Of a stretch of DNA of 64,000 bases, positions 1 through 64,000 are shown in pieces. How positions within the stretch are numbered: the stretch's first letter is position 1; the number at the start of each line of letters is the position of its first letter. This stretch comes from Streptomyces sp. NBC_01803 (GTDB lineage Bacteria; Actinomycetota; Actinomycetes; Streptomycetales; Streptomycetaceae): positions 5,760,001 through 5,824,000 of the forward strand of contig NZ_CP109073.1 in NCBI RefSeq assembly GCF_035917415.1. The letters are read 5' to 3'. The notes beneath the pieces were generated by a model. It was not told the origin of the DNA, ran no database searches, and saw only the letters and a program-made list of their open reading frames with translations. Position numbers and translations under genes: made by a program.

Positions 1-1
1 C

Positions 2-1252
2 CTGTCGGCGGCGGTCGGCATGGCCGTGGCGGTCGCCCTGGTCCGTGGTTTCGCGCGGTCGCGCACTGACCGGGTGGGCAATTTCTGGGTCGATCTGGTG
101 CGCGGCACGGTCCGCGTCCTGCTGCCGCTGTCGTTCGTGGCCGCGGTGGTGCTCGTCGCCGCGGGCGCGGTGCAGAACTTCGCCGGCGCGGAGGAGGTGC
201 GCACGCTGGCCGGCGGGACGCAGTCGCTGCCGGGCGGGCCGGTCGCCTCGCAGGAGGCGATCAAGGTGCTGGGTACGAACGGCGGTGGGTTCTTCAACGC
301 CAACTCCGCTCATCCTTTTGAGAATCCGAACGCGTTCACCAACCTCGTCGAGATCTTTCTGCTGCTGCTCATTCCCAGCGCGCTGCCGCGGACGTTCGGT
401 TCGATGGTCGGTGCGAAGCGTCAGGGGTGGGCGATTCTCGCGGTGATGGCGGTCATCTGGGCCGCGGGCCTGGCCGCGGTGACAGCCTTTGAGGTGGCGC
501 ATGACGGGAGCGTGCCGCAGACGGTGGGCGCGGCCATGGAGGGCAAGGAGCAGCGGTTCGGGGTCTGGAACTCCGCGCTGTTCGCCAACGCCACGACCAT
601 GACGTCCACCGGGGCGGTGGACGCGTCCCACGACAGCTTCACCGCGCTGGGTGGCGGGGTGCTGGTGCTGAACATGCTGCTGGGCGAGGTGGCGCCGGGC
701 GGTGCGGGCGCCGGCCTGTACGGGATCCTGGTGATGGCCGTGCTCGCGGTGTTCCTGGCGGGGCTGATGGTGGGCCGGACTCCGGAGTATCTGGGCAGGA
801 AGATCCGACGGCGTGAGATCACCTTCGCCGCGCTGTACGTGCTCGCGATGCCGTTCGCGGTGCTGCTGGGCACCGGGCTGGCCCTGGGCTTTCCCGGCCC
901 GAGGGAGTCCATCCTCAACGCGGCGCCCCACGGTCTGACCGAGGTGCTCTACGCCTATGCCTCCGCCGCCAACAACAACGGCAGCGCCTTCGCGGGGCTG
1001 GGCACGGACACCGTCTTCTACAACACCACGCTGGGACTGGCGATGCTGATCGGCCGGTATCTGCCCATCGTCTTCGTCCTCGCGCTGGCCGGTTCGCTCG
1101 CCCGGCAGCAGCCGGTCCCGGTGGGCCAGGGCACGCTGCCGACCCACCGGCCCCTGTTCGTGGGCCTGCTGACCAGCGTCGTGATCGTTGTCGCGGGCCT
1201 GTCGTACTTCCCGGCCCTGGCCCTGGGACCCGTGGCGGAGGGGCTGGCATGA
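2..1252 (+). CDS. kdpA: KdpA, K+-transporting ATPase subunit A (5' end outside window)
   Basis: The membrane subunit that forms the potassium pathway of the Kdp P-type ATPase. The gene is cut by the window edge: 416 residues are visible against 554 in the complete second copy here, so about 138 N-terminal residues are missing. Selectivity-filter loops are clear: [31 protein letters not shown] and [10 protein letters not shown], separated by several hydrophobic membrane segments. The stop codon overlaps the start of kdpB by four bases (ATGA), so the two are translationally coupled in a kdpABC operon. The operator and any kdpF lie upstream, out of sight. Confidence 0.97.
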
Positions 1253-3318
1253 CCCCCACCACGCCGCCGCCTGGGCACCAGCGTGTGACGGCGGGTGCCT
1301 TCAGCCCGCGGCAGCTCGTCATGTCGTTGCCGGTGGCGGCCCGGAAGCTGGACCCCCGTCATCTGGTCCGCACCCCGGTGATGTTCGTGGTGTGGGTCGG
1401 CTCGGTTCTCACCAGCGCCTCCGCCTGTGCCGACCCCGGCTTCTTCGCGTTCGCCGTCGCCGCCTGGCTGTGGGCCACCGTGCTGTTCGCCAATCTCGCC
1501 GAAGCCGTCGCCGAAGGCCGCGGCCGGGCCCAGGCCGCCACCTTGCGGCAGGCCGCGCAGGAGACGGTGGCGCGACGGCTGCGTCCCGACGGGAGCGAGG
1601 AGGAGGTGCCGGGGCCGCTGCTGCGGGTGGGCGATGTGGTCGTGGTGGAGGCCGGGCAGGTCATTCCCGGCGACGGCGAGGTGATCGAGGGCATCGCATC
1701 CGTGGACGAGTCGGCCATCACGGGCGAGTCGGCGCCGGTGATCCGCGAATCGGGTGGCGACCGCTCGGCCGTCACGGGCGGCACGCGCGTGCTGTCCGAC
1801 CGGATCGTCGTACGCGTCGTCGCCCGGCCGGGAGAGAGCTTCCTGGACCGGATGATCGCCCTGGTGGAGGGGGCCACCCGGCAGAGGACACCCAACGAGA
1901 TCGCCCTGAACATCCTGCTCGCCGGGCTGACGATCATCTTCCTGCTGGCCGTGGCCGCCCTCCAGCCGCTGGCCGCCTACTCCGGCCAGGACCAGCGGCT
2001 GGTCGTGCTGGTCGCCCTGCTGGTCTGCCTGATCCCGACCACCATCGGCGCGCTGCTCTCCGCGATCGGCATCGCGGGCATGGACCGGCTCATCCAGCAC
2101 AACGTGATCGCGATGTCCGGGCGGGCGGTCGAGGCGGCCGGGGACGTCAACACGCTGCTGCTGGACAAGACCGGTACCATCACGCTGGGCAACCGGCAGG
2201 CGACCGCCTTCGTGCCCGCCCGGGGCGTGGAGGACACCGCCCTGGCCGACACCGCCCAGATCGCCAGCCTCGCCGACGAGACGCCGGAAGGGCGCTCGAT
2301 CGTCGTCCTGGCCAAGGAGCGGTATGGATTGCGGGCCCGGGAGGAGGGTTTCGTCACCGGCAGCACCTTCGTTCCGTTCTCCGCCCAGACCCGGATGTCC
2401 GGCGTGGATCTGGAGGACGGCCGGGCGGTGCGCAAGGGAGCCGCCGCGGCGGTGATGAAGTGGGTGCGTGACCACGGCGGCCACCCGGGCGCCGAGATCG
2501 GCCCGGCGGTCGACGCGATCAGCGCCAGCGGCGGCACCCCGCTGGTCGTCGCCGAACGCCGCCCGGGAGAGCCTCCCCGGGTGCTGGGCGTGATCCACCT
2601 GAAGGACATCATCAAGACGGGCATGCGCGAGCGGTTCGCCGAACTGCGGCGGATGGGCATCCGCACGGTCATGATCACCGGCGACAACCCCGCCACCGCG
2701 AAGGCCATCGCGCACGAGGCCGGCGTGGACGACTTCCTCGCCGAGGCCACGCCCGAGGACAAGATGGCCCTCATCGGCAGGGAGCAGTCCGGGGGCCGAC
2801 TGGTCGCCATGACCGGCGACGGCACCAACGACGCCCCGGCCCTGGCCAAGGCCGACGTCGGCGTCGCGATGAACGCCGGCACCACGGCGGCCAAAGAAGC
2901 CGGCAACATGGTGGACCTCGACTCCAACCCCACCAAACTCATCGAGATCGTCGAGATCGGCAAGCAACTGCTGATCACCCGCGGGGCGCTGACCACCTTC
3001 TCCATCGCCAACGACATCGCCAAGTACTTCGCGATCATCCCCGCCATGTTCGCCGGCGTCTATCCCCAGCTCGACGACATCAACGTGATGCGCCTGGCCA
3101 GCCCCGAGTCGGCCATCCTCTCGGCCGTCATCTTCAACGCCCTCATCATCGTCGCGCTGATCCCCCTCGCCCTGCGCGGCGTCCGCTACGCGCCGACCAG
3201 CGCCTCGACCATGCTCCGCCGCAACCTCGGCGTCTACGGCCTGGGCGGCCTGATCGCGCCCTTCCTCGGCATCAAACTCATCGACCTCCTCGTCTCACCG
3301 CTGCCCGGACTGGGGTGA
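1249..3318 (+). CDS. kdpB: KdpB, K+-transporting P-type ATPase catalytic subunit
   Basis: The ATP-hydrolysing subunit of the KdpFABC pump, 689 aa, normal family length. The P-type hallmarks are in order: the actuator loop TGES (about residues 158-161), the phosphorylation motif DKTGT with Asp306, and the hinge [20 protein letters not shown]. Membrane helices flank these domains. The ATG start overlaps the kdpA stop by four bases and kdpC follows after seven. It resembles the 703-aa KdpB on the opposite strand (14941-17052) but differs at its N-terminus, so this is a diverged paralogue, not a recent duplicate. Confidence 0.98.
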
Positions 3319-3325
3319 CCGACCC

Positions 3326-3919
3326 ATGACCAGGACCTTCCTGCGACAAGCCACCGCCGGGCTGCGGGTGCTGCTCGCCCTCACCGCGGTGACCGGCGTG
3401 CTCTATCCCCTCACCGTCTGGGCGGTGGCCCGGACGGCGTTCCCCGATCAGGCCGACGGCTCCAGGGTCCAGTCCGGCGGTCGGACCGTCGGCTCCTCCC
3501 TCATCGGGCAACCCTTCTCCGGCGTCCGCTGGTTCCACCCGCGGCCCTCCGCCGCCGGCGAGCACGGATACGACGCCCTGGCCTCCGGCGCCTCCAACCT
3601 CGGCCCCCAAAGCGCCGAGCTGCTCCGGCAGGTGCGCCACCGGCGCGCGGCCGCCGCCGGGGACAACGGCATCGCCCCCCAGGACGTGCCGCCCGACGCG
3701 CTCACCGCCTCCGGCAGCGGCCTGGACCCTCATATCTCACCCGCCTACGCCCGCGGCCAGGTCTCCCGCGTGGCCCGGGCCCGGCACCTGGACGAGCGGC
3801 GCGTGCGCGCACTCGTCGACGATCACGTCGAGGGACGGGTCCTCGGTTTCCTCGGCGAGCCGCGCGTCAACGTCCTGGAGCTGAACGCGGCCCTGGACCG
3901 GCTCGCCGGGCCGGAGTGA
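3326..3919 (+). CDS. kdpC: KdpC, K+-transporting ATPase subunit C
   Basis: The single-span accessory subunit that binds KdpA and stabilises nucleotide binding in the Kdp pump. 197 aa, with one N-terminal hydrophobic helix (about residues 12-35) followed by a soluble domain with the family motifs SSLIGQPF, WFHPRPSA, SGSGLDPHISPAYA and a C-terminal NVLELNAALD. It starts seven bases after kdpB and ends three bases before the KdpD-like gene, so it is the third gene of a tight operon. Confidence 0.97.
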   Translation: MTRTFLRQATAGLRVLLALTAVTGVLYPLTVWAVARTAFPDQADGSRVQSGGRTVGSSLIGQPFSGVRWFHPRPSAAGEHGYDALASGASNLGPQSAELLRQVRHRRAAAAGDNGIAPQDVPPDALTASGSGLDPHISPAYARGQVSRVARARHLDERRVRALVDDHVEGRVLGFLGEPRVNVLELNAALDRLAGPE

Positions 3920-3922
3920 CCC

Positions 3923-5071
3923 ATGGCGCGCGGTAGCCTGCGCGTCTACCTCGGCGCCGCCCCCGGCGTCGGGAAGACCTACGACATGCTCGGCGAAGGC
4001 CGCCGCCGCGCCGACCGGGGCGCCGACGTCGTCATCGGCTTCGTGGAGGACTACGGCCGCCCTCTGACCCGCCGGATGGCAGAGGGACTGGACACCGTGC
4101 CCCGCAGAAGGATCACCCACCGGGGCGCGGCCTTCGCCGAGATGGACCTCGACGCCGTCCTCGCCCGCCGTCCACAGGTCGCGCTGATCGACGAGCTGGC
4201 CCACACCAACGTCCCCGGCTCGCGCAACCCCAAGCGCTGGCAGGACATCGAGGAACTGCTCCAGGCGGGCATCGACGTCATCTCCACCCTCAACATCCAG
4301 CACCTGGAATCGCTCAACGACGTCGTCGCGCACATCACCGGCGTCCGCCAGCGCGAGACCGTCCCCGACGAGGTGGTCCGTCACGCCGACCAGATCGAGC
4401 TGGTCGACATGTCCGCCGAGGCCCTGCGCCAGCGCATGCGGCACGGGAACATCTACCCCCCGGAGAAGATCGACGACGCGCTGCGCCACTTCTTCACCAC
4501 CGGCAACCTCTCCGCCCTGCGGGAGATCGCGCTGCTGTGGGCGGCCGACCGCGTCGAGGAGGCCGTGCTGCGCTACCGCAGCGAGCACGGCATCGAGCAG
4601 CCCTGGCCCACCCGCGAGCGGGTCCTGGTCGCCCTGTCCGGCGGCCCCGAGGGAGACACCCTCATCCGCCGTGGCGAGCGCCTCGCCGCCCGCGCGGCCG
4701 GCGGCGATCTCCTCGCCGTGCACGTCGCACGGGCCGACGGACTGGCCACCGCCCCGCCCGAACGGCTCGACCGCCAGCGCGCCCTGACCGAAAGCCTCGG
4801 CGGGACTTGCCACACCGTCACCAGCGACGACCCCGCCGCCGCCGTGCTCGACTTCGCCCAGCGGGTCAACGCCACCCAGATCGTCATCGGCGCCAGCCGC
4901 CGCGGCCGTCTCGGCCTGCTGTTCAACCGCGGGGTGGGCGAGCGCATCATCGAGGGCTCGGCCGAGGACATCGATGTCTACGTCGTCACGCACGAGGCAG
5001 CCGCGCACGGACGGTTCCGGCGCCGACGTTCCTCCCGCGGACCGGACACCGCCCGGCGGGACGGGGCCTGA
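3923..5071 (+). CDS. Stand-alone KdpD sensor domain with UspA domain, no histidine kinase
   Basis: 382 aa that match only the cytoplasmic N-terminal half of KdpD, the potassium sensor kinase. The KdpD domain has a Walker A motif GAAPGVGKT (residues 11-19) and a Walker B-like ALIDELAHTN, and is followed by a universal-stress-protein domain (about 230-355) with GASRRGRLGLLFNRGVGE. The four membrane helices and the DHp/ATPase kinase part are absent and the gene ends with a clean stop, so it cannot phosphorylate KdpE. It begins three bases after kdpC, so it is co-transcribed with the pump. By inference it senses a ligand or modulates the pump or the full KdpD at 11649-14249. Truncated KdpD proteins of this kind are known in other bacteria. 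Confidence 0.9.
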   Translation: MARGSLRVYLGAAPGVGKTYDMLGEGRRRADRGADVVIGFVEDYGRPLTRRMAEGLDTVPRRRITHRGAAFAEMDLDAVLARRPQVALIDELAHTNVPGSRNPKRWQDIEELLQAGIDVISTLNIQHLESLNDVVAHITGVRQRETVPDEVVRHADQIELVDMSAEALRQRMRHGNIYPPEKIDDALRHFFTTGNLSALREIALLWAADRVEEAVLRYRSEHGIEQPWPTRERVLVALSGGPEGDTLIRRGERLAARAAGGDLLAVHVARADGLATAPPERLDRQRALTESLGGTCHTVTSDDPAAAVLDFAQRVNATQIVIGASRRGRLGLLFNRGVGERIIEGSAEDIDVYVVTHEAAAHGRFRRRRSSRGPDTARRDGA

Positions 5072-5190
5072 CGGAGATCCGCTTCCCCGGCAGGGGATCG
5101 GACGGGCGCCGATGAGCCGGAGAACGCCCCAGCCACCTCACCCACCTCGTGGGGCCTGCATGCGCACCATCAATGCGCCACTACGGCGCC

Positions 5191-5262
5191 ATGGATCTCA
5201 CGCCGTACGTCGACAGCCTCCGGCACGAACCCACGGCCGCCGCCGGCAGGCGGGACCTGCTG
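5191..5262 (+). pseudogene. Possible remnant of a Streptomyces HicB-like/hypothetical gene start
   Basis: The ATG here opens MDLTPYVDSLRHEPTAAAG, which resembles the first 20-25 residues of a conserved Streptomyces protein often labelled HicB-like antitoxin. The similarity fades after about residue 24 and no downstream domain follows, so at most a 5' fragment survives. It sits in the 360-base gap between the KdpD-like gene and a lysA remnant. This identification is from memory of the family and is weak. Confidence 0.3.
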
Positions 5263-5431
5263 ATGGGCACCGCGATCGGCGACAGTGCGATCGCCGCGCT
5301 CGCCTGGGTGCGCCGGCCTTACCCTGGTCGGCCATCTCTGGGGGCGGGTTGCCTTCAACCGCAATGCCGGACGCCAGGCCCCGGGCGTCCATGCAGAGGG
5401 TGCTGCCCCCGGTGACCTTTCGGTTCGGGCG

Positions 5432-5632
5432 CTACAGGCCGATGTCACGGTGCTCCATGTCAGTGAGGTATTCGCGCCGCACCAGCAGCCGGGCACGGCC
5501 GCCGGTGACGGCGACGACGGGTGGGCGGCCGATCAGGTTGTAGCTCGATGCCATGGACAGGTGGTACGCGCCGGCCACCGGGACGGCCAGCAGGTCGCCC
5601 GGGCGGACGTCGGCGGGCAGCGGGGCAAGATC
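5432..5632 (-). pseudogene. lysA 3' fragment (diaminopimelate decarboxylase C-terminus), copy 1
   Basis: About 66 residues match the C-terminal beta-barrel end of diaminopimelate decarboxylase, the last enzyme of lysine synthesis: [20 protein letters not shown], then YNLIGRPPVVAV and a final RREYLTDMEHRDIGL. The rest of the enzyme, including the PLP domain, is missing; upstream on this strand the sequence passes into Tn3-type transposase DNA. A second copy of the same 3' end lies at 19057-19308 in opposite orientation. In both places it converges on a KdpD sensor-domain gene. Confidence 0.8.
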
Positions 5633-6278
5633 ACCCTGTACCGGGTGGGTGCGAAGGCCGACTACGAGGAGCGGTTCCCCACGGCTGGGCCGCTGCTGAC
5701 GAAGGAGGCCAACCTCCACCTGGTGGCGGCCCACTGGGACGACCTGCTCCGCCTCGCAGGATCCTTGAAGTACGGGCACGCCACCGCCTCCTTGATCGTG
5801 GGCAAGCTGTCGGCGTCCTCCCGGCAGAACGCGCTGGCCGCCGCGCTGAAGGAGTACGGGGCGATCCGGCGCACGATCTACGCGGCCAAGTACCTGTCGG
5901 ACGAGGGCTACAGGAGGAAGATCGCCCGGCAGCTGAACAAGGGCGAGTCGCTTCACTCCCTGTGCCGCCAGCTCCACTACTCGCGAGGGCAAGGTGACCC
6001 GGCGCCAGCCCGAGCAGGCGTGGTGCCTGACGGTGGTGACGAACGCGGTGGTCTGCTGGCACACGGAGTACATGGGCCTGGCCGTCGGCGAACTGCGCAC
6101 CGCCGGCCGCGAGGTGGACGCCGAGGTCCTGGCGCACATCTCCCCGGCCCGCAGCTCGGGGGTCAACTACTACGGCTCCATCACCGTCGACTACGAACAT
6201 GAACTCGCCCAGCTCGACGAGCAGGGCCACCGGCCCCTGCGAACCGTGGCCATCGACGAGCCCGGAGCCGGGCTGTAG
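5630..6278 (+). pseudogene. Tn3-family transposase C-terminal remnant, frameshifted
   Basis: The translation matches the last fifth of Tn3-family DDE transposases: YRVGAKADYEERF, then GSLKYGHATASLIVGKLSAS, NALAAALKEYGAIRRTIYAA and LNKGESLHSLCRQLHYS. Near 5985 the frame shifts, and the continuation TNAVVCWHTEYMGLAV runs to a stop at 6278. About 750 N-terminal residues are missing; the left side abuts the lysA fragment. The element is therefore immobile on its own. A resolvase-like remnant lies 1 kb downstream, but whether both came from one transposon is uncertain. Confidence 0.85.
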
Positions 6279-6375
6279 CAGCAATCGGCCCCGCAGAGGC
6301 CGGGGTCGTACAGTCGAAGGCGGTCCGGAGTCAGCTGCAATGACTCCGGACCGCCTGTCTCAGCTCGCTGCTCGG

Positions 6376-6552
6376 CTACTCGTCGGCATCCGCCTTCTGG
6401 GCAGCGAGCACGTCGGCGACGCTGTGGCCGTTCACGACTACGCGCGGAGCGGCCTCCTCAGCCAGCCGCAGCGAGGTGTCGAGGTCGCAGCGGTGCGCGG
6501 CCCAGGTGCCGGAGGCCCACGCGGGCCGGACGACGGCACGGAACGAGGGGCG
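6376..6552 (-). pseudogene. Unrecognised 3' coding fragment
   Basis: On this strand an open frame reads RPAWASGTWAAHRCDLDTSL, then RLAEEAAPRVVVNGHSVADV and LAAQKADADE before a stop. The composition looks protein-like, but no start or ribosome-binding site is visible and I do not recognise the family. It lies just downstream of the truncated ABC-2 permease, between two broken transposon genes, and is best read as the end of a gene lost in rearrangement. Confidence 0.3.
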
Positions 6553-6562
6553 GGGCTGCCGG

Positions 6563-7090
6563 CTACTTCGGGTCGAGGTTGAACAGGGCCCTGGACCAGA
6601 GGTAGCCGAGGACCGTGAGGCCCACGCACCAGGCGACGGCCAGCCAGCCGTTGTGGCCGATCTCGCTGCCGAGCAGCAGGCCGCGCAGGGTCTCGATGGC
6701 CGGGGTGAAGGGCTGGTATTCGGCGATTGGCTGGATCCAGCCCGGCATTGTCTCGGCGGGGATGAAGGCGCTCGAGATCAGCGGCAGGAGAATCAGCGGC
6801 ATGGCGCTGTTGCTGGCCGCCTCGGCGTTGGGACTGGACAGGCCCATCCCGATCGCGATCCACGTCAGTGCCAGGGAGAACAGCGCGACCAGCCCGAACG
6901 CCGCCAGCCACTCCAGGACGTTCGCGTCGGTGGAGCGGAAGCCGATGGCCACGCCGACGGCCCCGACGAGCACCACGCTCATGACCGACTGCAGCACGCT
7001 GCCGGCGACGTGCCCGATGAGCACCGAGCCGCGGTGGATCGACATCGTACGGAAGCGGGCGATGATGCCCTCGGTCATATCCATGGCCAT
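6563..7090 (-). pseudogene. ABC-2 type (DrrB-like) permease, 5'-truncated
   Basis: The frame encodes the distal two-thirds of an ABC-2 permease of the DrrB drug-export type: MAMDMTEGIIARFRTMSI, then several membrane segments, the loop AFIPAETMPGWIQPIAEYQP with FTPAIETLRGLLLG, and a stop at 6563. Family members have a further 70-100 N-terminal residues with the first membrane helices; those are absent and the upstream sequence is not homologous. No ATPase partner is adjacent. Flanking transposon debris suggests it is a stranded passenger or breakpoint product. Confidence 0.75.
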
Positions 7091-7306
7091 GTACACCGCA
7101 GCGCCCCGACCCTCGACCTCCCAGGTGGCTTGTCGGCCAGCTCGTGCATGTCGGCAAACGATCGAATGACGACAGGTGCAGCGGGCGTCCAATGAACCCG
7201 GACTTCTCGGGGCCCATTGGCGGCGCGGATCCAATCAGATCCGATGGCGGCTGATGACAGGGTTTGCTGACAGCTAGGGTCGAATGCGACCACCAGGGGG
7301 AGCGGC

Positions 7307-8207
7307 ATGGCCAATCTGGTCTACAAGCGGGTGTCGACCGACCAGCAGTCGACCGCCCGTCAAACCTCGTCCTCGCCGAGGCCGGGATCGAGGACCCGGT
7401 CGTCTTCGAGGAGGACGCCGGCACCTCCAGCCGCCTCCACCCGCTTGAGCGCCCGAAGTTCGGCGAGCTGCTGGCGTACGCGCGGCCGGGCGACACCGTG
7501 CACATCTCCGAGATGCTCCGCCTCGTGCGCGGCACCCAGCACATCCTCGTCGTGCTCGACGTCCTCCACCGCGACCAGGTCGCCCTGCGCATGGACCTCA
7601 CCGCCCGCCACCCGCGCACCGGAAAGCTGCTGTCCACGGTGAAGTTCATGGTGCAGACCCTCGCGGCCGCCGGCGAACTCCGGCGCGACCTCCAACGGGA
7701 GCTGACGTACGACGGCTGCGGGCAGCCGAGGCGAAGGGCAACAAGGGCGGCCGCCGCCCGGCCATCACGGCCGAGAAGACCGACGCCGTGCGCGCCGCGT
7801 ACCTGGGCGGCCGGTCCATCGCCAGCCTGGCCCGCGAGCACAACGTCAGCCGGGGCGCCATCCGTACAGCCGTCGCCGACCTTCTACCCGACCACACCAC
7901 TGCTGCCCGCGAGGACGCCCCGGCTCTGGAACTGCCGGTCACCCTCGACATGCCTGGCGAGGTCGCCGACTTCCTCCGCACCGCCGAGCTGGACGACGCC
8001 GAGCGGGCCGCGCTCGACCAGGGCGTGACCGTACGGCGCGGCCAGGGCTACACGCTGCGCGTGAGCGCCGTGCCCCCGGTCCACCGCGCACTCCTGGCCC
8101 GCTGCCAGCCCTTCGACGGCACCCCGAACGCCCCGGCGATTCCGGCACAGCGCAAGGCACGTCGCGAGTACGCAAACCGCGTCAACGCCCTTGGCGGCAG
8201 TACCTGA
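7307..8207 (+). pseudogene. Serine recombinase/resolvase broken by two frameshifts
   Basis: Three frames together give a site-specific serine recombinase. The catalytic N-terminus MANLVYKRVSTDQQSTARQ (catalytic Ser in RVSTDQQ) is in one frame. LVLAEAGIEDPVVFEEDAGT through LLSTVKFMVQTLAAAGEL is in a second. The C-terminal helix-turn-helix SIASLAREHNVSRGAIRTAV and a tail to 8207 are in a third. Shifts fall near 7358 (one A short in a run of A) and near 7715 (one G short). The ATG at 7307 follows GGGGGAGCGGC. Single-base losses could be real decay or sequencing error. Confidence 0.8.
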
Positions 8208-8379
8208 AGGGGAGCGGGGAGTATCCGCAGGTCAGGGGCTACTCCGTTGGTTTTTCGGCGAGCTCACCAGTATGGGCCCCCTCACTCCTGGCCGCCCCGC
8301 CGTGAGCTGGAGATGTCGGGATCGGGAATACTCACTCCTCGTTGTTCACGGATCGAGCACCTGTGGGAGAGTCGCGCAC

Positions 8380-10365
8380 ATGACCGGCGCCGAGGTTGAA
8401 GCCCCCCGCTCGGAGGAGGATCCGCAGGCACAGCCGTCCTCCCGCCGTTGGCGGGCCTGGCTGCTGGAGGGGCTGAGCGAGCAGTCGGCCCGGCATCCCG
8501 GGCCGCACGGCACGCCGCCCGCCGAGCACAAGGGCCACCGGTGGTGGCGGGTGATGTGCCTGACCGGCGTCGACTACTTCTCCACCCTCGGCTACCAGCC
8601 CGGCATCGCAGCCCTGGCCGCGGGGCTCCTCTCGCCCATGGCCACCCTGGTGCTGATCGCCCTCACGCTGCTGGGAGCGCTGCCCGTCTACCGCCGGGTC
8701 GCCGGGGAGAGCCCGCACGGCGAGGGCTCGATCGCGATGCTGGAACGGCTGCTGCCGTGGTGGGCGGGAAAGCTGTTCGTGCTGGTGCTGCTGGGCTTCG
8801 CCGCCACCGACTTCATGATCACCATCACGCTCTCGGCCGCCGACGCCTCCGCGCACGCGGTGGAGAATCCGCTGGCCCCGGGCTGGATGCACGACGGCAA
8901 CGTCTGGATCACCCTGGTGCTGATCACCGCCCTGGGCGCGGTGTTCCTCAAAGGCTTCCGCGAGGCCATCGGGGTCGCCGTCGTCCTGGTCACCGTCTAT
9001 CTCGCCCTCAACCTGATCGTCCTGGCCACGGCCGCCTGGCACGTGTTCAGCGAGCCGGTGGTCGTGAACGACTGGTGGGACGCGGCGTCGGCCGAACACT
9101 CCTCACCCTGGGTCATGGTCGGCGTCGCCCTGCTGGTCTTCCCGCGCCTGGCCCTGGGCATGTCGGGCTTCGAGACGGGGGTCGCGGTGATGCCGCAGGT
9201 GCGCGGCGACGCCACCGACACCGAGGCCCGCCCGGCAGGGAGGATCCGCGACACCCGCAAGCTGCTCACCGTCGCCGCGCTGATCATGAGCGGTTTCCTG
9301 CTCGTCTCCAGCCTCGCCACCACTCTCCTCATCCCGGAGGAGGACTTCGAAAGGGGCGGCGAGGCCAATGGGCGGGCGCTGGCGTTCCTCGCCCACGACT
9401 ACCTGGGCGAGGCGTTCGGCACGGTCTACGACGTCTCGACCATCGCCATCCTCTGGTTCGCCGGAGCCTCGGCGCTCGCCGGGCTGCTCAACCTCGTGCC
9501 CCGCTACCTGCCCCGCTACGGGATGGCACCCGAATGGACCCGGGCGGTCCGCCCGCTGGTTTTGCTGTTCACGGCCATCGCCTTCACCGTCACCATCCTC
9601 TTCAGGGCCGATGTCGACGCCCAGGGCGGCGCCTATGCCACCGGCGTCCTGGTGCTCATGGTCTCCGCCTCCTTCGCCGCCACGATCGCCACCCACCACC
9701 GCGGTCACGGCCGCGCGACGCTCGGCTTCGGCGTCGTCACCGCGGTCTTCGTCTACACCCTGATCGTCAACATCATCGAACGCCCCGACGGCCTGCGGAT
9801 CGCCTCCCTGTTCATCCTCGGCATCCTGCTCACCTCGTTCTTCTCCCGCGTCCACCGCGCCTTCGAACTGCGTGCCGGCCAGGTGAACCTGGACGCTCAG
9901 GCCGCCCGCATGATCGACGCGGCCGCCACCCACGGCCCGCTGCGGATCATCGCCAAAGAACCGGACGAACGCGACGAGGCCGAGTACCGGGAGAAGGAGT
10001 ACAGCCAGCGCGAGGAAACCCACATCCCCGAAGGCGGCGTCATCCTGTTCCTGGAAGTGACCGTCGACGACTCCTCCGACTTCACCGCCGACATCACCGT
10101 GCGGGGCGAGGAACGCCACGGCTACCACATCCTGCGCGTGGACGGCGCCGTGGTGGCCAACACCATCGCCGCGGTCCTGCTGCACCTGCGCGACCGCACC
10201 GGACGGGTGCCGTACGCCTACTTCAACTGGACCGAGGGACACCCCCTCGGCCACCTCCTGCGCTTCCTCATCTTCGGCGACGGCGAAGTCGCCCCCGTCG
10301 CCCGGGAAGTCCTGCGCCGAGCCGAACACAACCCCGCGCGCCGACCACGCATACACGTCGGCTGA
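8380..10365 (+). CDS. APC-superfamily amino-acid/cation permease with soluble C-terminal domain
   Basis: 661 aa. The N-terminal 80 residues are hydrophilic, then about twelve membrane segments follow from [20 protein letters not shown] to [11 protein letters not shown], the pattern of APC-type transporters. A soluble cytoplasmic domain of roughly 170 residues ends the protein (about 490-661). The ATG at 8380 is preferred over upstream in-frame starts because GGGAGA stands ten bases before it and homology begins there. It is monocistronic. A decayed paralogue covering the last half of the protein lies at 31002-31972. Substrate unknown; its position between two kdp operons hints at cation or osmotic physiology, but that is only context. 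Confidence 0.85.
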
Positions 10366-10379
10366 ACGGTCAGCGCGGC

Positions 10380-10397
10380 TTCAGTCTCGGGACTGAA
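10380..10397 (+). terminator. Short stem-loop after the APC permease
   Basis: TTCAGTC and GACTGAA form a perfect 7-bp stem with a 4-base loop, 15 bases after the permease stop. There is no T-tract, as is common in GC-rich actinomycetes. It is a plausible terminator but could be chance. Confidence 0.4.
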
Positions 10398-10398
10398 A

Positions 10399-10669
10399 CG
10401 GCGTTGGGTTGCCTGGCCGACTGGGATGTCGGCCAGGTCGATCGCGGACCAGGCGGCGGTGGAGGCGGCGGCCAGCAGGACGGGGTCGTTGGTGGTCAGG
10501 GCCAGCCGGTCCATGGCCCGGGTGATGGCGGAACGGCTGGCGTGGCGGATGGCGCGGTCCTCAGCCGTCTCGGTCCGCCCGTCCCGCAGCGCGGCGATCA
10601 GCAGCCAGTACTCCTGGCGGTAGGCCAGGACCGCGCCGAGCAGGTCGGCGGTGCGGTCGGCGACACCTC
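10399..10669 (-). pseudogene. KilB-like plasmid-transfer protein remnant
   Basis: An open frame without a start codon reads ADRTADLLGAVLAYRQEYWL, LIAALRDGRTETAEDRAIRH, ASRSAITRAMDRLALTTNDP and VLLAAASTAAWSAIDL. This all-helical pattern, with its HASRSAIT and DPVLLAAA segments, resembles the C-terminal half of KilB-like proteins of Streptomyces integrative plasmids such as pSAM2. The membrane-anchored N-terminus is missing. Identification is by pattern and moderate at best. Confidence 0.4.
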
Positions 10670-10993
10670 CACGCCGGTACCTTCACCGGCCCCACCGGCA
10701 CGTTCGAGCAGGTCACCAGCCTCACCAAGCCCCAGCGAGACCTGCTCGCCCCAAGCAGGTCCTTGACCTCCAGCCCGCACCCCGCTGACCAGCCAGAACC
10801 CCACCGCCTAGAGAAACGCCCTCCGGGCGGCCACACCCATGTCCACGCAGGTCAGACCCCCGATCCGACCCTCCAGGTCACCGGATTACGTCGAACCCGG
10901 GCGACGGAGTCAGACCAGGGCCGACTTGGGCTTTCCCTCACGTCGGGGGGCTCGGAGGTCCCGCGTGAGCTCTGTTCGGTGTGCCGTGGCCGG
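10670..10993. other. Gap without recognised gene
   Basis: 324 bases between the KilB-like remnant and kdpE. No frame on either strand shows a credible start with a ribosome-binding site or a familiar motif. Confidence 0.5.
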
Positions 10994-11674
10994 TCAGCGC
11001 TCGAAGCGGTAGCCCATTCCGGGTTCGGTGATCAGGTGGCGGGGCGCGGACGGCTCGGTCTCCAGTTTGCGGCGGAGCTGGGCCATGTAGACCCGCAGGT
11101 AGTTGGTCTCGGTCCGGTACGAGGGTCCCCACACCTCCTGGAGGAGCTGGCGCTGGGTGACCAGCCGCCCGGTGTTGCGGATCAGTACCTCCAGCAGGTG
11201 CCACTCGGTCGGGGTCAGCCGGACGTCGCGGCCCGCGCGGTTGACCTTCTTGGCGGCCAGGTCGACGGTGAAGCCCTCCGTCTCCACGACCGCCTCCTCG
11301 CTGCCCGAGCCGGGCTCGGCCCGGCGTACCGCCGCCCGCAGTCTCGCCAGCAGTTCGTCCATGCCGAACGGTTTGGTGACGTAGTCGTCGGCGCCCGCGT
11401 CCAGGGCTTCGACCTTCTCGTCGGAGGTGTGCCGGGCCGACAGGACGATGATCGGCACCCGGGTCCAGCCGCGGATGCCGCGGATGACCTGGACGCCGTC
11501 CATGTCCGGCAGCCCGAGGTCGAGGATGACCACGTCGGGGTGCCGGTCGGCGGCCAGCCGCAGCGCGGAGGCGCCGTCGGCCGCGGTGTCCACCTCGTAC
11601 GCGCGCGCCTTGAGGTTGATGACGAGGGCCCGCAGGATCTGCGGTTCGTCATCGACCACGAGCACCCGGTGCAT
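10994..11674 (-). CDS. kdpE: KdpE, OmpR-family response regulator of the kdp operon
   Basis: 226 aa. The receiver domain has the acidic pair DDE near residue 8, phospho-acceptor Asp52 in VVILDLGLPDMDG and Lys101 in TKPFG; the C-terminal winged-helix domain has LTPTEWHLLEVLIRN and NYLRVYMAQLRRKLE. In the family, phosphorylation by KdpD at low potassium lets KdpE activate kdpFABC. It overlaps kdpD by 26 bases and is the last gene of the operon on this strand. It is the only KdpE in the window, so it may serve both kdp operons. Confidence 0.97.
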   Translation of the reverse strand: MHRVLVVDDEPQILRALVINLKARAYEVDTAADGASALRLAADRHPDVVILDLGLPDMDGVQVIRGIRGWTRVPIIVLSARHTSDEKVEALDAGADDYVTKPFGMDELLARLRAAVRRAEPGSGSEEAVVETEGFTVDLAAKKVNRAGRDVRLTPTEWHLLEVLIRNTGRLVTQRQLLQEVWGPSYRTETNYLRVYMAQLRRKLETEPSAPRHLITEPGMGYRFER

Positions 11675-14249
11675 GGGCCGTCCTTTCCTCCGTCGCGTCC
11701 GGCGGTACGTCCGGCCCTTGCTGTGCGCCGCCCGCCGCGGGGAGCGTGAGGACCATGGTGAGCCCGCCGCCCGGGGTGTCCTCGGCGTCGAGTGTGCCGC
11801 CCATCGCCTCGGCGAAGCCGCGCGCGACGGCGAGCCCGAGCCCGACGCCGTTCCCGCGCGGGGTGTCGCCGTATCGCTGGAACGGCTCGAAGATCCGGTT
11901 CTTGTCGCTGTCCGGAACGCCGGGGCCGCGGTCCACGACCCGCAGCTCGACCCGTTCCCCCAGCGCGCTGGCCCGCACCAGCACGGGCAGTTCGCGCGGG
12001 CTGTACTTGGCGGCGTTCTCCACGACGTTCGCGACGGCGCGCTCCAGCAGCCCAGGGTCGGCGGCGACGAACGGCAGCGACTCGGGGATGTCCAGCTCGA
12101 CGCCGGCCTCCGGGACGCCGCCGAGAGCCCTGGGCACCACCTCGTCCAGGTCGATGTCCCTGATCAGGGGTTCGACCGTGCCGGTCTGGAGGCGGGAGGC
12201 GTCCAGCAGGTTCCCGACGAGCTGGTCGAGCCGGTCGGCGCCCTGCTCGATGCTCTCCAGCAGGTCGGCGCGGTCCTCCTCGGACCAGGCGACGTCGTCC
12301 GAGCGCAGCGACGAGACGCTCGCCTTGATGGCGGCCAGGGGGGTGCGCAGGTCGTGGGAGACGGCGGCGAGCAGCGCGGTGCGGATGCGGTTGCCCTCGG
12401 CCAGTTTGTGCGCGCGGCCCGCCTCGTTCTTCAGCCGCTCCCTGTCGAGGATGGCGGCGGCGTGAGCGGCGAAGGCGGTGAGCACGCGGTGGTCCTCGGC
12501 GGGCAGGACGCGTCCCGACAGGGCCAGCATCGCGTGGTCGCCGACGGGCACGTCCGCGTCGGCGTCCTCGGGGACGTTGACCGGTCTGGCGCCGGGCACC
12601 CTCGACACGCTGCGCACGCAGCTCCACGTGCGGCGCTCGGTGTCGCGCTCCAGCAGCGCGGCGGTCTCCATGCCGAACGTCTCCCTGGCGCGGGCGAGCA
12701 GCGCGTCGAGGGTGTCGTCGCCGCGCAGCACACTGTCGGCGAGCAACGTCAGGGTCTCGGACTCCGCGCGCAGCCGGGCGGCCTGCTGGGTGCGGCGCGC
12801 GGAGTGGTCCACGACGGTGGCGACGGCGACGGCGATCGCGAAGAACACCACGATCGCCACCACGTTGTCCGCGTCGGCGATGGTCCAACGGTGCAGCGGG
12901 CGCGCGAAGTAGTAGTTCAGCAGCAGCGAGCCGACCGCCGCCGAGGTCAGCCCGGGGTAGAGGCCGCCGACCAGGGCGGCCAGCACCGTCACGGAAAGGA
13001 AGAGGAGGATGTCGCTGGCGAACCCGGCGCCCGCCGCCGGAGCAGTCAGCACGGCGGCGAGCAGCGGCGGCCCGGCCACGCCGATGACCCAGCCGCTGAC
13101 GGTGCGGGAGCGGCCCAGCCGGGCACCCCGCGCGGCGGGCAGGCCCCGGCCCCTGGCCACCTCGTCGTGGGTGACGATGTGCACGTCGATGTCGGAGCCG
13201 GACTCCCGCGCCACGGTGGCGCCGACGCCGGGGCCGAAGACGTACTGCCAGGACTTGCGGCGGCTGGAGCCCAGGACGATCTGGTTGGCGTTGACCCCGC
13301 GCGCGAAGTCCAGCAGCGCGTGGGGGATGTCGTCGCCGAGCACGTGGTGGAACGTTCCGCCGAGCTGTTCCACCAGGGTCCGCTGCGCCGCCAGCTCGCG
13401 CGGCGACGCGGAGGTGAGGCCGTCGGCACGGGAGATGTAGACGGCGAGGATCTCGCTGCCGGAGCTCTTGGCGGCCATGCGCGCGGCCCGGCGGATGAGG
13501 GTGCTGCCCTCGGGGCCGCCGGTGAGGCCGACGACGATGCGCTCGCGGGCGTACCAGGTGGAGCGGATGCCGTGCTCGCTGCGATACCGCCGCAGATAGG
13601 CGTCCACGCGATCCGCCGTCCACAGCAGCGCCAGCTCCCGCAGCGCGGTCAGATTCCCCGGGCGGAAGTAGTGCGACAGCGCCGCGTCCACCTTGTCCGG
13701 CGCGTAGATGTTGCCGTGCGCCATGCGGCGGCGCAGCGCCTCCGGGGCCATGTCCACCAGCTCGATCTGGTCGGCCCGGCGGACCACCTCGTCGGGCACG
13801 GTCTCCCGCTGCCGGACGCCGGTGATCGCCTCCACCACGTCGCCCAGGGACTCCAGGTGCTGGATGTTGACTGTCGATACGACGTCGATCCCCGCGTCGA
13901 GCAGCTCGTCGATGTCCTGCCAGCGCTTCTCGTTCCGCGAGCCCGGCACGTTGGTGTGGGCCAGTTCGTCCACCAGCGCGACGCTCGGCCGGCGTCGCAG
14001 CACGGCGTCGGTGTCCATCTCGGTGAAGACGCCGTCCCGGTAACGGATCTCGCGGCGCGGCACCTGCTCCAGGCCGTGCAGCAGCACCTGGGTGCGCGGC
14101 CGGTCGTGGTGCTCGACGAGCGCGACGACCAGGTCCGCGCCGCGCTCGGCCCTGCGGTGCGCCTCGGAGAGCATGGCGTAGGTCTTGCCGACACCGGGGG
14201 CCGCGCCCAGGTAGATGCGGAGTCTGCCGCGGCGAGCCATGGTTCCCAT
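11649..14249 (-). CDS. kdpD: KdpD, full-length osmosensitive K+ sensor histidine kinase
   Basis: 866 aa. In order: the KdpD sensor domain with Walker A GAAPGVGKT (residues 15-23) and VALVDELAHTN, a UspA-type domain with LGSSRRKSWQYVFGPGVGA, four membrane helices, a GAF-like linker, the kinase phospho-acceptor AVSHDLRTPLAAIK, and the ATPase boxes NVVENAAKYSP and GVGLGLAVARGF. The ATG at 14249 is chosen because CGGGAG lies seven bases upstream and homology starts there. A strong hairpin separates it from kdpC, so the sensor pair may be expressed at a lower level than the pump. Confidence 0.97.
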   Translation of the reverse strand: MGTMARRGRLRIYLGAAPGVGKTYAMLSEAHRRAERGADLVVALVEHHDRPRTQVLLHGLEQVPRREIRYRDGVFTEMDTDAVLRRRPSVALVDELAHTNVPGSRNEKRWQDIDELLDAGIDVVSTVNIQHLESLGDVVEAITGVRQRETVPDEVVRRADQIELVDMAPEALRRRMAHGNIYAPDKVDAALSHYFRPGNLTALRELALLWTADRVDAYLRRYRSEHGIRSTWYARERIVVGLTGGPEGSTLIRRAARMAAKSSGSEILAVYISRADGLTSASPRELAAQRTLVEQLGGTFHHVLGDDIPHALLDFARGVNANQIVLGSSRRKSWQYVFGPGVGATVARESGSDIDVHIVTHDEVARGRGLPAARGARLGRSRTVSGWVIGVAGPPLLAAVLTAPAAGAGFASDILLFLSVTVLAALVGGLYPGLTSAAVGSLLLNYYFARPLHRWTIADADNVVAIVVFFAIAVAVATVVDHSARRTQQAARLRAESETLTLLADSVLRGDDTLDALLARARETFGMETAALLERDTERRTWSCVRSVSRVPGARPVNVPEDADADVPVGDHAMLALSGRVLPAEDHRVLTAFAAHAAAILDRERLKNEAGRAHKLAEGNRIRTALLAAVSHDLRTPLAAIKASVSSLRSDDVAWSEEDRADLLESIEQGADRLDQLVGNLLDASRLQTGTVEPLIRDIDLDEVVPRALGGVPEAGVELDIPESLPFVAADPGLLERAVANVVENAAKYSPRELPVLVRASALGERVELRVVDRGPGVPDSDKNRIFEPFQRYGDTPRGNGVGLGLAVARGFAEAMGGTLDAEDTPGGGLTMVLTLPAAGGAQQGPDVPPDATEERTAHAPGARGR

Positions 14250-14273
14250 TGTCACGCTCCCGAAGTCTCCCGG

Positions 14274-14313
14274 CCCATCCGCCCCCGCCTCCCGTCGGCG
14301 GGGGGCGGATGGG
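14274..14313 (-). terminator. Strong hairpin between kdpC and kdpD
   Basis: CCCATCCGCCCCCGCC pairs with GGCGGGGGGCGGATGGG (one bulged base) around a 7-base loop. It lies in the 76-base gap after kdpC and 24 bases before the kdpD start. A stem this long is unlikely by chance. It could be an attenuator or a processing/stability element that sets the pump-to-sensor ratio. Confidence 0.7.
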
Positions 14314-14325
14314 CGCCGGTCCCGC

Positions 14326-14934
14326 TCAGCCCTGGACAAGCCGGCGCAGCGCGATGTTGAGCCGCAGAACGTTGGCCCGTTCGTCGCCGAGGAATCCGAG
14401 GTCCCGGCCCTCGGTGTGCTCCTCGACCAGCCGCTGGACATCGGCGCGCGGCAGGCCGTTGGCTTCGGCGACACGGGCCGCCTGGATCCCGGCGTACTCC
14501 GGGGAGATGTGCGGGTCGATCGCGGAGGCCGAGCCGGTCACGGCGTCCGGCGGCACCTCGGTCACGGGCACGCCGTTGAACGCGGCGACCTGTTCCCTCG
14601 CCTCGCGGACCGTCTCCAGCAGCGCCGGGTCGCTCGCGCCGAGCTGGCCGGAGCCGGTGGCCGTGGGGTCGTAGCCGCTGTGGGAGGGCCGGGGCTGGAA
14701 CCAGTGAGGGTCGGGCCGGCCACCGGGGCCGTTCCACGTCTGACCGATGAGGTCGCTACCGGCCGCCCGGCCGTCCGCCTCCACCAGGGAGCCGTCGGCC
14801 TCGTCCTCGAAGGCGGCCTGGGCGATGCCGGTGACGGCGAGCGGGTAGATCACCCCGGTCACCACGGTGAGGACGAGGAGCGCTCGGACCGCGGCCCACA
14901 GGGGGCGGCCCATCGCACGGAGACTGAAGAACAC
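14326..14934 (-). CDS. kdpC: KdpC, K+-transporting ATPase subunit C (second copy)
   Basis: 202 aa with one N-terminal membrane helix (LWAAVRALLVLTVVTGVIYP) and the KdpC soluble domain: SDLIGQTWNG, WFQPRPSHSGYDP, SASAIDPHISPEYA and NVLRLNIALRRLV. It begins six bases after the kdpB stop. Compared with the first copy the core motifs are kept while the linkers differ, consistent with an old duplication or separate acquisition. Confidence 0.97.
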   Translation of the reverse strand: MFFSLRAMGRPLWAAVRALLVLTVVTGVIYPLAVTGIAQAAFEDEADGSLVEADGRAAGSDLIGQTWNGPGGRPDPHWFQPRPSHSGYDPTATGSGQLGASDPALLETVREAREQVAAFNGVPVTEVPPDAVTGSASAIDPHISPEYAGIQAARVAEANGLPRADVQRLVEEHTEGRDLGFLGDERANVLRLNIALRRLVQG

Positions 14935-14940
14935 GGCGGA

Positions 14941-17052
14941 TCACCCGATGCCCGGTATGAGGGAGATGAACAGGTCGATGAGCTTGATGCCGGCGAAGGG
15001 GGCGATCAGGCCGCCGACGCCGAACACGGCGAGGTTGCGGCGGAGCATCCGGTCGGCGCCCATCGGCCGGTAGGCGACGCCGCGCAAAGCGAGCGGCACC
15101 AGCGCGATGATGATCAGCGCGTTGAAGACGACCGCCGACAGGATCGCGGACTCGGGGCTGGACAGTCCCATGATGTTGAGGTCGTCCAGGCTCGGGTAGG
15201 CCACCGCGAACATGGCCGGGATGATCGCGAAGTATTTCGCGATGTCGTTGGCGATGGAGAAGGTGGTCAGCGCGCCGCGCGTGATGAGCAGTTGTTTTCC
15301 GATCCGGACGATGTCGATCAGCTTGGTGGGATCGGAGTCCAGGTCCACCATGTTCCCGGCCTCCTTCGCGGCCGAGGTCCCGGTGTTCATGGCGACGCCC
15401 ACGTCCGCCTGGGCCAGGGCGGGGGCGTCGTTCGTCCCGTCGCCCGTCATGGCGACCAGCCGGCCGCCCGCCTGTTCCCGCTTGATGAGGGCCATCTTGT
15501 CCTCGGGCGTGGCCTCGGCGAGGTAGTCGTCAACACCGGCCTCCTCAGCGATCGCCTTCGCCGTCCTGGCGTTGTCGCCGGTGATCATGACGGTCTTGAT
15601 GCCCATCCGGCGGAGCTGCTCGAACCGTTCCCGGATGCCGTCCTTCACGACGTCCTTGAGGTGGACCGCTCCCAGCACCCGGGCGTTCCCCGCCACGCGC
15701 ACCGCGACGAGCAGGGGCGTGCCGCCCTGGGCACTGATGGACCCCACGGCACCCAGGGTGACGCCGGGAACGGTGCCGCCGAGGTCGGTGACCCAGCCGG
15801 TGACGGCGGCGACCGAGCCTTTGCGGACGTGCCGTTCCGCCGTGTCCACCCCGGACATCCGGGTCTGGGCGGTGAACGGGACCCACGCCGCGTCGGGCAC
15901 CTCGTCGCGGTCCCGGACCGCCTGCCCGTAGCGCCCGGTCGCCAGAGTGACGATGGAACGGCCCTCGGGCGTCTCGTCGGCCAGGGAGGAGAGCTGCGCC
16001 GCCTCCGCGAGCTCCGCCTCCGTCACCCCCGGGGCGGGCAGGAACCCGGCCGCCTGCCGGTTTCCGTAGGTGATGGTGCCGGTCTTGTCGAGCAGCAGCG
16101 TGGACACGTCGCCCGCGGCCTCGACGGCGCGGCCGGAGGTGGCGAGCACGTTGCGCTGGACGAGGCGGTCCATCCCGGCGATGCCGATGGCGGACAGCAG
16201 GGCGCCGATGGTGGTCGGGATGAGGCAGACCAACAGCGCGGTGAGGACGATCAGGGACTGTTCGGCGCCCGCGTAGACGGCGAACGGCTGGAGGCTGACC
16301 ACGGCGAGCAGGAACACGATGGTCAGACTCGCGAGCAGGATGTTGAGCGCGATCTCGTTGGGCGTCCGCTGCCGGGCCGCGCCCTCGACCAGGAAGATCA
16401 TGCGGTCCAGGAACGTTTCGCCCGGCTTGGTGGTGATCCGGATGACGATCCGGTCCGACAACACCCGGGTGCCGCCGGTGACCGCCGAGCGGTCGCCGCC
16501 GGACTCGCGGATGACGGGTGCGGACTCGCCGGTGATGGCGGACTCGTCGACGGAGGCGACCCCCTCGACCACATCGCCGTCGCCCGGGATCACGTCCCCT
16601 GCCTCGCAGACGACCCGGTCGCCGACGCGCAGCGCGGTGCCCGGCACCTGCTCCTCGTCGCCCCGCTCGGTCAGCCGGCGGGCGACGACGTCGGTCCTGG
16701 CCCGGCGCAGCGAGGCGGCCTGCGCCCGGCCGCGGCCCTCGGCGACGGCTTCCGCGAGATTGGCGAAGAGGACGGTCAGCCACAGCCATGCGGCGATGGT
16801 CCAGCCGAACCAGTCCCCGGGGTCCGTCACGGCGAGGACGGTGGTGAGGACGGAGCTGACCTCGACCACGAACATCACGGGTGAGGTGATCATCACCCGG
16901 GGGTGGAGCTTGCGCAGGGCTTCCGGCAGCGACTCCCAGAGCTGCCGGGGGGCGAACGCGCCGTGGTTCGTCCGGGGCGGTCTCTCCGCTTCGGCGGGGT
17001 CCTGGGGGGCGGATTCCTCTCGGGGAAGCGCCGGGGCAGGGGTGGTGGTCAT
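14941..17052 (-). CDS. kdpB: KdpB, K+-transporting P-type ATPase catalytic subunit (second copy)
   Basis: 703 aa. The signatures TGES (174-177), DKTGT with Asp322 and [19 protein letters not shown] are intact. The first 30 residues form a proline-rich tail that the other copy lacks. The ATG at 17052 overlaps the kdpA stop by four bases. The frame stays open far upstream inside kdpA, but homology and coupling fix this start. Confidence 0.98.
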
Positions 17053-18713
17053 ACGGCGAGTCCTTCCGCGAGGGGGCCGAGGGAGAGAGCGGGGAAGAAC
17101 GTCAGCCCGGCCACGATCACGGTGGTGGCGACGAGCAGCCCGCTGAAGAGGGGTTTGTGGGTGCTGAGGGTGCCGGCGGTGACCGGCACCCGCTGCCGTT
17201 CGGCGAGCGAACCGGCCAGGGCCAGCACGAAGACCATCGGCAGGAACCGGCCCAGCAGCATCGTGATGCCGAGGGTGGTGTTGAAGAACTCGGTGTTGGC
17301 GCCGAGGCCGGCGAACGCGCTGCCGTTGTTGTTGGCGGCGGACGCGTAGGCGTAGAGGACCTCGGAGAAGCCGTGCGGGCCGACGTTGGTCATCGCCTCC
17401 TCGCCGTCCGGCAACGCCATGGCCAGGGCCGTGCCGATCAGCACCAGCGCGGGCGTGACCAGGATGGCGCAGGCGGCGAGCTTGATCTCGCGCGTGTCGA
17501 TCTTCTTGCCCAGGTACTCGGGGGTGCGGCCGACCATCAGACCGGCGATGAACACCGCGATCACAGCCATGATCAGCATGCCGTAGAGGCCGGAACCGAC
17601 CCCGCCGGGCGCGATCTCGCCGAGCACCATGCCGGCGATCAGCACGCCGCCGGACAGGCCCTGGTAGGAGTCGTGGAAGGAGTTGACCGAGCCGGTGGAG
17701 GTCATGGTGGTGGAGACGGCGAAGAGCGAGGAGCCGCCGATGCCGAACCGCTGCTCCTTGCCCTCCGTGCCGCCGCCCGCGAGCTGCGACGCGGAGCCGG
17801 GCGCCTGGTGCTCGATGACGGTGACGGCCACGACGGCGGCCAGCCAGATCACGGCCATGGCGGCGACGATGGCGTAGCCCTGCCGCACGCTGCCGACCAT
17901 CCTGCCGAAGGTGCGCGGCAGCGAGAACGGGATCACCAGCAGCAGGAAGATCTCCAGGATGTTGCTGATGCCGTCGGGGTTCTCGAAGGGGTGGGCGGAG
18001 TTGGCGTTGTAGGGGCCGCCGCCGTTGGTGCCCAGGTCCTTGATCGCCTCCTGCGACGCGATCGGGCCGCCCGTGATGTGCTGGGTGGCGCCGGTGAGGG
18101 TGTGGACGTCGGTGCCGCCCGAGAAGTTCTGGATGGCGCCGAGCGCGACCAGCACGACGGCGGCCGCCGCCGCGACGGGCAGCAGGACGCGGACGACACC
18201 GCGCACCAGGTCGGCCCAGAAGTTGCCGAGTTCGCCGGTGCGGAAGCGGGCGAAGCCGCGCACCAGCGCGATCGCGACCGCCATGCCGACGGCGGCGGAC
18301 AGGAAGTTCTGCACCGCCAGACCACCGGCCTGGATCAGATGGCCCATCGCGGCTTCGCCGGAGTACGACTGCCAGTTGGTGTTCGACACGAAGGAGACGG
18401 CCGTGTTGAACGCCTGGTCGGGAGGGATCGGGTCGAAGCCGCGCGAGAGCGGGAGGCGGTCCTGCACGCGCTGGAAGGCGTAGAGGAAGACCACGCCGAC
18501 CGCGGAGAGCGCGAGCACCCCGCGCAGGTAGGCCGGCCAGCGCATCTCCGCGTCCGGGTCGGCACCGATGGAGCGGTAGATCCATCTCTCCACGCGTAGA
18601 TGTCTGTCGGAGGAGTACACGGCCGCCATGTAGTCGCCGAAGGGGCGGTGCACCAGCACCAGCGCCACGACCAGGGCGGATATCTGGAGCACGTCCGCTG
18701 CTGTCTCGTTCAC
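17049..18713 (-). CDS. kdpA: KdpA, K+-transporting ATPase subunit A (second copy)
   Basis: 554 aa, about ten membrane segments and four pore-loop repeats: [14 protein letters not shown] (107-120), [18 protein letters not shown] (229-246), [12 protein letters not shown] (338-349) and [10 protein letters not shown] (461-470). In the second loop the two residues after GGG are Pro-Tyr, where the first copy has Phe-Phe. The GTG at 18713 is used because kdpF ends nine bases upstream and the family N-terminus starts here. Confidence 0.97.
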
Positions 18714-18721
18714 GGGCGCGC

Positions 18722-18811
18722 TCAGAACTTCTCGGGAAACAGCAGGGCGACAACCAGGTAGCCGAGCAGCGCCGCGGCGACGCACAGCCCGGCGATGTTT
18801 TCCGCGGTCAC
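18722..18811 (-). CDS. kdpF: KdpF, small lipid-like subunit of the Kdp pump
   Basis: 29 aa: a short polar start, a single hydrophobic helix ([20 protein letters not shown]) and the typical basic end PEKF. KdpF stabilises the KdpABC complex in the membrane. The GTG start overlaps the stop of the 27-codon frame upstream by four bases, and the stop is nine bases before kdpA. Length, sequence pattern and position all fit the family. Confidence 0.9.
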
Positions 18812-18891
18812 AGCTTCGCCACCCCCTGGGCGACATACGCCACCAGCGCGAACTCCGCGACGGTGACCACGAGGAAGACCACATCGGCCAT
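18808..18891 (-). CDS. 27-aa membrane micropeptide leading the kdp operon
   Basis: [20 protein letters not shown] followed by AQGVAKL: one predicted transmembrane helix with a basic tail. It has its own ribosome-binding site (AGGAG, seven bases before the ATG) and its stop overlaps the kdpF start by four bases, so it is coupled to the pump genes. I recall similar short frames before kdpF in other Streptomyces but know of no function. It could be an extra small subunit, or a leader peptide whose translation controls kdpF. Confidence 0.75.
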
Positions 18892-18964
18892 CGGGAACTC
18901 CTGAAGGGAAGAGCCGGTCGAACTGACCCGCTCAGGGAACATCCGCCCGAAGCCGCCGCCGCGT

Positions 18965-18983
18965 TTCCTGACGCCTTCCTGAC
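18965..18983 (-). promoter_or_regulatory. Tandem direct repeat, candidate KdpE operator
   Basis: TTCCTGAC occurs at 18965-18972 and again at 18976-18983, an 11-base period that puts both copies on one face of the helix. OmpR-type regulators such as KdpE typically bind repeats spaced like this. The site is about 75-95 bases upstream of the first start codon of the operon, a suitable distance for an activator. The link to KdpE is inferred. Confidence 0.6.
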
Positions 18984-19056
18984 ACCGGACGGCGCGGCTT
19001 TGACGAACCTCATACGCCGCCGGTTGACAGGGCTCCCGCATGGGACGGCCGCGCGG

Positions 19057-19308
19057 CACCCGGTGACCGTGGTCGGACGGCGCTGCGAGGCCGGTGACGT
19101 GCTGGCCCCGGACGCCCCGCTTCCCGGCGACGTCCGCATGGGCGATCTGCCGGCCATCCCCGTGGCGGGCGCCTACCACCTGTCCATGGCGGCCGGTTAC
19201 AACCTGATCGGCCGCCCGCCCGTCGTCGCCGGGACCGACGGCCGCGCACGGCCGCTGGTGCGGCGCGAGTCCCTGACTGACATCGAGCACCGCGACATCG
19301 GCCTGTAA
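19057..19308 (+). pseudogene. lysA 3' fragment (diaminopimelate decarboxylase C-terminus), copy 2
   Basis: About 83 residues match the end of diaminopimelate decarboxylase, including the active-site Cys region ([15 protein letters not shown]), then [20 protein letters not shown] and the end RRESLTDIEHRDIGL. The start and the PLP-binding barrel are absent. It is slightly longer than copy 1 (5432-5632), and the shared part is roughly 85% identical in protein. It points away from kdp and converges on a KdpD-like fragment, the mirror image of copy 1. Confidence 0.8.
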
Positions 19309-19328
19309 GGCCGGTCATGGTCCACTGT

Positions 19329-19933
19329 TCCGGGGGGCGTCCGGTCAGCGGGGGGCGCCGGAAACGGCCGTGTGCGGCTTCCTCCTGGGTGACGACGTAG
19401 ACGTCGATGTCCTCGCCCGAGTTCTCGATGATGCTCTCGCCGACGCCGCGTGCGAAGAATCTGTTGAGCCGGTTGTGCCGGCTGGCGCCGATGACGATCT
19501 GGGTGGCGTTGACCCGTTGGGCGAATTCCAGGACGGCCTGGGCGGGGTCGTCGCCGGTCACGGTGTGGTAGCTGCCGCGGAGGCTTTCCACCAGTGCGCC
19601 CTGGCATGCCAGCCGTTCGGGCGGGGCGGCGGCGAGTCCGTCGCCCCGTGCGACATGGAGCGCGAGGAGGTCGCCGCCGGCCGCGCGGGCGGCGATGCGT
19701 TCGCCGCGGCGGATGAGGGTGTCTCCCTCGGGGCCGCCGGACAGGGCGACCAGCACGCGTTCGCGGGTGGCCCAGGGTTCATCGATGCCGTGCTCGCTGC
19801 GGTAGCGCAGCACGGCCTCCTCGACGCGGTCGGCCGCCCACAGCCGGGCGATCTCCCGCAGGGCGGAGAGGTTGCCGACGGTGAAGTAGTGGCGCAGGGC
19901 GTCGTCGATCTTCCTGGGCGGATAGATGTCGCC
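19329..19933 (-). pseudogene. KdpD sensor/UspA-domain fragment truncated by an IS
   Basis: The frame matches residues about 175-360 of the stand-alone KdpD sensor protein: DIYPPRKIDDALRHYFTVGN, then REIARLWAADRVEEAVLRY, LVALSGGPEGDTLIRRGERI and VIGASRHNRLNRFFARGVGE. The Walker A/B part is replaced upstream by an ISL3-type transposase fragment, with the junction near 19930. No proper stop is seen where the homologue ends; the frame runs on antisense to the lysA fragment. It is non-functional as a sensor. Confidence 0.8.
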
Positions 19934-20201
19934 GCGGGCACGACGCGGCGGCGCACAGGAACCGGCGGACACGCAAAGCCAGCACCGCGCGTCGCCCAGC
20001 ACTGGGCAGATCCGCCGGAAAGCGCAGGTAGACACTGTGGACCCGCTCCGACCAGCCGTCGCGGTCAGGACACGCCGCACCCGTCGCCGTGCAACGGGCT
20101 TCGACACGTATCGACGCGCCGGCCGTCTCGACGGACACGACCGCCACACCGGCGACCGACGGAAACAGCATCTCCTGCAACTGGGACAACACCTGACTCA
20201 C
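19930..20201 (-). pseudogene. ISL3-family transposase, N-terminal fragment
   Basis: From MSQVLSQLQEMLFPSVAGVA the frame shows the N-terminal zinc-finger domain of ISL3-type transposases: VRVHSRYxR-like HSVYLRFPADLPSAGRR and RVRRFLCAAASCPRR. Two Cys pairs are visible (TGAACPDRDGW and CAAASC). The DDE catalytic domain is missing; the sequence joins the KdpD fragment directly. This marks an insertion followed by deletion. Confidence 0.65.
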
Positions 20202-20528
20202 GGCGACCGAATGTCAGCCAGACCAGCCGATCGAGGAGCGAAATCAAGGCGACTTCCGCACCGCCCGGAACACGGTCAACGACTACAATCTGTAGCCGCC
20301 GCACGGGACTTGCGCCAGAGCCCAAACTCCTGAACAACCGCTGTCAAACTCGGGTTCTGGCTCGCTTTCCGTGACGCGGTGACTCTCTGTCATGTGAGGA
20401 GAACGCGCTTTCGAAGGAGATGGAAGTCAGCTCGGCCGAACATCTGCCGTTTCAGCATCTTAAAAGTTACGTGGAATCTGCCGGGGTGATCATGTCTCCC
20501 CGGTGCAACCACGGACTTGGGAGATGCG
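20202..20528. other. Gap upstream of the recombinase pair
   Basis: 327 bases. The part next to the ISL3 fragment probably contains its end, but I could not find a matching inverted repeat. The part before 20529 is less GC-rich and should hold the recombinase promoter. No gene is recognised. Confidence 0.45.
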
Positions 20529-21598
20529 TTGAGCGGCACGACGGTGCTCATGGAGAAGTGGCCGGTGCTCGGCCGGCACGAGCAGGCGGCGACCTGGCTG
20601 ACGGTCTGGACGGATCTCGGACGTGCACCGCGCACGATCGACGCCTACGGCCGGGGCCTGGCCGAGTACCTGCTGATGTGCGAGCGGGAGGATGTCGACC
20701 CGGTCGCCGCGAACCGTTCCCATATCGCCGTCTATGTACGGGAGTTGAGCTCGCGGCTGCACCGCCGGGGTGCGAATGTGATCTCGATCGACTCAGGTGC
20801 GGGGCTGGCGAACGCGACGATCCAGCAGCGGCTGGTGCCGGTCCGCCTGTTCTACGACTTCCTCATGGAAGAGGGACTGCGGGAATCCAACCCCGTCGGC
20901 CGGGGGCGCTACACCCCCGGCCGGCGGAACGGCGGTCAGCAGCGCGGCCTGGTGCCCCGGCTGACGAAGCTGCCGTGGATTCCCGGAGAACAGCAGTGGC
21001 TACGCGTCCTGGAGGTCGCCAAGCGCGAGCCGGTACGCAACCGCGTGATGCTCGCCCTGGCCTACGACGCTGCTCTGCGTCGCGAGGAACTGTGCTCGCT
21101 GCGGACCGACGACGTCGACCCGGCCCACCGCACGTTGCGGATACGGGCGGAATCGACGAAGAACCGGCTGGAGCGGGTGTGCCCTACTCGGCATCGACCG
21201 GGGTGCTGCTGTCGGACTATCTCGCACACCGCGCCCGGATCAGCCGGGCCCGCGGGCCGCTGTTCCTGTCGGAGTCACGGCGCAATCACGCCCAGCCGCT
21301 GAGCCTGTGGACCTGGTCAAAGGTGGTCCGCAAGCTCGCGCTGGCCTCCGGCGTCGAGCGGTTCTCCACGCATACCACCCGGCACCTGTGTCTGACCGAT
21401 CTGGCCCGCATGGGCTGGGAGTTGCACGCGATTGCCTCCTTCGCCGGACACCGGCACACCGACTCCACCCTTCAGTACATCCACCTCTCCGGCCGGGACC
21501 TGGCCGACAAACTGGCCCGCGGCATGGACCACATTCACGCCTGGCGAATACAGATGCTCACCGCCCCGGCCGGTGCGACGACGGAGGTGGCGCAGTGA
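20529..21598 (+). pseudogene. Tyrosine recombinase A (upstream partner), one frameshift
   Basis: About 356 residues if the frame is restored. The N-terminal SAM-like core-binding domain (TIDAYGRGLAEYLLMCERED) is followed by the catalytic domain. The first Arg is in YDAALRREELCSLR; near 21177 one base is missing and the rest is in another frame with HTTRH and GHRHTDSTLQYIH carrying the His, Arg and Tyr. The TTG start at 20529 is preferred because GGGAG lies five bases before it; an ATG at 20550 is also possible. It overlaps the next recombinase by four bases (GTGA). If the shift is a sequencing error, the gene is intact. Confidence 0.75.
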
Positions 21599-23928
21599 CC
21601 GCACCGTTCCTGGCCATCACCGCCGAGGACACCGACGGGCGCTGGTCCTGGCCGATCATCCCGGACCGCTACGACACGACCGTCGCGGTCCGCCCTGCCG
21701 AGGCACAGGCCGTCCTCGATCTCGGCGTGCGCAATCTGCGCCGGCTTCAGCACCACGACCCGGCCGCACCGGGATGGCGCGTGATCGCACGGCTGCTGGG
21801 ACCGCTGGAGGCGGTCAACGCCACACTCAACTCGCCGCCCACCCCGCACCGCCGACGGGCCATGCTCGACGTGATCGCCCTTCTGCTGACGCACAGCGCG
21901 CAGACCGGACGGACCTACTGGGGCTGGACTACGCAGGAATGGACCCCTCTACTCGGCCGCACCCAGGCCGAGTTCCGCCAGCACGCACGCGCCTGGACCG
22001 GGGACGAAGTCCGCCTCTACCTTGCGGCGCATGCCTACCTCCTCGGGTCCTTCAACGAGTTCCACCAGCTCGGCAGCTTCCAACGCCTCACACTGTCCTG
22101 GCGGATCTTCGGACGCGACCGCGTCACCAGCGAGATCGCCCGCATCCGCACGGTGCTTCGCACCTGGGGCTATCAACTGGGCGAGGCCGACGACACACTG
22201 CTGCCGTCGGTCACCTGCCAGCTGTTTCTGCTCAACCGCAGCCCGCACCTGGAAGACATGGACACCGCGCTGTTCGTCCGGGTCCGCCGCGACCGGCTGC
22301 TGGAGGGCGCCCGGCTGAACACCCTGCATGCTCTGCAGCGGGCGGTCGCCGAGCTTGGCTTCTGCGATCCACCACTACAGAGCGCCGGCCGTCACTCGGC
22401 GCGGGCCACCGGCGGCGCCCAGATCTGGGAGCGGTGGGCCAACCGCTGGCACGGCACCTCCACCCTCACCCCGCGCGTCCGCGGTAGCATCCGCTCCACC
22501 CTCCTGCGGGTCGGCCGGTGGATCGCCGCCGAACAGCCCAACGCCGCCGATCCCACCGACTGGACCCGGCAGACCTGCGCGACCTGGATCGCGGCACTGG
22601 ACCGGATGAAGGTCGGTGACTACGTCCAGCGCACGGTCGGCCTCAAGGACCGGCTCGGCAAGCCGCTGGAGGCGCCCACCAAGGCCGGACAGATCACCGC
22701 GCTGCGGACGTTCTTTCGGGACTGCCAGGAATGGGAGTGGTTGCCCCGTCGCTTCGACCCACTACGCGCCTTGGCGATCCCGCGCAGCATCACCGCCCTC
22801 CTCGGCCCCGACCCGCGGGTGATCGCCGACGAGGTCTGGGCGAAGCTGTTGTGGGCCGGCCTCAACCTTGATCCCGCGGATCTTCCGCAGACCCGGTCCG
22901 GGCACTTCTATCCCTTCGAGCTGGTCCGCGCGGTCACTTTGACCTGGCTGTTCTCCGGTCAACGCAGCAACGAGATCGCCCGGCTGAGACTGGGTTGCAT
23001 CCGCTGGCAGCACGACGGGAACTCGATCGCGGGCGACTCGCAGCAGGTGCTGGCCCGCGACGCGGTCTGCCTGCTCGACGTCCCGACCCACAAGACCGGC
23101 ACCGCTTTCACCAAGCCGGTCGATCCGATCCTCGGCCAGGCCATCGACGCCTGGCAGACCGTCCGACCGGACCAGCCGAAGTTCACCGACCGCCGCACCG
23201 GCGAGCACGTCGAGCTGCTGTTCGCCGTCCGTGCCCGCCGTCTCTCCACCAGCTACATCAACAACACGATCATCCCGATGCTCTGCCGCAAGGCCGGAGT
23301 CCCGGACGCCGATGTCCGCGGGAACATCACCAGCCACCGAGCCCGGTCCACCATCGCCAGCCAGCTCTACAACGCCAAGGAGCCAATGACGCTGTTCGAG
23401 CTGCAAGCCTGGCTCGGACACCGGTCTCCGCAGTCCACGCAGTACTACGCGAAGATCACGCCGAACACTCTGTCCAGGGCATACTCCGAGGCGGGCTACT
23501 TCGAGCGGAACGTCCGCACCATCGAGGTCCTCGTCGACCGCGACGCGGTCGCCTCCGGCGCCGCTGCGACCGGCGAACCCTGGCAGCACTACGACCTCGG
23601 CCACGGCTACTGCACCTACACCTTCTTCGAGCAGTGCCAGCACCGCATGGCCTGCGCACGCTGCGACTTCTACACCCCCAAGGACTCCACGAAAGCCCAA
23701 CTACTTGAAGCCAAGGGCAACTTGCAGAAGATGGCCGTCTCGATTCCACTCACCGAGGATGAGCAAGCAGCCGTCACCGACGGCCAGAGCGCGCTCGACC
23801 GCCTCCTCGACAGACTCGCCGACACCCCCACCCCGGCCGGGCCAACACCCCGACAGATCGACGTCCCAACGAACGCCACCCTCCTGCCGATCCTCACTGT
23901 CCGCCAGGGCAAAGCACAGCAAGCTTGA
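21595..23928 (+). CDS. Large tyrosine recombinase B with Cys-rich C-terminus
   Basis: 777 aa, about twice the size of a phage integrase. A long N-terminal region without recognised domain (1-400) is followed by the integrase catalytic domain: Arg in LFSGQRSNEIARLRLG, HRARST with His and Arg, GHRSPQSTQYYAK with His and the Tyr nucleophile. After it comes a cysteine cluster, YCTYTFFEQCQHRMACARCD, likely a zinc site. The GTG start overlaps the stop of the previous recombinase, so the pair is co-translated. Paired or triple recombinases occur in Tn554-type and RIT elements; no third gene is present here. Confidence 0.85.
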   Translation: MTAPFLAITAEDTDGRWSWPIIPDRYDTTVAVRPAEAQAVLDLGVRNLRRLQHHDPAAPGWRVIARLLGPLEAVNATLNSPPTPHRRRAMLDVIALLLTHSAQTGRTYWGWTTQEWTPLLGRTQAEFRQHARAWTGDEVRLYLAAHAYLLGSFNEFHQLGSFQRLTLSWRIFGRDRVTSEIARIRTVLRTWGYQLGEADDTLLPSVTCQLFLLNRSPHLEDMDTALFVRVRRDRLLEGARLNTLHALQRAVAELGFCDPPLQSAGRHSARATGGAQIWERWANRWHGTSTLTPRVRGSIRSTLLRVGRWIAAEQPNAADPTDWTRQTCATWIAALDRMKVGDYVQRTVGLKDRLGKPLEAPTKAGQITALRTFFRDCQEWEWLPRRFDPLRALAIPRSITALLGPDPRVIADEVWAKLLWAGLNLDPADLPQTRSGHFYPFELVRAVTLTWLFSGQRSNEIARLRLGCIRWQHDGNSIAGDSQQVLARDAVCLLDVPTHKTGTAFTKPVDPILGQAIDAWQTVRPDQPKFTDRRTGEHVELLFAVRARRLSTSYINNTIIPMLCRKAGVPDADVRGNITSHRARSTIASQLYNAKEPMTLFELQAWLGHRSPQSTQYYAKITPNTLSRAYSEAGYFERNVRTIEVLVDRDAVASGAAATGEPWQHYDLGHGYCTYTFFEQCQHRMACARCDFYTPKDSTKAQLLEAKGNLQKMAVSIPLTEDEQAAVTDGQSALDRLLDRLADTPTPAGPTPRQIDVPTNATLLPILTVRQGKAQQA

Positions 23929-24184
23929 CACACCCGAGGCATGTGATTTCTGCCTCGGTCAGTGTTCACGAGAAATGACAGCCCCCGGGGCTTGACCTTT
24001 TGGTCCGGGCGGGGCGAGGCCGGAGACGCGACTGTGAGGTGCGGGTGTCCGTGTGGGGTGGCGGTGTCCGGCGGGACATTCTTGGCTTGAGGACGCCGCC
24101 ACCCGTGTCCGGCTGTCCTGTCCGAGGCCGGCGCGGGAGAGCCGTTGCGGCAGTTCCCGCCGCCTTCGCCTGATTGCTGTCTTG

Positions 24185-25789
24185 TCAGTCGAGCAGGACG
24201 CCGGGGTTGAGGATGTGGTGGGGGTCCAGGGCGTGCTTGGCGGCGCGCAGTGCCAGCGCGAAGGGTTCCGGGCGCTGGAGGTCGTAGCCGGGGCGGTGGT
24301 CGCGGCCGACGGCGTGGTGGTGGGTGATGGTGGCGCGGTGGCGGTGCAGGACGTCCATCGCGGCGGCTTTGATGTCGTCCCAGATCTCGGCCTCGTCGCC
24401 GGGCCGGCCGGCGAGGGCCACGGTGAAGTAGGGTGCGGCGCCGTCGGGGTAGACGTGGGTGAGGCGGCAGGTGATGGTGGCCGGGTGTCCGGTGGCCTTC
24501 GAGGCTGCGGCGCCGACCTCGGTGCGGACAGCGTCGATCAGGGCGGGAATCTTCTCCCAGGTGGCGGCGGTCTCGAAGGTTTCGACGACGGCACCCATGC
24601 GGGCCAGACCGTCGCGCAGGTAGGGCATGCGCAGGAACGCCGAGCGCCAGGCGCTGACGGCCGCGTCGGCCGGGGCGTCGCGGTCTGCCGCATGTGTCTC
24701 GCCGCGGCCGCCGTGGGCGCGGGCCAGGTCCACGGCGCTCGCGAGGCGGTCGTCGACGGGGGTGGTGGCGGACTCGAAGCCCAGGATCAGGACGGCGGAG
24801 CCGTCGTGGGAGGCGCCGGACAGCAGCGCCTCGCCGGGGTCGAGCAGGCGGCAGTTGGCCGGGGCGAGGTCGGACTGGGCGATGGCACGCACGGCGTCCA
24901 GCGCGCGGTGGAAGTCGGCGAAAACCACGGACGCGGAGGCTTTGTGGCGGGGGCGTTCCTGCAGGCGCATCCATGCCTCGGTGATGACACCGAGCGTGCC
25001 CTCGGAGCCGAGGAAGAGCCGGTCGGGAGACGGTCCGGCGCCGGATGCGGGCAGCCGCCAGGACGTGTTCGCGCCGGCGGGCGTGACCACGCGCAGGGAC
25101 TGCACGAAGTCGTCGATGTGGGTGTGGACGGTGGCGTAGTGGCCGCCGGCCCGGGTGGCGAGCCAGCCGCCGAGGGTGGAGAACTCGAAGCTCTGCGGGA
25201 AGTGGCGCAGGGTCAGGCCGTGGGGTCGCAACTGGCCTTCCAGCACGGGGCCGAGCGCTCCGGCTTGGATACGGGCTGAGCGGCTGGTGGTGTCGATCTC
25301 CAGGACGCGGTCCATCGCGGTCAGGTCGAGCGACAGGACTGCGTGGTGGGTGTCGTCGCGGTACTCCACGCCGCCGACCACCGAGGAGCCGCCGCCGAAG
25401 GGGATGATGGCCACGCCGTGCTCGCCGGCCCAGTCCAGCAGGTCGGCCACGTCCTGGTCGCCGGCCGGGTGGGCGACGAGGTCGGGGATCCGGCCGGGCC
25501 GGCCGCGCAGGGCCCGGATGACGTCGCGGTAGGCCTTGCCCATGGCGTGGGCGGCGCGCGCCTGCGGGTCGGCGGTGACCAGGTGTGCCAGGGAGGGCGG
25601 GGGCGTCGCGGCGGGGCGGCCGATAGGCAGGTCGGCGATGCGGGGTATCGGCAGCGGGCGGGCCAGGGTGCCCGGCAGCAGGGCACCCATCGCGGCGCAT
25701 TCGGCGTCGTCGGGGTGGGCGTCGGCGTAGCCCCAGCCCCACCAGGAGCGGGTGCGGGAGGTGCGGGGGTCGGTCGCGGTGGCAGGCAT
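24185..25789 (-). CDS. FAD-linked oxidase, alkyl-DHAP-synthase-like
   Basis: 534 aa of the VAO/FAD_binding_4 family. The FAD site is PFGGGSSVVGG (about 152-162) with a second contact in STLGGWLATRAGGHYAT. The C-terminal half carries ATITHHHAVGRDHRPG and ends KHALDPHHILNPGVLLD, the layout of alkyldihydroxyacetonephosphate synthase. Bacterial relatives mostly have unknown substrates, so lipid-ether synthesis should not be assumed. It is transcribed away from the TetR gene at 25859, with two palindromes in the 69-base gap, so TetR control is likely. Confidence 0.85.
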   Translation of the reverse strand: MPATATDPRTSRTRSWWGWGYADAHPDDAECAAMGALLPGTLARPLPIPRIADLPIGRPAATPPPSLAHLVTADPQARAAHAMGKAYRDVIRALRGRPGRIPDLVAHPAGDQDVADLLDWAGEHGVAIIPFGGGSSVVGGVEYRDDTHHAVLSLDLTAMDRVLEIDTTSRSARIQAGALGPVLEGQLRPHGLTLRHFPQSFEFSTLGGWLATRAGGHYATVHTHIDDFVQSLRVVTPAGANTSWRLPASGAGPSPDRLFLGSEGTLGVITEAWMRLQERPRHKASASVVFADFHRALDAVRAIAQSDLAPANCRLLDPGEALLSGASHDGSAVLILGFESATTPVDDRLASAVDLARAHGGRGETHAADRDAPADAAVSAWRSAFLRMPYLRDGLARMGAVVETFETAATWEKIPALIDAVRTEVGAAASKATGHPATITCRLTHVYPDGAAPYFTVALAGRPGDEAEIWDDIKAAAMDVLHRHRATITHHHAVGRDHRPGYDLQRPEPFALALRAAKHALDPHHILNPGVLLD

Positions 25790-25815
25790 GGGTGCGCTCC
25801 AGCGGGGATCCAGGG

Positions 25816-25847
25816 AATTTACCCGTCAGTAAATTACCCTAGGGTAA
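25816..25847. promoter_or_regulatory. Twin palindromic operator between FAD oxidase and TetR genes
   Basis: Two inverted repeats lie side by side: AATTTAC/GTAAATT with a 6-base spacer (25816-25835), and the perfect 14-mer TTACCCTAGGGTAA (25834-25847). They sit between two divergent starts, where a TetR-family repressor usually binds. The second ends 11 bases before the TetR start. Confidence 0.75.
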
Positions 25848-25858
25848 GATCTGGTGGC

Positions 25859-26497
25859 ATGACAATGCTCTCCTCCAAAGCCGGCACCAAGGGCGTGCCG
25901 AGGGCCGCGCGCGAACGGCAGGTTCTGGCCGCGGCCACCGAGGAGTTCGGCCGCCACGGCTACGAGGCCACCACCGTGGCCGCCATCGCCACCCGCGTCG
26001 GTGTCACCAAACCACTCGTGCACCAGTACTTCGGCAGCAAGCAGGACCTCTACCTCGCCTGTGTCAACCCGGTCGGCGACCGGCTGCTGGCCGCCATCCG
26101 CGCCGCGATGGCCGAACACGACGCCGTCGCGCCGCCCACGCCCCTGCGTGTGCTGCACGCTCTGTTCACCGCCCTCGACGGCCAGCGCGTGGCATGGTTC
26201 GTCCTCTACGACCCCACGCTGCCGCCCGACAGCGAAGCCGCCCACCGCGCGGCCTACTACCGCGACGCCATCGACGACCTCGCCGCGACCGGGACCGCCG
26301 ACCTCCTGCACACCGCCGGAACCAGCGACTCCCTCGACGCCGACGCCCTCAAACACGCGTGGCGCGGCCTGTGCACCGCCCTGGTCCTCTGGTGGATCAA
26401 CCACCCGGACCAGTCACCCGACGCCATGACCCGGCGCTGCGCACGTCTCTCCCGGGCCAGCCAGATCATCCTCGCCGCCGACGACGACAGTACGTGA
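25859..26497 (+). CDS. TetR-family repressor, divergent to the FAD oxidase
   Basis: 212 aa. The N-terminal helix-turn-helix is typical: TEEFGRHGYEATTVAAIATR, VGVTKPLVHQYFGSKQDLYL. The C-terminal ligand domain is unassigned. ATG at 25859 is used; a second ATG at 25865 is equally possible because neither has a strong ribosome-binding site. Its position opposite the oxidase and the palindromes between them suggest it represses both genes and responds to a related substrate. Confidence 0.9.
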   Translation: MTMLSSKAGTKGVPRAARERQVLAAATEEFGRHGYEATTVAAIATRVGVTKPLVHQYFGSKQDLYLACVNPVGDRLLAAIRAAMAEHDAVAPPTPLRVLHALFTALDGQRVAWFVLYDPTLPPDSEAAHRAAYYRDAIDDLAATGTADLLHTAGTSDSLDADALKHAWRGLCTALVLWWINHPDQSPDAMTRRCARLSRASQIILAADDDST

Positions 26498-26682
26498 GCC
26501 AGACCGACGCCCCACGCCCTTGCCGTCACAACTCGTGAACATCCGAGCGTCGCTCCACCCGCAAGGTGCCTCCCAGAGTCGTGCCCCAGTGCTGCCACAT
26601 CTCGTGACCAAAGCCAGACGAGTCCCAGCAGCCCTTCTATGATCCGACCCCGGTTGTCTGTGACGGGTGGGAGAGTGGCCGG

Positions 26683-27109
26683 ATGGGCATCGATCGCAAG
26701 CGCATGAACGCGCAGGACGAGCGGAGGGTGGCCCGGACGGCCGGCCGGACGTCGCGCCGGTCGGTTTCGAGTTCGACGGCACGTTCTTCTACGTCGGGGG
26801 CGTCGACCCCGCCCGCACCCGCAAGCACCGCAACGTCCAGGCCGGCCACGTCCAGGTCGCCCTCGTCATCGACGACCTCGTCTGCACCGAGCCGTGGACC
26901 CCCCGCTTCCTCCGCGTCTACCGCACCGCCGAAGTCGCCCAGCGCCTGGGCCAGTTCGGCGCCGCTCCCTACCTCAGGATCACCCCCACCATCTCCTGGA
27001 GCTGGAACCTCGACGGCCGGCCCTTCGGCGGCGGCGACGACTTCACCCCCGGCGCACCGTCCACGCGCCCGCGCCCGCGCCCGCCGACGCCGAGCCGGGC
27101 GCGGCGTAA
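26683..27109 (+). pseudogene. PPOX-class F420-dependent oxidoreductase, two frameshifts
   Basis: The central part is clearly a PPOX-class F420-dependent enzyme: PDGRPDVAPVGFEFDGTFF, YVGGVDPARTRKHRNVQAGH, VALVIDDLVC, PWTPRFLRVYRTAEV and LRITPTISWSWNLDG. The N-terminus (MGIDRKRMNAQDERR) and the C-terminus (RTVHAPAPAPADAEPGAA) lie in different frames, with shifts near 26735 and 27052. The ATG at 26683 has GGGAGAG seven bases before it. A small intact enzyme of about 140 aa is expected, so the shifts are either recent mutations or sequencing errors. Confidence 0.75.
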
Positions 27110-27171
27110 GGTACGGCCCGCGGGCGCCCACCGCCCGCGCGCGACGACGGCGACAGTTCGGGACTCCCGCG

Positions 27172-27840
27172 ATGACCAGGCGCGACAGGCGCGACCCCAC
27201 CACCGGCGGCGCGGCGGGACCACGGCCCCGCGGCGGACTCGCGGACAAGCGCCGCGCCATCCTCGCCGGCGCCCTCACCGTCTTCGCGCGGGACGGTTAC
27301 ACCCGCGCCGGTGTCGACGCCATCGCCGCCGAGGCCGGCGTCTCCACCCGCACCATCTACAACCACTTCACCGACAAGGCCGAGCTGTTCCGCTCCGTCA
27401 TCCAGGAGAGCGCCACCCGCGCCGCCGACGCCCAGATCGAGATCATCGACCGCCACCTGCGCAAGGTCATGGAACTGGAGGCCGACCTCGTGGCGTTCGG
27501 CCTCGACTGGGCGGCCCAGTCCACCGCGGGGCACGCCGAACACTTCTCCCTCACCCGGCAGATCAATGCCGAGCGCGGCCACATCCCGCGGTCCGCGATC
27601 GACGCCTGGCAGGAGATCGGGCCGCTCCGCGTCCGCCGCGTCCTCGCCGACCGCCTCCGCGTCCTCATCGGCCGGGGCCTGCTGCGCGACGGCGACCCGG
27701 AGCGGGCCGCCCTCCACCTCATGCGCCTGGTCTCGGTGACGAACCCGTCCTACCCCGGCGCCACCACCCCCGGCGACGACGAGATCACCGAGGCGGTCGA
27801 GGCGGGCGTCCGCGCCTTCCTCCACGGCTACCTGAGCTGA
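27172..27840 (+). CDS. TetR-family regulator
   Basis: 222 aa. A basic 25-residue leader precedes the helix-turn-helix (ALTVFARDGYTRAGVDAIAA, EAGVSTRTIYNHFTDKAELF). The C-terminal domain has the TetR_C pattern found with AcrR-type proteins. It follows the PPOX remnant by 62 bases and may have been its regulator. No operator palindrome stands out in the short gap. Confidence 0.88.
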   Translation: MTRRDRRDPTTGGAAGPRPRGGLADKRRAILAGALTVFARDGYTRAGVDAIAAEAGVSTRTIYNHFTDKAELFRSVIQESATRAADAQIEIIDRHLRKVMELEADLVAFGLDWAAQSTAGHAEHFSLTRQINAERGHIPRSAIDAWQEIGPLRVRRVLADRLRVLIGRGLLRDGDPERAALHLMRLVSVTNPSYPGATTPGDDEITEAVEAGVRAFLHGYLS

Positions 27841-28082
27841 CCGGCCACCCCGCCCCCGACGAACCTCCCGCGACCGGCTCCACACCAACTGCCCGAGGGC
27901 GCGGCCCCGCGCCCGCGGGCGCCGGACGCGGACACCACCGCCGACCGGGCGCGCTCCGGCGAACCGGCGGGCCACCGGCGGGCGCGCGAGCGGTCACCAG
28001 GCGGCACACCGAACGGGGCCCGCCCGCGCCCGCCCGCGCCCGGTGGAGACGGCGGAGGAGCCGCCGCGGCGCCGCGGCCACA

Positions 28083-28161
28083 CCGGCGAACCGGCGGGCC
28101 GGCGGGCCGGCGAACCGGCGGGCCGGCGGGCCGCCGTCAGGAGCCGGCGAACCGGCGGGCC
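28083..28161. repeat. 24-bp GC tandem repeat running into the ferredoxin-reductase gene end
   Basis: A 24-base unit (CCGGCGAACCGGCGGG then CCGGCGGG) occurs twice in perfect tandem (28083-28130). A third partial unit (28144-28161) lies inside the last codons of the adjacent reductase gene, where it encodes ARRFAG. A further piece occurs near 27957. The array seems to have spread from the 3' end of that gene. Confidence 0.8.
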
Positions 28162-29786
28162 GTCGCGAGGAGTTCGGCGGTGGTGGCGAGCTTGACCCGG
28201 GGGCGGCCCGTCCGGCGGCCGTTCTCCCGTTCCGCCCGGTCGATGGCCTCCGCCCCGCGCCGGCCAACGGAATCGGGCCGGCGCCGGCGGACGAGGCGGG
28301 CGAACTCCCGTCTGCTGCCCGTCGGTTGGGGCAGTCGCCGATCGACCGCGTCGGCCAGCAGCGCGTCCACCGTCTCCTGCGCGCAGCGGCGGTTGGCGCC
28401 GATGCCTCCGGACGGGCCGCGCTTGGTCCATCCGACGACGTAGACACCGGCGACCGGCTCCCCGGTGGCGGGATCGACGACCCGGCCCCGCTCGTGCGGG
28501 ACGGTGCCGGTGACATCGTCGAACGGCAGTCCCGCCACGGGCGTTCCCCGGTGGCCGATGGCGCTCAGCACCAGCTCGGTGCGGATCGTCTCCGGTGACG
28601 GGCCGCCGGCGGGGCCGCTGACCCGCAGCGCCTCCACCCTCCCATTCCCGGTCAGTTCGACGGGAGAGGTCCGGAAGCGCAGCACGATCCGGCGGCCCGG
28701 TGGTGGCGGCGCCGCCCAGTCCACGCGCTCGACCGGCACATCGCCGAGGAGCGCCGCGGTCTCGGCGTCGGCGGCGATCGCCTCGCGCACTCCCGGCCGG
28801 TCGTCGATCACGAGCCGGACGCCCGGCAGGTGCTTGAGGGCGTGCAGCTCCGGCCGGGTGTAGGCCGCGTCCGCCGGGCCGCGGCGCCCGAGCAGGACGA
28901 CCTCGCGCACCGTGCTGTCGCGCAGCGCGGGCAGCGCGCGGTCGGCGATGTCGGTGCGCGCGAGGAGCGCCGGGTCGCTGACCAGGACGCGGGCCAGATC
29001 GACCGCGACATTGCCGTTCCCGATCACGACCGCGCGCTCGGCGGAGGCCAGGTCCACTCCCGCCGAGGAGACCTCGGGATGGCCGTTGTACCAGGCCACG
29101 AACGTCATGGCCGAGGCGGTGCCGGGCATGCCCTCGCCGGGGATGCCCAGCGGCCGGGGGGAGTCGGCGCCGACCGCGTACACCACCGCGTCATGGTGGG
29201 CCGCGAGCTCGGCGTGCGTGACGTCCCGGCCGATGTCGACGTTGAGGTGCATGCGCAGCCGCGGATGGCGGTGGAGCTCGGCGAAGCTGTCACCGATGCC
29301 CTTGGTGGACGGGTGGTCGGGGGCTACCCCGAAACGCACCAGGCCACCCGGCACGGGCAGCCGGTCGAGCATCGTGACCTCGGCGCCCGTCCGGCGCAGC
29401 AGGGCCTGCGCGGTGTAGTGGGCGGCCGGGCCCGTGCCGACGACCGCGATCCGCAGGTCGCCGCTCCCGGCGGGCGGCGGCAGGGGGAAGTCGGGTTCGC
29501 TCCAGCCCTGTTCCTCCCCCCGCTCCCGGGACCGCGCGGCGTAGTAGCGCTCGGCGAACTCGGCGTGCACGGCGTCCGCCGGGCCCAGGAGGTCGACGGG
29601 GACGATGGCGTCCACCGGGCAGGCGTCCGTGCAGGCGCCGCAGTCGATGCAGGTGCGCGGATCGATGTAGAGCGTCTCGGTGGTGCCGAAGTCCGGCTCC
29701 CCGGGGGCCGGGTGGATGCAGTTGACGGGGCAGACCGAGACGCACGACGCGTCGCCGCAGCACGTCTGGGTGATGGCGTAGGACAT
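28137..29786 (-). CDS. FprB-type ferredoxin-NADP reductase with fused 7Fe ferredoxin domain
   Basis: 549 aa. Residues 1-60 are a ferredoxin: CCGDASCVSVCPVNC for one cluster and C46-x2-C49-x2-C52-x3-C56-P for a 4Fe-4S cluster. The rest is an adrenodoxin-reductase-like flavoprotein with the FAD motif AVVGTGPAAHYTAQALL, the NADP motif VIGNGNVAVDLARVL and the C-terminal GWTKRGPSGGIGANR. It passes electrons between NADPH and ferredoxin-type acceptors. It lies 59 bases after an AurF-like diiron oxygenase on the same strand and is probably its reductant. Confidence 0.93.
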   Translation of the reverse strand: MSYAITQTCCGDASCVSVCPVNCIHPAPGEPDFGTTETLYIDPRTCIDCGACTDACPVDAIVPVDLLGPADAVHAEFAERYYAARSRERGEEQGWSEPDFPLPPPAGSGDLRIAVVGTGPAAHYTAQALLRRTGAEVTMLDRLPVPGGLVRFGVAPDHPSTKGIGDSFAELHRHPRLRMHLNVDIGRDVTHAELAAHHDAVVYAVGADSPRPLGIPGEGMPGTASAMTFVAWYNGHPEVSSAGVDLASAERAVVIGNGNVAVDLARVLVSDPALLARTDIADRALPALRDSTVREVVLLGRRGPADAAYTRPELHALKHLPGVRLVIDDRPGVREAIAADAETAALLGDVPVERVDWAAPPPPGRRIVLRFRTSPVELTGNGRVEALRVSGPAGGPSPETIRTELVLSAIGHRGTPVAGLPFDDVTGTVPHERGRVVDPATGEPVAGVYVVGWTKRGPSGGIGANRRCAQETVDALLADAVDRRLPQPTGSRREFARLVRRRRPDSVGRRGAEAIDRAERENGRRTGRPRVKLATTAELLATARRFAGS

Positions 29787-29845
29787 GGTGGGCGCGCCGT
29801 TCTCACTTCCGGGCTGTGGTGGGCCGCACGGTTCGGTCGGTTCGG

Positions 29846-30745
29846 TCAGATGAGGTTGATCCGCCGGTAGATGGACATGGCGGGCCGGGTCAGCAGGCCG
29901 ACCTCGCCCAGGAACTTCACCAGGTTCGCGGCGCCGCTGCGCAGCATCGCCTTGTGGTGCTCGTTCCCCCCGGCGGCCCTCACCGCCTCGCCGACATCGA
30001 GTCCGGCCGCGGCGTAGACGTCCTCGTTGACCATGCTGGTGACGATGAAATAGGCGACGAGTGCCACGCTGACAGCGCTGGTCTGACGGCGGGCCGCGCC
30101 GGCGTCGCGCAGCCGTTCCCGCACCTCCGCGCGGGCGAACCGCATGTGCCGGGACTCCTCGACGACGTGGATGCGGCTCGTCGTCCGCACCAGCGGCAGC
30201 ACGTTCTCGCCGCGCATCGCGTCGCGCTGCATCAGGTCGAGGACTTCCTCGGCCACGAGGATGGAGGCGTAGGCGACCTCCGCGACGGCCAGCGACTTGA
30301 ACAGACGGCCGAGTTCGAGGATGGGCCGCTTCGGGGCATAAGCGCCGATGCCCATCTTCTCGCAGGTACGGGCGAACATGATCGAGTGGCGGCACTCGTC
30401 GGCGACCTCGGTCAGGGCGAACTGGAACTGGGCGGTCACCGGGTTCTTCCCGTACTGCTCCCGCAGCACCATCTGCTGGAGGATCATCTCGAACCAGATG
30501 CCGGTGCTCATGATCGAGCACACCTCGTGCCGGGTGAGCGTCACGCGCTGCGCCTCGGACATGCCGTCCCACAGGGCCGTCCCGTAGAGGGTGGACCACT
30601 CCGGATTGAGTCCGTGGAGGCCGGGCGCCAGCGGCGCGTCCCAGTCGACCTCCAGAGCCGGGTCGTACGAAAGCTTCGCGGCGGAGTCCAACAGCCTCCG
30701 TGAGACGTCCTCGGCGTTCCGTGTCTCCTGCGCCGTGCCGCTCAT
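29846..30745 (-). CDS. AurF-like diiron oxygenase (N-oxygenase family)
   Basis: 299 aa, all-helical. It resembles AurF, the p-aminobenzoate N-oxygenase that makes aryl-nitro groups. Expected diiron ligands sit in the helices RHEVCSIMSTGIWFEMIL, EVADECRHSIMFART, AEEVLDLMQRDAM and VVEESRHMRFARAEV, with repeated Glu and E-x2-R-H patterns. The ATG at 30745 has GGAGGTG at the right distance; an upstream in-frame start lacks one. It forms a two-gene operon with the ferredoxin reductase. No biosynthetic neighbours are visible, so the substrate, and whether it oxidises nitrogen, are unknown. Confidence 0.85.
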   Translation of the reverse strand: MSGTAQETRNAEDVSRRLLDSAAKLSYDPALEVDWDAPLAPGLHGLNPEWSTLYGTALWDGMSEAQRVTLTRHEVCSIMSTGIWFEMILQQMVLREQYGKNPVTAQFQFALTEVADECRHSIMFARTCEKMGIGAYAPKRPILELGRLFKSLAVAEVAYASILVAEEVLDLMQRDAMRGENVLPLVRTTSRIHVVEESRHMRFARAEVRERLRDAGAARRQTSAVSVALVAYFIVTSMVNEDVYAAAGLDVGEAVRAAGGNEHHKAMLRSGAANLVKFLGEVGLLTRPAMSIYRRINLI

Positions 30746-30784
30746 GATCAACACCTCCGGCAACGGGGTCGCTGGCCATCGGGA

Positions 30785-30814
30785 CCCCTTGTTGACTTGA
30801 AGTCTAACAAGGGG
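30785..30814. promoter_or_regulatory. Nested palindromes upstream of the diiron oxygenase gene
   Basis: CCCCTTGTT (30785-30793) and AACAAGGGG (30806-30814) are perfect inverted arms, and inside them is a second palindrome GACTTGAAGTC (30794-30804). The site is 40-70 bases before the AurF-like start. It is a likely operator, of a kind used by MerR, MarR or TetR proteins. No regulator gene is adjacent. Confidence 0.7.
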
Positions 30815-30834
30815 GTGTCGTCATGGATAGTCCG

Positions 30835-30860
30835 GTGCGGCAACGTGCCGCACCTCTTTT
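30835..30860 (+). terminator. Stem-loop followed by T-rich tract
   Basis: GTGCGGCA and TGCCGCAC form a perfect 8-bp stem with a 3-base loop, followed by CTCTTTT. This is a classical intrinsic terminator reading rightward, unusual in this GC-rich window. There is no complete gene just upstream on that strand, so it may end a short leader RNA or be the relic of a lost gene. Confidence 0.55.
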
Positions 30861-31001
30861 CAGCCGCCGGTCCCCGCCGCATCGGCCGGCCCGAAGGGGG
30901 CACGGCAGGGCGTGCGGCGGCCCGGACGGCCTCAGTGACGCCGGTGACGAACCGGCCGGCGCTGCCCGCCCGGACACGATCACGCGCCCGGCACGCCTGA
31001 A

Positions 31002-31972
31002 CACGTCGGGGAGGCGTTCGGTACCGCGTACGACATCAGCACCATTCTGATCCTGTGGTTCGCCGGGGCGTCGGCGATGGCGGGACTGGTCAACATCGTC
31101 CCGCGCTACCTCCCCGACTACGGCATGGCCCCGGAATGGGGCCGGGCGGTACGCCCGGTCGTGATGGTCTACACCGTCCTGTGCGTGATCATGACCATCG
31201 CGTTCGACGCCGACGTCAACGCCCAGGCCGGCGCGTACGCCACCGGCATCCTGGCCATGATGGTCTCCGCCGCCTTCGCCGTCACCGTCTCGGCCGTCCG
31301 CCACCGCGGGCGCGCGACCGCCACGGGCTTCGGGCTGCTCACCGCGGTGCTGCTCTACGCCCTGACGGCGAACATCGTCGACAAGCCCGACGGCATCGCC
31401 ATCTCCGGCATGTTCATCTCCGGCATCATCGCCGTGTCACTGATCTCCCGGGTCTCGCGCACCACCGAACTGCGCGCCGATCGCATCGAGTTCGACCCGG
31501 CCGCGCGCCAGTTCATCGCCGATACCCTCGCCCACGACAACGCCATCAACATCATCGCCAACCGCCGCCAGGCCGGCGACGGCGCCGAGTACGCCGCGAA
31601 GGAACGGGAACAGCGCGGCACCAACCCGGTACCCGGCCCGGCCGACGTGCTGTTCCTGGAGATCGACGTGGTCGACCCGTCCGACTTCAGCGAGACCCTC
31701 GCCGTGCACGGCGTCGAGGTCGACGGACACCGGATACTGCGCGCCGAGGCCCGGCCGCGCCGAACGCCATCGCCGCGATCCTGCTGGCCCTGCGCGACGC
31801 CACCGGGGTCCGCCCGCACTGCTACTTCGCCTGGGCGGAGGGCAGCCCGCTGCGGCACATGTTCCGCTACTTCCTGCTCGGCCGCGGCGACACGGCCCCG
31901 GTCACCCGCGAGATCATCCGCAAACACGAGCCCGACCCCGTCCGCCGCCCGGGCATCCACGTCGGCAGCTGA
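31002..31972 (+). pseudogene. APC-superfamily permease, 5'-truncated and frameshifted
   Basis: The frame matches residues about 341-661 of the intact permease at 8380-10365: [60 protein letters not shown]. Near 31750 the frame changes and continues with [15 protein letters not shown] to the stop at 31972. The first half, with six or more membrane helices, is missing and no start is present. It is a dead paralogue. Confidence 0.88.
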
Positions 31973-32733
31973 CCGGACCGCCCTCCCGGTTCCGCTGCCG
32001 CCTCGCCCGGCCGGGAACGGGCGAGGCGTCCCGGTGGGCCCGGTGCGCGAGGAGTCGTGGACGGAACCCTCCACGCGGGGACGACCGCCCACGCCGTGGG
32101 GGATGTCGTACGACCCTCCGGAGCCGGCGGAGGCCGGGGGGTGGTGGTCACCACCCGGCGCGGGCGGACGCCGATGTGCGTGTCCTCGGCGCCGTCCCGC
32201 ACCCCCGGTAGAGGCGTGCCCGCCGAAGGGGCGCCGCACCGGAGAACCCGTCGGGCGGTGCGCGCGCTCCCGCCCGGTGGCCGACACGGCGCCGGCGGGT
32301 CGCGGCCGACCGGTTCCGGCGTCCGCCACGGCCGGGGCCCTGTGCCGGGCCGCCGGTCACCGTGGTGCGCGCCGGGTCCGGGGACGGGCCAGGGCGAAGG
32401 GAACGCGGCGGACCGATCGATGCCACCCCCCGGCCGGCCCGGCCATGTCCGGTACCCGCGCGCGCCCCGCGGCGAGCCGGCCCACGGGGTCACCTCCGAG
32501 AAACCGCCGTACGACGGCGGTCGCGACGGCACCGTTCCGCGACGCACGGACAGGAGATCGGTACCCGCGTCGGCGTTGAAAACACACCGGATACCCGCTC
32601 CGCGCCGCTGCCCCCTTCCCCGGCTGCGCCGCCGTCGCGCGGGAATCGGCGGCCACGGAACGGTGTCCGCGCGGTCAGGCCCGCTGATGCCGTGGTACCG
32701 ACGCCGTGCGCGGGGGAGCGGGCCGGTGGTGGA
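31973..32733. other. 760-base gap without recognised gene
   Basis: Open frames here are long only because stop codons are rare at this GC content; they are Arg/Gly/Pro-rich, lack ribosome-binding sites and show no family motif on either strand. I see no RNA gene or clear repeat. Confidence 0.6.
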
Positions 32734-33963
32734 TCAGGGGCGGGTGCGTGCCCGGCGGCGGAGCTGGGCGAGGTGTTCGTGGAGGGCGGCCAGGGCGCCG
32801 GGCCTCGGTCCTGGAACCTGGCGGCGCAGTGGGGCGAGTTCGGCGCCGACGTCGAGGGCGGTGGCGGTGTCGGTGATCCGCTGCCAGCAGTGGTGGGCCT
32901 GGTCGACCGCCCGTACGACAGCCGGGTCGGCGGGCTGCTGTCCGGCGGTGAGGCGGGCGCGGGCGGCCCGTATCCACAGCCCGGCCGCGCGCTGCGGCTG
33001 CCGGGCGAGCCAGGCGAGGTCGGCGCGGACCTCCGCCCAGTGCAGGGCGTCCGGCGCGTGGGGGCCGCCGGCCCGGACGGCGGCCTCCTCGTGCGCGGTG
33101 GCGAGCGCGTCGGCCCGGTCGTGGTGCCCGGCCCGGACGGCGGCGCGGATCGCCGCGTGCGGATCGGCGCCCGGCTCCTGGCCGTCACCGCTGTCACCGC
33201 CGAGGCCGTCGTCACCGCCGAGGCCGCCGGCGTCGACGGTGGCCCGGTCGGCCGTGCGGGCCGGGGCCGTCGCCCCGGCGTCCGGGGTGGCGGTGGCGGT
33301 GGCGGTGGTGGGGAGGATGAGCCGATCGCCGGGGTCGGTGTCGAGTCCGGCGTGCTGGAGGACCAGCTGGTGCAGCACCTGAAGTGGCGGCCGGACCGTG
33401 ACGCCGCGCAGGACGGCCGCGAGGGCGTGCGCGTAGCGGGGGGTCGCGGTCCGCCGGCGGGGCGGGGGAGGGGCCAGCGTGCCGCATACGGTCGGCCCGC
33501 CGTCGGTGAGCTCCGCTTCCAGGGTCTCGCGCCGCTCCCACGCGCCCGCATCGGCCGTCAGGTCCGCCACCACCACCGTGGCGCCGGCGGGCCGGTCGCG
33601 CAGTTCGGTGGCGAGCCAGGCCCACGGCAGAGCGGTGTAGCGGATGGTGCGGGGCGTGGTGCGGGCGAGCGCGAGGTGCGGCCGGCCGTGCCGGTCCGCG
33701 GTGAGCTGCCCGACGACCAGGAGCGTCAGCGGCCCGTCGTGCGCGGCGGCGGTGCGCAGGCTCGCGAGGACCGCCTGCGGATCCCCCGGGCCCACGAGCT
33801 GCACCACAAAACCGCCCGCCGGGCCGAGCAGCGCGCCCGGCGCCACGGCCGCGAGCGCGGGCAGCACCCCGCCCACGTCGACGAGAGCGCTGTGGGCCGG
33901 GGTGGCGGCGATCAGCAGCCCGTACCCCGGACTGCCTCCCGCCACCGGCCTGTTGATCACCAT
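32734..33963 (-). CDS. Conserved hypothetical protein, 409 aa
   Basis: I do not recognise a named family. Residues 1-150 look like a folded alpha/beta domain with patterns such as GYGLLIAATPAHSALVDVGG, LLVVGQLTADRHGRPHLALA and YTALPWAWLATELRDRPAGA. A linker rich in Ala, Thr, Gly and Asp (about 230-270) leads to a helical C-terminus with TPR-like spacing (RAGHHDRADALATAHEEAAV). No signal peptide or membrane helix is seen. Codon use is normal for the window and the ATG at 33963 begins a hydrophobic-patterned N-terminus, so it is likely a real gene, transcribed alone. Confidence 0.65.
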   Translation of the reverse strand: MVINRPVAGGSPGYGLLIAATPAHSALVDVGGVLPALAAVAPGALLGPAGGFVVQLVGPGDPQAVLASLRTAAAHDGPLTLLVVGQLTADRHGRPHLALARTTPRTIRYTALPWAWLATELRDRPAGATVVVADLTADAGAWERRETLEAELTDGGPTVCGTLAPPPPRRRTATPRYAHALAAVLRGVTVRPPLQVLHQLVLQHAGLDTDPGDRLILPTTATATATPDAGATAPARTADRATVDAGGLGGDDGLGGDSGDGQEPGADPHAAIRAAVRAGHHDRADALATAHEEAAVRAGGPHAPDALHWAEVRADLAWLARQPQRAAGLWIRAARARLTAGQQPADPAVVRAVDQAHHCWQRITDTATALDVGAELAPLRRQVPGPRPGALAALHEHLAQLRRRARTRP

Positions 33964-34527
33964 GTCAGCACCGTAACCCCAGACACGGTCAAACGAGCGC
34001 CGCTCGCCACCGGCCTGCCGCGGCGGTGTCCTGCCAGGCAGCCGTCACCGCACCTCACTCCCGACACGGGTGTGACATACGACGGCAGACCCGGGAAGCC
34101 ACACCTCGATCACGCGGCCGGCGCGGTGCGCCCGCCGCCCTCCCCGAGCAGGTCACCCGGGCCGGCGGCGGCACCGCCCGCCGGCGGTGGTGAACACCGT
34201 CCGCGCCGGACTCCGGCACGACACCCGGCGACTCGCCGCCAGGACCGGGCGGCGCCGGGACGGCGGATGGGCGAGCCGGCCGCTGAAACGGGAGCCGACG
34301 GCCACCAGGACCGCTGCGACCCGGAACGGCGTCGCCGGCGAGTTCTCCCGCCACCCCGCTCCGGCGTCGCCGGACCGCCGATGGGTCCGTAGCGGGTCAC
34401 CCGGAAATTCCCGGAACGAGTCCGACCAGGCGGTCGGCCCGGGCCTCCGCGGTCCGGCCACGGACGTGGCGACGGCCTTGGCGGCGGGGCCGCCCGCGTC
34501 CAGCACACACCGCCGTTGCCCGGCCGT
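33964..34527. other. 560-base gap without recognised gene
   Basis: Between two genes on the - strand. Short frames on both strands are Arg/Pro-rich and show no motif, start context or conservation pattern I recognise. Confidence 0.55.
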
Positions 34528-36027
34528 TCAGCGGGCGGTGACCCACCGACGGAGTTCGGCCGCCGCGCGCCCCGGGTCGGGCGGTGCGGTGTCCGCCCAG
34601 GCGGTGTGGGCGTCCGGCCGCACCAGCAGACCCGTGACGCCCTCCAGGCCGGGCGGCACCGCGGCGGGCGTGCCCGAGGCGGTCCGTACCGGCAGCCCGC
34701 CCGGGTCCAGCCCGGCGTAGCTGTCGCGGCCGGTGAGGTCGACCAGCGCGAAACGCTGGCCGCGCAGCAACTCGGCGACGCGGACCACCCCGTCGCCGGT
34801 GCGGAGTTCGAGCTCGGGCGTGCGGTGGCCGGCCAGCGGATGCGCGCCGGGCGGTGACGGGTAGGGCACGGTCAGCCCGTTGAGCTCCAGCGCCAGGCGG
34901 CGATTGTTGTCCGGCAGCGGCATGACCTCGCGCTCGAACCACCGCTTGAACGCCACCCCTTCGTCCGTGAAGTTCAGCTGCACCGCGACCTGTCGTTGGA
35001 CGCTGGCCATCTGCTCCCGTGCGATCGGACGGCGTTCGCTCTCGTAGGTGTCGAGCAGGCCGGTGGCGGCGTGGCCGTGGACGGTGGCGGCGAGTTTCCA
35101 GCCGAGGTTGAAGGCGTCCTGGACGCAGAACTGCATGCCGGTGCCGCTGGCCGGATACGCGATGCGGGTGGCCTCGCCCAGCAGCAGGATCCGGCCTCGG
35201 CGCCAGCGCGCGGCCTCCCGGTGCGCGTCGGTGTACCGGGAGGACCACGAGAGCTTGGCGATGTCCAGGTCCTCGCCGAGGATGTCGCGCAGGCAGCGGC
35301 GCACCTCCCGCGGTGTGACCGGCTCGGCGCGCGGGGCGCGGCGCCGTTCGGCGTGGACGATGGTGACGCGGGTGGTGTCCGGCCCGAGAGGCAGCACCAT
35401 CGCCCAGCCCTTGGTGTTGTCGGCCAGGTGCGGGTCCGGCCCGTACGGGGAGGGCAGCGGGAAGTCGGCGACGATGCCGGTGAACGTCTCGTCGCGGCCT
35501 TCCCACCCGATACCGGCCTGGGTCCGGACGGTGGAGCGGGCGCCGTCGGCGCCGATCAGCCAGGGGGCGCTCAGGGTCCCGGTGGCGCCGTCGCTGTCGC
35601 GGTAGGTCACGCGCACGCGGTCGCCGTCCTGGGCGACGAGGTCGGCGGTGACGCCGTGCCGTACGTCGGCGCTGGAATCGCGCGCCCAGTCCAGCAGGAG
35701 CTGCTCGGTCATGCCCTGCGGGATGGACAGCCCGCCGAAGCGCGAGCCGAGGTGGGCCCAGTGGACGGGGCGCAGTCCGGCCCAGGTGTGGACCGGGGCG
35801 TCCGGGCCGTCGTCGTGCAGCCGGCGGTGGGCGGCGCGGAAGCGGTCGGCGACGCCGCGGGTGTCGAGCAGCTCCAGGACGCGCGGCAGCACCGTCCCGG
35901 CGCGGGAGGAATGCATGGTCGCCGCGCGCCGTTCCAGGACGATCACCCGCACTCCGGCCAGCGCGAGTTCGGCGGCCGCGGTCAGCCCGGAGGGCCCGCC
36001 CCCGACGACGATGACATCAGCGTCCAT
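34528..36027 (-). CDS. FAD-dependent aromatic monooxygenase (PHBH/UbiH class)
   Basis: 499 aa. The N-terminal Rossmann motif is DVIVVGGGPSGLTAAAELAL (about 4-23). A middle domain follows (IGADGARSTVRTQAGI), then the second FAD motif, then a thioredoxin-like C-terminal domain of about 120 residues typical of anguinomycin/RdmE-type hydroxylases. The second FAD motif reads GRILLLGEATRIAYPASGTG: the usual Gly-Asp-Ala-Ala-His is Gly-Glu-Ala-Thr-Arg, so the Asp that holds the FAD ribityl chain is replaced by Glu. The enzyme may still bind FAD, but activity is not certain. It stands alone, without pathway neighbours. Confidence 0.85.
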   Translation of the reverse strand: MDADVIVVGGGPSGLTAAAELALAGVRVIVLERRAATMHSSRAGTVLPRVLELLDTRGVADRFRAAHRRLHDDGPDAPVHTWAGLRPVHWAHLGSRFGGLSIPQGMTEQLLLDWARDSSADVRHGVTADLVAQDGDRVRVTYRDSDGATGTLSAPWLIGADGARSTVRTQAGIGWEGRDETFTGIVADFPLPSPYGPDPHLADNTKGWAMVLPLGPDTTRVTIVHAERRRAPRAEPVTPREVRRCLRDILGEDLDIAKLSWSSRYTDAHREAARWRRGRILLLGEATRIAYPASGTGMQFCVQDAFNLGWKLAATVHGHAATGLLDTYESERRPIAREQMASVQRQVAVQLNFTDEGVAFKRWFEREVMPLPDNNRRLALELNGLTVPYPSPPGAHPLAGHRTPELELRTGDGVVRVAELLRGQRFALVDLTGRDSYAGLDPGGLPVRTASGTPAAVPPGLEGVTGLLVRPDAHTAWADTAPPDPGRAAAELRRWVTAR

Positions 36028-36496
36028 GCAGCCTCCCAGAACGGTGCGGTGTGACCCGGGGGAAGGCTACTCCCCGTACCGGCTCTCCGAAGCGAGAGCG
36101 GGCGGCGCGCGTTCGCCCGGGACCGGTCGCGGTCGCGGTCGCGGACGCGGACGCGGGGAGACGGTGCCGGGCCAGACCTGACCACCACCCCTCCGGCCGG
36201 CGCGGATCTCTCCGTCGCGGACCTGACCGGAGCCCGGTCACCGACCCGGTCATCCAGGAGCCGGTCGCCGGGATCGGGAATGAGCGGTGGGCCGGGAGTC
36301 CTGTCGGGGCCGGCCCGCCGGGTGACGGTGGTCCGGTGTCCGGGCGGGCTTCGCGCCGACCGCCGGGCAGGCCGTCGAGGACATGTTCCGGCGCCGACCA
36401 GCCGGGTGACCCCGCACACCGCGGGAACCGCCCGCCACCGCCGGGCGTCTCCGCGCCTGCGGAGGAATCGTGTGCGGGGGAAGCGGGGGGATCACC
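36028..36496. other. 470-base gap, no gene seen
   Basis: Divergent intergenic region between the hydroxylase and the lipoprotein gene. It should hold both promoters. No palindrome or coding signal stands out. Confidence 0.5.
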
Positions 36497-37144
36497 ATGG
36501 CGCGGGGCGTACGGACACGGCTGGTCGTGGTCATGCTGGTGAGCGGCCTGGCCCTGGCCGGGTGCCAGGACGACACGCCGGACGGGACCGACGGTTCCGA
36601 GGAAGGCCACGGGGGCGAGGGAAGCGACGGGCAGGACGCGACGGGCGACCGGTTCTGGCGGACGGCAGGCGGCGGCGAGGTGCCCGCGTTCCGGGTGTCG
36701 CTTCCCGAGGGCAGCGAGCTGACCGGCGAACCCCGCGACGAGGAGGACGTGTGTGCCGCCGCCCCCACGTGGAGCTCCTCGCAGGACGACGAGCGGCGGT
36801 TCACCGTGTCCTCCTTCCCCGTCTCCCGCGCGATCGACGAGTCGGTGAACGAGTCCCCGCTCAACGGGCGGCATCCGACCTACCGCACCGCCGACGACAT
36901 CCCGGACCGGGTGGTCGCGGGCGCCGACCGGGTGACCACCGCGCTCGGCGAGGCGCTGCTGTTCACGCAGACCTACACCGAGTGCACCAACGCGTGCACC
37001 GACTTCCCCGAGCCGTTCGCCCTCATCACACTGGACGAGCCCGCCGATCCCGCCCACCCGGCCCTGGTGTTCACCTCCCCCCACGGCGAGATGTCCCAGG
37101 ACGAGCTGCGGTCGCTGATCACCGACCACCTCCGGGCCGGCTGA
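36497..37144 (+). CDS. Putative secreted lipoprotein, 215 aa
   Basis: The N-terminus MARGVRTRLVVVMLVSGLAL ends in the lipobox LALAGC, so it should be exported and lipid-anchored on the outer face of the membrane. A short acidic Gly/Asp/Glu-rich spacer follows, then a globular domain with three Cys (DVCAAAPTW, YTECTNACTDF) that could form disulfides. I do not recognise the domain. The ATG at 36497 is chosen because it gives a normal signal peptide and follows a G-rich ribosome-binding site. No operon partner. Confidence 0.75.
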   Translation: MARGVRTRLVVVMLVSGLALAGCQDDTPDGTDGSEEGHGGEGSDGQDATGDRFWRTAGGGEVPAFRVSLPEGSELTGEPRDEEDVCAAAPTWSSSQDDERRFTVSSFPVSRAIDESVNESPLNGRHPTYRTADDIPDRVVAGADRVTTALGEALLFTQTYTECTNACTDFPEPFALITLDEPADPAHPALVFTSPHGEMSQDELRSLITDHLRAG

Positions 37145-37306
37145 CCGACAGGCCACCTCACCCATGCACCGCGCGGTGAGGTGCCCGAAGGTTCCGGACA
37201 GGGGCCCGCGCAGGGGCGTGCTCCTGACGGGATTCCGGCGGTTTGCGGGGTGTTTCGGGCCGCGTATCCCGGTGAGAATCGGGAGGGGGCTGGGGAGGCG
37301 TGAAAG

Positions 37307-37435
37307 GTGACCGAGGCATGCGAGACGGGGGCCAAGGGGGCGTTCTATCAAGGCCCCTGCGTCGGCCTCATGGGGGCGATCGGCGTGGAGTCGGGCGACG
37401 CCGTTGCCGCCTGCAGCCGCGCCCGCGCGGACTGA
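37307..37435 (+). CDS. Possible small protein, 42 aa
   Basis: A GTG start preceded by GGGGAGG at eight bases opens a frame: MTEACETGAKGAFYQGPCVG, then LMGAIGVESGDAVAACSRAR ending in AD. It has three Cys and a balanced composition, unlike the Arg/Pro-rich noise frames around it. There is no known family. It could be the relic of a larger gene or a genuine small protein. Confidence 0.4.
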   Translation: MTEACETGAKGAFYQGPCVGLMGAIGVESGDAVAACSRARAD

Positions 37436-37788
37436 CACCCGACAACCGACCCACGTCGGGACGGGAAAGAGATTCCTTACCGTCCCGAGCCCACCGATCA
37501 CATCCGGAAAGACAACGGCTACTGAGATGTGCGGGTTTGAGGGTGAGGGCTCAGCGGGGCCCGATCGCCGTGTTGGGCGCGGCCCGGGCGAGGAGGAGGT
37601 CCTCGTAGGTGTGTGGAACCGACCACGCCCGGCCGGTTGAACCGACCGCACTCGCACCAACGACAGAACCCGGCTCCCGACACGCGGACACCACTGGGCC
37701 CACCCGAACAGGGCGCCACGACCGGATCAACGCACCTTTCGCTCGCCGGCCCTCCGGGGCCACGGTGTTCGGACCTCATCCGGATCTG
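37436..37788. other. Gap downstream of the toxin gene
   Basis: 353 bases. On the - strand a short frame ends in YEDLLLARAAPNTAIGPR, which looks protein-like, but there is no start or family assignment. Nothing else seen. Confidence 0.4.
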
Positions 37789-38034
37789 TCAGCGCACGCG
37801 GCCCAGGTGGATCACGCTGACCCGCACCTGCCTGTCGCTGACCTCGTACATCACGCGGTAGATCCCGATATGGATACGCAGCACGTCGGCACTGCCGAAC
37901 GCCCCCTCGGGGCGCGGGTCATCAGCGAGGCGGTCGACGGCGAAGAAGACCTGCCGCACACCGGCCGGGTCGTTCTTGGCCAGCCGCTCCGCCCGGGCGA
38001 GGGCCTCCGGCTCCCAGATGACCTCATACCTCAC
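37789..38034 (-). CDS. RelE/ParE-family toxin
   Basis: 81 aa, the normal size. The pattern MRYEVIWEPEALARAERLA at the start and IYRVMYEVSDRQVRVSVIHL near the end is that of RelE/ParE toxins, with conserved Arg and Tyr residues in the last strands. RelE toxins cleave mRNA at the ribosome; ParE toxins hit gyrase, and sequence alone does not decide which. It overlaps the antitoxin gene by four bases and is translated after it. Confidence 0.88.
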   Translation of the reverse strand: MRYEVIWEPEALARAERLAKNDPAGVRQVFFAVDRLADDPRPEGAFGSADVLRIHIGIYRVMYEVSDRQVRVSVIHLGRVR

Positions 38035-38291
38035 GCCTCATCCCCGCCGAAGACCCGGCGGAACGCCTCATCGTGCGGAATCCCGGCGGACTCCCCGCGA
38101 GCCTGCCGTTCACGATGGGCGGCCAGCGCCCTCATCTCCTCAAGCTCCAGGGCGTCGGCCGGGCTCATGAGTATCGCGATGGTGTGCCCGTGGTCGGTGA
38201 TGGCAACCGGCTCACGGGTGGCGCTGACCTGGCGGGCGATGGCGCCGAGCCGGGCGCGGGCCTCCACGATCGAATAGCTGCTCTCCGTCAT
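38031..38291 (-). CDS. Phd/YefM-family antitoxin
   Basis: 86 aa. The N-terminal fold SSYSIVEARARLGAIARQVS, EPVAITDHGHTIAILMSPAD is typical of Phd/YefM antitoxins; the C-terminal tail (ESAGIPHDEAFRRVFGG) should wrap the toxin. ATG at 38291 follows an AAGGTGG ribosome-binding site. Such antitoxins also repress their own operon. Confidence 0.88.
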   Translation of the reverse strand: MTESSYSIVEARARLGAIARQVSATREPVAITDHGHTIAILMSPADALELEEMRALAAHRERQARGESAGIPHDEAFRRVFGGDEA

Positions 38292-38696
38292 GCTCACCAC
38301 CTTACAGATGTGTGCATGGCCTGGAGAGTTGGGCCGACGGGCCCGGCGACACCCCGGCCCCGGGACCACGCCGGGGCGGCCCCGGCCCGGTGCGGCGCGG
38401 CGCGGTCCCCGGGGCCGGGCGCGCGTATCGCACTCGCCCGGACCGCGCTCGGTGCGGTACGGCGCGCGGTGTCCTGCCCGGCGCGGTGCGCGCACCCGGA
38501 CGCGGACCGCCCCGATCCGGATCCGGACCGCACCCGCACTCGGTGCGCACCCGGGACCGGTCCGGGTGCGGACTTCGACTGTGCCCGGCCGCACTCTGAC
38601 CGCACCGCGGGTGCGGGGCGCCGGCCGGATCCCGGAGACGAACGGGACGGCGGCGCGTTCCTACCCGCAGGCGCCCCGGAGCGGGTGGAGTTCCGC
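38292..38696. other. Low-complexity gap upstream of the antitoxin
   Basis: About 400 bases dominated by GCGGTGCG- and CCGGACC-like runs. No gene recognised. The antitoxin promoter should lie in the first 60 bases. Confidence 0.5.
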
Positions 38697-38825
38697 ATGT
38701 CGCAGGTGAGGGGAGGCGAGCTCACCGAGATCGAGGACATCGTTCCGGCGATCAGGTTCCAGGCCACCGAGGGCTGGTGGTTCACTGGCCAGACGCGGTT
38801 TCCCAACGGCGGCTACACAACCCGG
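38697..38825 (+). pseudogene. 3' fragment of a short-chain dehydrogenase (SDR)
   Basis: The frame reads LTEIEDIVPAIRFQATEG, then WWFTGQTRFPNGGYTTR. This is the C-terminal end of an SDR enzyme (compare the usual pattern ...A-x-FLAS-x-x-x-x-x-TGQ-x-x-x-x-x-GGY). The Rossmann fold and catalytic YxxxK are absent and there is no in-frame stop at the expected point. A remnant only. Confidence 0.65.
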
Positions 38826-38866
38826 CGCGGGTGGAACATCGATCGGTACAGGAGAGAGAGGGAGCG

Positions 38867-40072
38867 GTGGGCGGCGCGAGGGCCGGTATCCGGCGCGGTG
38901 GTGCGGTGCGGCGGGCGATGCGGGGGCGCGATCCGGGGGAGGCGCATCGTGCCGTGACGCCGTTGGAGCTGCTGTTCGACCTGACGTTCGTGGTCGCGGT
39001 CGCGCAAGCCGCCGCCGAGCTGCACCACGCGCTGGCGGAGGGGCACGTCGGCACGGCCCTGGCCGGGTATGCCTCGGTGTTCTTCGCGATCTGGTGGGCC
39101 TGGATGAACTTCACCTGGTTCGCCTCGGCCTACGACACCGACGATGTGCCCTACCGGCTGCTGACCCTGGTCCAGATGGCCGGGGTACTGGTCCTCGCCG
39201 CGGGCGTGCACGCCGCGTTCGGGGACGGCGACTTCACCGCCGTGGTCGTCGGCTACGTGATCACGCGGATGGCGCTGATCTCCCAGTGGCTGCGGGCCGC
39301 CGCGGGACATCCCGCGGGCCGGGCCGCGGCGTTGCGGTACGCCGTCGGCATCGCCGTGGTGCAGGCATGCTGGGTCATACGGCTGTGGACCCCTGGCGCC
39401 TGGGCCTGGACCACGTTCCTGGTGCTGGTGGCGGCCGAGCTGGCGGTGCCGGCGTGGGCGGAGTACCGCGGCCGGCCCACCGGCTGGCACCCCGGCCACA
39501 TCGCCGAACGCTACGGGCTGTTCACCATCATCGTGCTGGGCGAGGTCATCCTCGCCGCGCTGGCGGCCGTCCGGTCCGCCATGACCGAGCAGGGTCTCTC
39601 CGGCGAACTGCTGATGGTCGCCGCCGGCGGACTGCTGCTGGTCTTCTCCCTGTGGTGGATCTACTTCACCGGCGCCGACGCGGCGCTGACCAGTCTGCGC
39701 GCCGCTCTGACGTGGGGATACGGCCACTACCTGGTGTTCGCCGCCGTCGCCGCCATCGGGGCGGGGCTTGCGGTGGCCGTGGACGCCACCGAGCACCACG
39801 CCCACCTGACCGACCGGGCCGCCGCGCTGGCCGTGGCTGTGCCGGTGGTGATCGTCCTGGCCGCCGTGAGCATCCTGCACCGCCTGGCCGGCACCGGCGC
39901 CGTGGGTCACTGGCTGTGGGTGGCCGCCGGCGCTCTGGTCGTTCTGGCACTGGCCCTTGCCACCCCGGCCCTGGGGGTGGGCGGCGCGGTGCTGGGCATG
40001 GGCCTGGCCGTCGCCGGCACCCTGACCGCCAACCTGATCACCCTCCACCGCCGCGCCGCCGGCGACTACTGA
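38867..40072 (+). CDS. LtrA-family (low temperature requirement A) membrane protein
   Basis: 401 aa. The family signature RAVTPLELLFDLTFVVAVAQ appears at residues 29-48, followed by about ten to eleven membrane helices, with HIAERYGLFTIIVLGEVILA in the middle. LtrA was first described in Listeria for growth at low temperature; biochemical function is unknown. The GTG at 38867 is preferred because GGGAG is just upstream and it gives a short basic leader before the signature. Transcribed alone. Confidence 0.88.
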   Translation: MGGARAGIRRGGAVRRAMRGRDPGEAHRAVTPLELLFDLTFVVAVAQAAAELHHALAEGHVGTALAGYASVFFAIWWAWMNFTWFASAYDTDDVPYRLLTLVQMAGVLVLAAGVHAAFGDGDFTAVVVGYVITRMALISQWLRAAAGHPAGRAAALRYAVGIAVVQACWVIRLWTPGAWAWTTFLVLVAAELAVPAWAEYRGRPTGWHPGHIAERYGLFTIIVLGEVILAALAAVRSAMTEQGLSGELLMVAAGGLLLVFSLWWIYFTGADAALTSLRAALTWGYGHYLVFAAVAAIGAGLAVAVDATEHHAHLTDRAAALAVAVPVVIVLAAVSILHRLAGTGAVGHWLWVAAGALVVLALALATPALGVGGAVLGMGLAVAGTLTANLITLHRRAAGDY

Positions 40073-40089
40073 CACCGCCCCTGACCCGC

Positions 40090-40509
40090 ACGAGCCGGGC
40101 CACCTGATCGCCGTCGCGGAGGTGGCAGCCCCCCGCGCCGCCACCCGCCTCCGCCTCTCCCAGCGGGCGCTGTCCGCCTCCGTCCGTTCCCTCGAACGCG
40201 AGGTGCCTGTCCGCCCGCTCGAACGTACCGGTCCCCGTAGGGAACCGCTGCCAGCCGGACGGGCCTGGTCGAGGACGCCCGCGTCCCGCACGGGCTGGCC
40301 CGCTCCACGGTGCGCCGGGTCCGCCGCACCGGCCGCGGCGAACGGAGCCGCGGCGCCTGGGCCATACCCCGGCCGTGACCGGTGAGGAGGTCATCGCGCT
40401 GCCGCGGCAGGCCGCCGCCGCCCGCCCCGGTCCGGCCACGGACGTCAACCAGCGCTCCCCGGGGGAGCTGACGGCCGCCCTGCCGGCCGGTGACCTCGAC
40501 GTCGGACGG
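40090..40509 (+). pseudogene. LysR-family regulator, decayed
   Basis: Broken pieces of a LysR regulator: the helix-turn-helix HLIAVAEVAAPRAATRLRLS, QRALSASVRSLEREVPVRPL, ERTG, then in another frame an effector-domain piece RSPGELTAALPAGDLDVG. The intervening 100 residues and the rest of the effector domain are gone. It is not functional. Confidence 0.6.
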
Positions 40510-40529
40510 TGCCGGGCCATGGCCCCGGT

Positions 40530-40790
40530 TCCCGTCCGGGGCGATGTCGGCGAGCTGCCGCGCGCGGCGCGCGGCCCGTTCCGGGTCCTTGCCCAGCCCG
40601 CCGGGGCGGCGGAGGTTGGTGAGCCACTGCCCGATGGCCTTGCCCTCGATCGCGGCGGTCCTGGGGCGCGCGGAGCGCCGTGCTCGGCGTCGTAGGCCCG
40701 CGCCGCGGCGACGTGCTTCACCCGGGCCAGGGCCGGTGCGTTCCCCGCCATGCCGATCCCTTCGAGCCACTTCACACGCTTGCGGCCCGT
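40530..40790 (-). pseudogene. Helicase-associated-domain protein fragment, frameshifted
   Basis: The frame from about 40775 reads ALARVKHVAAARAYDAEHG, and a second frame continues IEGKAIGQWLTNLRRPGGLG, KDPERAARRARQLADI. These match the repeated helicase-associated domain of large actinomycete helicases (repeat pattern A-A-R-x-Y-x-x-x-x-G ... G-x-W-L-x-x-x-R). Only one repeat survives and it is shifted in the middle. Confidence 0.6.
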
Positions 40791-40871
40791 CTCGTCGGCG
40801 TCCAGACAGCGGCAGCGGCTCTGGGCCGGTGGGAGAAGACCCCGACGCCTCGGCCGTCACCGGGAAACACG

Positions 40872-40899
40872 GATTGTCGATTGCGTATTGTTGACAATC
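40872..40899. promoter_or_regulatory. GntR-type palindrome before the RidA operon
   Basis: ATTGTTGACAAT (40887-40898) is a perfect inverted repeat with a 2-base centre, and GATTGT at 40872 pairs with ACAATC at 40894 as an outer arm. This TTGT-N-ACAA layout is typical of FadR/VanR-like GntR repressors. It lies about 90 bases before the RidA start; no GntR gene is next to it. Confidence 0.65.
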
Positions 40900-40989
40900 T
40901 TTCGGAGTGCTCGTTACCGTGGCGAGGCCGAGATCGCGGGAACCGTCGGCGCCCGGCTTCCCCGCGCCAGCCCGAGGAGGGAACCGACC

Positions 40990-41466
40990 ATGTCCTCTCA
41001 ACCTCCAGGTGAGACCGTATCCGCCCGCCTGAGCCGTCTGGGCTACGCGCTGCCCGAGCAGGCTTCAGGCAAGGAGAGGTACGTGCCGTACCGGCGGGAC
41101 GGATCGACCATCCATATCTCCGGGCAGCTTCCCTACGTGGACGGCGCACTCCCTGCTCAAGGGCATCTCGGCCGGGACGTTGACATACCTCAGGCGCAGG
41201 AGTCGGCCAGGCTCGCGGCCCTCAACGTCCTGGGGGTCGCGGCGTCAGCGGCCGGCGGCCTGGAACACGTCAGACTTGTGCAGATGCTGGTCTTCGTCGC
41301 CAGCACCCCCGACTTCGGTGACCAGTCCCGGGTAGCGGATGCGGCGAGCTCCTTCCTCCTCAAGGTCCTGGGGGAGAACGGGGAGCACGCGCGGACCGCC
41401 ATAGGTGTGGCGGCGCTGCCCCGGAACAGCCCGATCGAGATCCAGATGATCTGCACCGTCGCGTGA
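40990..41466 (+). CDS. RidA-family enamine/imine deaminase
   Basis: 158 aa of the YjgF/RidA family, with the blocks IHISGQLPYVDGALPAQGH, SARLAALNVLGVAASAAGG and RTAIGVAALPRNSPIEIQMI. RidA proteins hydrolyse reactive enamine/imine intermediates released by PLP-dependent dehydratases. The ATG has GGAGGGA upstream. The next gene is a PLP enzyme of the D-serine dehydratase type, so a joint role in D-amino-acid breakdown is a reasonable inference. Confidence 0.88.
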   Translation: MSSQPPGETVSARLSRLGYALPEQASGKERYVPYRRDGSTIHISGQLPYVDGALPAQGHLGRDVDIPQAQESARLAALNVLGVAASAAGGLEHVRLVQMLVFVASTPDFGDQSRVADAASSFLLKVLGENGEHARTAIGVAALPRNSPIEIQMICTVA

Positions 41467-41537
41467 CACGGCTCCATGCGCGCCGGCCGATGAGATCGCT
41501 CCCCGAACCGCACTCCCGCACGCCCCGAGGACGAGCT

Positions 41538-42650
41538 GTGAAGCACCTGGAACAAGCACTGTGCGGCCTCTCCGAGCGCATCGACACCCCGTCACCCGTG
41601 GTGGTCCTGGACGCGCTGCACGCCAACATCTCGGGCATGCAGCAGTTCGCCGCTGCGCATGACATGGCCCTGCGGCCGCACGTCAAGACACACAAGTGCG
41701 TCGAGATCGGACGCCTCCAGCTTGAGGCCGGCGCGGTAGGGATCACCGCAGGCAACATCGGTGAGGCGGAGGTCTTCGCCTCGGCGGGATTCAGGGACAT
41801 CTTCATCGCGTATCCCGTCTGGCCGGCGGGAACGAAGCCCGGCCGCATCAGACACCTCGCCGAGACCGTGCGCCTGCGACTGGGAATCGACAGCCGAGAA
41901 GCCGTGGCCAGGCTCGGCGAAACGATGCGGAGCTCCCCTGGCCGCCTGGAGGTCGTCGTCGAGGTCGACTGCGGCGCCAAGCGCTCGGGCGTCGCACCGG
42001 AGAAGGCCGGCGAACTCGCTGCGTTCGCCGCCACGTGCGGCCTGCGTCCAGTGGGCGTCTACACCTATCCCGGCCACGGCGGCAGCGGCGGCGTCGACGT
42101 GCGCGCTGCCGCCGCACGTGACCAGAGCGAGGCTCTGCGGCACGCGGTGACGAGCTTCGATCAAGCAGGGATCGAAGCCCGGGTCGTGAGCGCCGGCTCG
42201 ACGCCGACGGCGGCATTCTCCACGGGAACGCCGATCAACGAGATACGACCCGGCGAGTACGTCTTCGGCGACATGGACAACCTGCGACTGGGCGCCTGCC
42301 AGCCCGAGCAGATCGCGCTCTTCCTGACGGCGACGGTGGTCAGTGACAGTGTGCCGAAGCAGGTGATCCTCGATGCGGGCACGAAGGCCCTGGGCCGGGA
42401 AGGTTCGCCGGCCAAGGGGTACGGAACAGCCCTGGGAGTGGAGGGCGGTCACCTCACCAAACTCAACGAGTACCACGGGTTTCTCACGCTGTCCGACGAG
42501 GGCGACCACCCGGCCCTGGGAACCGTGCTCGCGGTCGTCCCGAACCATGTCTGCCCAGTGGTCAACAACTTCGACGAATTGATCGTCACCAACGCGGCCG
42601 GCGACCCCGTGGCTCGATGGCCTGTTGCCGCCCGCGGTGGTTTGAGCTAG
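41538..42650 (+). CDS. PLP enzyme of the D-serine dehydratase / D-threonine aldolase family
   Basis: 370 aa. An alanine-racemase-type barrel is followed by the DSD1-like C-terminal domain. The PLP lysine is in RPHVKTHK (residues 46-53); the metal-binding His and Cys are in PNHVCPVVN near the C-terminus. Both are intact, so a metal-dependent PLP enzyme is expected. The GTG at 41538 with GAGGA before it gives the family N-terminus; a GTG at 41463 would add 25 unrelated residues. Adjacent RidA favours dehydratase chemistry (an enamine product) over aldol cleavage. Confidence 0.85.
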   Translation: MKHLEQALCGLSERIDTPSPVVVLDALHANISGMQQFAAAHDMALRPHVKTHKCVEIGRLQLEAGAVGITAGNIGEAEVFASAGFRDIFIAYPVWPAGTKPGRIRHLAETVRLRLGIDSREAVARLGETMRSSPGRLEVVVEVDCGAKRSGVAPEKAGELAAFAATCGLRPVGVYTYPGHGGSGGVDVRAAAARDQSEALRHAVTSFDQAGIEARVVSAGSTPTAAFSTGTPINEIRPGEYVFGDMDNLRLGACQPEQIALFLTATVVSDSVPKQVILDAGTKALGREGSPAKGYGTALGVEGGHLTKLNEYHGFLTLSDEGDHPALGTVLAVVPNHVCPVVNNFDELIVTNAAGDPVARWPVAARGGLS

Positions 42651-42704
42651 CGCGGCAGCCCCGCGACAGATCCAGTGCGAGCCGACTACCGAAGGAGAGA
42701 TCCC

Positions 42705-43445
42705 GTGCGCCTCGACAATGTGAAGGCCGTGATTACGGGGGCCACCAGCGGAATCGGTCAGGCCGTGACCGCCTCGTTCAGGAGAGAGGGCGCGCGCCTG
42801 CTCCTCACCGGGCGGAGGCCCACCCTCGACAGCCAAGACCCCGAGGATGTCTATCTCAGCGGTGACCTGAACGACGACTCCTTCGTCCGGGCCCTGGCGG
42901 CCAAGGCGGCACAGGACTTCGGCACCGTCGATGTCCTGGTGATCGGACATGGGCAGCAGCTCGACGCACCTCTCATCGACACCAGCCCGGCCGACGCGCG
43001 AGAGGTCCTCGACAGCAACCTGCTCAGCGCGTTCCTGGTGATGAAGCACTTCATCCCGCTCATGCCGCAGGAAGCGCGGGGTGGGTCGATCGTCTGCATC
43101 AGCTCGCGACTGGGCATCGTCGGTATGCCTGAGCAGACGCTCTATTCGGCGGCCAAAGGCGGGCTCATCATGCTCGCCCGCGGTGCGGCGGTCGAGCTGG
43201 CCGAGCGCAACATCCGCGTCAACGTCGTGGCACCGGGCCTGACCGCGACCGACGTCATCGAGGCGTCGTTCCAGAGACGTCCGGACCCCGGGGCATACCG
43301 GCGCATGCGGGAATCCTCCATCCCGCTCCGTCGTCTGGCCACGCCGGACGAGGTCGCGAACGCTGTCCTTTTCCTCGCGTCGGGAGAGTCCAGCTACACC
43401 ACAGGCGCGGTGCTCTCCGTCGACGGCGGCTATACCGCGTTCTGA
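42705..43445 (+). CDS. Short-chain dehydrogenase/reductase
   Basis: 246 aa, classical SDR. The cofactor motif TGATSGIG is at residues 13-20, the catalytic Ser is in VCISSRLG, and Tyr and Lys in YSAAKGG; the end SYTTGAVLSVDGGYTAF is complete. The GTG start has AAGGAGAG upstream. It is third in the operon after RidA and the PLP enzyme and may reduce the 2-oxo product or oxidise the hydroxy substrate; not determined. Confidence 0.92.
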   Translation: MRLDNVKAVITGATSGIGQAVTASFRREGARLLLTGRRPTLDSQDPEDVYLSGDLNDDSFVRALAAKAAQDFGTVDVLVIGHGQQLDAPLIDTSPADAREVLDSNLLSAFLVMKHFIPLMPQEARGGSIVCISSRLGIVGMPEQTLYSAAKGGLIMLARGAAVELAERNIRVNVVAPGLTATDVIEASFQRRPDPGAYRRMRESSIPLRRLATPDEVANAVLFLASGESSYTTGAVLSVDGGYTAF

Positions 43446-43822
43446 ACAAGCACCGGCCCCGAAGACGCGGCCCGTTCTTGGCGCGGCCCGACGGTCATTG
43501 GTCGGCTCCCTGCCCGTCAGTCTGCGGTGAGACACCCGGTATGCCGGGGCTGTCCTTTGACCAGTACGAACGGCCCGATAGCCGAGTCCGAGGACCGGCA
43601 CCGAGACCGACCCGCCGCCGTTTCTCCCGGGACCATGACGCTTTCGCGAACGCCTCTCCGGGAACGGTGTCAGGCAGCAGACTCACCTTCACGGCCTTCG
43701 TCCTGATCGGTGCACCTTGGCCGGAGCACATGATCAGACGAAGGCCGCCTCTACGTCTGGCGAACGCCCAGGTGAACGGCTTAGTTCGAGGCCCATTTCG
43801 ACCTCGGACCCTAAGAAAAAGC
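43446..43822. other. Gap between SDR gene and small membrane protein
   Basis: 377 bases between convergent genes. No repeat, coding motif or obvious terminator was found. Confidence 0.45.
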
Positions 43823-44002
43823 TCAGAAGTGGGGGCTACTCGTCGACGAGCTGTCGTGGGTGCCGTTGGGCTTGGCGCGGTATGGGTAGCGGCCGAGTTT
43901 CCGGCCGCGCCGCACTCGACGGCCGCCCAGCAGCAGCACGGTGAAGATGATCAGGATGAGCAGCGTGACCCCACTGCCGGCGAGTATCAGTGCCGTCTCC
44001 AT
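43823..44002 (-). CDS. Small single-pass membrane protein, 59 aa
   Basis: METALILAGSGVTLLILIIF and TVLLLGG form one membrane helix, followed by a strongly basic stretch (RRVRRGRKLGRYPYR) and a polar tail with a Ser/Thr run. The topology should leave the basic tail in the cytoplasm. No family recognised. It sits next to an IS5 fragment. Confidence 0.55.
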   Translation of the reverse strand: METALILAGSGVTLLILIIFTVLLLGGRRVRRGRKLGRYPYRAKPNGTHDSSSTSSPHF

Positions 44003-44119
44003 CGGATGAGCATATGGGGCTGGCGGCGGGTCAAGGTGGAACGTCAAGCTCCCAGTAGGGCGCGCGGTTCGTCGGCCGTGTCCGTGGCGTCGAGCAGCCG
44101 GGCGCCGTCGGGGAGCGTC

Positions 44120-44597
44120 CACCCGCGGCTACGACGCCGGAAAGAAGATCAACGGCCGCAAGCGACATATCGCCGTCGACACCTCGGGCCTCCCGGTGAT
44201 GATCACGGTGACGCCCGCCGACATGACCGACCGCGAAGCCGCCCGCGAACTCCTGTGGCGCCCACGGCTCACCCACCCCCAGATCACCCAGGTCTGGGCC
44301 GATTCCGCATACGCCGGCCAGCTCACCACCTGGGCCGAAGACCGCCTCTGGCTCACCCTGCGCACCGTCGCCCGCCCGCGCGGCGCGAAAGGCTTCGTGG
44401 TCCTGCCCCGGCGCTGGCGCGTCGAGCGCACCATCGGCTGGCTGATGAACGCCCGCCGCAACGTCCGCGGCTACGAACGCCTGCCCCAGCACGCCGAAGC
44501 ACACCTGACCTGGGCACTCATCACGTTGATGACCAGGCGCCTGACCCGCAAAGGCGCCGCCACCGCCTGGACGAAGAAGACCACCGTGGCCGGCTGA
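44120..44597 (+). pseudogene. IS5-family transposase, C-terminal fragment
   Basis: The frame shows the last two-thirds of the catalytic domain: GYDAGKKINGRKRHIAVDTS, GLPVMITVTPADMTDREAAR, the second Asp region WADSAYAG, and the Glu region RRWRVERTIGWLMNARR. No start; the 5' part is lost. On the other strand just left (44044-44118) is a stub ending ATDTADEPRALLGA that looks like the truncated end of another gene, marking the insertion point. Confidence 0.85.
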
Positions 44598-44606
44598 TCC
44601 GCCGGC

Positions 44607-45329
44607 TCATCCGCAGCACGCGTATCCGGGTCGGCAGCCGCACGCGTCTGTCGCGGTGCGGGGAGAGGGCGCCGCCGCCGCTGCCGGAACAGCGCAGCAG
44701 CCCTTGCCCTGCCAGGCATCACGGCCCTCCTTCGCGGCGATGGCGGCGATGACGAGGGCGGCGATGGGGTCGGCCCAGGTCCAGCCGAGGGTGGCGTTGG
44801 CGACCAGGCCGGCCAGGAGGACGGCGGACAGGTAGGTGCACAGCAGGGTCTGCCGGGAGTCGGCGACCGCGCTGGCGGAGCCGAGTTCGCGCCCGGCGCG
44901 GCGCTGGGCGGCGGAGAGGAAGGGCATCACGAGCAGGGAGAGCGCGGCCAGGACGATGCCGGGGAGGGAGGGGTCGGCCTCGCTGGCGTCGGCCAGGGTG
45001 CGGGTGGCGTCGAGGGTGACGTAGGCGGCCAGCGCGAGGAAGGAGACCGCGATGATCCGCAGGGTGGTCTTCTCGCGGGCCTGGCGCGCCGCGTGGTCGG
45101 CGGCGGAGAACTGCCAGGCGACCGCGGCGGCGGAGGAGACCTCGATGAGGGAGTCCAGGCCGAAGCCGATCAGCGCGGAGGAGGAGGCGAGGGCGCCGGC
45201 GGTGAGGGCGACGGCCGCCTCGATGGCGTTGTAGGTGATGGTCGTGGCCACCAGCAGCCGTATCCGCCGGGTGAGCACGTCGCGGCGGGCCAGGCCGGGG
45301 CCGAGGGACATCGGTATGTCGGCGGTCAT
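44607..45329 (-). CDS. CDF-family metal cation exporter with Cys-rich tail
   Basis: 240 aa. Five to six membrane helices with the cation-diffusion-facilitator pattern: LIGFGLDSLIEVSSAAAVAW (helix with Asp) and ANATLGWTWADPIAALVIAA (helix with Asp). The tail is unusual: KGCCAVP, then CGCRPGYACCG, giving seven Cys that could bind soft metals. The ATG at 45329 is two bases after the stop of the ArsR-type repressor gene, so both are in one operon. Cd, Pb or Zn export is inferred from the regulator. Confidence 0.88.
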   Translation of the reverse strand: MTADIPMSLGPGLARRDVLTRRIRLLVATTITYNAIEAAVALTAGALASSSALIGFGLDSLIEVSSAAAVAWQFSAADHAARQAREKTTLRIIAVSFLALAAYVTLDATRTLADASEADPSLPGIVLAALSLLVMPFLSAAQRRAGRELGSASAVADSRQTLLCTYLSAVLLAGLVANATLGWTWADPIAALVIAAIAAKEGRDAWQGKGCCAVPAAAAAPSPRTATDACGCRPGYACCG

Positions 45330-45331
45330 GG

Positions 45332-45667
45332 TCAGCAGCAGCCCTTCTCCCCGGCGTCCGGGCAGGTCCGGTCGCTCTCCACGGCGACCACGGCGGCGCG
45401 CAGGTCGTCCAGCGCGTGCCCGAGCCGTTCGTCGGCCAGCTCGTAGCGGGTGCGGCGGCTCACGGGGACGGTGACGACCAGGCCGCAGTCCCGCAGGCAC
45501 GCCAGGTGGTTCGACAACCGCGTACGGGAGATCCCCAGCGCGTCGGCGAGGTCGGAGGGGTAGGCCGGCGCCTCGCGCAGCGCGAGCAGGATGCGGCAGC
45601 GGATCGGGTCCGCCAGCGCACGCCCGAACCGGACCAGCACCTCGATGTCAGAAGCAACAGTCAGCAC
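45332..45667 (-). CDS. CmtR-like ArsR/SmtB-family metal repressor
   Basis: 111 aa winged-helix repressor with SRTRLSNHLACLRDCGLVV. From the GTG at 45667, Cys57, Cys61 and Cys102 fall at the positions I recall for the Cd(II)/Pb(II)-sensing residues of mycobacterial CmtR, which supports this start. Two more Cys end the protein (KGCC). It should bind DNA without metal and release when Cd or Pb binds. It is followed at two bases by the CDF exporter. Confidence 0.9.
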   Translation of the reverse strand: MLTVASDIEVLVRFGRALADPIRCRILLALREAPAYPSDLADALGISRTRLSNHLACLRDCGLVVTVPVSRRTRYELADERLGHALDDLRAAVVAVESDRTCPDAGEKGCC

Positions 45668-45692
45668 ACAGCCGACGCTAGTACACAACTTC

Positions 45693-45702
45693 GTGAATTC
45701 AC
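45693..45702. promoter_or_regulatory. Palindrome upstream of the ArsR-type gene
   Basis: GTGAATTCAC is a perfect 10-base palindrome 26 bases upstream of the repressor start. It overlaps the expected promoter and is the only clear symmetric site there, so it is a candidate metal-responsive operator. Confidence 0.5.
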
Positions 45703-45779
45703 AGAGGCGTGAACCAAAGCGTACTGGTGCTCCGCAGCGCGCACCCGGACTACCCCAGGTTCACAAACACCTACTACTG

Positions 45780-46834
45780 TAACGACCTTGTGCACAGTTG
45801 GCGGTGAGGCGTTGAGTTCTTGATCGTTGATCATGGTTGTGTGGTGGGGATCGCGACTCGTGCAGTGATCATCAGCGACCGGAGGATCACGGGCCTGTCG
45901 GCCGATGTGATCGCTGAACTGGTCGCGGAGGTAGGTCCGTTGTGGCACGAGCGGCACCACGCCAGGCTGGCGTCCAAGCCGCGGAAGCGGGCCGTGGGTG
46001 CCGGCGCGAAGCACCGGCTGGTGTTCGTCGACCGGCTCCTGGCCACGCTCGTTCATCTCCGCCACGGGGCCACGCATGACGTGCCGGCCTGCTGGTTCGG
46101 CGTGGACCGTTCCACGATCACCCGCGCTGTCGGTGAGGTGCGGCCCCTGCTCGCCGAGCGCGGGTGCACCATCAGCCCCGGCGTCCGGCTGCGGACCCTG
46201 GCGGAGGTCGTCGACCATCTCGGTGCCGGCGGGAAGACCGGAATCGTCGACGGCACCGAGATCCGGGTCCGTCGCCCGGCCGTGGGACGCAAGGACCGGG
46301 ACACGTTCATCTCCGGCAAGAGCAAGCAGAACGCCGTCAAGGCCATGGTCGTCACCGACGCGGACGGCCGCGTCCTGTTCTGCAGCCCGACCCGACCCGG
46401 AAGCTGCGCGGACATCACCCATGCCCGCCAGTCGGGGCTGGTCAAGCTCCTGGCCGACGGGCCCGCGATCGAAATCCTCGCGGATGCCGGCTGCCAGGGC
46501 CTGGGCGCACAGACCGCAGGGCGAGTGGTGACACCACCGCACCGCAAGTTCAGGAAGAACGCACCCGCCTGGTACGAGGAGATGCACGAGCGACAGCGCA
46601 AGGCGCACTCCTCTCGACGTATCCGGGTCGAGCACGGCATCGCCCACCTCAAGAACTGGCGGGCCCTCGCCCGCCACCTCGGCCGCCGCGAGCACACGAG
46701 CGACACCGTCCAAGCCGTCGCCGCCCTGCTGTCCCACCAGCAGACCGCAGACCTGATCCCCGCACGGCGGAAGTGAACACCGAGCCCCGCCGAAGCCCTC
46801 GACGCCTCACCGCCAACCGTGCACGAGGTCGTTA
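45780..46834. mobile_element. IS5-type insertion sequence with 36-bp terminal inverted repeats
   Basis: Left end TAACGACCTTGTGCACAGTT and right end (reverse complement) TAACGACCTCGTGCACGGTT match over 36 bases with three mismatches. The repeats continue with GGCGGTGAGGCGT. They enclose one transposase gene on the + strand. No target duplication is evident next to the ends, so flanks may have rearranged. The element appears complete. Confidence 0.88.
45841..46776 (+). CDS. IS5-family (DDE) transposase
   Basis: 311 aa from the GTG at 45841. An N-terminal helix-turn-helix (VPACWFGVDRSTITRAVGEV) precedes the catalytic domain: first Asp in KTGIVDGTEIRVRR, second Asp in ILADAGCQGLG, Glu in RIRVEHGIAHLKNW. 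The gene is intact and lies between well matched inverted repeats, so the element may still move. Upstream in-frame TTG at 45820 is a less likely start. Confidence 0.9.
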   Translation: MVGIATRAVIISDRRITGLSADVIAELVAEVGPLWHERHHARLASKPRKRAVGAGAKHRLVFVDRLLATLVHLRHGATHDVPACWFGVDRSTITRAVGEVRPLLAERGCTISPGVRLRTLAEVVDHLGAGGKTGIVDGTEIRVRRPAVGRKDRDTFISGKSKQNAVKAMVVTDADGRVLFCSPTRPGSCADITHARQSGLVKLLADGPAIEILADAGCQGLGAQTAGRVVTPPHRKFRKNAPAWYEEMHERQRKAHSSRRIRVEHGIAHLKNWRALARHLGRREHTSDTVQAVAALLSHQQTADLIPARRK

Positions 46835-46940
46835 AAGAACAAGCTGAGGGCACGAGATGGCGCCCGGCGACACCGTGGCCGCCAGGGCCTCGGGCCAACG
46901 CCCGATCACTCGACGTCAACAGCGCTGCAGGTCGATACGC

Positions 46941-48017
46941 CTAGCCGGTGAGGCCAGCCCGGTCACAGGCCGGCCGGTACCGGGGGATGCAGATCTCGTC
47001 GATCGAGTAGAAGCCGTCCCTGATGATCGTGTCCTCGACGTTCTCGGCCGTCACGGCAATCGGGTCGAGCAGGATGGAGGGAACGTCATCGAGGAAGTCC
47101 GTGGTCACCCGCTCCGTGGCGAGGTGGGCGATGGACTCATCGCGGCCCAGTGCCACGGCCACCTCGGCGGCGGCGTCGGCCTGCTGCGGGAAGGCCTTGT
47201 AGACGGTCATGTACTGTTCGCCCTCGATGATGCGTTGCACGGCGCCGAGTTCGGCATCCTGGCCGGTGACGGGCGGCAGCCGTTCGATACCGGCGTCCTT
47301 CAGGGCCGGGATGACGCCGGCCGCCAGTGCGTCGTTCGCTGCGAACACGCCGTCGATGTTCTCCGGCCCGAGGGCGGCGATGGCCCCGGTCATGATGCTG
47401 TAGGAGCTCTCGGCGTTCCACCTCGCAGCCTGGCGCATGGTCACCTCTGCCCTGTCCTGCAGGCCGGGAAGCCACAGGTTCGGCGGCGAGACCACCGGAC
47501 CTTCGACCCGGACGATCCGGGCGCCGTCGGCCCGCTCGCCCAGCGCGTCGCGGAGCGCATGGCTCTGGAGCCGCAGGATCTCGTCCGGGGTGAAGGTGAT
47601 GAACGCCGAGACGGCGCCCTCAACCTCGCGGTCGTAGGCGATGACCGGGACCCCCGCGTCCGCCGCCGTGTCGACTGCGGAGCCCAGGGCGTGGGGCTCG
47701 ACGGCGTTGAGGAGCAGCACCTCGGCCCCCTTGCTGATCATGGCGTTCACCTGCTGACGCTGGAGCAGCGCCTCGCCCTGGGCGTTGGCATACTCGACGG
47801 TGCAGTCGGCGCAGAGTTCCTCGATCCGCTTCGTGATCAGCGGCCGGTCGAACTCCTCGTAGCGGGACGTCTGGTTCTCCGGGAGCAGCAGACCGATGGT
47901 GAAGCCGCCGTCGTCGGCGGCATTCCGGTCGGCGTCGTCCTCCGCCGTCCCGCACCCGGCGAGGCCGACCGCCAGCACCGCAGCCGCCGCGACGGCGTCC
48001 TGAAGCCTCGCCCTCAT
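46941..48017 (-). CDS. Sugar ABC transporter substrate-binding lipoprotein (orphan)
   Basis: 358 aa. Signal peptide with lipobox AVGLAGC, then a periplasmic-binding-protein type 1 fold of the xylose/ribose class: GLLLPENQTSRYEEFDRPLI, AEVLLLNAVEPHALGSAVDT, GVPVIAYDREV and NIDGVFAANDALAAGVIPAL. The ATG has AAGGAGG upstream. No permease or ATPase genes are near; insertion sequences lie on both sides, so the gene was probably separated from its operon. It may work with a transporter encoded elsewhere. Confidence 0.88.
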   Translation of the reverse strand: MRARLQDAVAAAAVLAVGLAGCGTAEDDADRNAADDGGFTIGLLLPENQTSRYEEFDRPLITKRIEELCADCTVEYANAQGEALLQRQQVNAMISKGAEVLLLNAVEPHALGSAVDTAADAGVPVIAYDREVEGAVSAFITFTPDEILRLQSHALRDALGERADGARIVRVEGPVVSPPNLWLPGLQDRAEVTMRQAARWNAESSYSIMTGAIAALGPENIDGVFAANDALAAGVIPALKDAGIERLPPVTGQDAELGAVQRIIEGEQYMTVYKAFPQQADAAAEVAVALGRDESIAHLATERVTTDFLDDVPSILLDPIAVTAENVEDTIIRDGFYSIDEICIPRYRPACDRAGLTG

Positions 48018-48143
48018 ACCGACGACCTCCTTTCCCATCCGGTGCTCGCTACCCACATGCAAGGCCAGCGGGAGAATGATCGCAAATTGTCCTTGCCGGG
48101 CCCGGAGCGCAATCCGGACCGGCGGCAGCGCGGTTTCTCCTTG

Positions 48144-48506
48144 GAAGAAGTCTCATGTGGTGAGTCTGCGGTAGCGGACGAGGGTGCAGGCGATGGCGGC
48201 GAAGGCGAGGAAGTGCGGGGCCTTGCGTTCGTAGCGGCGGTGCAGTCTGCGGCAGCTGCCGAGCCACGCTACGGTGCGCTCGATCGTCCAGAAGCTGAGG
48301 CCGGGTGCACCCAGAGGTGGCCACGAACACGATCGCAGCCAGGACCTCACGGTCGCCGTACCGCCGCCGGCCGCCTCCTTGCGGACGTGTGGGGGCAGGC
48401 GGCACCACCCGCTGGAACAACTCCCACAGCTCATCCGGCACCAGCGCTCCACGATCGTCACGAACCGCAGACCACCAATCACGCCACATGAGACCTCTCT
48501 CTTCAG
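48144..48506 (-). mobile_element. MITE-like internally deleted IS5-type element
   Basis: Perfect 11-base inverted repeats GTCTCATGTGG occur at 48150-48160 and 48484-48494. Inside, on the - strand, the start of an IS5-type transposase (MWRDWWSAVRDDRGALVPDE, LWELFQRVVPP, VLAAIVFVATSGC) is joined to its last 45-50 codons (SFWTIERTVAWLGSCRRL to FAAIACTLVRYRRLTT) in a different frame. The middle of the gene, with most of the DDE site, is deleted. It keeps both ends and could be moved by a full-length relative. Confidence 0.75.
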
Positions 48507-48514
48507 CTTGTTCT

Positions 48515-49886
48515 TCAACCTTTCAGCTGTTGTAGGGCGATAAGGGTCTTCTCGCGGCGGACGGTTTTGCCCACGTCGTAGCGGGGTGCTCGGCGTCTGT
48601 TTCTGGTGCCGGGTGGTCGTCCTGGGCCTGGCCGGTGGGGTTTCGGTGCTCTGGTGGGGCAGGGCATGTGCTGGCGGAGGTTCTGGAACGTCCGGCGGAC
48701 CCGGGCGGGTGTGAGTCGGCCTGGTGCGGCCGGCTTCTCCCACGGGTGCCGCAGGTCCCGGGCCAGGGGGCGGGCGAGCCGGAGCTGGGTGGAGGCGGCG
48801 ATGATCAGCCACGTCCACCGGTCGGGGGCCGTTCCGGGCTCCCGCAGGCGGGGCTTCGTCCAGCCCAGCGTCTGCTTGAACAGCCGGAAGGTGTGTTCCG
48901 GGTCGAACCTTCGCAGGAACGCCTGCCAGGCGCGGTCAACGTCCGTGTCGGTGGCGCCGGTCTTGGAGGACCACAACCACACCGCCGGCGCCTCCCGGTC
49001 CTTCGACAGGTGCTCGGCCTCCAGCCGGATCAGCGTGCCCTCGATCAGCGGGAATTCGCCTTCATGGTCGAGCCGGGCGGCCCGGTGAGTGAGCCGCGGG
49101 TGGACCCGGTCCCACACCTGCGTGACGGCCTTGCCGTAGTTCGCGGTGGCGGTGCGGGTGGTGACCGCGGGCTCGGGCCAGGTCTCCGGCCTGGCGAAGC
49201 GGAACTCCGGCCGGTGCTCGGGCGGGCCGACCGTTCGTCCCCGGAAGCCGCGGCGGCTTCGGTAACCGCATCACGCGGTCACCGCGGATGCGCCCGACCA
49301 GCTCGACCGGGAGGTCCCGCAGGACCCAGGCCAGGCGGGTGACGTCATAGCCGGCGTCGGTCACGATCAGGATGTCCGGCTCGCCGGGCTGCCACTGGCC
49401 CGCGGTGATGAGCCGGTCGACGACGTCGCGGAGCTGGGCGGCAGGGACCGCGGTGGCGTCGTCGGCCGGGCCGAGCCGGACGGCGTCCAGGATCTGCGTC
49501 CAGGACGTGGCGCCCATCTCCAGCACCGCTACCAACGAGTACGGCCAGCCCGGGATGAACTGCGAGGCCGTCTTCGCCCGGCCGTAGACGTGGCAGAACA
49601 GCCGCTCCGGCGAACACGGCGCGTCCGACCGGAGCCACGGCGGGACATCGACCGCCAGCACCAGCCGCCCGTCGGGGAACCGCGGCAGAGTCAGGCCGGC
49701 CAGCACCTGCCGCAGTCCGGCGGCGTCGATCCGGCCCTGGTGGAGGCCGTCGTACATCGCTCCGTGCCCACGCCGGTGCTCGGGCAGCAGCGTCAGCCGC
49801 ACCGCCGAGTGCACCGCACCCGGCGCACACAGCACCGCGTCCGCTAGCTCGAACAGCTCATCGCCCCGCACGGTCAGACGGCTCAC
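48515..49886 (-). pseudogene. Transposase of the NF041680-type, frameshifted and 5'-truncated
   Basis: The frame from 49886 reads RGDELFELADAVLCAPGAVH, VDVPPWLRSDAPCSPERLFC and ILIVTDAGYDVTRLAWVLRD. Near 49222 one base is out of register and the rest continues in another frame: FRFARPETWPEPAVTTRTAT, FDPEHTFRLFKQTLGWTKPR and RAPRYDVGKTVRREKTLIAL. About 15 N-terminal residues of the family are missing. The first GTG overlaps the stop codon of the flavin monooxygenase gene, so the insertion lies exactly at that gene end. Confidence 0.82.
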
Positions 49887-51058
49887 ACCAGCGGGGTGAT
49901 CCGCTCCTCGACGCCGAGCAGCGCCTTCCCGTAGACCTCGATGCCGACCATCGGCGCGGCGACCGCGTGCCGGGCGGCGGTGTTGGCGTCGCGCCAGATC
50001 CGCTGGAGCGGGTTGACCTCGGCGAACGTGCCCGCGCCGTGGACATCGACCAGGCTCTGGATGGCCTCGATGGTGTTGCGGATCGCGTGGCCGGTGTCGG
50101 CCCGCACGCGGGCGCGGGTGAGGAAGTCGGGATACTCGCCGCGCCGGGCCGCCGCGTCGATGTCGTCGGCGGCGCGGTGGGCGTGCAGCAAGGCGGTGTC
50201 CACGCGCATCGCGGCCTCCGCGATCCGGATCTGCACGGCCACCGACTCGGCCTGCGTCTCGTAGAAGGTGTACGAGATCGGTTTCGTGGCGGCCTTCGCG
50301 GTGACGTACTTCAGCGCGGCGCGGCCCAGCCCGAGCTGCGGCCCGGCCAGGACCAGCGCGAGGACCGGCACGAAGGCGGAGCGGGGGAACACCTCGTCCT
50401 TCCGCTCCGTCGGGTAGTCGCCCTCGATCGCGGCCGGCACCGACAGCACGCGGTACCCGGGGACGAACACGTCCCGCGCGACGAGGCAGTTGCTGCCCGT
50501 GCCGCGCATCCCGGCCACGAACCAGGTCTCCTCCAGCTCCAGGTCCTCCCGGGGCACCAGCGCCAGGCCCTGGTCCACGACCTCGCCGGAGTCGTCGGTC
50601 AGCGGCACCCCGAGCACGGCCCAGTGCGCGTGCCAGGAGCCGGAGGTGTAGTACCAGCGGCCGGTGACGCGCCAGCCGCCCGCCACCCGCCGGGTGGTGG
50701 AGGTGGGGCTGAGCACCCCGGCGACCCGGGCGCCGGGCCGGTCGCCGAACACATCGTCCTGGGCCCGCGCGGGGAAGAGGCTGGTCAGCCAGTTGCACAC
50801 GTTGATGAGGGTGACCACCCAGGAGGTGGAGCCGTCCCCCTCGGCGAGCGCCGCCGACACGTTCAGCACGGTCCGCATGTCGCTCTGGTGGCCGCCGTAC
50901 CGCCGGGGGGTCGCGAGCTGGAACAGCCCCGCCTCGCTCAGCGCGTCGATCACCTCGCCGGGGACGCGCCGGTCGGTCTCGGTCCGCGCCGCGTGCTCGC
51001 GCAGCAGCGGCTGGAGCGCCACGGCCCCGGCGACGAGGTCGTCGTTGGTCGTCGTCAT
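49883..51058 (-). CDS. Flavin-dependent monooxygenase, acyl-CoA-dehydrogenase fold (HsaA/HpaB-like)
   Basis: 391 aa. The acyl-CoA dehydrogenase fold is clear (TPRRYGGHQSDMRTVLNVSA, GDGSTSWVVTLINVCNWLTS, YYTSGSWHAHWAVLGVPL, and a C-terminal helical bundle with VDVHGAGTFAEVNPLQRIWR). These features and the adjacent flavin reductase point to a two-component oxygenase that hydroxylates an aromatic ring with reduced FMN/FAD, not to fatty-acid oxidation. The ATG at 51058 has GAGGGAG upstream. The last codons (RITPLV) abut a transposase remnant; family members often end within a few residues of this point, so little if anything is lost. Confidence 0.85.
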   Translation of the reverse strand: MTTTNDDLVAGAVALQPLLREHAARTETDRRVPGEVIDALSEAGLFQLATPRRYGGHQSDMRTVLNVSAALAEGDGSTSWVVTLINVCNWLTSLFPARAQDDVFGDRPGARVAGVLSPTSTTRRVAGGWRVTGRWYYTSGSWHAHWAVLGVPLTDDSGEVVDQGLALVPREDLELEETWFVAGMRGTGSNCLVARDVFVPGYRVLSVPAAIEGDYPTERKDEVFPRSAFVPVLALVLAGPQLGLGRAALKYVTAKAATKPISYTFYETQAESVAVQIRIAEAAMRVDTALLHAHRAADDIDAAARRGEYPDFLTRARVRADTGHAIRNTIEAIQSLVDVHGAGTFAEVNPLQRIWRDANTAARHAVAAPMVGIEVYGKALLGVEERITPLV

Positions 51059-51105
51059 GGTCTCCCTCTTCCGTTTCTCCGCGGGGCCCCGGGCCGGGGC
51101 CCCGG

Positions 51106-51633
51106 TCACCGGGCGCACGCCCGGACGTGGTCGGCGATGCTGTGGCGCGGGTGGCGGGCGAGGGCCGAGTGGGTGCCGAACGTGCGGTGGGCGTAGACCA
51201 GCGGCGCCGCCGTGCCGGTCCCGGCGTGGATCACCGTCCCGAGCAGCAGCAGGTGGTCGCCGCCCTCGACCGCCCGGGCCACCTCGCAGACCAGCCAGCC
51301 CGGCGACCGCGCCAGGCGCGGCAGCCCGTGGTCGTAATCCCAGTCGGCGCCCGCGAAACGGTCCGCGCCCCGCCGGGCGAACGCCGTCGCCACCCCGGCC
51401 TGGGCGTGGCCCAGCACGTTCACCCCGAACCGGCCGGTGGCCACGATCCGGGTGAGCAGGGACGATCTCGCGTCGAGCGCCACCATGACCATCGGCGGGC
51501 GCAGCGAGAGCGCGGCGAAAGCGCTGACGGTCGCCCCGTACGGCACACCGTCCAGGGCCCCGGTCACGACGGTGACCGGGGCGCAGACACCGGCCATGAG
51601 GTCGCGGAACTCCTGCTCACCGATCACGCGCAC
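51106..51633 (-). CDS. Flavin reductase (HpaC-like) partner of the monooxygenase
   Basis: 175 aa of the flavin reductase-like FMN-binding family: CAPVTVVTGALDGVPYGATV, SAFAALSLRPPMVMVALDAR, RFGVNVLGHAQ and GDHLLLLGTVIHAG. It should use NAD(P)H to supply reduced flavin to the oxygenase gene 47 bases downstream. GTG at 51633 is used; GTG at 51627 is also possible. The gene pair is transcribed away from a GntR gene. Confidence 0.88.
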   Translation of the reverse strand: MRVIGEQEFRDLMAGVCAPVTVVTGALDGVPYGATVSAFAALSLRPPMVMVALDARSSLLTRIVATGRFGVNVLGHAQAGVATAFARRGADRFAGADWDYDHGLPRLARSPGWLVCEVARAVEGGDHLLLLGTVIHAGTGTAAPLVYAHRTFGTHSALARHPRHSIADHVRACAR

Positions 51634-51654
51634 CTGCCACGGCGGCCTCCAGGC

Positions 51655-51745
51655 AGCTATTCACCATGATGATTACGGTGAGATTGCCCCCCGTTTACGC
51701 GAGTCGTCAAGGGGTGCGAAGCTATTCGTCATTATCAATTCCGGT
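51655..51745. promoter_or_regulatory. Two direct repeats between the reductase and GntR genes
   Basis: AGCTATTC is repeated at 51655 and 51720, each followed by CAT-N-AT-N-A-rich sequence (AGCTATTCACCATGATGATT and AGCTATTCGTCATTATCAAT). The first copy also contains TCACC/GGTGA inverted arms. They lie in the divergent promoter region and are AT-richer than the surroundings, so they are candidate GntR sites. Confidence 0.55.
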
Positions 51746-51782
51746 CACTTCCGGGACCGGTCCGGAACGGCGAGGGAGACGC

Positions 51783-52553
51783 GTGGCGGCAGGGGAGCGG
51801 AACGCGGCGGGGCGCGCGGCGGACACGTCCGCCGAACGGGCGGCGGGGGCGCAGCCGGCGCTGCGGCGCGGCGACTGGGACCGCGCGGCCGGCTCCCGCG
51901 CCGGGATGGCCGCCGAGCGGATCGCCGCGCTGGTGGCCGGCACCGCGCCGGGCGCCAGGCTCGGCACCAAGGAGGAGCTGCGCCGGCGGTGCGGCGTCTC
52001 GGTCGGCACGTTCAACGAAGCCCTGCGGCTGCTCCAGGCCCGCGGCCTGGTCACGGTCCGGCCGGGGCCCGGCGGCGGGCTGTTCGCCGCCGAGCAGTCG
52101 CCGATGGTCCGCCTGGGGAACTCGGTGCTGGCCCTGGACGCCGCCGCGGCCGATGTCTCCGACGCGATGCGCGTCCGCGACGCCCTCGACCCGCTGCTGG
52201 TGGAGGACGCGCTGTGGCACGCGTCCCCGGCGGACATCGCGGACCTGCGGCGGCACCTCGGCGAGATGGAGGCGGCGGTCGTGGCCGGGGACCCGGACGC
52301 GTTCGTGCGGGCGAACTGGCGGCTGCACGCCCGGATAGCCGCGGTCAGCCCGAACACGTTGCTGCGTTCGCTCTACACCAGCCTGCTCGACCTGATCCAG
52401 GAACACACCCTGGCCGTCCACCCGGGCGGTGAGCGCCCGCTGACGGCCCACATCCGGGAGCGGCACCGCCTGCACGCCGACCTGGTCGACGCCCTCGACC
52501 GGCGCGACCGCGACGAGGCCCTCCGCCTGATCCACCGGCACGGCGGCGGCTGA
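51783..52553 (+). CDS. GntR-family (FCD/FadR subfamily) regulator
   Basis: 256 aa. The winged helix-turn-helix is LGTKEELRRRCGVSVGTFNE, ALRLLQARGLVTVRPGPGGG. The C-terminal all-helical FCD ligand domain has metal-ligand-like residues in RVRDALDPLLVEDAL and LHADLVDALDRRDRDEALRL. The GTG at 51783 follows GAGGGAG at seven bases. It is divergent from the oxygenase/reductase pair and 34 bases before the IclR gene. Confidence 0.88.
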   Translation: MAAGERNAAGRAADTSAERAAGAQPALRRGDWDRAAGSRAGMAAERIAALVAGTAPGARLGTKEELRRRCGVSVGTFNEALRLLQARGLVTVRPGPGGGLFAAEQSPMVRLGNSVLALDAAAADVSDAMRVRDALDPLLVEDALWHASPADIADLRRHLGEMEAAVVAGDPDAFVRANWRLHARIAAVSPNTLLRSLYTSLLDLIQEHTLAVHPGGERPLTAHIRERHRLHADLVDALDRRDRDEALRLIHRHGGG

Positions 52554-52587
52554 CCCGGGCGTTCCCACGGCCTGTTAGATTTCCTCC

Positions 52588-53403
52588 ATGCCCGGTACCG
52601 AGCCGCGAGAGATAGCGCCCTCCTCGGGCTACCGTGGACGCAACTCCACGGCGGACCGAGCGCTGGACATCCTGCTGCTGTTCTCCGACGAGCGGCTGGT
52701 CCTCTCCGCCGCCGAAGTGGCCACCCACCTGGGCGTGGCCCGCTCCACCGCCTACCGCTACCTCCAGAGCCTGACCGCCAACGGCTTCCTGGAGGAGAAC
52801 GACGGCGGCTCCGGGTTCCGCATCGGCCCGCGCGTCCTGGACCTGGCCCGGCTCGCCCGCAAGGGTGTCGGTCTGTCCGACGTCGCCCGCCCGGTGATGC
52901 GGGAGCTGGTCGCCCGGATCAGGCAGCCCCTGCTGCTCACCCGCCGCACGGGCGCGTCCGTCGTCTGCCTGGAGCGCGTCGAGGCGGGCCAGTCGCTGCG
53001 GCTGTCCTACGAACGCGGCCAGGTGCTGCCGGTCAACGCGGGCGCCGCCGCCCTCTCGCTCCTGGCGTGGGCGCCGGACGAGGAGCTGGACCGCATCCTC
53101 GGCCGGCCCCTGGAGCGTTTCACCGAGTCCACCATCACCGACCCGGCGGAGCTGCGGAAGCGGCTGGCGGTGATCCGGGAGCAGGGCTACGCGCTGACCC
53201 GTGGCGAGATCGACCCCGACGTGCTGGGCATCGCCGCGCCCGTGCGCGCGTCCGGCGGTGCCGTGGTCGCCGCGCTGAGCGTCGCCGCGCTCGCCCACCG
53301 GGTGCCGGACGAGGAGGTCCCCGGGGTCACGGCCGCGATCCGCGAGGCCGCCGACGAGGTCTCCCGCCGACTGGCCCAGCTCGACCTCGACATCGCCACC
53401 TGA
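52588..53403 (+). CDS. IclR-family regulator
   Basis: 271 aa. Helix-turn-helix region STADRALDILLLFSDERLVL, SAAEVATHLGVARSTAYRYL; C-terminal ligand domain with ALTRGEIDPDVLGIAAPVRA. IclR proteins control aromatic-acid catabolism in many actinomycetes and bind about 15-bp palindromes; two matching 18-bp sites in this window, before genes at 53710 and 61277, are strong candidates for its operators. ATG at 52588. Confidence 0.92.
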   Translation: MPGTEPREIAPSSGYRGRNSTADRALDILLLFSDERLVLSAAEVATHLGVARSTAYRYLQSLTANGFLEENDGGSGFRIGPRVLDLARLARKGVGLSDVARPVMRELVARIRQPLLLTRRTGASVVCLERVEAGQSLRLSYERGQVLPVNAGAAALSLLAWAPDEELDRILGRPLERFTESTITDPAELRKRLAVIREQGYALTRGEIDPDVLGIAAPVRASGGAVVAALSVAALAHRVPDEEVPGVTAAIREAADEVSRRLAQLDLDIAT

Positions 53404-53607
53404 CACCGGCCCGCCCCGCCCGCCCGTTCCGCCGCCTCTGTTCCGCCGCCTCCGTTGCGCCGCCGCCTCCGCGCGGCCGCAGTTCCGCTGCCGCGCCGCA
53501 GGTGAACGCCCCGCATGGACCGTCCGGCGGTGGCCGCACCGCGTCTTCACATCGTGTCCGCAGGTGTATTGACCGCGCCCCCCGCCTGTGGCAGGGTCCC
53601 GCCTAGA

Positions 53608-53634
53608 AGGACAGTGATCCTAAATAGCAGGACA
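53608..53634. promoter_or_regulatory. IclR-type operator 1, upstream of the first bicupin gene
   Basis: ATCCTAAATAGCAGGACA (53617-53634) has TCCT/AGGA arms and agrees at 14 of 18 positions with operator 2 at 61244-61261. An overlapping inverted repeat AGGA-CAGTGA-TCCT begins at 53608. The site is about 75 bases before the gene, at promoter distance. Confidence 0.7.
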
Positions 53635-53709
53635 AGCCGCCGGAGGGTCGAGGCCGTCGACACCGGCCGCCACACCTGACGCAGCCGGCGCCGATCAAGG
53701 AGGATCGAC

Positions 53710-54693
53710 ATGGGCCTCGTGCACGAGACCATCGACGCGTTCCCGTTCGACAAGCGGTCCATCCGCCTGGCGCGCGAGGAGGAGTTGCTGCTCGCCGAAC
53801 CGCTGCCGGGCCGCAAGCAGCTCCGGGGCCAACCGCCCGTCGAAGCGGTGCACTTCACGCCCGAGTACGTGCCCATGGAGTTCGGGCACCCCCGTGGCGT
53901 GTACGAGAGCGACCACATGCGCGTCGAGTGGCAGACGATGAACAACCGCCAGCCCTTCTACCATCGCAACTGTGACGTGGACGAGATGTCCTACCAGGTG
54001 TGGGGCGAGCGGACGCTGATGACGGAGCTGGGCACGGTCGAGCTCACGCGCGGCGACTTCTCGCGCATTCCCGTCGCCGTCGCCCACGACAACTTCGGGC
54101 GGGAGGACATCCACCTGCTCTTCTACATCCCGGCCCCGGTCGAGGAGGCGCAGCCCGCCGCCCGCACCGCCGAGGCGCTGGACGTGCCGTTCCCCGGCTG
54201 GGAGCCGGTCACCGTCAACGAGCTGATCACCGAGTGCCTCGGCGGCCCCGGGCACGACATCGCGATGTACCCGACCGACGAACGGCTGCTGCTCGGCCAC
54301 GCCCGGACGGTGCGGGAGCGCATCCGCGTCCAGCGCCCGGACGAGCACGCGCCCGGCGCCACCTGGCTCTACCGCTCCGCCGACGTCCACATCGGCCGCG
54401 TGGTGACGCCCGCCTCCGACGGCCGCGAGTACGTCCGGCACCGCAACGCCACCGAGATCCAGTACCAGATCAGCGGCCGGCGGACCCTGGTGACCCAGCG
54501 CGGCGCCCTCGACCTCGAACCGGGCGACTTCGTCCGCCTCCCGGTCGGTGTCGCGTTCACCAGCGTCCACCACGGCCCGAGCGCCCACATCGCGCTCCTC
54601 TCGGCCCGCGACGTGCCACAGGTCGCCGACGGCAGCAAGAAGAGCGAGCCGATCACGGCGGCAGGTGTCGAGCGCCTCCGGGCGGCGTCATGA
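53710..54693 (+). CDS. Bicupin protein, homogentisate-dioxygenase-like
   Basis: 327 aa, two cupin domains. In the first, YHRNCDVDEMSYQVWGERTL and the strand IPVAVAHDN give His85, Glu92 and His126 as likely metal ligands; in the second, VRHRNATEIQYQISGRRTLV repeats the pattern. This HRN-x3-E arrangement matches the homogentisate 1,2-dioxygenase fold, so ring cleavage of a dihydroxy-aromatic is possible; an isomerase or sugar-type cupin role is not excluded. A paralogue begins at 63774. Stop overlaps the next start by four bases. Confidence 0.8.
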   Translation: MGLVHETIDAFPFDKRSIRLAREEELLLAEPLPGRKQLRGQPPVEAVHFTPEYVPMEFGHPRGVYESDHMRVEWQTMNNRQPFYHRNCDVDEMSYQVWGERTLMTELGTVELTRGDFSRIPVAVAHDNFGREDIHLLFYIPAPVEEAQPAARTAEALDVPFPGWEPVTVNELITECLGGPGHDIAMYPTDERLLLGHARTVRERIRVQRPDEHAPGATWLYRSADVHIGRVVTPASDGREYVRHRNATEIQYQISGRRTLVTQRGALDLEPGDFVRLPVGVAFTSVHHGPSAHIALLSARDVPQVADGSKKSEPITAAGVERLRAAS

Positions 54694-55790
54694 CCCTCAT
54701 GACTGCGGTCCGCGCCCACCGGGGCGAGGAGAAGCTGCGGCTGGAGCAGATCCCGGTCCCCGAGCCGGGACCGGGGGACGTGCTCGTCAAGGTCGCCGCC
54801 GCCGGGCTCGCGCCCAGCATGATGAAGCTGCTGGCCCGCGGCGCGTTCACGCACCTGCCCACCACGCCCGGCCACGAGATCGCGGGCACCGTCGTGGCGG
54901 TGGGCTCGGCGGACGACGCGTCGCTGACCGGCCGCCGGGTCCGGGTCCACCCGATGCTGTCGTGCCGCTCCTGCGTGTACTGCCGCACCGACCGCGAGCA
55001 GATGTGCGCGGAGACCGCGATGATCGGCCACGCCGCCTTCGGGACCGGGCCGCTGCGGCTGTACGCCGAGTACCACGACGGCGGGCTCGCCGACTATGTG
55101 CGGGTGCCGCGGTGGCTGGTCGATCCGCTGCCCGACACCGTGAGCTTCGAGGTCGGCGCCAAGGTGCACGACCTGGCCAACGCGGTCCGCGCCCTGAAGT
55201 GCGCCGCGCTCCCGCTCGGCGGCACCCTGGTCGTCACCGCCGCCACCGGCACCATGGGCGTGTCCACCGTCAAGCTGGCCCGGTTCTTCGGCGCCGCGCG
55301 GCTGGTGCTGGTCGGCCGCTCGGCCGACCGGCTGGCCGACGTGCGGGCGCTGGCCGGCTCGCTGCCCGCCGACACGGTCGCGCTGAGCGAACTGGGCGAG
55401 GACTGGGAGACCACCGGCGCGCTGACCCGGCGCCTGCACGAGCTGGTGCCGCGCGGCGCCGACGCGGCCGTCGACTTCCTGCCCGGCGGCGCGGGCACCG
55501 GGCAGACCGCCGCCGCGCTGGCGACCGGCGGGACGCTGGTGCACATGGGCGGCAACCACGCGCCGTTCCCCTTCCCGATGCGGGAGGTCATGCACGCCTG
55601 CTGGCGCTTCATTGGCACCCGCGCCTGCACCCGGGTCGACACCGCCGCCGTGCTCGACCTCCTCGGCTCCGGCGCCCTGCGCGCCGACGATCTGATCACC
55701 CACCGCTTCCCGCTCACCCAGGTGAACGAGGCCGTCACCCTCATGCTCAGCCGCGACGAGCCCATGTGGATGGGCGTCGTCACCCCCTGA
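54690..55790 (+). CDS. Zinc-type alcohol dehydrogenase-like (MDR) protein
   Basis: 366 aa. The structural zinc cluster is present (SCRSCVYCRTDREQMCAE) and the cofactor fold is VVTAATGTMGVSTVKLARFF. The catalytic zinc site is odd: the GHE motif is present (TTPGHEIAGTV) but the usual Cys at the first ligand position is replaced by APSMMK. It may use another ligand or work without catalytic zinc, for example as a reductase. The ATG overlaps the bicupin stop by four bases, so both should act on the same pathway. Confidence 0.85.
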   Translation: MTLMTAVRAHRGEEKLRLEQIPVPEPGPGDVLVKVAAAGLAPSMMKLLARGAFTHLPTTPGHEIAGTVVAVGSADDASLTGRRVRVHPMLSCRSCVYCRTDREQMCAETAMIGHAAFGTGPLRLYAEYHDGGLADYVRVPRWLVDPLPDTVSFEVGAKVHDLANAVRALKCAALPLGGTLVVTAATGTMGVSTVKLARFFGAARLVLVGRSADRLADVRALAGSLPADTVALSELGEDWETTGALTRRLHELVPRGADAAVDFLPGGAGTGQTAAALATGGTLVHMGGNHAPFPFPMREVMHACWRFIGTRACTRVDTAAVLDLLGSGALRADDLITHRFPLTQVNEAVTLMLSRDEPMWMGVVTP

Positions 55791-55928
55791 CCCACCCCAC
55801 CCGGCCGCCACCCGGGCCCTCCCCACCTCCTCAATCGAACGCCAATTCGAATGAAGTGCCGATAAGTCGTCTGTTTCGCGACGCTCATGAGCCGTGAAAG
55901 AGCCGCGAGAGAAAGAAAAGAGATTCCC

Positions 55929-57074
55929 GTGAGACGCCGTTCGCATCACCACTGGAGATACGCCACCGCCGCGACCGCCGCCACCGTGGCGATCGCCCTG
56001 ACCGCCGGCTGCGGCTCCGACTCCGACTCCGGCAACTCCTCCGGCGGCGACGACGGGCCCTCGGCCGCCGACGCCGCGCAGCAGCGGCTCGCGGACAACC
56101 CCGCGCTGGCCGACCTCGTCGCCGCGGCCGAGGAGGAGGGCGCCCTCAGCCTCAACTGGGGCCTGCACGGGCAGGGCGGCCTCGACTCCCTGGTCGACGC
56201 CTTCCAGGAGGCATACGGCCTCGACCTGGACGTCACCCTCACCCCCGACCAGAACATGCCGGGCAACACCGCCAAGCTCATCCAGGAGCACAACGCCGGC
56301 TCCCCGTCGTCCACCGACGCCCTGCTCGGCAACCCCGAGCTGATCCGCAACGCCGCCCAGGCCGGCGCCCTCGCCGAGACCGACTGGGCGGCCGTCGCGC
56401 CGTGGACCGAGGGCCTGGCCAGCGGCGACAACATGGCGCTCAGCCTGCTCGACCAGATCCCCGGCTTCACCTACAACACCACCCTCATCAGCGAGGACGA
56501 GGTGCCGCGGACCGCCGCCGACGTCCTGGAGATGGACCAGGCGATCGCCAGCACCCCGTACGCCGCGCAGTTCAACGTGCTCGGCGCCGACGAGGCGATG
56601 GGCGTCGACGGCGTGCGCGACTACCTCCGCGCGTTCGAGCCCGAGGGCTACTTCGGCTGCGGCGAGCTGAACCGCGTGGCGTCCGGCGAGTTCGCCGCGC
56701 TGTGGATCTCCTGCGGCAAGAACCTCGCCGACGTCGTCGCCGAGGAGGGCGCCCCGCTGGAGACGGCCGTCCTGGCGGACGCGGCCAGCGTGTCGAGCTG
56801 GTACATGGGCATCCCCGAGAACGCCCAGCACCCGGCCGCCGCCACGCTGTTCGCGACCTGGCTGGTCACCCCGGAGGCGCAGGAGCTGCTCTACGAGCAG
56901 GAGTTCGCCGACAACCGCCTGGTCGAGGGCAGCCGGACCGCCCAGGAGATCGCCGAGTACGAGGCGGACGGCGTGAACTTCACCGAGGTCGACTACCAGT
57001 TCACCGCCGACCACCCCGAGCTCTACAACACCGAGTTCAAGGACGAGCTGATCGGGCTGCTGACGACCAAATGA
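55929..57074 (+). CDS. ABC transporter substrate-binding lipoprotein (Fe3+/polyamine type)
   Basis: 381 aa. Signal peptide with lipobox ALTAGC, then a class II binding protein: EEEGALSLNWGLHGQGGLDS, FQEAYGLDLDVTLTPDQNMP, AGVS-like AASVSSWYMGIPENAQHPAA. This class binds iron(III), polyamines, phosphonates or small carboxylates. The GTG at 55929 is used; an in-frame ATG at 55887 would extend the N-terminus. It overlaps the permease start by four bases. Confidence 0.88.
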   Translation: MRRRSHHHWRYATAATAATVAIALTAGCGSDSDSGNSSGGDDGPSAADAAQQRLADNPALADLVAAAEEEGALSLNWGLHGQGGLDSLVDAFQEAYGLDLDVTLTPDQNMPGNTAKLIQEHNAGSPSSTDALLGNPELIRNAAQAGALAETDWAAVAPWTEGLASGDNMALSLLDQIPGFTYNTTLISEDEVPRTAADVLEMDQAIASTPYAAQFNVLGADEAMGVDGVRDYLRAFEPEGYFGCGELNRVASGEFAALWISCGKNLADVVAEEGAPLETAVLADAASVSSWYMGIPENAQHPAAATLFATWLVTPEAQELLYEQEFADNRLVEGSRTAQEIAEYEADGVNFTEVDYQFTADHPELYNTEFKDELIGLLTTK

Positions 57075-58933
57075 CCAACACCCAGGCAATCCAGGAAAAC
57101 CAGGACACCCGGACCGGCACGGGGGCGACGCCGCCCCCGGCTGGCCAGGCCCCGCCCGCGCCCGGCCGCCGCCGGCGCCGCCGCCGGCCCACCGCCACCG
57201 GCGTCCTCGCGGCCCTCATCGCCGTCCCGGCCCTGTGCGTCGTCGCCCTGCTGATCCTCGTGACCTACCTGGGCTTCCGCGAGAACGGATCACCCGACGG
57301 CGCCCTCACGTTCGACAACTACACCTCGCTCTTCGGCGACTCCCAGGTCTGGGAGGTCGTCCTCAACACCCTGATCTACGTCGCCGTCACCCAGGTCGTC
57401 GCGCTCCTCCTCGGCACCGCCCTCGCGCTGCTGGTGGAGCGGACCGACTTCGGCTGGGAGCGCACCATCAACACCGCGATGGTGCTGCGCATCCTCATCC
57501 CCGGCTTCTTCACCGCCATGGGCTGGATCTTCCTGTTCCACCCGCGCGTCGGCGCCGTCAACCAGTGGCTGATGGAGTGGTTCGGCCTGTCCGAGGGGCC
57601 GGTCAACATCACGTCGCTGATCGGCATGGGCTTCGTCGAGGGCCTGGGCCTGTCCGCCCTCGTCTTCGTCATGGTCTCCAGCAGCCTCCGCTCCGTGGAC
57701 GGCTCGCTGGAGGAGGCCGCCCGCGCCTCCGGCGCCGGTCCCTGGCGGGTGCTGCGCCGCGTGACGCTGCCGCTGATCTACCCCAGCATGCTCGGCGCGG
57801 GCATCTTCACCGCCACCATCGCCATCTCCTCCCTGGACATCCCGCTGATCATGGGCCTGTCCAACGGCATCCACGTCTTCAGCAGCTACCTGTACGTGGC
57901 GACCAACCCCTCGGTCGGCGTCACCGAGTACGGTGTCCCGGCGGCGTTCAGCGGTGTGATGATCCTGCTCGCGATCGGCTTCAGCCTCTGGTACCTGCGC
58001 ACGCTGAAGTCGGCCCGCAAGTACCAGGTCGTCACCGGCAAGGGGTACCGGCCGGCGCGCGTCCCGCTGGGCCGCTGGCGCTGGGCCGCCTGGCTGTTCG
58101 TCGGCGGGTACTTCCTGTGGTCGGCCGTGCTGCCGTTCCTCATGGTCGTGTGGACCTCGCTGCTGCCCTACGTGCAGAAGCCGTCGGCCGAGGCCCTGGA
58201 GCACGTGTCGTTCGACAACTACCGGGACCTGGACTGGGACTACGTCCTGCGGGGCCTGGAGACCACGGTCAAGCTGATGGTGCTGGCACCCACCCTCGCG
58301 GTGCTGCTGAGCCTGGCGTTCTCCTACGTCGTGGTCCGCTCCCGGCTGCGTTTCCGCTACCTGTACGACTTCACGGCGTTCCTGCCGCAGGCCGTGCCGA
58401 GCACCATCTTCGCCTTCAGCGCCATGATCGCCGCCCTGTACTGGACCGACGGCTGGTACAGCCTCTACGGCACGCTGGCGATCCTCGTCGTGGTCATGGC
58501 CCTGATCCAGGTCGCGTTCGGCACCCGCATGTTCAACGCCGGGCTGGTGCAGATCCACACCGAGCTGGAGGAGGCGGCGGCCATGTCGGGCGCCTCCACC
58601 TGGGCGACCGTCCGCCGCGTCACCCTGCCGCTGCTGCGGCCCGTGGCCACGTACACCTGGCTGTGGCTGGCGCTGCTGACCCTGCGCGACCTGACCGTGC
58701 CGACGCTGCTCGGCTCGCAGGACACGCTCACCCTCTCCGTGGCCTCCTGGATGCTCTACAACACCGGCCAGGTCGGCGCCTCCTCGGCGGTCACGCTGCT
58801 GATGATCCTGTTCATGACCCCGGTCGTCGTGCTGTTCCTCGTCTTCACACGCGGCCGGTCGGGCGCGGGCCCCGGAGCCGGTGCCAGGGCCGGGGGCCCG
58901 GCCGGCGGAGCGGCGGGGGGAACGGGCCTGTGA
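57071..58933 (+). CDS. ABC transporter permease, two fused membrane domains
   Basis: 620 aa with about twelve membrane helices. Two BPD_transp_1 domains are fused, each with an EAA loop: LEEAARASGAGPWRVLRRVT in the first half and LEEAAAMSGASTWATVRRVT in the second. Such fused permeases are typical of FbpB/iron-type importers and of some carboxylate or phosphonate importers. The ATG overlaps the binding-protein stop. The Pro/Arg-rich N-terminal 35 residues are cytoplasmic. Confidence 0.92.
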   Translation: MTNTQAIQENQDTRTGTGATPPPAGQAPPAPGRRRRRRRPTATGVLAALIAVPALCVVALLILVTYLGFRENGSPDGALTFDNYTSLFGDSQVWEVVLNTLIYVAVTQVVALLLGTALALLVERTDFGWERTINTAMVLRILIPGFFTAMGWIFLFHPRVGAVNQWLMEWFGLSEGPVNITSLIGMGFVEGLGLSALVFVMVSSSLRSVDGSLEEAARASGAGPWRVLRRVTLPLIYPSMLGAGIFTATIAISSLDIPLIMGLSNGIHVFSSYLYVATNPSVGVTEYGVPAAFSGVMILLAIGFSLWYLRTLKSARKYQVVTGKGYRPARVPLGRWRWAAWLFVGGYFLWSAVLPFLMVVWTSLLPYVQKPSAEALEHVSFDNYRDLDWDYVLRGLETTVKLMVLAPTLAVLLSLAFSYVVVRSRLRFRYLYDFTAFLPQAVPSTIFAFSAMIAALYWTDGWYSLYGTLAILVVVMALIQVAFGTRMFNAGLVQIHTELEEAAAMSGASTWATVRRVTLPLLRPVATYTWLWLALLTLRDLTVPTLLGSQDTLTLSVASWMLYNTGQVGASSAVTLLMILFMTPVVVLFLVFTRGRSGAGPGAGARAGGPAGGAAGGTGL

Positions 58934-58954
58934 CGCCGCGCCACCCGGCGACGA

Positions 58955-59026
58955 CCGGGACACCGCGGCCGGCCGGGACACCGCGGCCGGCCGGGACACC
59001 GCGGCCGACGGAGACACCGCTGACAA
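58955..59026. repeat. 18-bp tandem repeat between permease and ATPase genes
   Basis: CCGGGACACCGCGGCCGG occurs as two perfect units plus a nearly perfect third and a degenerate fourth. It separates the permease stop from the ATPase start by 112 bases, unlike the 4-base overlaps elsewhere in this operon. It may form RNA structure or be a simple slippage product. Confidence 0.8.
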
Positions 59027-59045
59027 CGGAGAAGGAGGACCACTC

Positions 59046-60164
59046 ATGACCGGCACCGGCAACCGCCCACTCGCCGTGGAGGGCCTGCGCAAGGGCTTCG
59101 CGGACCGCGACACCACGGTCAGGGCCGTGGACGACGTGAGCTTCGAGCTGAAGGAGGGCGAGCTGTACACCCTGCTCGGCCCCTCGGGCTGCGGCAAGAC
59201 GTCGACGCTGCGCTCGGTCGCGGGCCTGGAACGCCCGGACGGCGGGCGCGTCGTCATCGACGGCACCGTGGTCGCCGACCCCGCCGCGGGCCACTTCGTC
59301 CCGGCCAACAAGCGCGACATCGGCATGGTGTTCCAGAGCTACGGCATCTGGCCGCACATGACGGTCTTCGACAACGCCGCGTTCCCGCTCCAGGTGGCCA
59401 GGACCAGGACGCCGAAGGCGGAGATAGCCGAACGGGTGGGCGGTGCCCTGGCCGCCGTGCAGCTCGACGCGTACGCCGGGCGCATGGCCACCCAGTTGTC
59501 CGGCGGCCAGCAGCAGCGCCTCGCGCTGGCCCGCGCCCTGGTCCGGCGCCCCAAGCTGCTGCTGCTGGACGAGCCGCTGTCCAACCTGGACGCCAAGCTC
59601 CGGCAGGCGATGCGCGCGGAGCTGTCCGCGCTCCAGAAGCAGCTCGGCATCACCACCCTCTATGTGACCCACGACCAGGACGAGGCGCTGAGCATGTCCA
59701 GCCGCATCGCCGTGATGTCGGCGGGGCGCATCGTCCAGGAGGGCAGCCCGCGCGACATCTACCAGCGTCCCGCGACCCGGTTCGTGGCCGACTTCGTCGG
59801 TACGACCAACTTCCTGCCCGGCACGGTCGCCGGCACCGGCGGTGACGGCACCCGCATCGGGACGGCCGTCGGCGAGCTGGTCGGCACCGGCGGGCACGGC
59901 GCGAGCGCCGGGGAGGCGGTGCTGCTGGCCGTGCGGCCCGAGTCCGTCCGGCTGCACCTGACCGAGCCGGGCCCGGCGGCCAACGTCATCACCGGCGAGG
60001 TCGAGCAGGTGATGTTCGTCGGCGAGCGCGTCGACTGTCACGTCCGCGTCGGCGACGACGTGTGGGTCACCCGGCAGGAGCCCTACCTGGCCGCCGTCTC
60101 CGGCGACAAGGCGTGGCTGGAGCTGCCCGCCGAGTCCCTGTCCGTCATCCCCACCCGGGACTGA
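59046..60164 (+). CDS. ABC transporter ATPase (PotA/FbpC type)
   Basis: 372 aa. Walker A GPSGCGKT (45-52), Q-loop VFQSYGIWPHMTVFDNAAF, signature LSGGQQQRLALARALV, Walker B LLLLDEPLSNLDAKLR and switch His in VTHDQDEALSMSSRI, then a C-terminal OB-fold (TOBE) domain of about 120 residues. It powers the importer formed with the preceding binding protein and permease. The ATG at 59046 follows GAAGGAGG. Confidence 0.95.
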   Translation: MTGTGNRPLAVEGLRKGFADRDTTVRAVDDVSFELKEGELYTLLGPSGCGKTSTLRSVAGLERPDGGRVVIDGTVVADPAAGHFVPANKRDIGMVFQSYGIWPHMTVFDNAAFPLQVARTRTPKAEIAERVGGALAAVQLDAYAGRMATQLSGGQQQRLALARALVRRPKLLLLDEPLSNLDAKLRQAMRAELSALQKQLGITTLYVTHDQDEALSMSSRIAVMSAGRIVQEGSPRDIYQRPATRFVADFVGTTNFLPGTVAGTGGDGTRIGTAVGELVGTGGHGASAGEAVLLAVRPESVRLHLTEPGPAANVITGEVEQVMFVGERVDCHVRVGDDVWVTRQEPYLAAVSGDKAWLELPAESLSVIPTRD

Positions 60165-60214
60165 CCGCGCGCGCCCGCCCGCGGGCGCAGATCTTCCAAG
60201 GAGAACCAGACCGC

Positions 60215-61177
60215 ATGCTCACCGACCCGATCGATGTGCGGATCCTCTGTCCGGGCCAGAACTGGATGGCGATCGGCAGCCTGATCGCCAACGGCCTCAA
60301 CGGCTACTACAGCCGCCTGCCGGACGGCTCGACGGTCGCGGCCGTCACCGGCTGCCCGCCGGCCGCCCTCGGGATGGACGGGCCCCGCCTGGTCGCCGAG
60401 GGGACGTACACGATGGCGATCACCACCCCGGCCTGGAACCTGACGATGGCCCGGGAGGGGAAGGGCCCCTACGCCGAGCCGCTGCCGCTGCGGGCGCTGG
60501 CCGTGTTCCCCCACGACGACCGGCTGGCGTTCGCCGTGCGCCGGGAGACGGGCATCGGGAGCCTGCGCGACATCGCGGAGCGGAAGCCGCCGCTGCGGCT
60601 GTCCGTGCCGCCGCGCGAGCAGGGCCATCCCGTGACCTGGGTGCTGGACGAGATCCTCGCCCGGTACGGCTTCACGCCCGAGGACGTCGAGGGCTGGGGC
60701 GGCGAGGTGCTCAGGGACCGGCCCCGCAACCAGAACGCGCCTGGCTCCGTGCCGGTCGATCCGTCGTTCGACGCGGTGTTCGACGAAGCGGTCATGACGA
60801 TGCGCTGGCGGCGCATCACCTCCGAGTACGCCATCCGGTTTCTGCCGCTGGACCCGGAGGTGCTCGCGCACTGCGCCGCCCTGGGCATGCCGCCGGGCGT
60901 CCTGGAGCGGGGGCGGCTGCGCGGTGTCGACGCGGACGTGCCGACGATCGACTTCTCCGGATGGGTGCTCTACTGCGCCGAGTCGATGCCCGACGAGCTG
61001 GCGTATCTCACCGTGCGCGCCATCGAGGAGCAGCGGGAGAACATCTCCGCCCGCTTCACCGGACCCACCCCGGCGATGACCAGCCCGCTGGACATGCGCC
61101 GCGCGGCGTGCGACGTGCCCGTGCCGCTGCATCCGGGGGCCGAGGAGTACTACCGCGAGGCGGGCCACCTGGCATAA
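60215..61177 (+). CDS. TAXI/PBP-fold protein without signal peptide (1)
   Basis: 320 aa. Matches the TAXI-like substrate-binding fold: RILCPGQNWMAIGSLIANGL, YTMAITTPAWNLTM, LRALAVFPHDDRLAFAVRRE and VEGWGGEVLRDRP. The N-terminus is polar and has no signal peptide or lipobox, so it should stay in the cytoplasm. Some cytoplasmic relatives of this fold are decarboxylases, such as 4,5-dihydroxyphthalate decarboxylase. AAGGAGA precedes the ATG. It follows a complete ABC importer that already has its own binding protein. Confidence 0.78.
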   Translation: MLTDPIDVRILCPGQNWMAIGSLIANGLNGYYSRLPDGSTVAAVTGCPPAALGMDGPRLVAEGTYTMAITTPAWNLTMAREGKGPYAEPLPLRALAVFPHDDRLAFAVRRETGIGSLRDIAERKPPLRLSVPPREQGHPVTWVLDEILARYGFTPEDVEGWGGEVLRDRPRNQNAPGSVPVDPSFDAVFDEAVMTMRWRRITSEYAIRFLPLDPEVLAHCAALGMPPGVLERGRLRGVDADVPTIDFSGWVLYCAESMPDELAYLTVRAIEEQRENISARFTGPTPAMTSPLDMRRAACDVPVPLHPGAEEYYREAGHLA

Positions 61178-61243
61178 GGGGCCGGGCCGGCCTTGCGTGA
61201 TGGCCACCCGACCCTCTACCGTGTTTCATATAACAAGACATTC

Positions 61244-61261
61244 ATCCTGCAAAACAGGACA
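61244..61261. promoter_or_regulatory. IclR-type operator 2, upstream of the second TAXI-like gene
   Basis: ATCCTGCAAAACAGGACA contains perfect TCCTG/CAGGA arms. It agrees at 14 of 18 positions with operator 1 (53617-53634) and lies 15 bases before the start of the next gene, so a repressor here would block transcription or initiation. Confidence 0.72.
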
Positions 61262-61276
61262 TCATCAGGAGGCGTG

Positions 61277-62236
61277 ATGACGCACCGTCCGCCGGAGCCG
61301 ACGATCGACCGGTCGATCACCCTGCACCTGCGGGGCGACTGGGGCACGGCCAACCTCCACCGCGTCTGCGGCTGGATCTCGCAGGAGCTGACCGACCGCA
61401 GCGGCCCGCACACCAGGGTCGCCGTCTGGAACAGCCGGGGCTTCTCCGACGCGGTGCGCGCGGTGGGCCGGGGCGAGGTCCAGGTCGCCATGACCACCCC
61501 CGTCGCGTTCACCACCGCGGCACTCGACGGACGCGGCGTCTTCGCGGACGAGAGCTTCCCCGACCTGCGGGCCCTCGGTGTCGTGCCGCAGCGCGACCGC
61601 CTGGTGATGGGCGTGCGCCGGTCCCTGGGCATCACGTCGTTCGCCCAGCTCCGGGAGGCCAAGCCCGCCCTGCGGCTGGCCACCTCCGTCCACGACGGGG
61701 TGAACTACGTCGGCCTGGCCGCGCACGAGCTGCTCACCCGCTCCGGGATCGACGTCACCGGCTGGGGCGGCGAGCTGCTGACGGACGAGCGGCCGTTCGA
61801 GACGTTCGGGCACGTCCTGGCCGGCCGGGCGGACGCCGTGGTCCACGAGGCGTACATGCTGCCCCACTGGCAGGAGTTCGGCGCCGATTTCCACTTCCTC
61901 GAAGTGGAGCAGGCCGTCCTGGACAGCCTGTGGCGGGACTACTCGTGGCCGTCCGCCGAGGTGGACGAGGGACACTTCCCCGGCGCCCCCGCGTTCCGCA
62001 CCCTGGACTTCTCCGACTTCCTGGTCCTCACCCGCGCCGACCTCGCCGACGACGTGGCCTACGCCATCGCGTGGGTGCTGGGCGAGACGCGGGACGTCCT
62101 GGAGCGCCAGTACCGGCACATCCCGCCCGAGCGGAGCCCGGTGACGTACCCGCTGGACCCGGTGACGATGGGCAGGACCCCGGTTCCGCTGCACCCCGGC
62201 GCCGCCCGCTACTACGACGCCCTGCCGCGGCCGTGA
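61277..62236 (+). CDS. TAXI/PBP-fold protein without signal peptide (2)
   Basis: 319 aa, paralogue of the protein encoded at 60215-61177. Shared blocks include VAMTTPVAFTTAAL, LRALGVVPQRDRLVMGVRRS, VTGWGGELLTDERPF and the end VPLHPGAARYYD. Again there is no export signal. A strong AGGAGG ribosome-binding site precedes the ATG. The stop overlaps the aldolase start by four bases (GTGA), which ties it to catabolism more than to transport. Confidence 0.78.
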   Translation: MTHRPPEPTIDRSITLHLRGDWGTANLHRVCGWISQELTDRSGPHTRVAVWNSRGFSDAVRAVGRGEVQVAMTTPVAFTTAALDGRGVFADESFPDLRALGVVPQRDRLVMGVRRSLGITSFAQLREAKPALRLATSVHDGVNYVGLAAHELLTRSGIDVTGWGGELLTDERPFETFGHVLAGRADAVVHEAYMLPHWQEFGADFHFLEVEQAVLDSLWRDYSWPSAEVDEGHFPGAPAFRTLDFSDFLVLTRADLADDVAYAIAWVLGETRDVLERQYRHIPPERSPVTYPLDPVTMGRTPVPLHPGAARYYDALPRP

Positions 62237-62937
62237 ACGCGGCGGAGGCCAGGACCCTGGCCGTCGAGGCGTCCCGCGCGCTGGCCGCCGCGGGCCAGGG
62301 GGACATGGTGTGGGGGCACGTCGCGGTGCGCGACCCCGAAGGGCGCGGCATCTGGATCAAGGCGCCCGGCTGGGGTCTTGAGGAGGTCACCGGGGACCGG
62401 CTCCAGCTCGTGTCGTTCGACGCCGAGGTCCTGGTGGGGGAGGGCACCGCGCACAAGGAGTGCCCGATCCACCTGGAGATCCTGCGGGCCCGGCCCGACC
62501 TGGTGTGCACCGTCCACACCCACGCCGCGTCCGCCGTGGCGTTCGCCGCTCTGGACACCGTCCTGCTGCCGCTCTCCCACGAGGGCGCGCTGTTCGGCGG
62601 CCAGGACGTGCCGCGCTTCGCGGAGACGGGCGGCCTGGTCAGCACCCCGGAGCTGGGCGGGGCGCTGGCCGCCGCGCTGGGCGACGCGCCCGCCGCGCTG
62701 ATGCCCAAGCACGGGCTGGTCGCCGCCGGGGCGAGCGTCCCCGCCGCCGTCATGCACGCCGTGCTGCTGGACCGCGCCTGCCGCACCCAGCTCACCGCGC
62801 TGGCCGCCGGGCCGGTGCGGGTGTGGTCCGACGCCGCCGAGGCACACGCCAAGCGCGCCGAGTGCTGGCCCGCCGGCCAACTGGAGGCCGGCTGGCGCTA
62901 TCTGGTGCGGCGCGCCGCCGCCCGGGACCGGACCTGA
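62233..62937 (+). CDS. Class II aldolase / decarboxylase family protein
   Basis: 234 aa of the aldolase II/adducin family. The zinc site is complete: CTVHTHAASAV with His95 and His97, His160 in MPKHGLV, and the catalytic Glu76 in AHKECPIHLEIL. Members include fuculose-phosphate aldolase and aromatic decarboxylases such as PhtC (3,4-dihydroxyphthalate). The context favours an aromatic decarboxylase or aldolase late in a catabolic path. GTG start coupled to the preceding gene. Confidence 0.87.
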   Translation: MNAAEARTLAVEASRALAAAGQGDMVWGHVAVRDPEGRGIWIKAPGWGLEEVTGDRLQLVSFDAEVLVGEGTAHKECPIHLEILRARPDLVCTVHTHAASAVAFAALDTVLLPLSHEGALFGGQDVPRFAETGGLVSTPELGGALAAALGDAPAALMPKHGLVAAGASVPAAVMHAVLLDRACRTQLTALAAGPVRVWSDAAEAHAKRAECWPAGQLEAGWRYLVRRAAARDRT

Positions 62938-62989
62938 CCCCGGGACCGACACCGAGAACAGCCCTACCGTGACGAAGGAAGACACGCAG

Positions 62990-63733
62990 ATGAACGACCC
63001 CCACGCCCCCGCCCTCTCGGCCGACTGGGTGACCGTCCCCACCGGCGACGGCCCGATGCGGGTGTACGCCGCCCGGCCCGCCGCCGCCGCCGACCGGGCC
63101 GTGGTCGTGCTCCAGGAGGCGTTCGGCGTCAACGACCACATCCAGGACATCGCCCGCCACTTCGCCGCCCGCGGCTTTCTCGCGCTGGCGCCCGACCTGT
63201 TCCACCGCAACGGCGTGGGAACCCTCGGGTACGAGCAGCACGCCGAGGCGATGCCGCTGATCGGCGCGATCGGGCCCGACGCGATCATCACCGACGTCCG
63301 CGCCGTGCTGGACCACCTCGCCGCCGCCGAGGGCATCGACACGGGCCGGACCGCGATCACCGGGTTCTGCTTCGGCGGCCGAGCCGCGTTCACCGCCGCC
63401 ACGGCGATCCCGGGGCTGGCCGCGACCGTCGTGTTCTACGGCCCCGGCATCGCGGCGGGCCCGCACGCCGTGCTGGACCGCGCCACGGCCCTCGACGCGC
63501 CGCTGCTGCTGCACGTCGGCGCCGAGGACCCGACCATCCCCGCCGAGCAGGTGCGGGCCATCGACACCGCGCTGACCGGCGCGGGCGTCGAGTTCGAGCA
63601 GCACGTGTACGCCGGCGCCGGGCACGCGTTCGCCTGCGACGCCCGCCCGCACATGTACCGCGACGAGCAGGCCGGGACCGCGTGGCACCGCACCTGGGCG
63701 TTCCTCGACCACCACCTGCCCCCGGCCGTCTGA
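62990..63733 (+). CDS. Dienelactone hydrolase family protein
   Basis: 247 aa alpha/beta hydrolase. Catalytic Cys127 in GFCFGGR, Asp180 in GAEDPTIP, His212 in GAGHAFAC and the companion Glu43 in QEAFG match carboxymethylenebutenolidase, which opens dienelactones formed after ortho ring cleavage. The ATG at 62990 has AAGGAAG upstream; a GTG at 62969 would add seven residues. It supports an aromatic-catabolic reading of the cluster. Confidence 0.9.
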   Translation: MNDPHAPALSADWVTVPTGDGPMRVYAARPAAAADRAVVVLQEAFGVNDHIQDIARHFAARGFLALAPDLFHRNGVGTLGYEQHAEAMPLIGAIGPDAIITDVRAVLDHLAAAEGIDTGRTAITGFCFGGRAAFTAATAIPGLAATVVFYGPGIAAGPHAVLDRATALDAPLLLHVGAEDPTIPAEQVRAIDTALTGAGVEFEQHVYAGAGHAFACDARPHMYRDEQAGTAWHRTWAFLDHHLPPAV

Positions 63734-63773
63734 GTCCGTATCCGCAAGTCACTCAAGGAACAAGGGAGTTCCC

Positions 63774-64000
63774 ATGGGAACCGTCTCCGAGATCATCGCG
63801 GTGATGGGCTCCGACGAGCCGCTGCGCACCGTCGAGCGGGACGAGGACGCGCTGCTGGGTCCGCCGCACCCCAGCCCGTTCCCCGTCAAACTCTGGCGCG
63901 ACCACGAGCCGTTGACCGTCGTGCACTTCCCCCAGCGGTTCACGGCCCGGCCGTTCGCGCCGCCGCGCGGCGTCTACGAGAACGACCGGATCCGCGTGGA
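63774..64000 (+). CDS. Second bicupin protein, 3' end outside window
   Basis: 75 codons visible. The segment LTVVHFPQRFTARPF, then PPRGVYENDRIRV parallels VEAVHFTPEYVPMEF, then HPRGVYESDHMRV of the first bicupin (53710-54693), so it is a paralogue. AAGGGAG precedes the ATG. The metal-binding part lies beyond the window. Confidence 0.8.
   Translation, partial: MGTVSEIIAVMGSDEPLRTVERDEDALLGPPHPSPFPVKLWRDHEPLTVVHFPQRFTARPFAPPRGVYENDRIRV

Follow-up and report, generated by a model that had tools for sequence, protein, structure and literature searches.

A conserved gene island in the window, the 64,000-nucleotide stretch of Streptomyces DNA analysed here, probably encodes a catabolic pathway for one phenolic compound that is undescribed in the literature searched; judging from the genes themselves, we put the probability of this at about 60%, with a flavonoid- or stilbene-like phenol as a lead to the substrate. 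The reading builds on the presence, order and conservation of the genes, on key residues of several enzymes, on the folds of a two-barrel cupin (bicupin) and of a TAXI-like protein, TAXI2, and on one fusion of a dienelactone hydrolase (DLH) with a bicupin; from these observations we infer the reactions and their order, the role of the TAXI proteins and the nature of the substrate. The island occupies the stretch some 17-37 kb before the end of a 5,847,022-base contig, a Streptomyces-like chromosome, and following it to the right, as the original prediction had advised, added 5.9 kb beyond the window edge, with the rest of bicupin 2, a second MDR enzyme, an FAD hydroxylase (FMO), a second IclR regulator, a VOC protein and an FAH-family hydrolase, likewise supported by profile matches (Table 1). 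What results is a defined, testable gene set for the breakdown of a phenolic compound in soil actinomycetes.

Table 1. Genes of the island, in window coordinates (position in locus L002 plus 62999)
Feature	Position	Strand	Evidence and remarks
HsaA/XiaF-like flavin-dependent oxygenase	49883-51058	-	Acyl-CoA_dh_2 profile; peripheral
Flavin reductase	51106-51633	-	Flavin_Reduct, 122.8 bits; peripheral
GntR/FCD regulator	51666-52553	+	FCD, 74.1 bits; peripheral
IclR regulator 1 (IclR1)	52588-53403	+	IclR_C, 126.2 bits
Bicupin 1 (CUP1)	53710-54693	+	Cupin_2, 24.3 bits, weak (below cut-off 27.2)
MDR reductase/dehydrogenase 1	54690-55790	+	ADH_N, 78.5 bits
ABC importer, whole	55887-60164	+	
ABC solute-binding lipoprotein	55887-57074	+	SBP_bac_8; lipobox-like LTAGC
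ABC permease, two BPD_transp_1 domains on a single chain	57071-58933	+	Profile match
ABC ATPase with TOBE_2	59046-60164	+	Profile match
TAXI1, TAXI-like, without signal peptide	60215-61177	+	NMT1_3, 63.2 bits
TAXI2, TAXI-like, without signal peptide	61277-62236	+	
Class II aldolase/adducin-family enzyme	62233-62937	+	Aldolase_II, 127.6 bits
Dienelactone hydrolase-family enzyme (DLH)	62969-63733	+	DLH, 172.3 bits
Bicupin 2 (CUP2)	63774-64757	+	Cupin_2, 27.3 bits, weak; window ends at 64000; stop at L002:1758
MDR2	64801-65901	+	Past window
FMO, MhpA-like FAD hydroxylase	65898-67505	+	Past window
IclR2	67559-68371	-	Past window
VOC protein, one domain	68410-68904	-	Past window
FAH-family hydrolase	69062-69901	+	Past window

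All the families that had been listed for the island are present as judged by profile matches, those of the bicupins being weak in Pfam and, for bicupin 1, backed by an AlphaFold model. The accompanying statement that the genes are mostly coupled by overlaps was too strong: from bicupin 1 to bicupin 2 all genes are co-directional, and with the starts chosen here three of the nine junctions overlap by 4 bases and six have gaps of 31-112 bases, while alternative upstream starts would yield more overlaps. IclR1 lies on the same strand as the operon and IclR2 and VOC on the opposite one, an arrangement that counts against a single pathway; the two IclR proteins are 74% identical. Base composition does not set the island apart, and we abandoned that idea (G+C in 2-kb steps of 0.71-0.75 inside, against 0.67-0.72 in the 10 kb to the left).

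A search for syntenic copies, also proposed at the outset, retrieved the same island from Streptomyces specialis, with matching gene order in a nearly identical locus, and bicupin neighbourhoods at 65 loci. Bicupins occur at 63 loci from named genomes, of which 60 bear actinomycete titles, and two kinds of plasmid carry them as well; the set of 65 takes in S. specialis and two plasmid records, and Actinomadura rayongensis, A. atramentaria, Nocardia tenerifensis and Streptomyces canus contribute two loci apiece. Genes at the other loci are uncurated, greedy picks of open reading frames by codon-position G+C. Counted with per-family identity floors within 9 kb of the bicupin, and as lower bounds because several loci stop at contig edges, the neighbours are MDR (59 loci), FAH (48), FMO (37), aldolase (35), IclR (35), TAXI2 (34) and DLH (24), a clustering beyond coincidence.

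The original prediction had treated the whole island as one catabolic set. The core does stay together, recurring across other genera and phyla, whereas the oxygenase, the flavin reductase and the GntR regulator are peripheral, with 2, 1 and 1 of the 65 loci within 9 kb and S. specialis among them each time; farther away, an oxygenase is found at L029 (76%) and a GntR regulator at L007 (65%) and L009 (76%). The best PDB matches of the oxygenase are XiaF (2.9e-75) and 3-HSA hydroxylase (6.4e-61), and it scores 282.4 bits against the HsaA model NF045629 (cut-off 450). Given its rarity and that of the reductase near bicupins, we rejected this couple as the main ring-hydroxylating pair. The putative hydroxylase and ring-cleavage enzyme that accompany the island lie past the window instead, namely the FAD hydroxylase and the VOC protein.

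Scored without its first 45 residues, the hydroxylase scores 405.3 bits in one PRK06183 model (cut-off 546) and 345.5 in another (cut-off 390), and a relative from Phaeobacter reaches 395.0 of 390 (PRK06183.1-3) and 541.5 of 546 (PRK06183.1-5). In other genera the protein adjoining the hydroxylase is a two-domain VOC, with the Fe-ligand-type residues H, H and E in all seven sequences, as against the one-domain VOC here, which could instead be a non-oxygenase member of its superfamily. Decarboxylation and a carboxylated substrate, both part of the earlier proposal, found no support: the island aldolase, with 2z7b as its best PDB match, shares a superfamily with class II aldolase-type decarboxylases (PhtC, 2z7b), but scores 83.7 bits in the 3,4-dihydroxyphthalate decarboxylase (PhtC) model NF053537, which has a cut-off of 200.

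The bicupins are paralogues and are unusual in that they combine the homogentisate 1,2-dioxygenase fold with metal-type residues that are invariant and belong to the N-terminal barrel. The model of bicupin 1 has a mean pLDDT of 94.4, both of its barrels align with two-barrel cupins, and structural comparison gives homogentisate 1,2-dioxygenase as the overall fold. All 38 sequences share H85, E92 and H126 (CUP1 numbering) in the N-terminal barrel; the C-terminal positions checked (284, 288 and 293) hold no invariant histidine, 23 of the 38 having His at 293, and the list of invariant residues includes no C-terminal His. In homogentisate dioxygenase, the iron is held by the C-terminal barrel through two histidines and one glutamate. 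Against the hmgA model TIGR01015 (cut-off 510.75 bits), CUP1 had no match up to an E-value of 1, CUP2 scored 10.7 and a Ramlibacter relative 14.6 bits. We therefore reject an identification as homogentisate dioxygenase; several database records carry this label for the bicupins, a misannotation that is herewith corrected. In the bicupin tree the CUP1-side clade is weakly supported (0.685); tree and alignments exclude L013, which has a stop codon inside its match range, and the alignments for structure prediction omit L004 and L005, or L005 alone.

The MDR and DLH enzymes of the core retain key residues. The structural-zinc cysteines of the MDR enzymes (Cys92/95/98/106) are conserved in at least 97% of 67 sequences, as is the Cys-Asp-His triad of DLH (C134, D187, H219) in at least 97% of 19, and 19 of 20 DLH sequences contain the GFCFGG-type motif. 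The DLH-bicupin fusion occurs in Amycolatopsis, and the island DLH is 67% identical to its DLH half.

On this basis, the ABC lipoprotein system would take up the phenolic compound, to which the MhpA-like hydroxylase would add a hydroxyl group, yielding a catechol or a hydroxyquinol. Extradiol opening of the ring might then fall to the one-domain VOC protein, and hydrolysis of the cleavage product to the FAH-family enzyme, while bicupin, DLH, MDR reductase and class II aldolase would convert a leftover oxygenated or lactone-like fragment into central metabolites. The IclR proteins are presumably the regulators, and the TAXI proteins may bind or act on a pathway intermediate in the cytoplasm.

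That the TAXI-like proteins lack signal peptides had been predicted and is borne out by 47 N-termini. By a simple measure, the best 11-residue hydropathy mean within the first 45 residues, none of 36 TAXI2 and 11 TAXI1 sequences has a signal-type N-terminus: values are 0.15-0.95 and 0.90-1.55, respectively, compared to 1.99 for the operon's ABC lipoprotein and 2.32 for a single genuine TAXI receptor. The proteins, which range from actinomycetes to Proteobacteria and one Chloroflexota MAG, seem to stay inside the cell. With the TAXI-family receptors of TRAP transporters they share the fold, confirmed for TAXI2, and the Pfam family, having an NMT1_3 domain; they differ in lacking a signal peptide, in scoring 50.2 and 40.9 bits against the subfamily model TIGR02122 (cut-off 84.35), and in that the DctM profile found no TRAP permease in the genome, the control being positive in 7 of 14 genomes. 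The island invites one to ask what role a transport-receptor fold has within the cell. The TAXI-like proteins might constitute a new cytoplasmic class, acting as an enzyme or intermediate carrier in catabolism and defining, jointly with a bicupin whose metal site is N-terminal, an undescribed pathway for ring fragments; this we offer tentatively, as possible and on balance doubtful. It is quite improbable that their location is ordinary, be it through secretion by an unrecognised route or as receptors for the adjacent ABC importer: apart from the absence of signal-type N-termini, 9 of the 65 loci have importer genes close to the bicupin and 39 have TAXI proteins there, and the importer already has a lipoprotein receptor of its own.

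As had been surmised, no characterised pathway with this combination of genes was found in the open-licence PMC literature, and none of the systems compared is syntenic with the island, the ifc cluster having been compared by its parts list only. This cluster of Variovorax sp. V35, induced by daidzein, is described as containing a glyoxalase-type dioxygenase next to an FAD monooxygenase class gene, together with two cupins that are paralogous and redundant (PMC11069340), and by description alone, in broad gene classes, its parts resemble our FMO, VOC and paired bicupins. The island could accordingly be the actinomycete equivalent of either the isoflavone (ifc) or the naringenin (fde) pathway, with the FMO as IfcA/FdeE, the 8-hydroxylase of the A-ring, VOC as IfcB/FdeC, cleaving that ring, and the bicupins as IfcD1/IfcD2, acting on the pyranone that remains once the A-ring is removed. 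We consider this rather unlikely. In the part of the description covered here, ifc is a single inducible cluster with regulators and transporters, reported from Proteobacteria, with no mention of MDR, DLH, class II aldolase or signal-less TAXI proteins (PMC11069340); moreover, although ifc is reported from Variovorax, a high-scoring bicupin is present in just 1 of 399 sampled genomes of the family of the Ramlibacter genome, namely Ramlibacter itself. The fde cluster of Herbaspirillum seropedicae, likened by description too, shares the FAD hydroxylase class, hydroxylating the A-ring of naringenin before ring fission (PMC8552027, PMC11303751), but its FdeE is reported to act together with FdeD, a carrier of Rieske type (PMC8552027), and no such carrier was noticed in the island. 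If the substrate were a flavonoid, the published oxidative flavonoid pathways of Proteobacteria would have counterparts in Streptomyces, Actinomadura and Nocardia.

A single-ring resorcylate or stilbene-derived acid (e.g. 3,5-dihydroxybenzoate), hydroxylated by the FMO and cleaved by VOC into products for a gallate- or gentisate-type lower pathway, is an unlikely substrate. One related IclR-VOC-FMO-FAH module does adjoin an aldehyde dehydrogenase and a gene resembling lignostilbene dioxygenase (551.1 bits, cut-off 650), and in Rhodococcus rhodnii a catechol 2,3-dioxygenase and a 4-oxalomesaconate tautomerase, each above cut-off, lie near a bicupin; yet the lignostilbene-type gene was seen at a single locus, where the bicupin is absent, and the section with the second bicupin, DLH and MDR would go unexplained. 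A chance assembly of unrelated genes, brought together near the end of the contig where mobile elements abound, is hardly credible as a whole. It would fit the position near the contig end and the transposases on both flanks (a broken NF041680-family element on the left, an IS5-family one on the right), and might apply to the oxygenase, reductase and GntR genes, but is contradicted for the core, which recurs with its key residues and folds intact.

Within the conserved core, MDR lies immediately downstream of the bicupin at 57 of 65 loci. Several loci carry partial sets, the bicupin being accompanied by just FAH and MDR at 11 of 65 and by MDR alone at 3. This tells against the single-pathway reading, since bicupin and MDR as a pair may not be tied to one pathway.

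The window spans positions 5,760,001-5,824,000 on one contig of 5,847,022 bases, and the ends of the island, a putative gene set for the catabolism of phenolic compounds, are ~37 and ~17 kb away from the contig end. Profile searches bore out the gene families listed in the original prediction, and the island goes on past the right edge of the window, where an overlapping sequence, L002 (window coordinate = L002 + 62,999), carries a second bicupin (CUP2), a second MDR enzyme, an MhpA-like FAD hydroxylase (FMO), a second IclR regulator, a VOC protein and an FAH-family hydrolase. Transposase genes flank the island; the right-hand one scored 98.8 bits against a cut-off of 140.

Genes of the right-hand extension and flanking transposases (window coordinates)
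Feature	Position	Strand	Remark
NF041680-family transposase	48,518-49,862	-	directly left of island; broken in two (C-terminal part 48518-49117, N-terminal part 49062-49862)
Bicupin 2 (CUP2)	63,774-64,757	+	right-hand extension
MDR2	64,801-65,901	+	right-hand extension
FMO	65,898-67,505	+	4-base overlap with MDR2
IclR2	67,559-68,371	-	right-hand extension
VOC protein, 164 aa	68,410-68,904	-	right-hand extension
FAH-family hydrolase	69,062-69,901	+	right-hand extension
IS5-family-like transposase	~72325-73122 (L002:9,326-10,123)	-	right of island

Judged by sequence comparison, the gene assembly of the island is not a product of chance. Streptomyces specialis has the identical gene set in the same order, with tblastn identities of 91-98% at its left locus (71% for the flavin reductase) and 95-99% at its right locus. 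The bicupin itself is rare: it occurs in 7 of 293 genomes of the host's order, including the host, and high-scoring copies were found in 1/399 genomes of the Ramlibacter family and 1/399 of the order, both being the Ramlibacter genome itself; nine more genomes of the family gave matches with E-values of 8.9e-7 or weaker. Scanning one genome per species yielded 63 distinct bicupin loci, 60 of them actinomycete by record title (Actinomadura, Streptomyces, Nocardia, Amycolatopsis and others), the remainder belonging to Ramlibacter, Sphingomonas and a Chloroflexota MAG. A fungal record, from Neophaeococcomyces mojaviensis, contains a further bicupin relative (P0106, 57% identical to bicupin 1, CUP1), through either transfer between domains or contamination.

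With two plasmid loci (Phaeobacter and a Streptomyces) added, we counted neighbours at 65 loci within a 9-kb radius of the bicupin, using identity floors of our own setting: MDR 59, FAH 48, FMO 37, aldolase 35, IclR 35, TAXI2 34, DLH 24, VOC 21, TAXI1 11, each ABC importer gene 9, HsaA-like oxygenase 2, reductase 1 and GntR 1. MDR follows the bicupin immediately downstream on the same strand at 57/65 loci. A single strict operon is disfavoured, since the bicupin is accompanied by FAH and MDR only at 11/65 loci, by MDR only at three and by nothing at one. Between bicupin 1 and FMO there are 11 gene junctions: four overlap by 4 bases, and seven have gaps of 31-112 bases. Proteins of ~230 aa cluster at 12 bicupin loci (L027, L029, L031, L037, L043-L046, L048, L049, L056, L062), the sole scanned member having a metallo-beta-lactamase fold domain; small proteins cluster at 10 loci, with an ABM domain in the sole member scanned.

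Several components are paralogous: CUP1 and CUP2 share 55% identity, MDR1 and MDR2 67%, IclR1 and IclR2 74%, and the TAXI-like proteins 35% across 268 residues. The bicupin tree (73 sequences) does not suggest that CUP1 and CUP2 arose by recent duplication, since a CUP2-type clade of 44 sequences (support 0.998) excludes CUP1, which is placed beside Actinomadura and betaproteobacterial sequences with weak support (0.685).

Profile models point to the MhpA (PRK06183) group for the FMO, queried without its N-terminal part, and for its Phaeobacter relative. Two-domain VOC proteins of related loci, in two sub-groups, retain H157, H214 and E265 in 7/7 aligned sequences; the island has in their place a one-domain VOC protein resembling parts of extradiol dioxygenases and, more weakly, FosA-type proteins. 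FAH-family enzymes either hydrolyse C-C bonds or act as isomerases on ring-fission products. The DLH has its triad residues, the MDR its structural-zinc cysteines, and the HxH motif is present in 32/38 sequences of the class II aldolase family, which may catalyse aldol cleavage or decarboxylation. From these assignments and retained residues we infer a pathway in which hydroxylation would be followed by extradiol cleavage, hydrolysis and, finally, processing by bicupin, DLH, MDR and aldolase.

As a meta-cleavage catabolic island for aromatics, the system is of a known kind; it differs from known ones in its bicupin and signal-less TAXI components. A literature search of open-licence PMC papers found no published account of this gene combination.

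A substrate lead may come, by analogy, from the isoflavone cluster ifc, in which genes for an FAD hydroxylase and a glyoxalase-type dioxygenase occur with those for two paralogous cupins; the latter, IfcD1/D2, convert 2-hydroxy-5-(4-hydroxyphenyl)-4H-pyran-4-one to products of C10H10O3 and C10H10O4 (PMC11069340). In a Ramlibacter-family genome, a related VOC, IclR, FMO and FAH module without bicupin (L123:5699-15335) adjoins an aldehyde dehydrogenase and a lignostilbene-dioxygenase-like gene (below family cut-off), and possibly serves stilbene catabolism. The Phaeobacter locus neighbours 3-hydroxybenzoate 6-monooxygenase (over its cut-off) and a gentisate-dioxygenase-like cupin (under its cut-off), with which gentisate-dioxygenase-like genes of four actinomycete loci cluster (single one scored, 279.4/442.1 bits). 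The Rhodococcus rhodnii bicupin locus has catechol 2,3-dioxygenase and 4-oxalomesaconate tautomerase, both over cut-off. As leads, such neighbours point to phenols entering gentisate- or gallate-type lower pathways rather than to one compound.

In R. rhodnii (L056:888-6598), these two genes lie beside a relative of the window's HsaA-like oxygenase (68%); a PIG-L-type protein and a gene matching HIBADH weakly also belong to this gallate- or protocatechuate-type group, located close to the bicupin. Phaeobacter gallaeciensis plasmid pGal_C110 harbours a compact relative of the island (L005:16420-28263) with DLH, aldolase, bicupin, MDR, two signal-less TAXI proteins, FMO, FAH, two-domain VOC and IclR. 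The same plasmid also has a genuine TAXI-TRAP pair and a set of genes of the 3-hydroxybenzoate/gentisate type.
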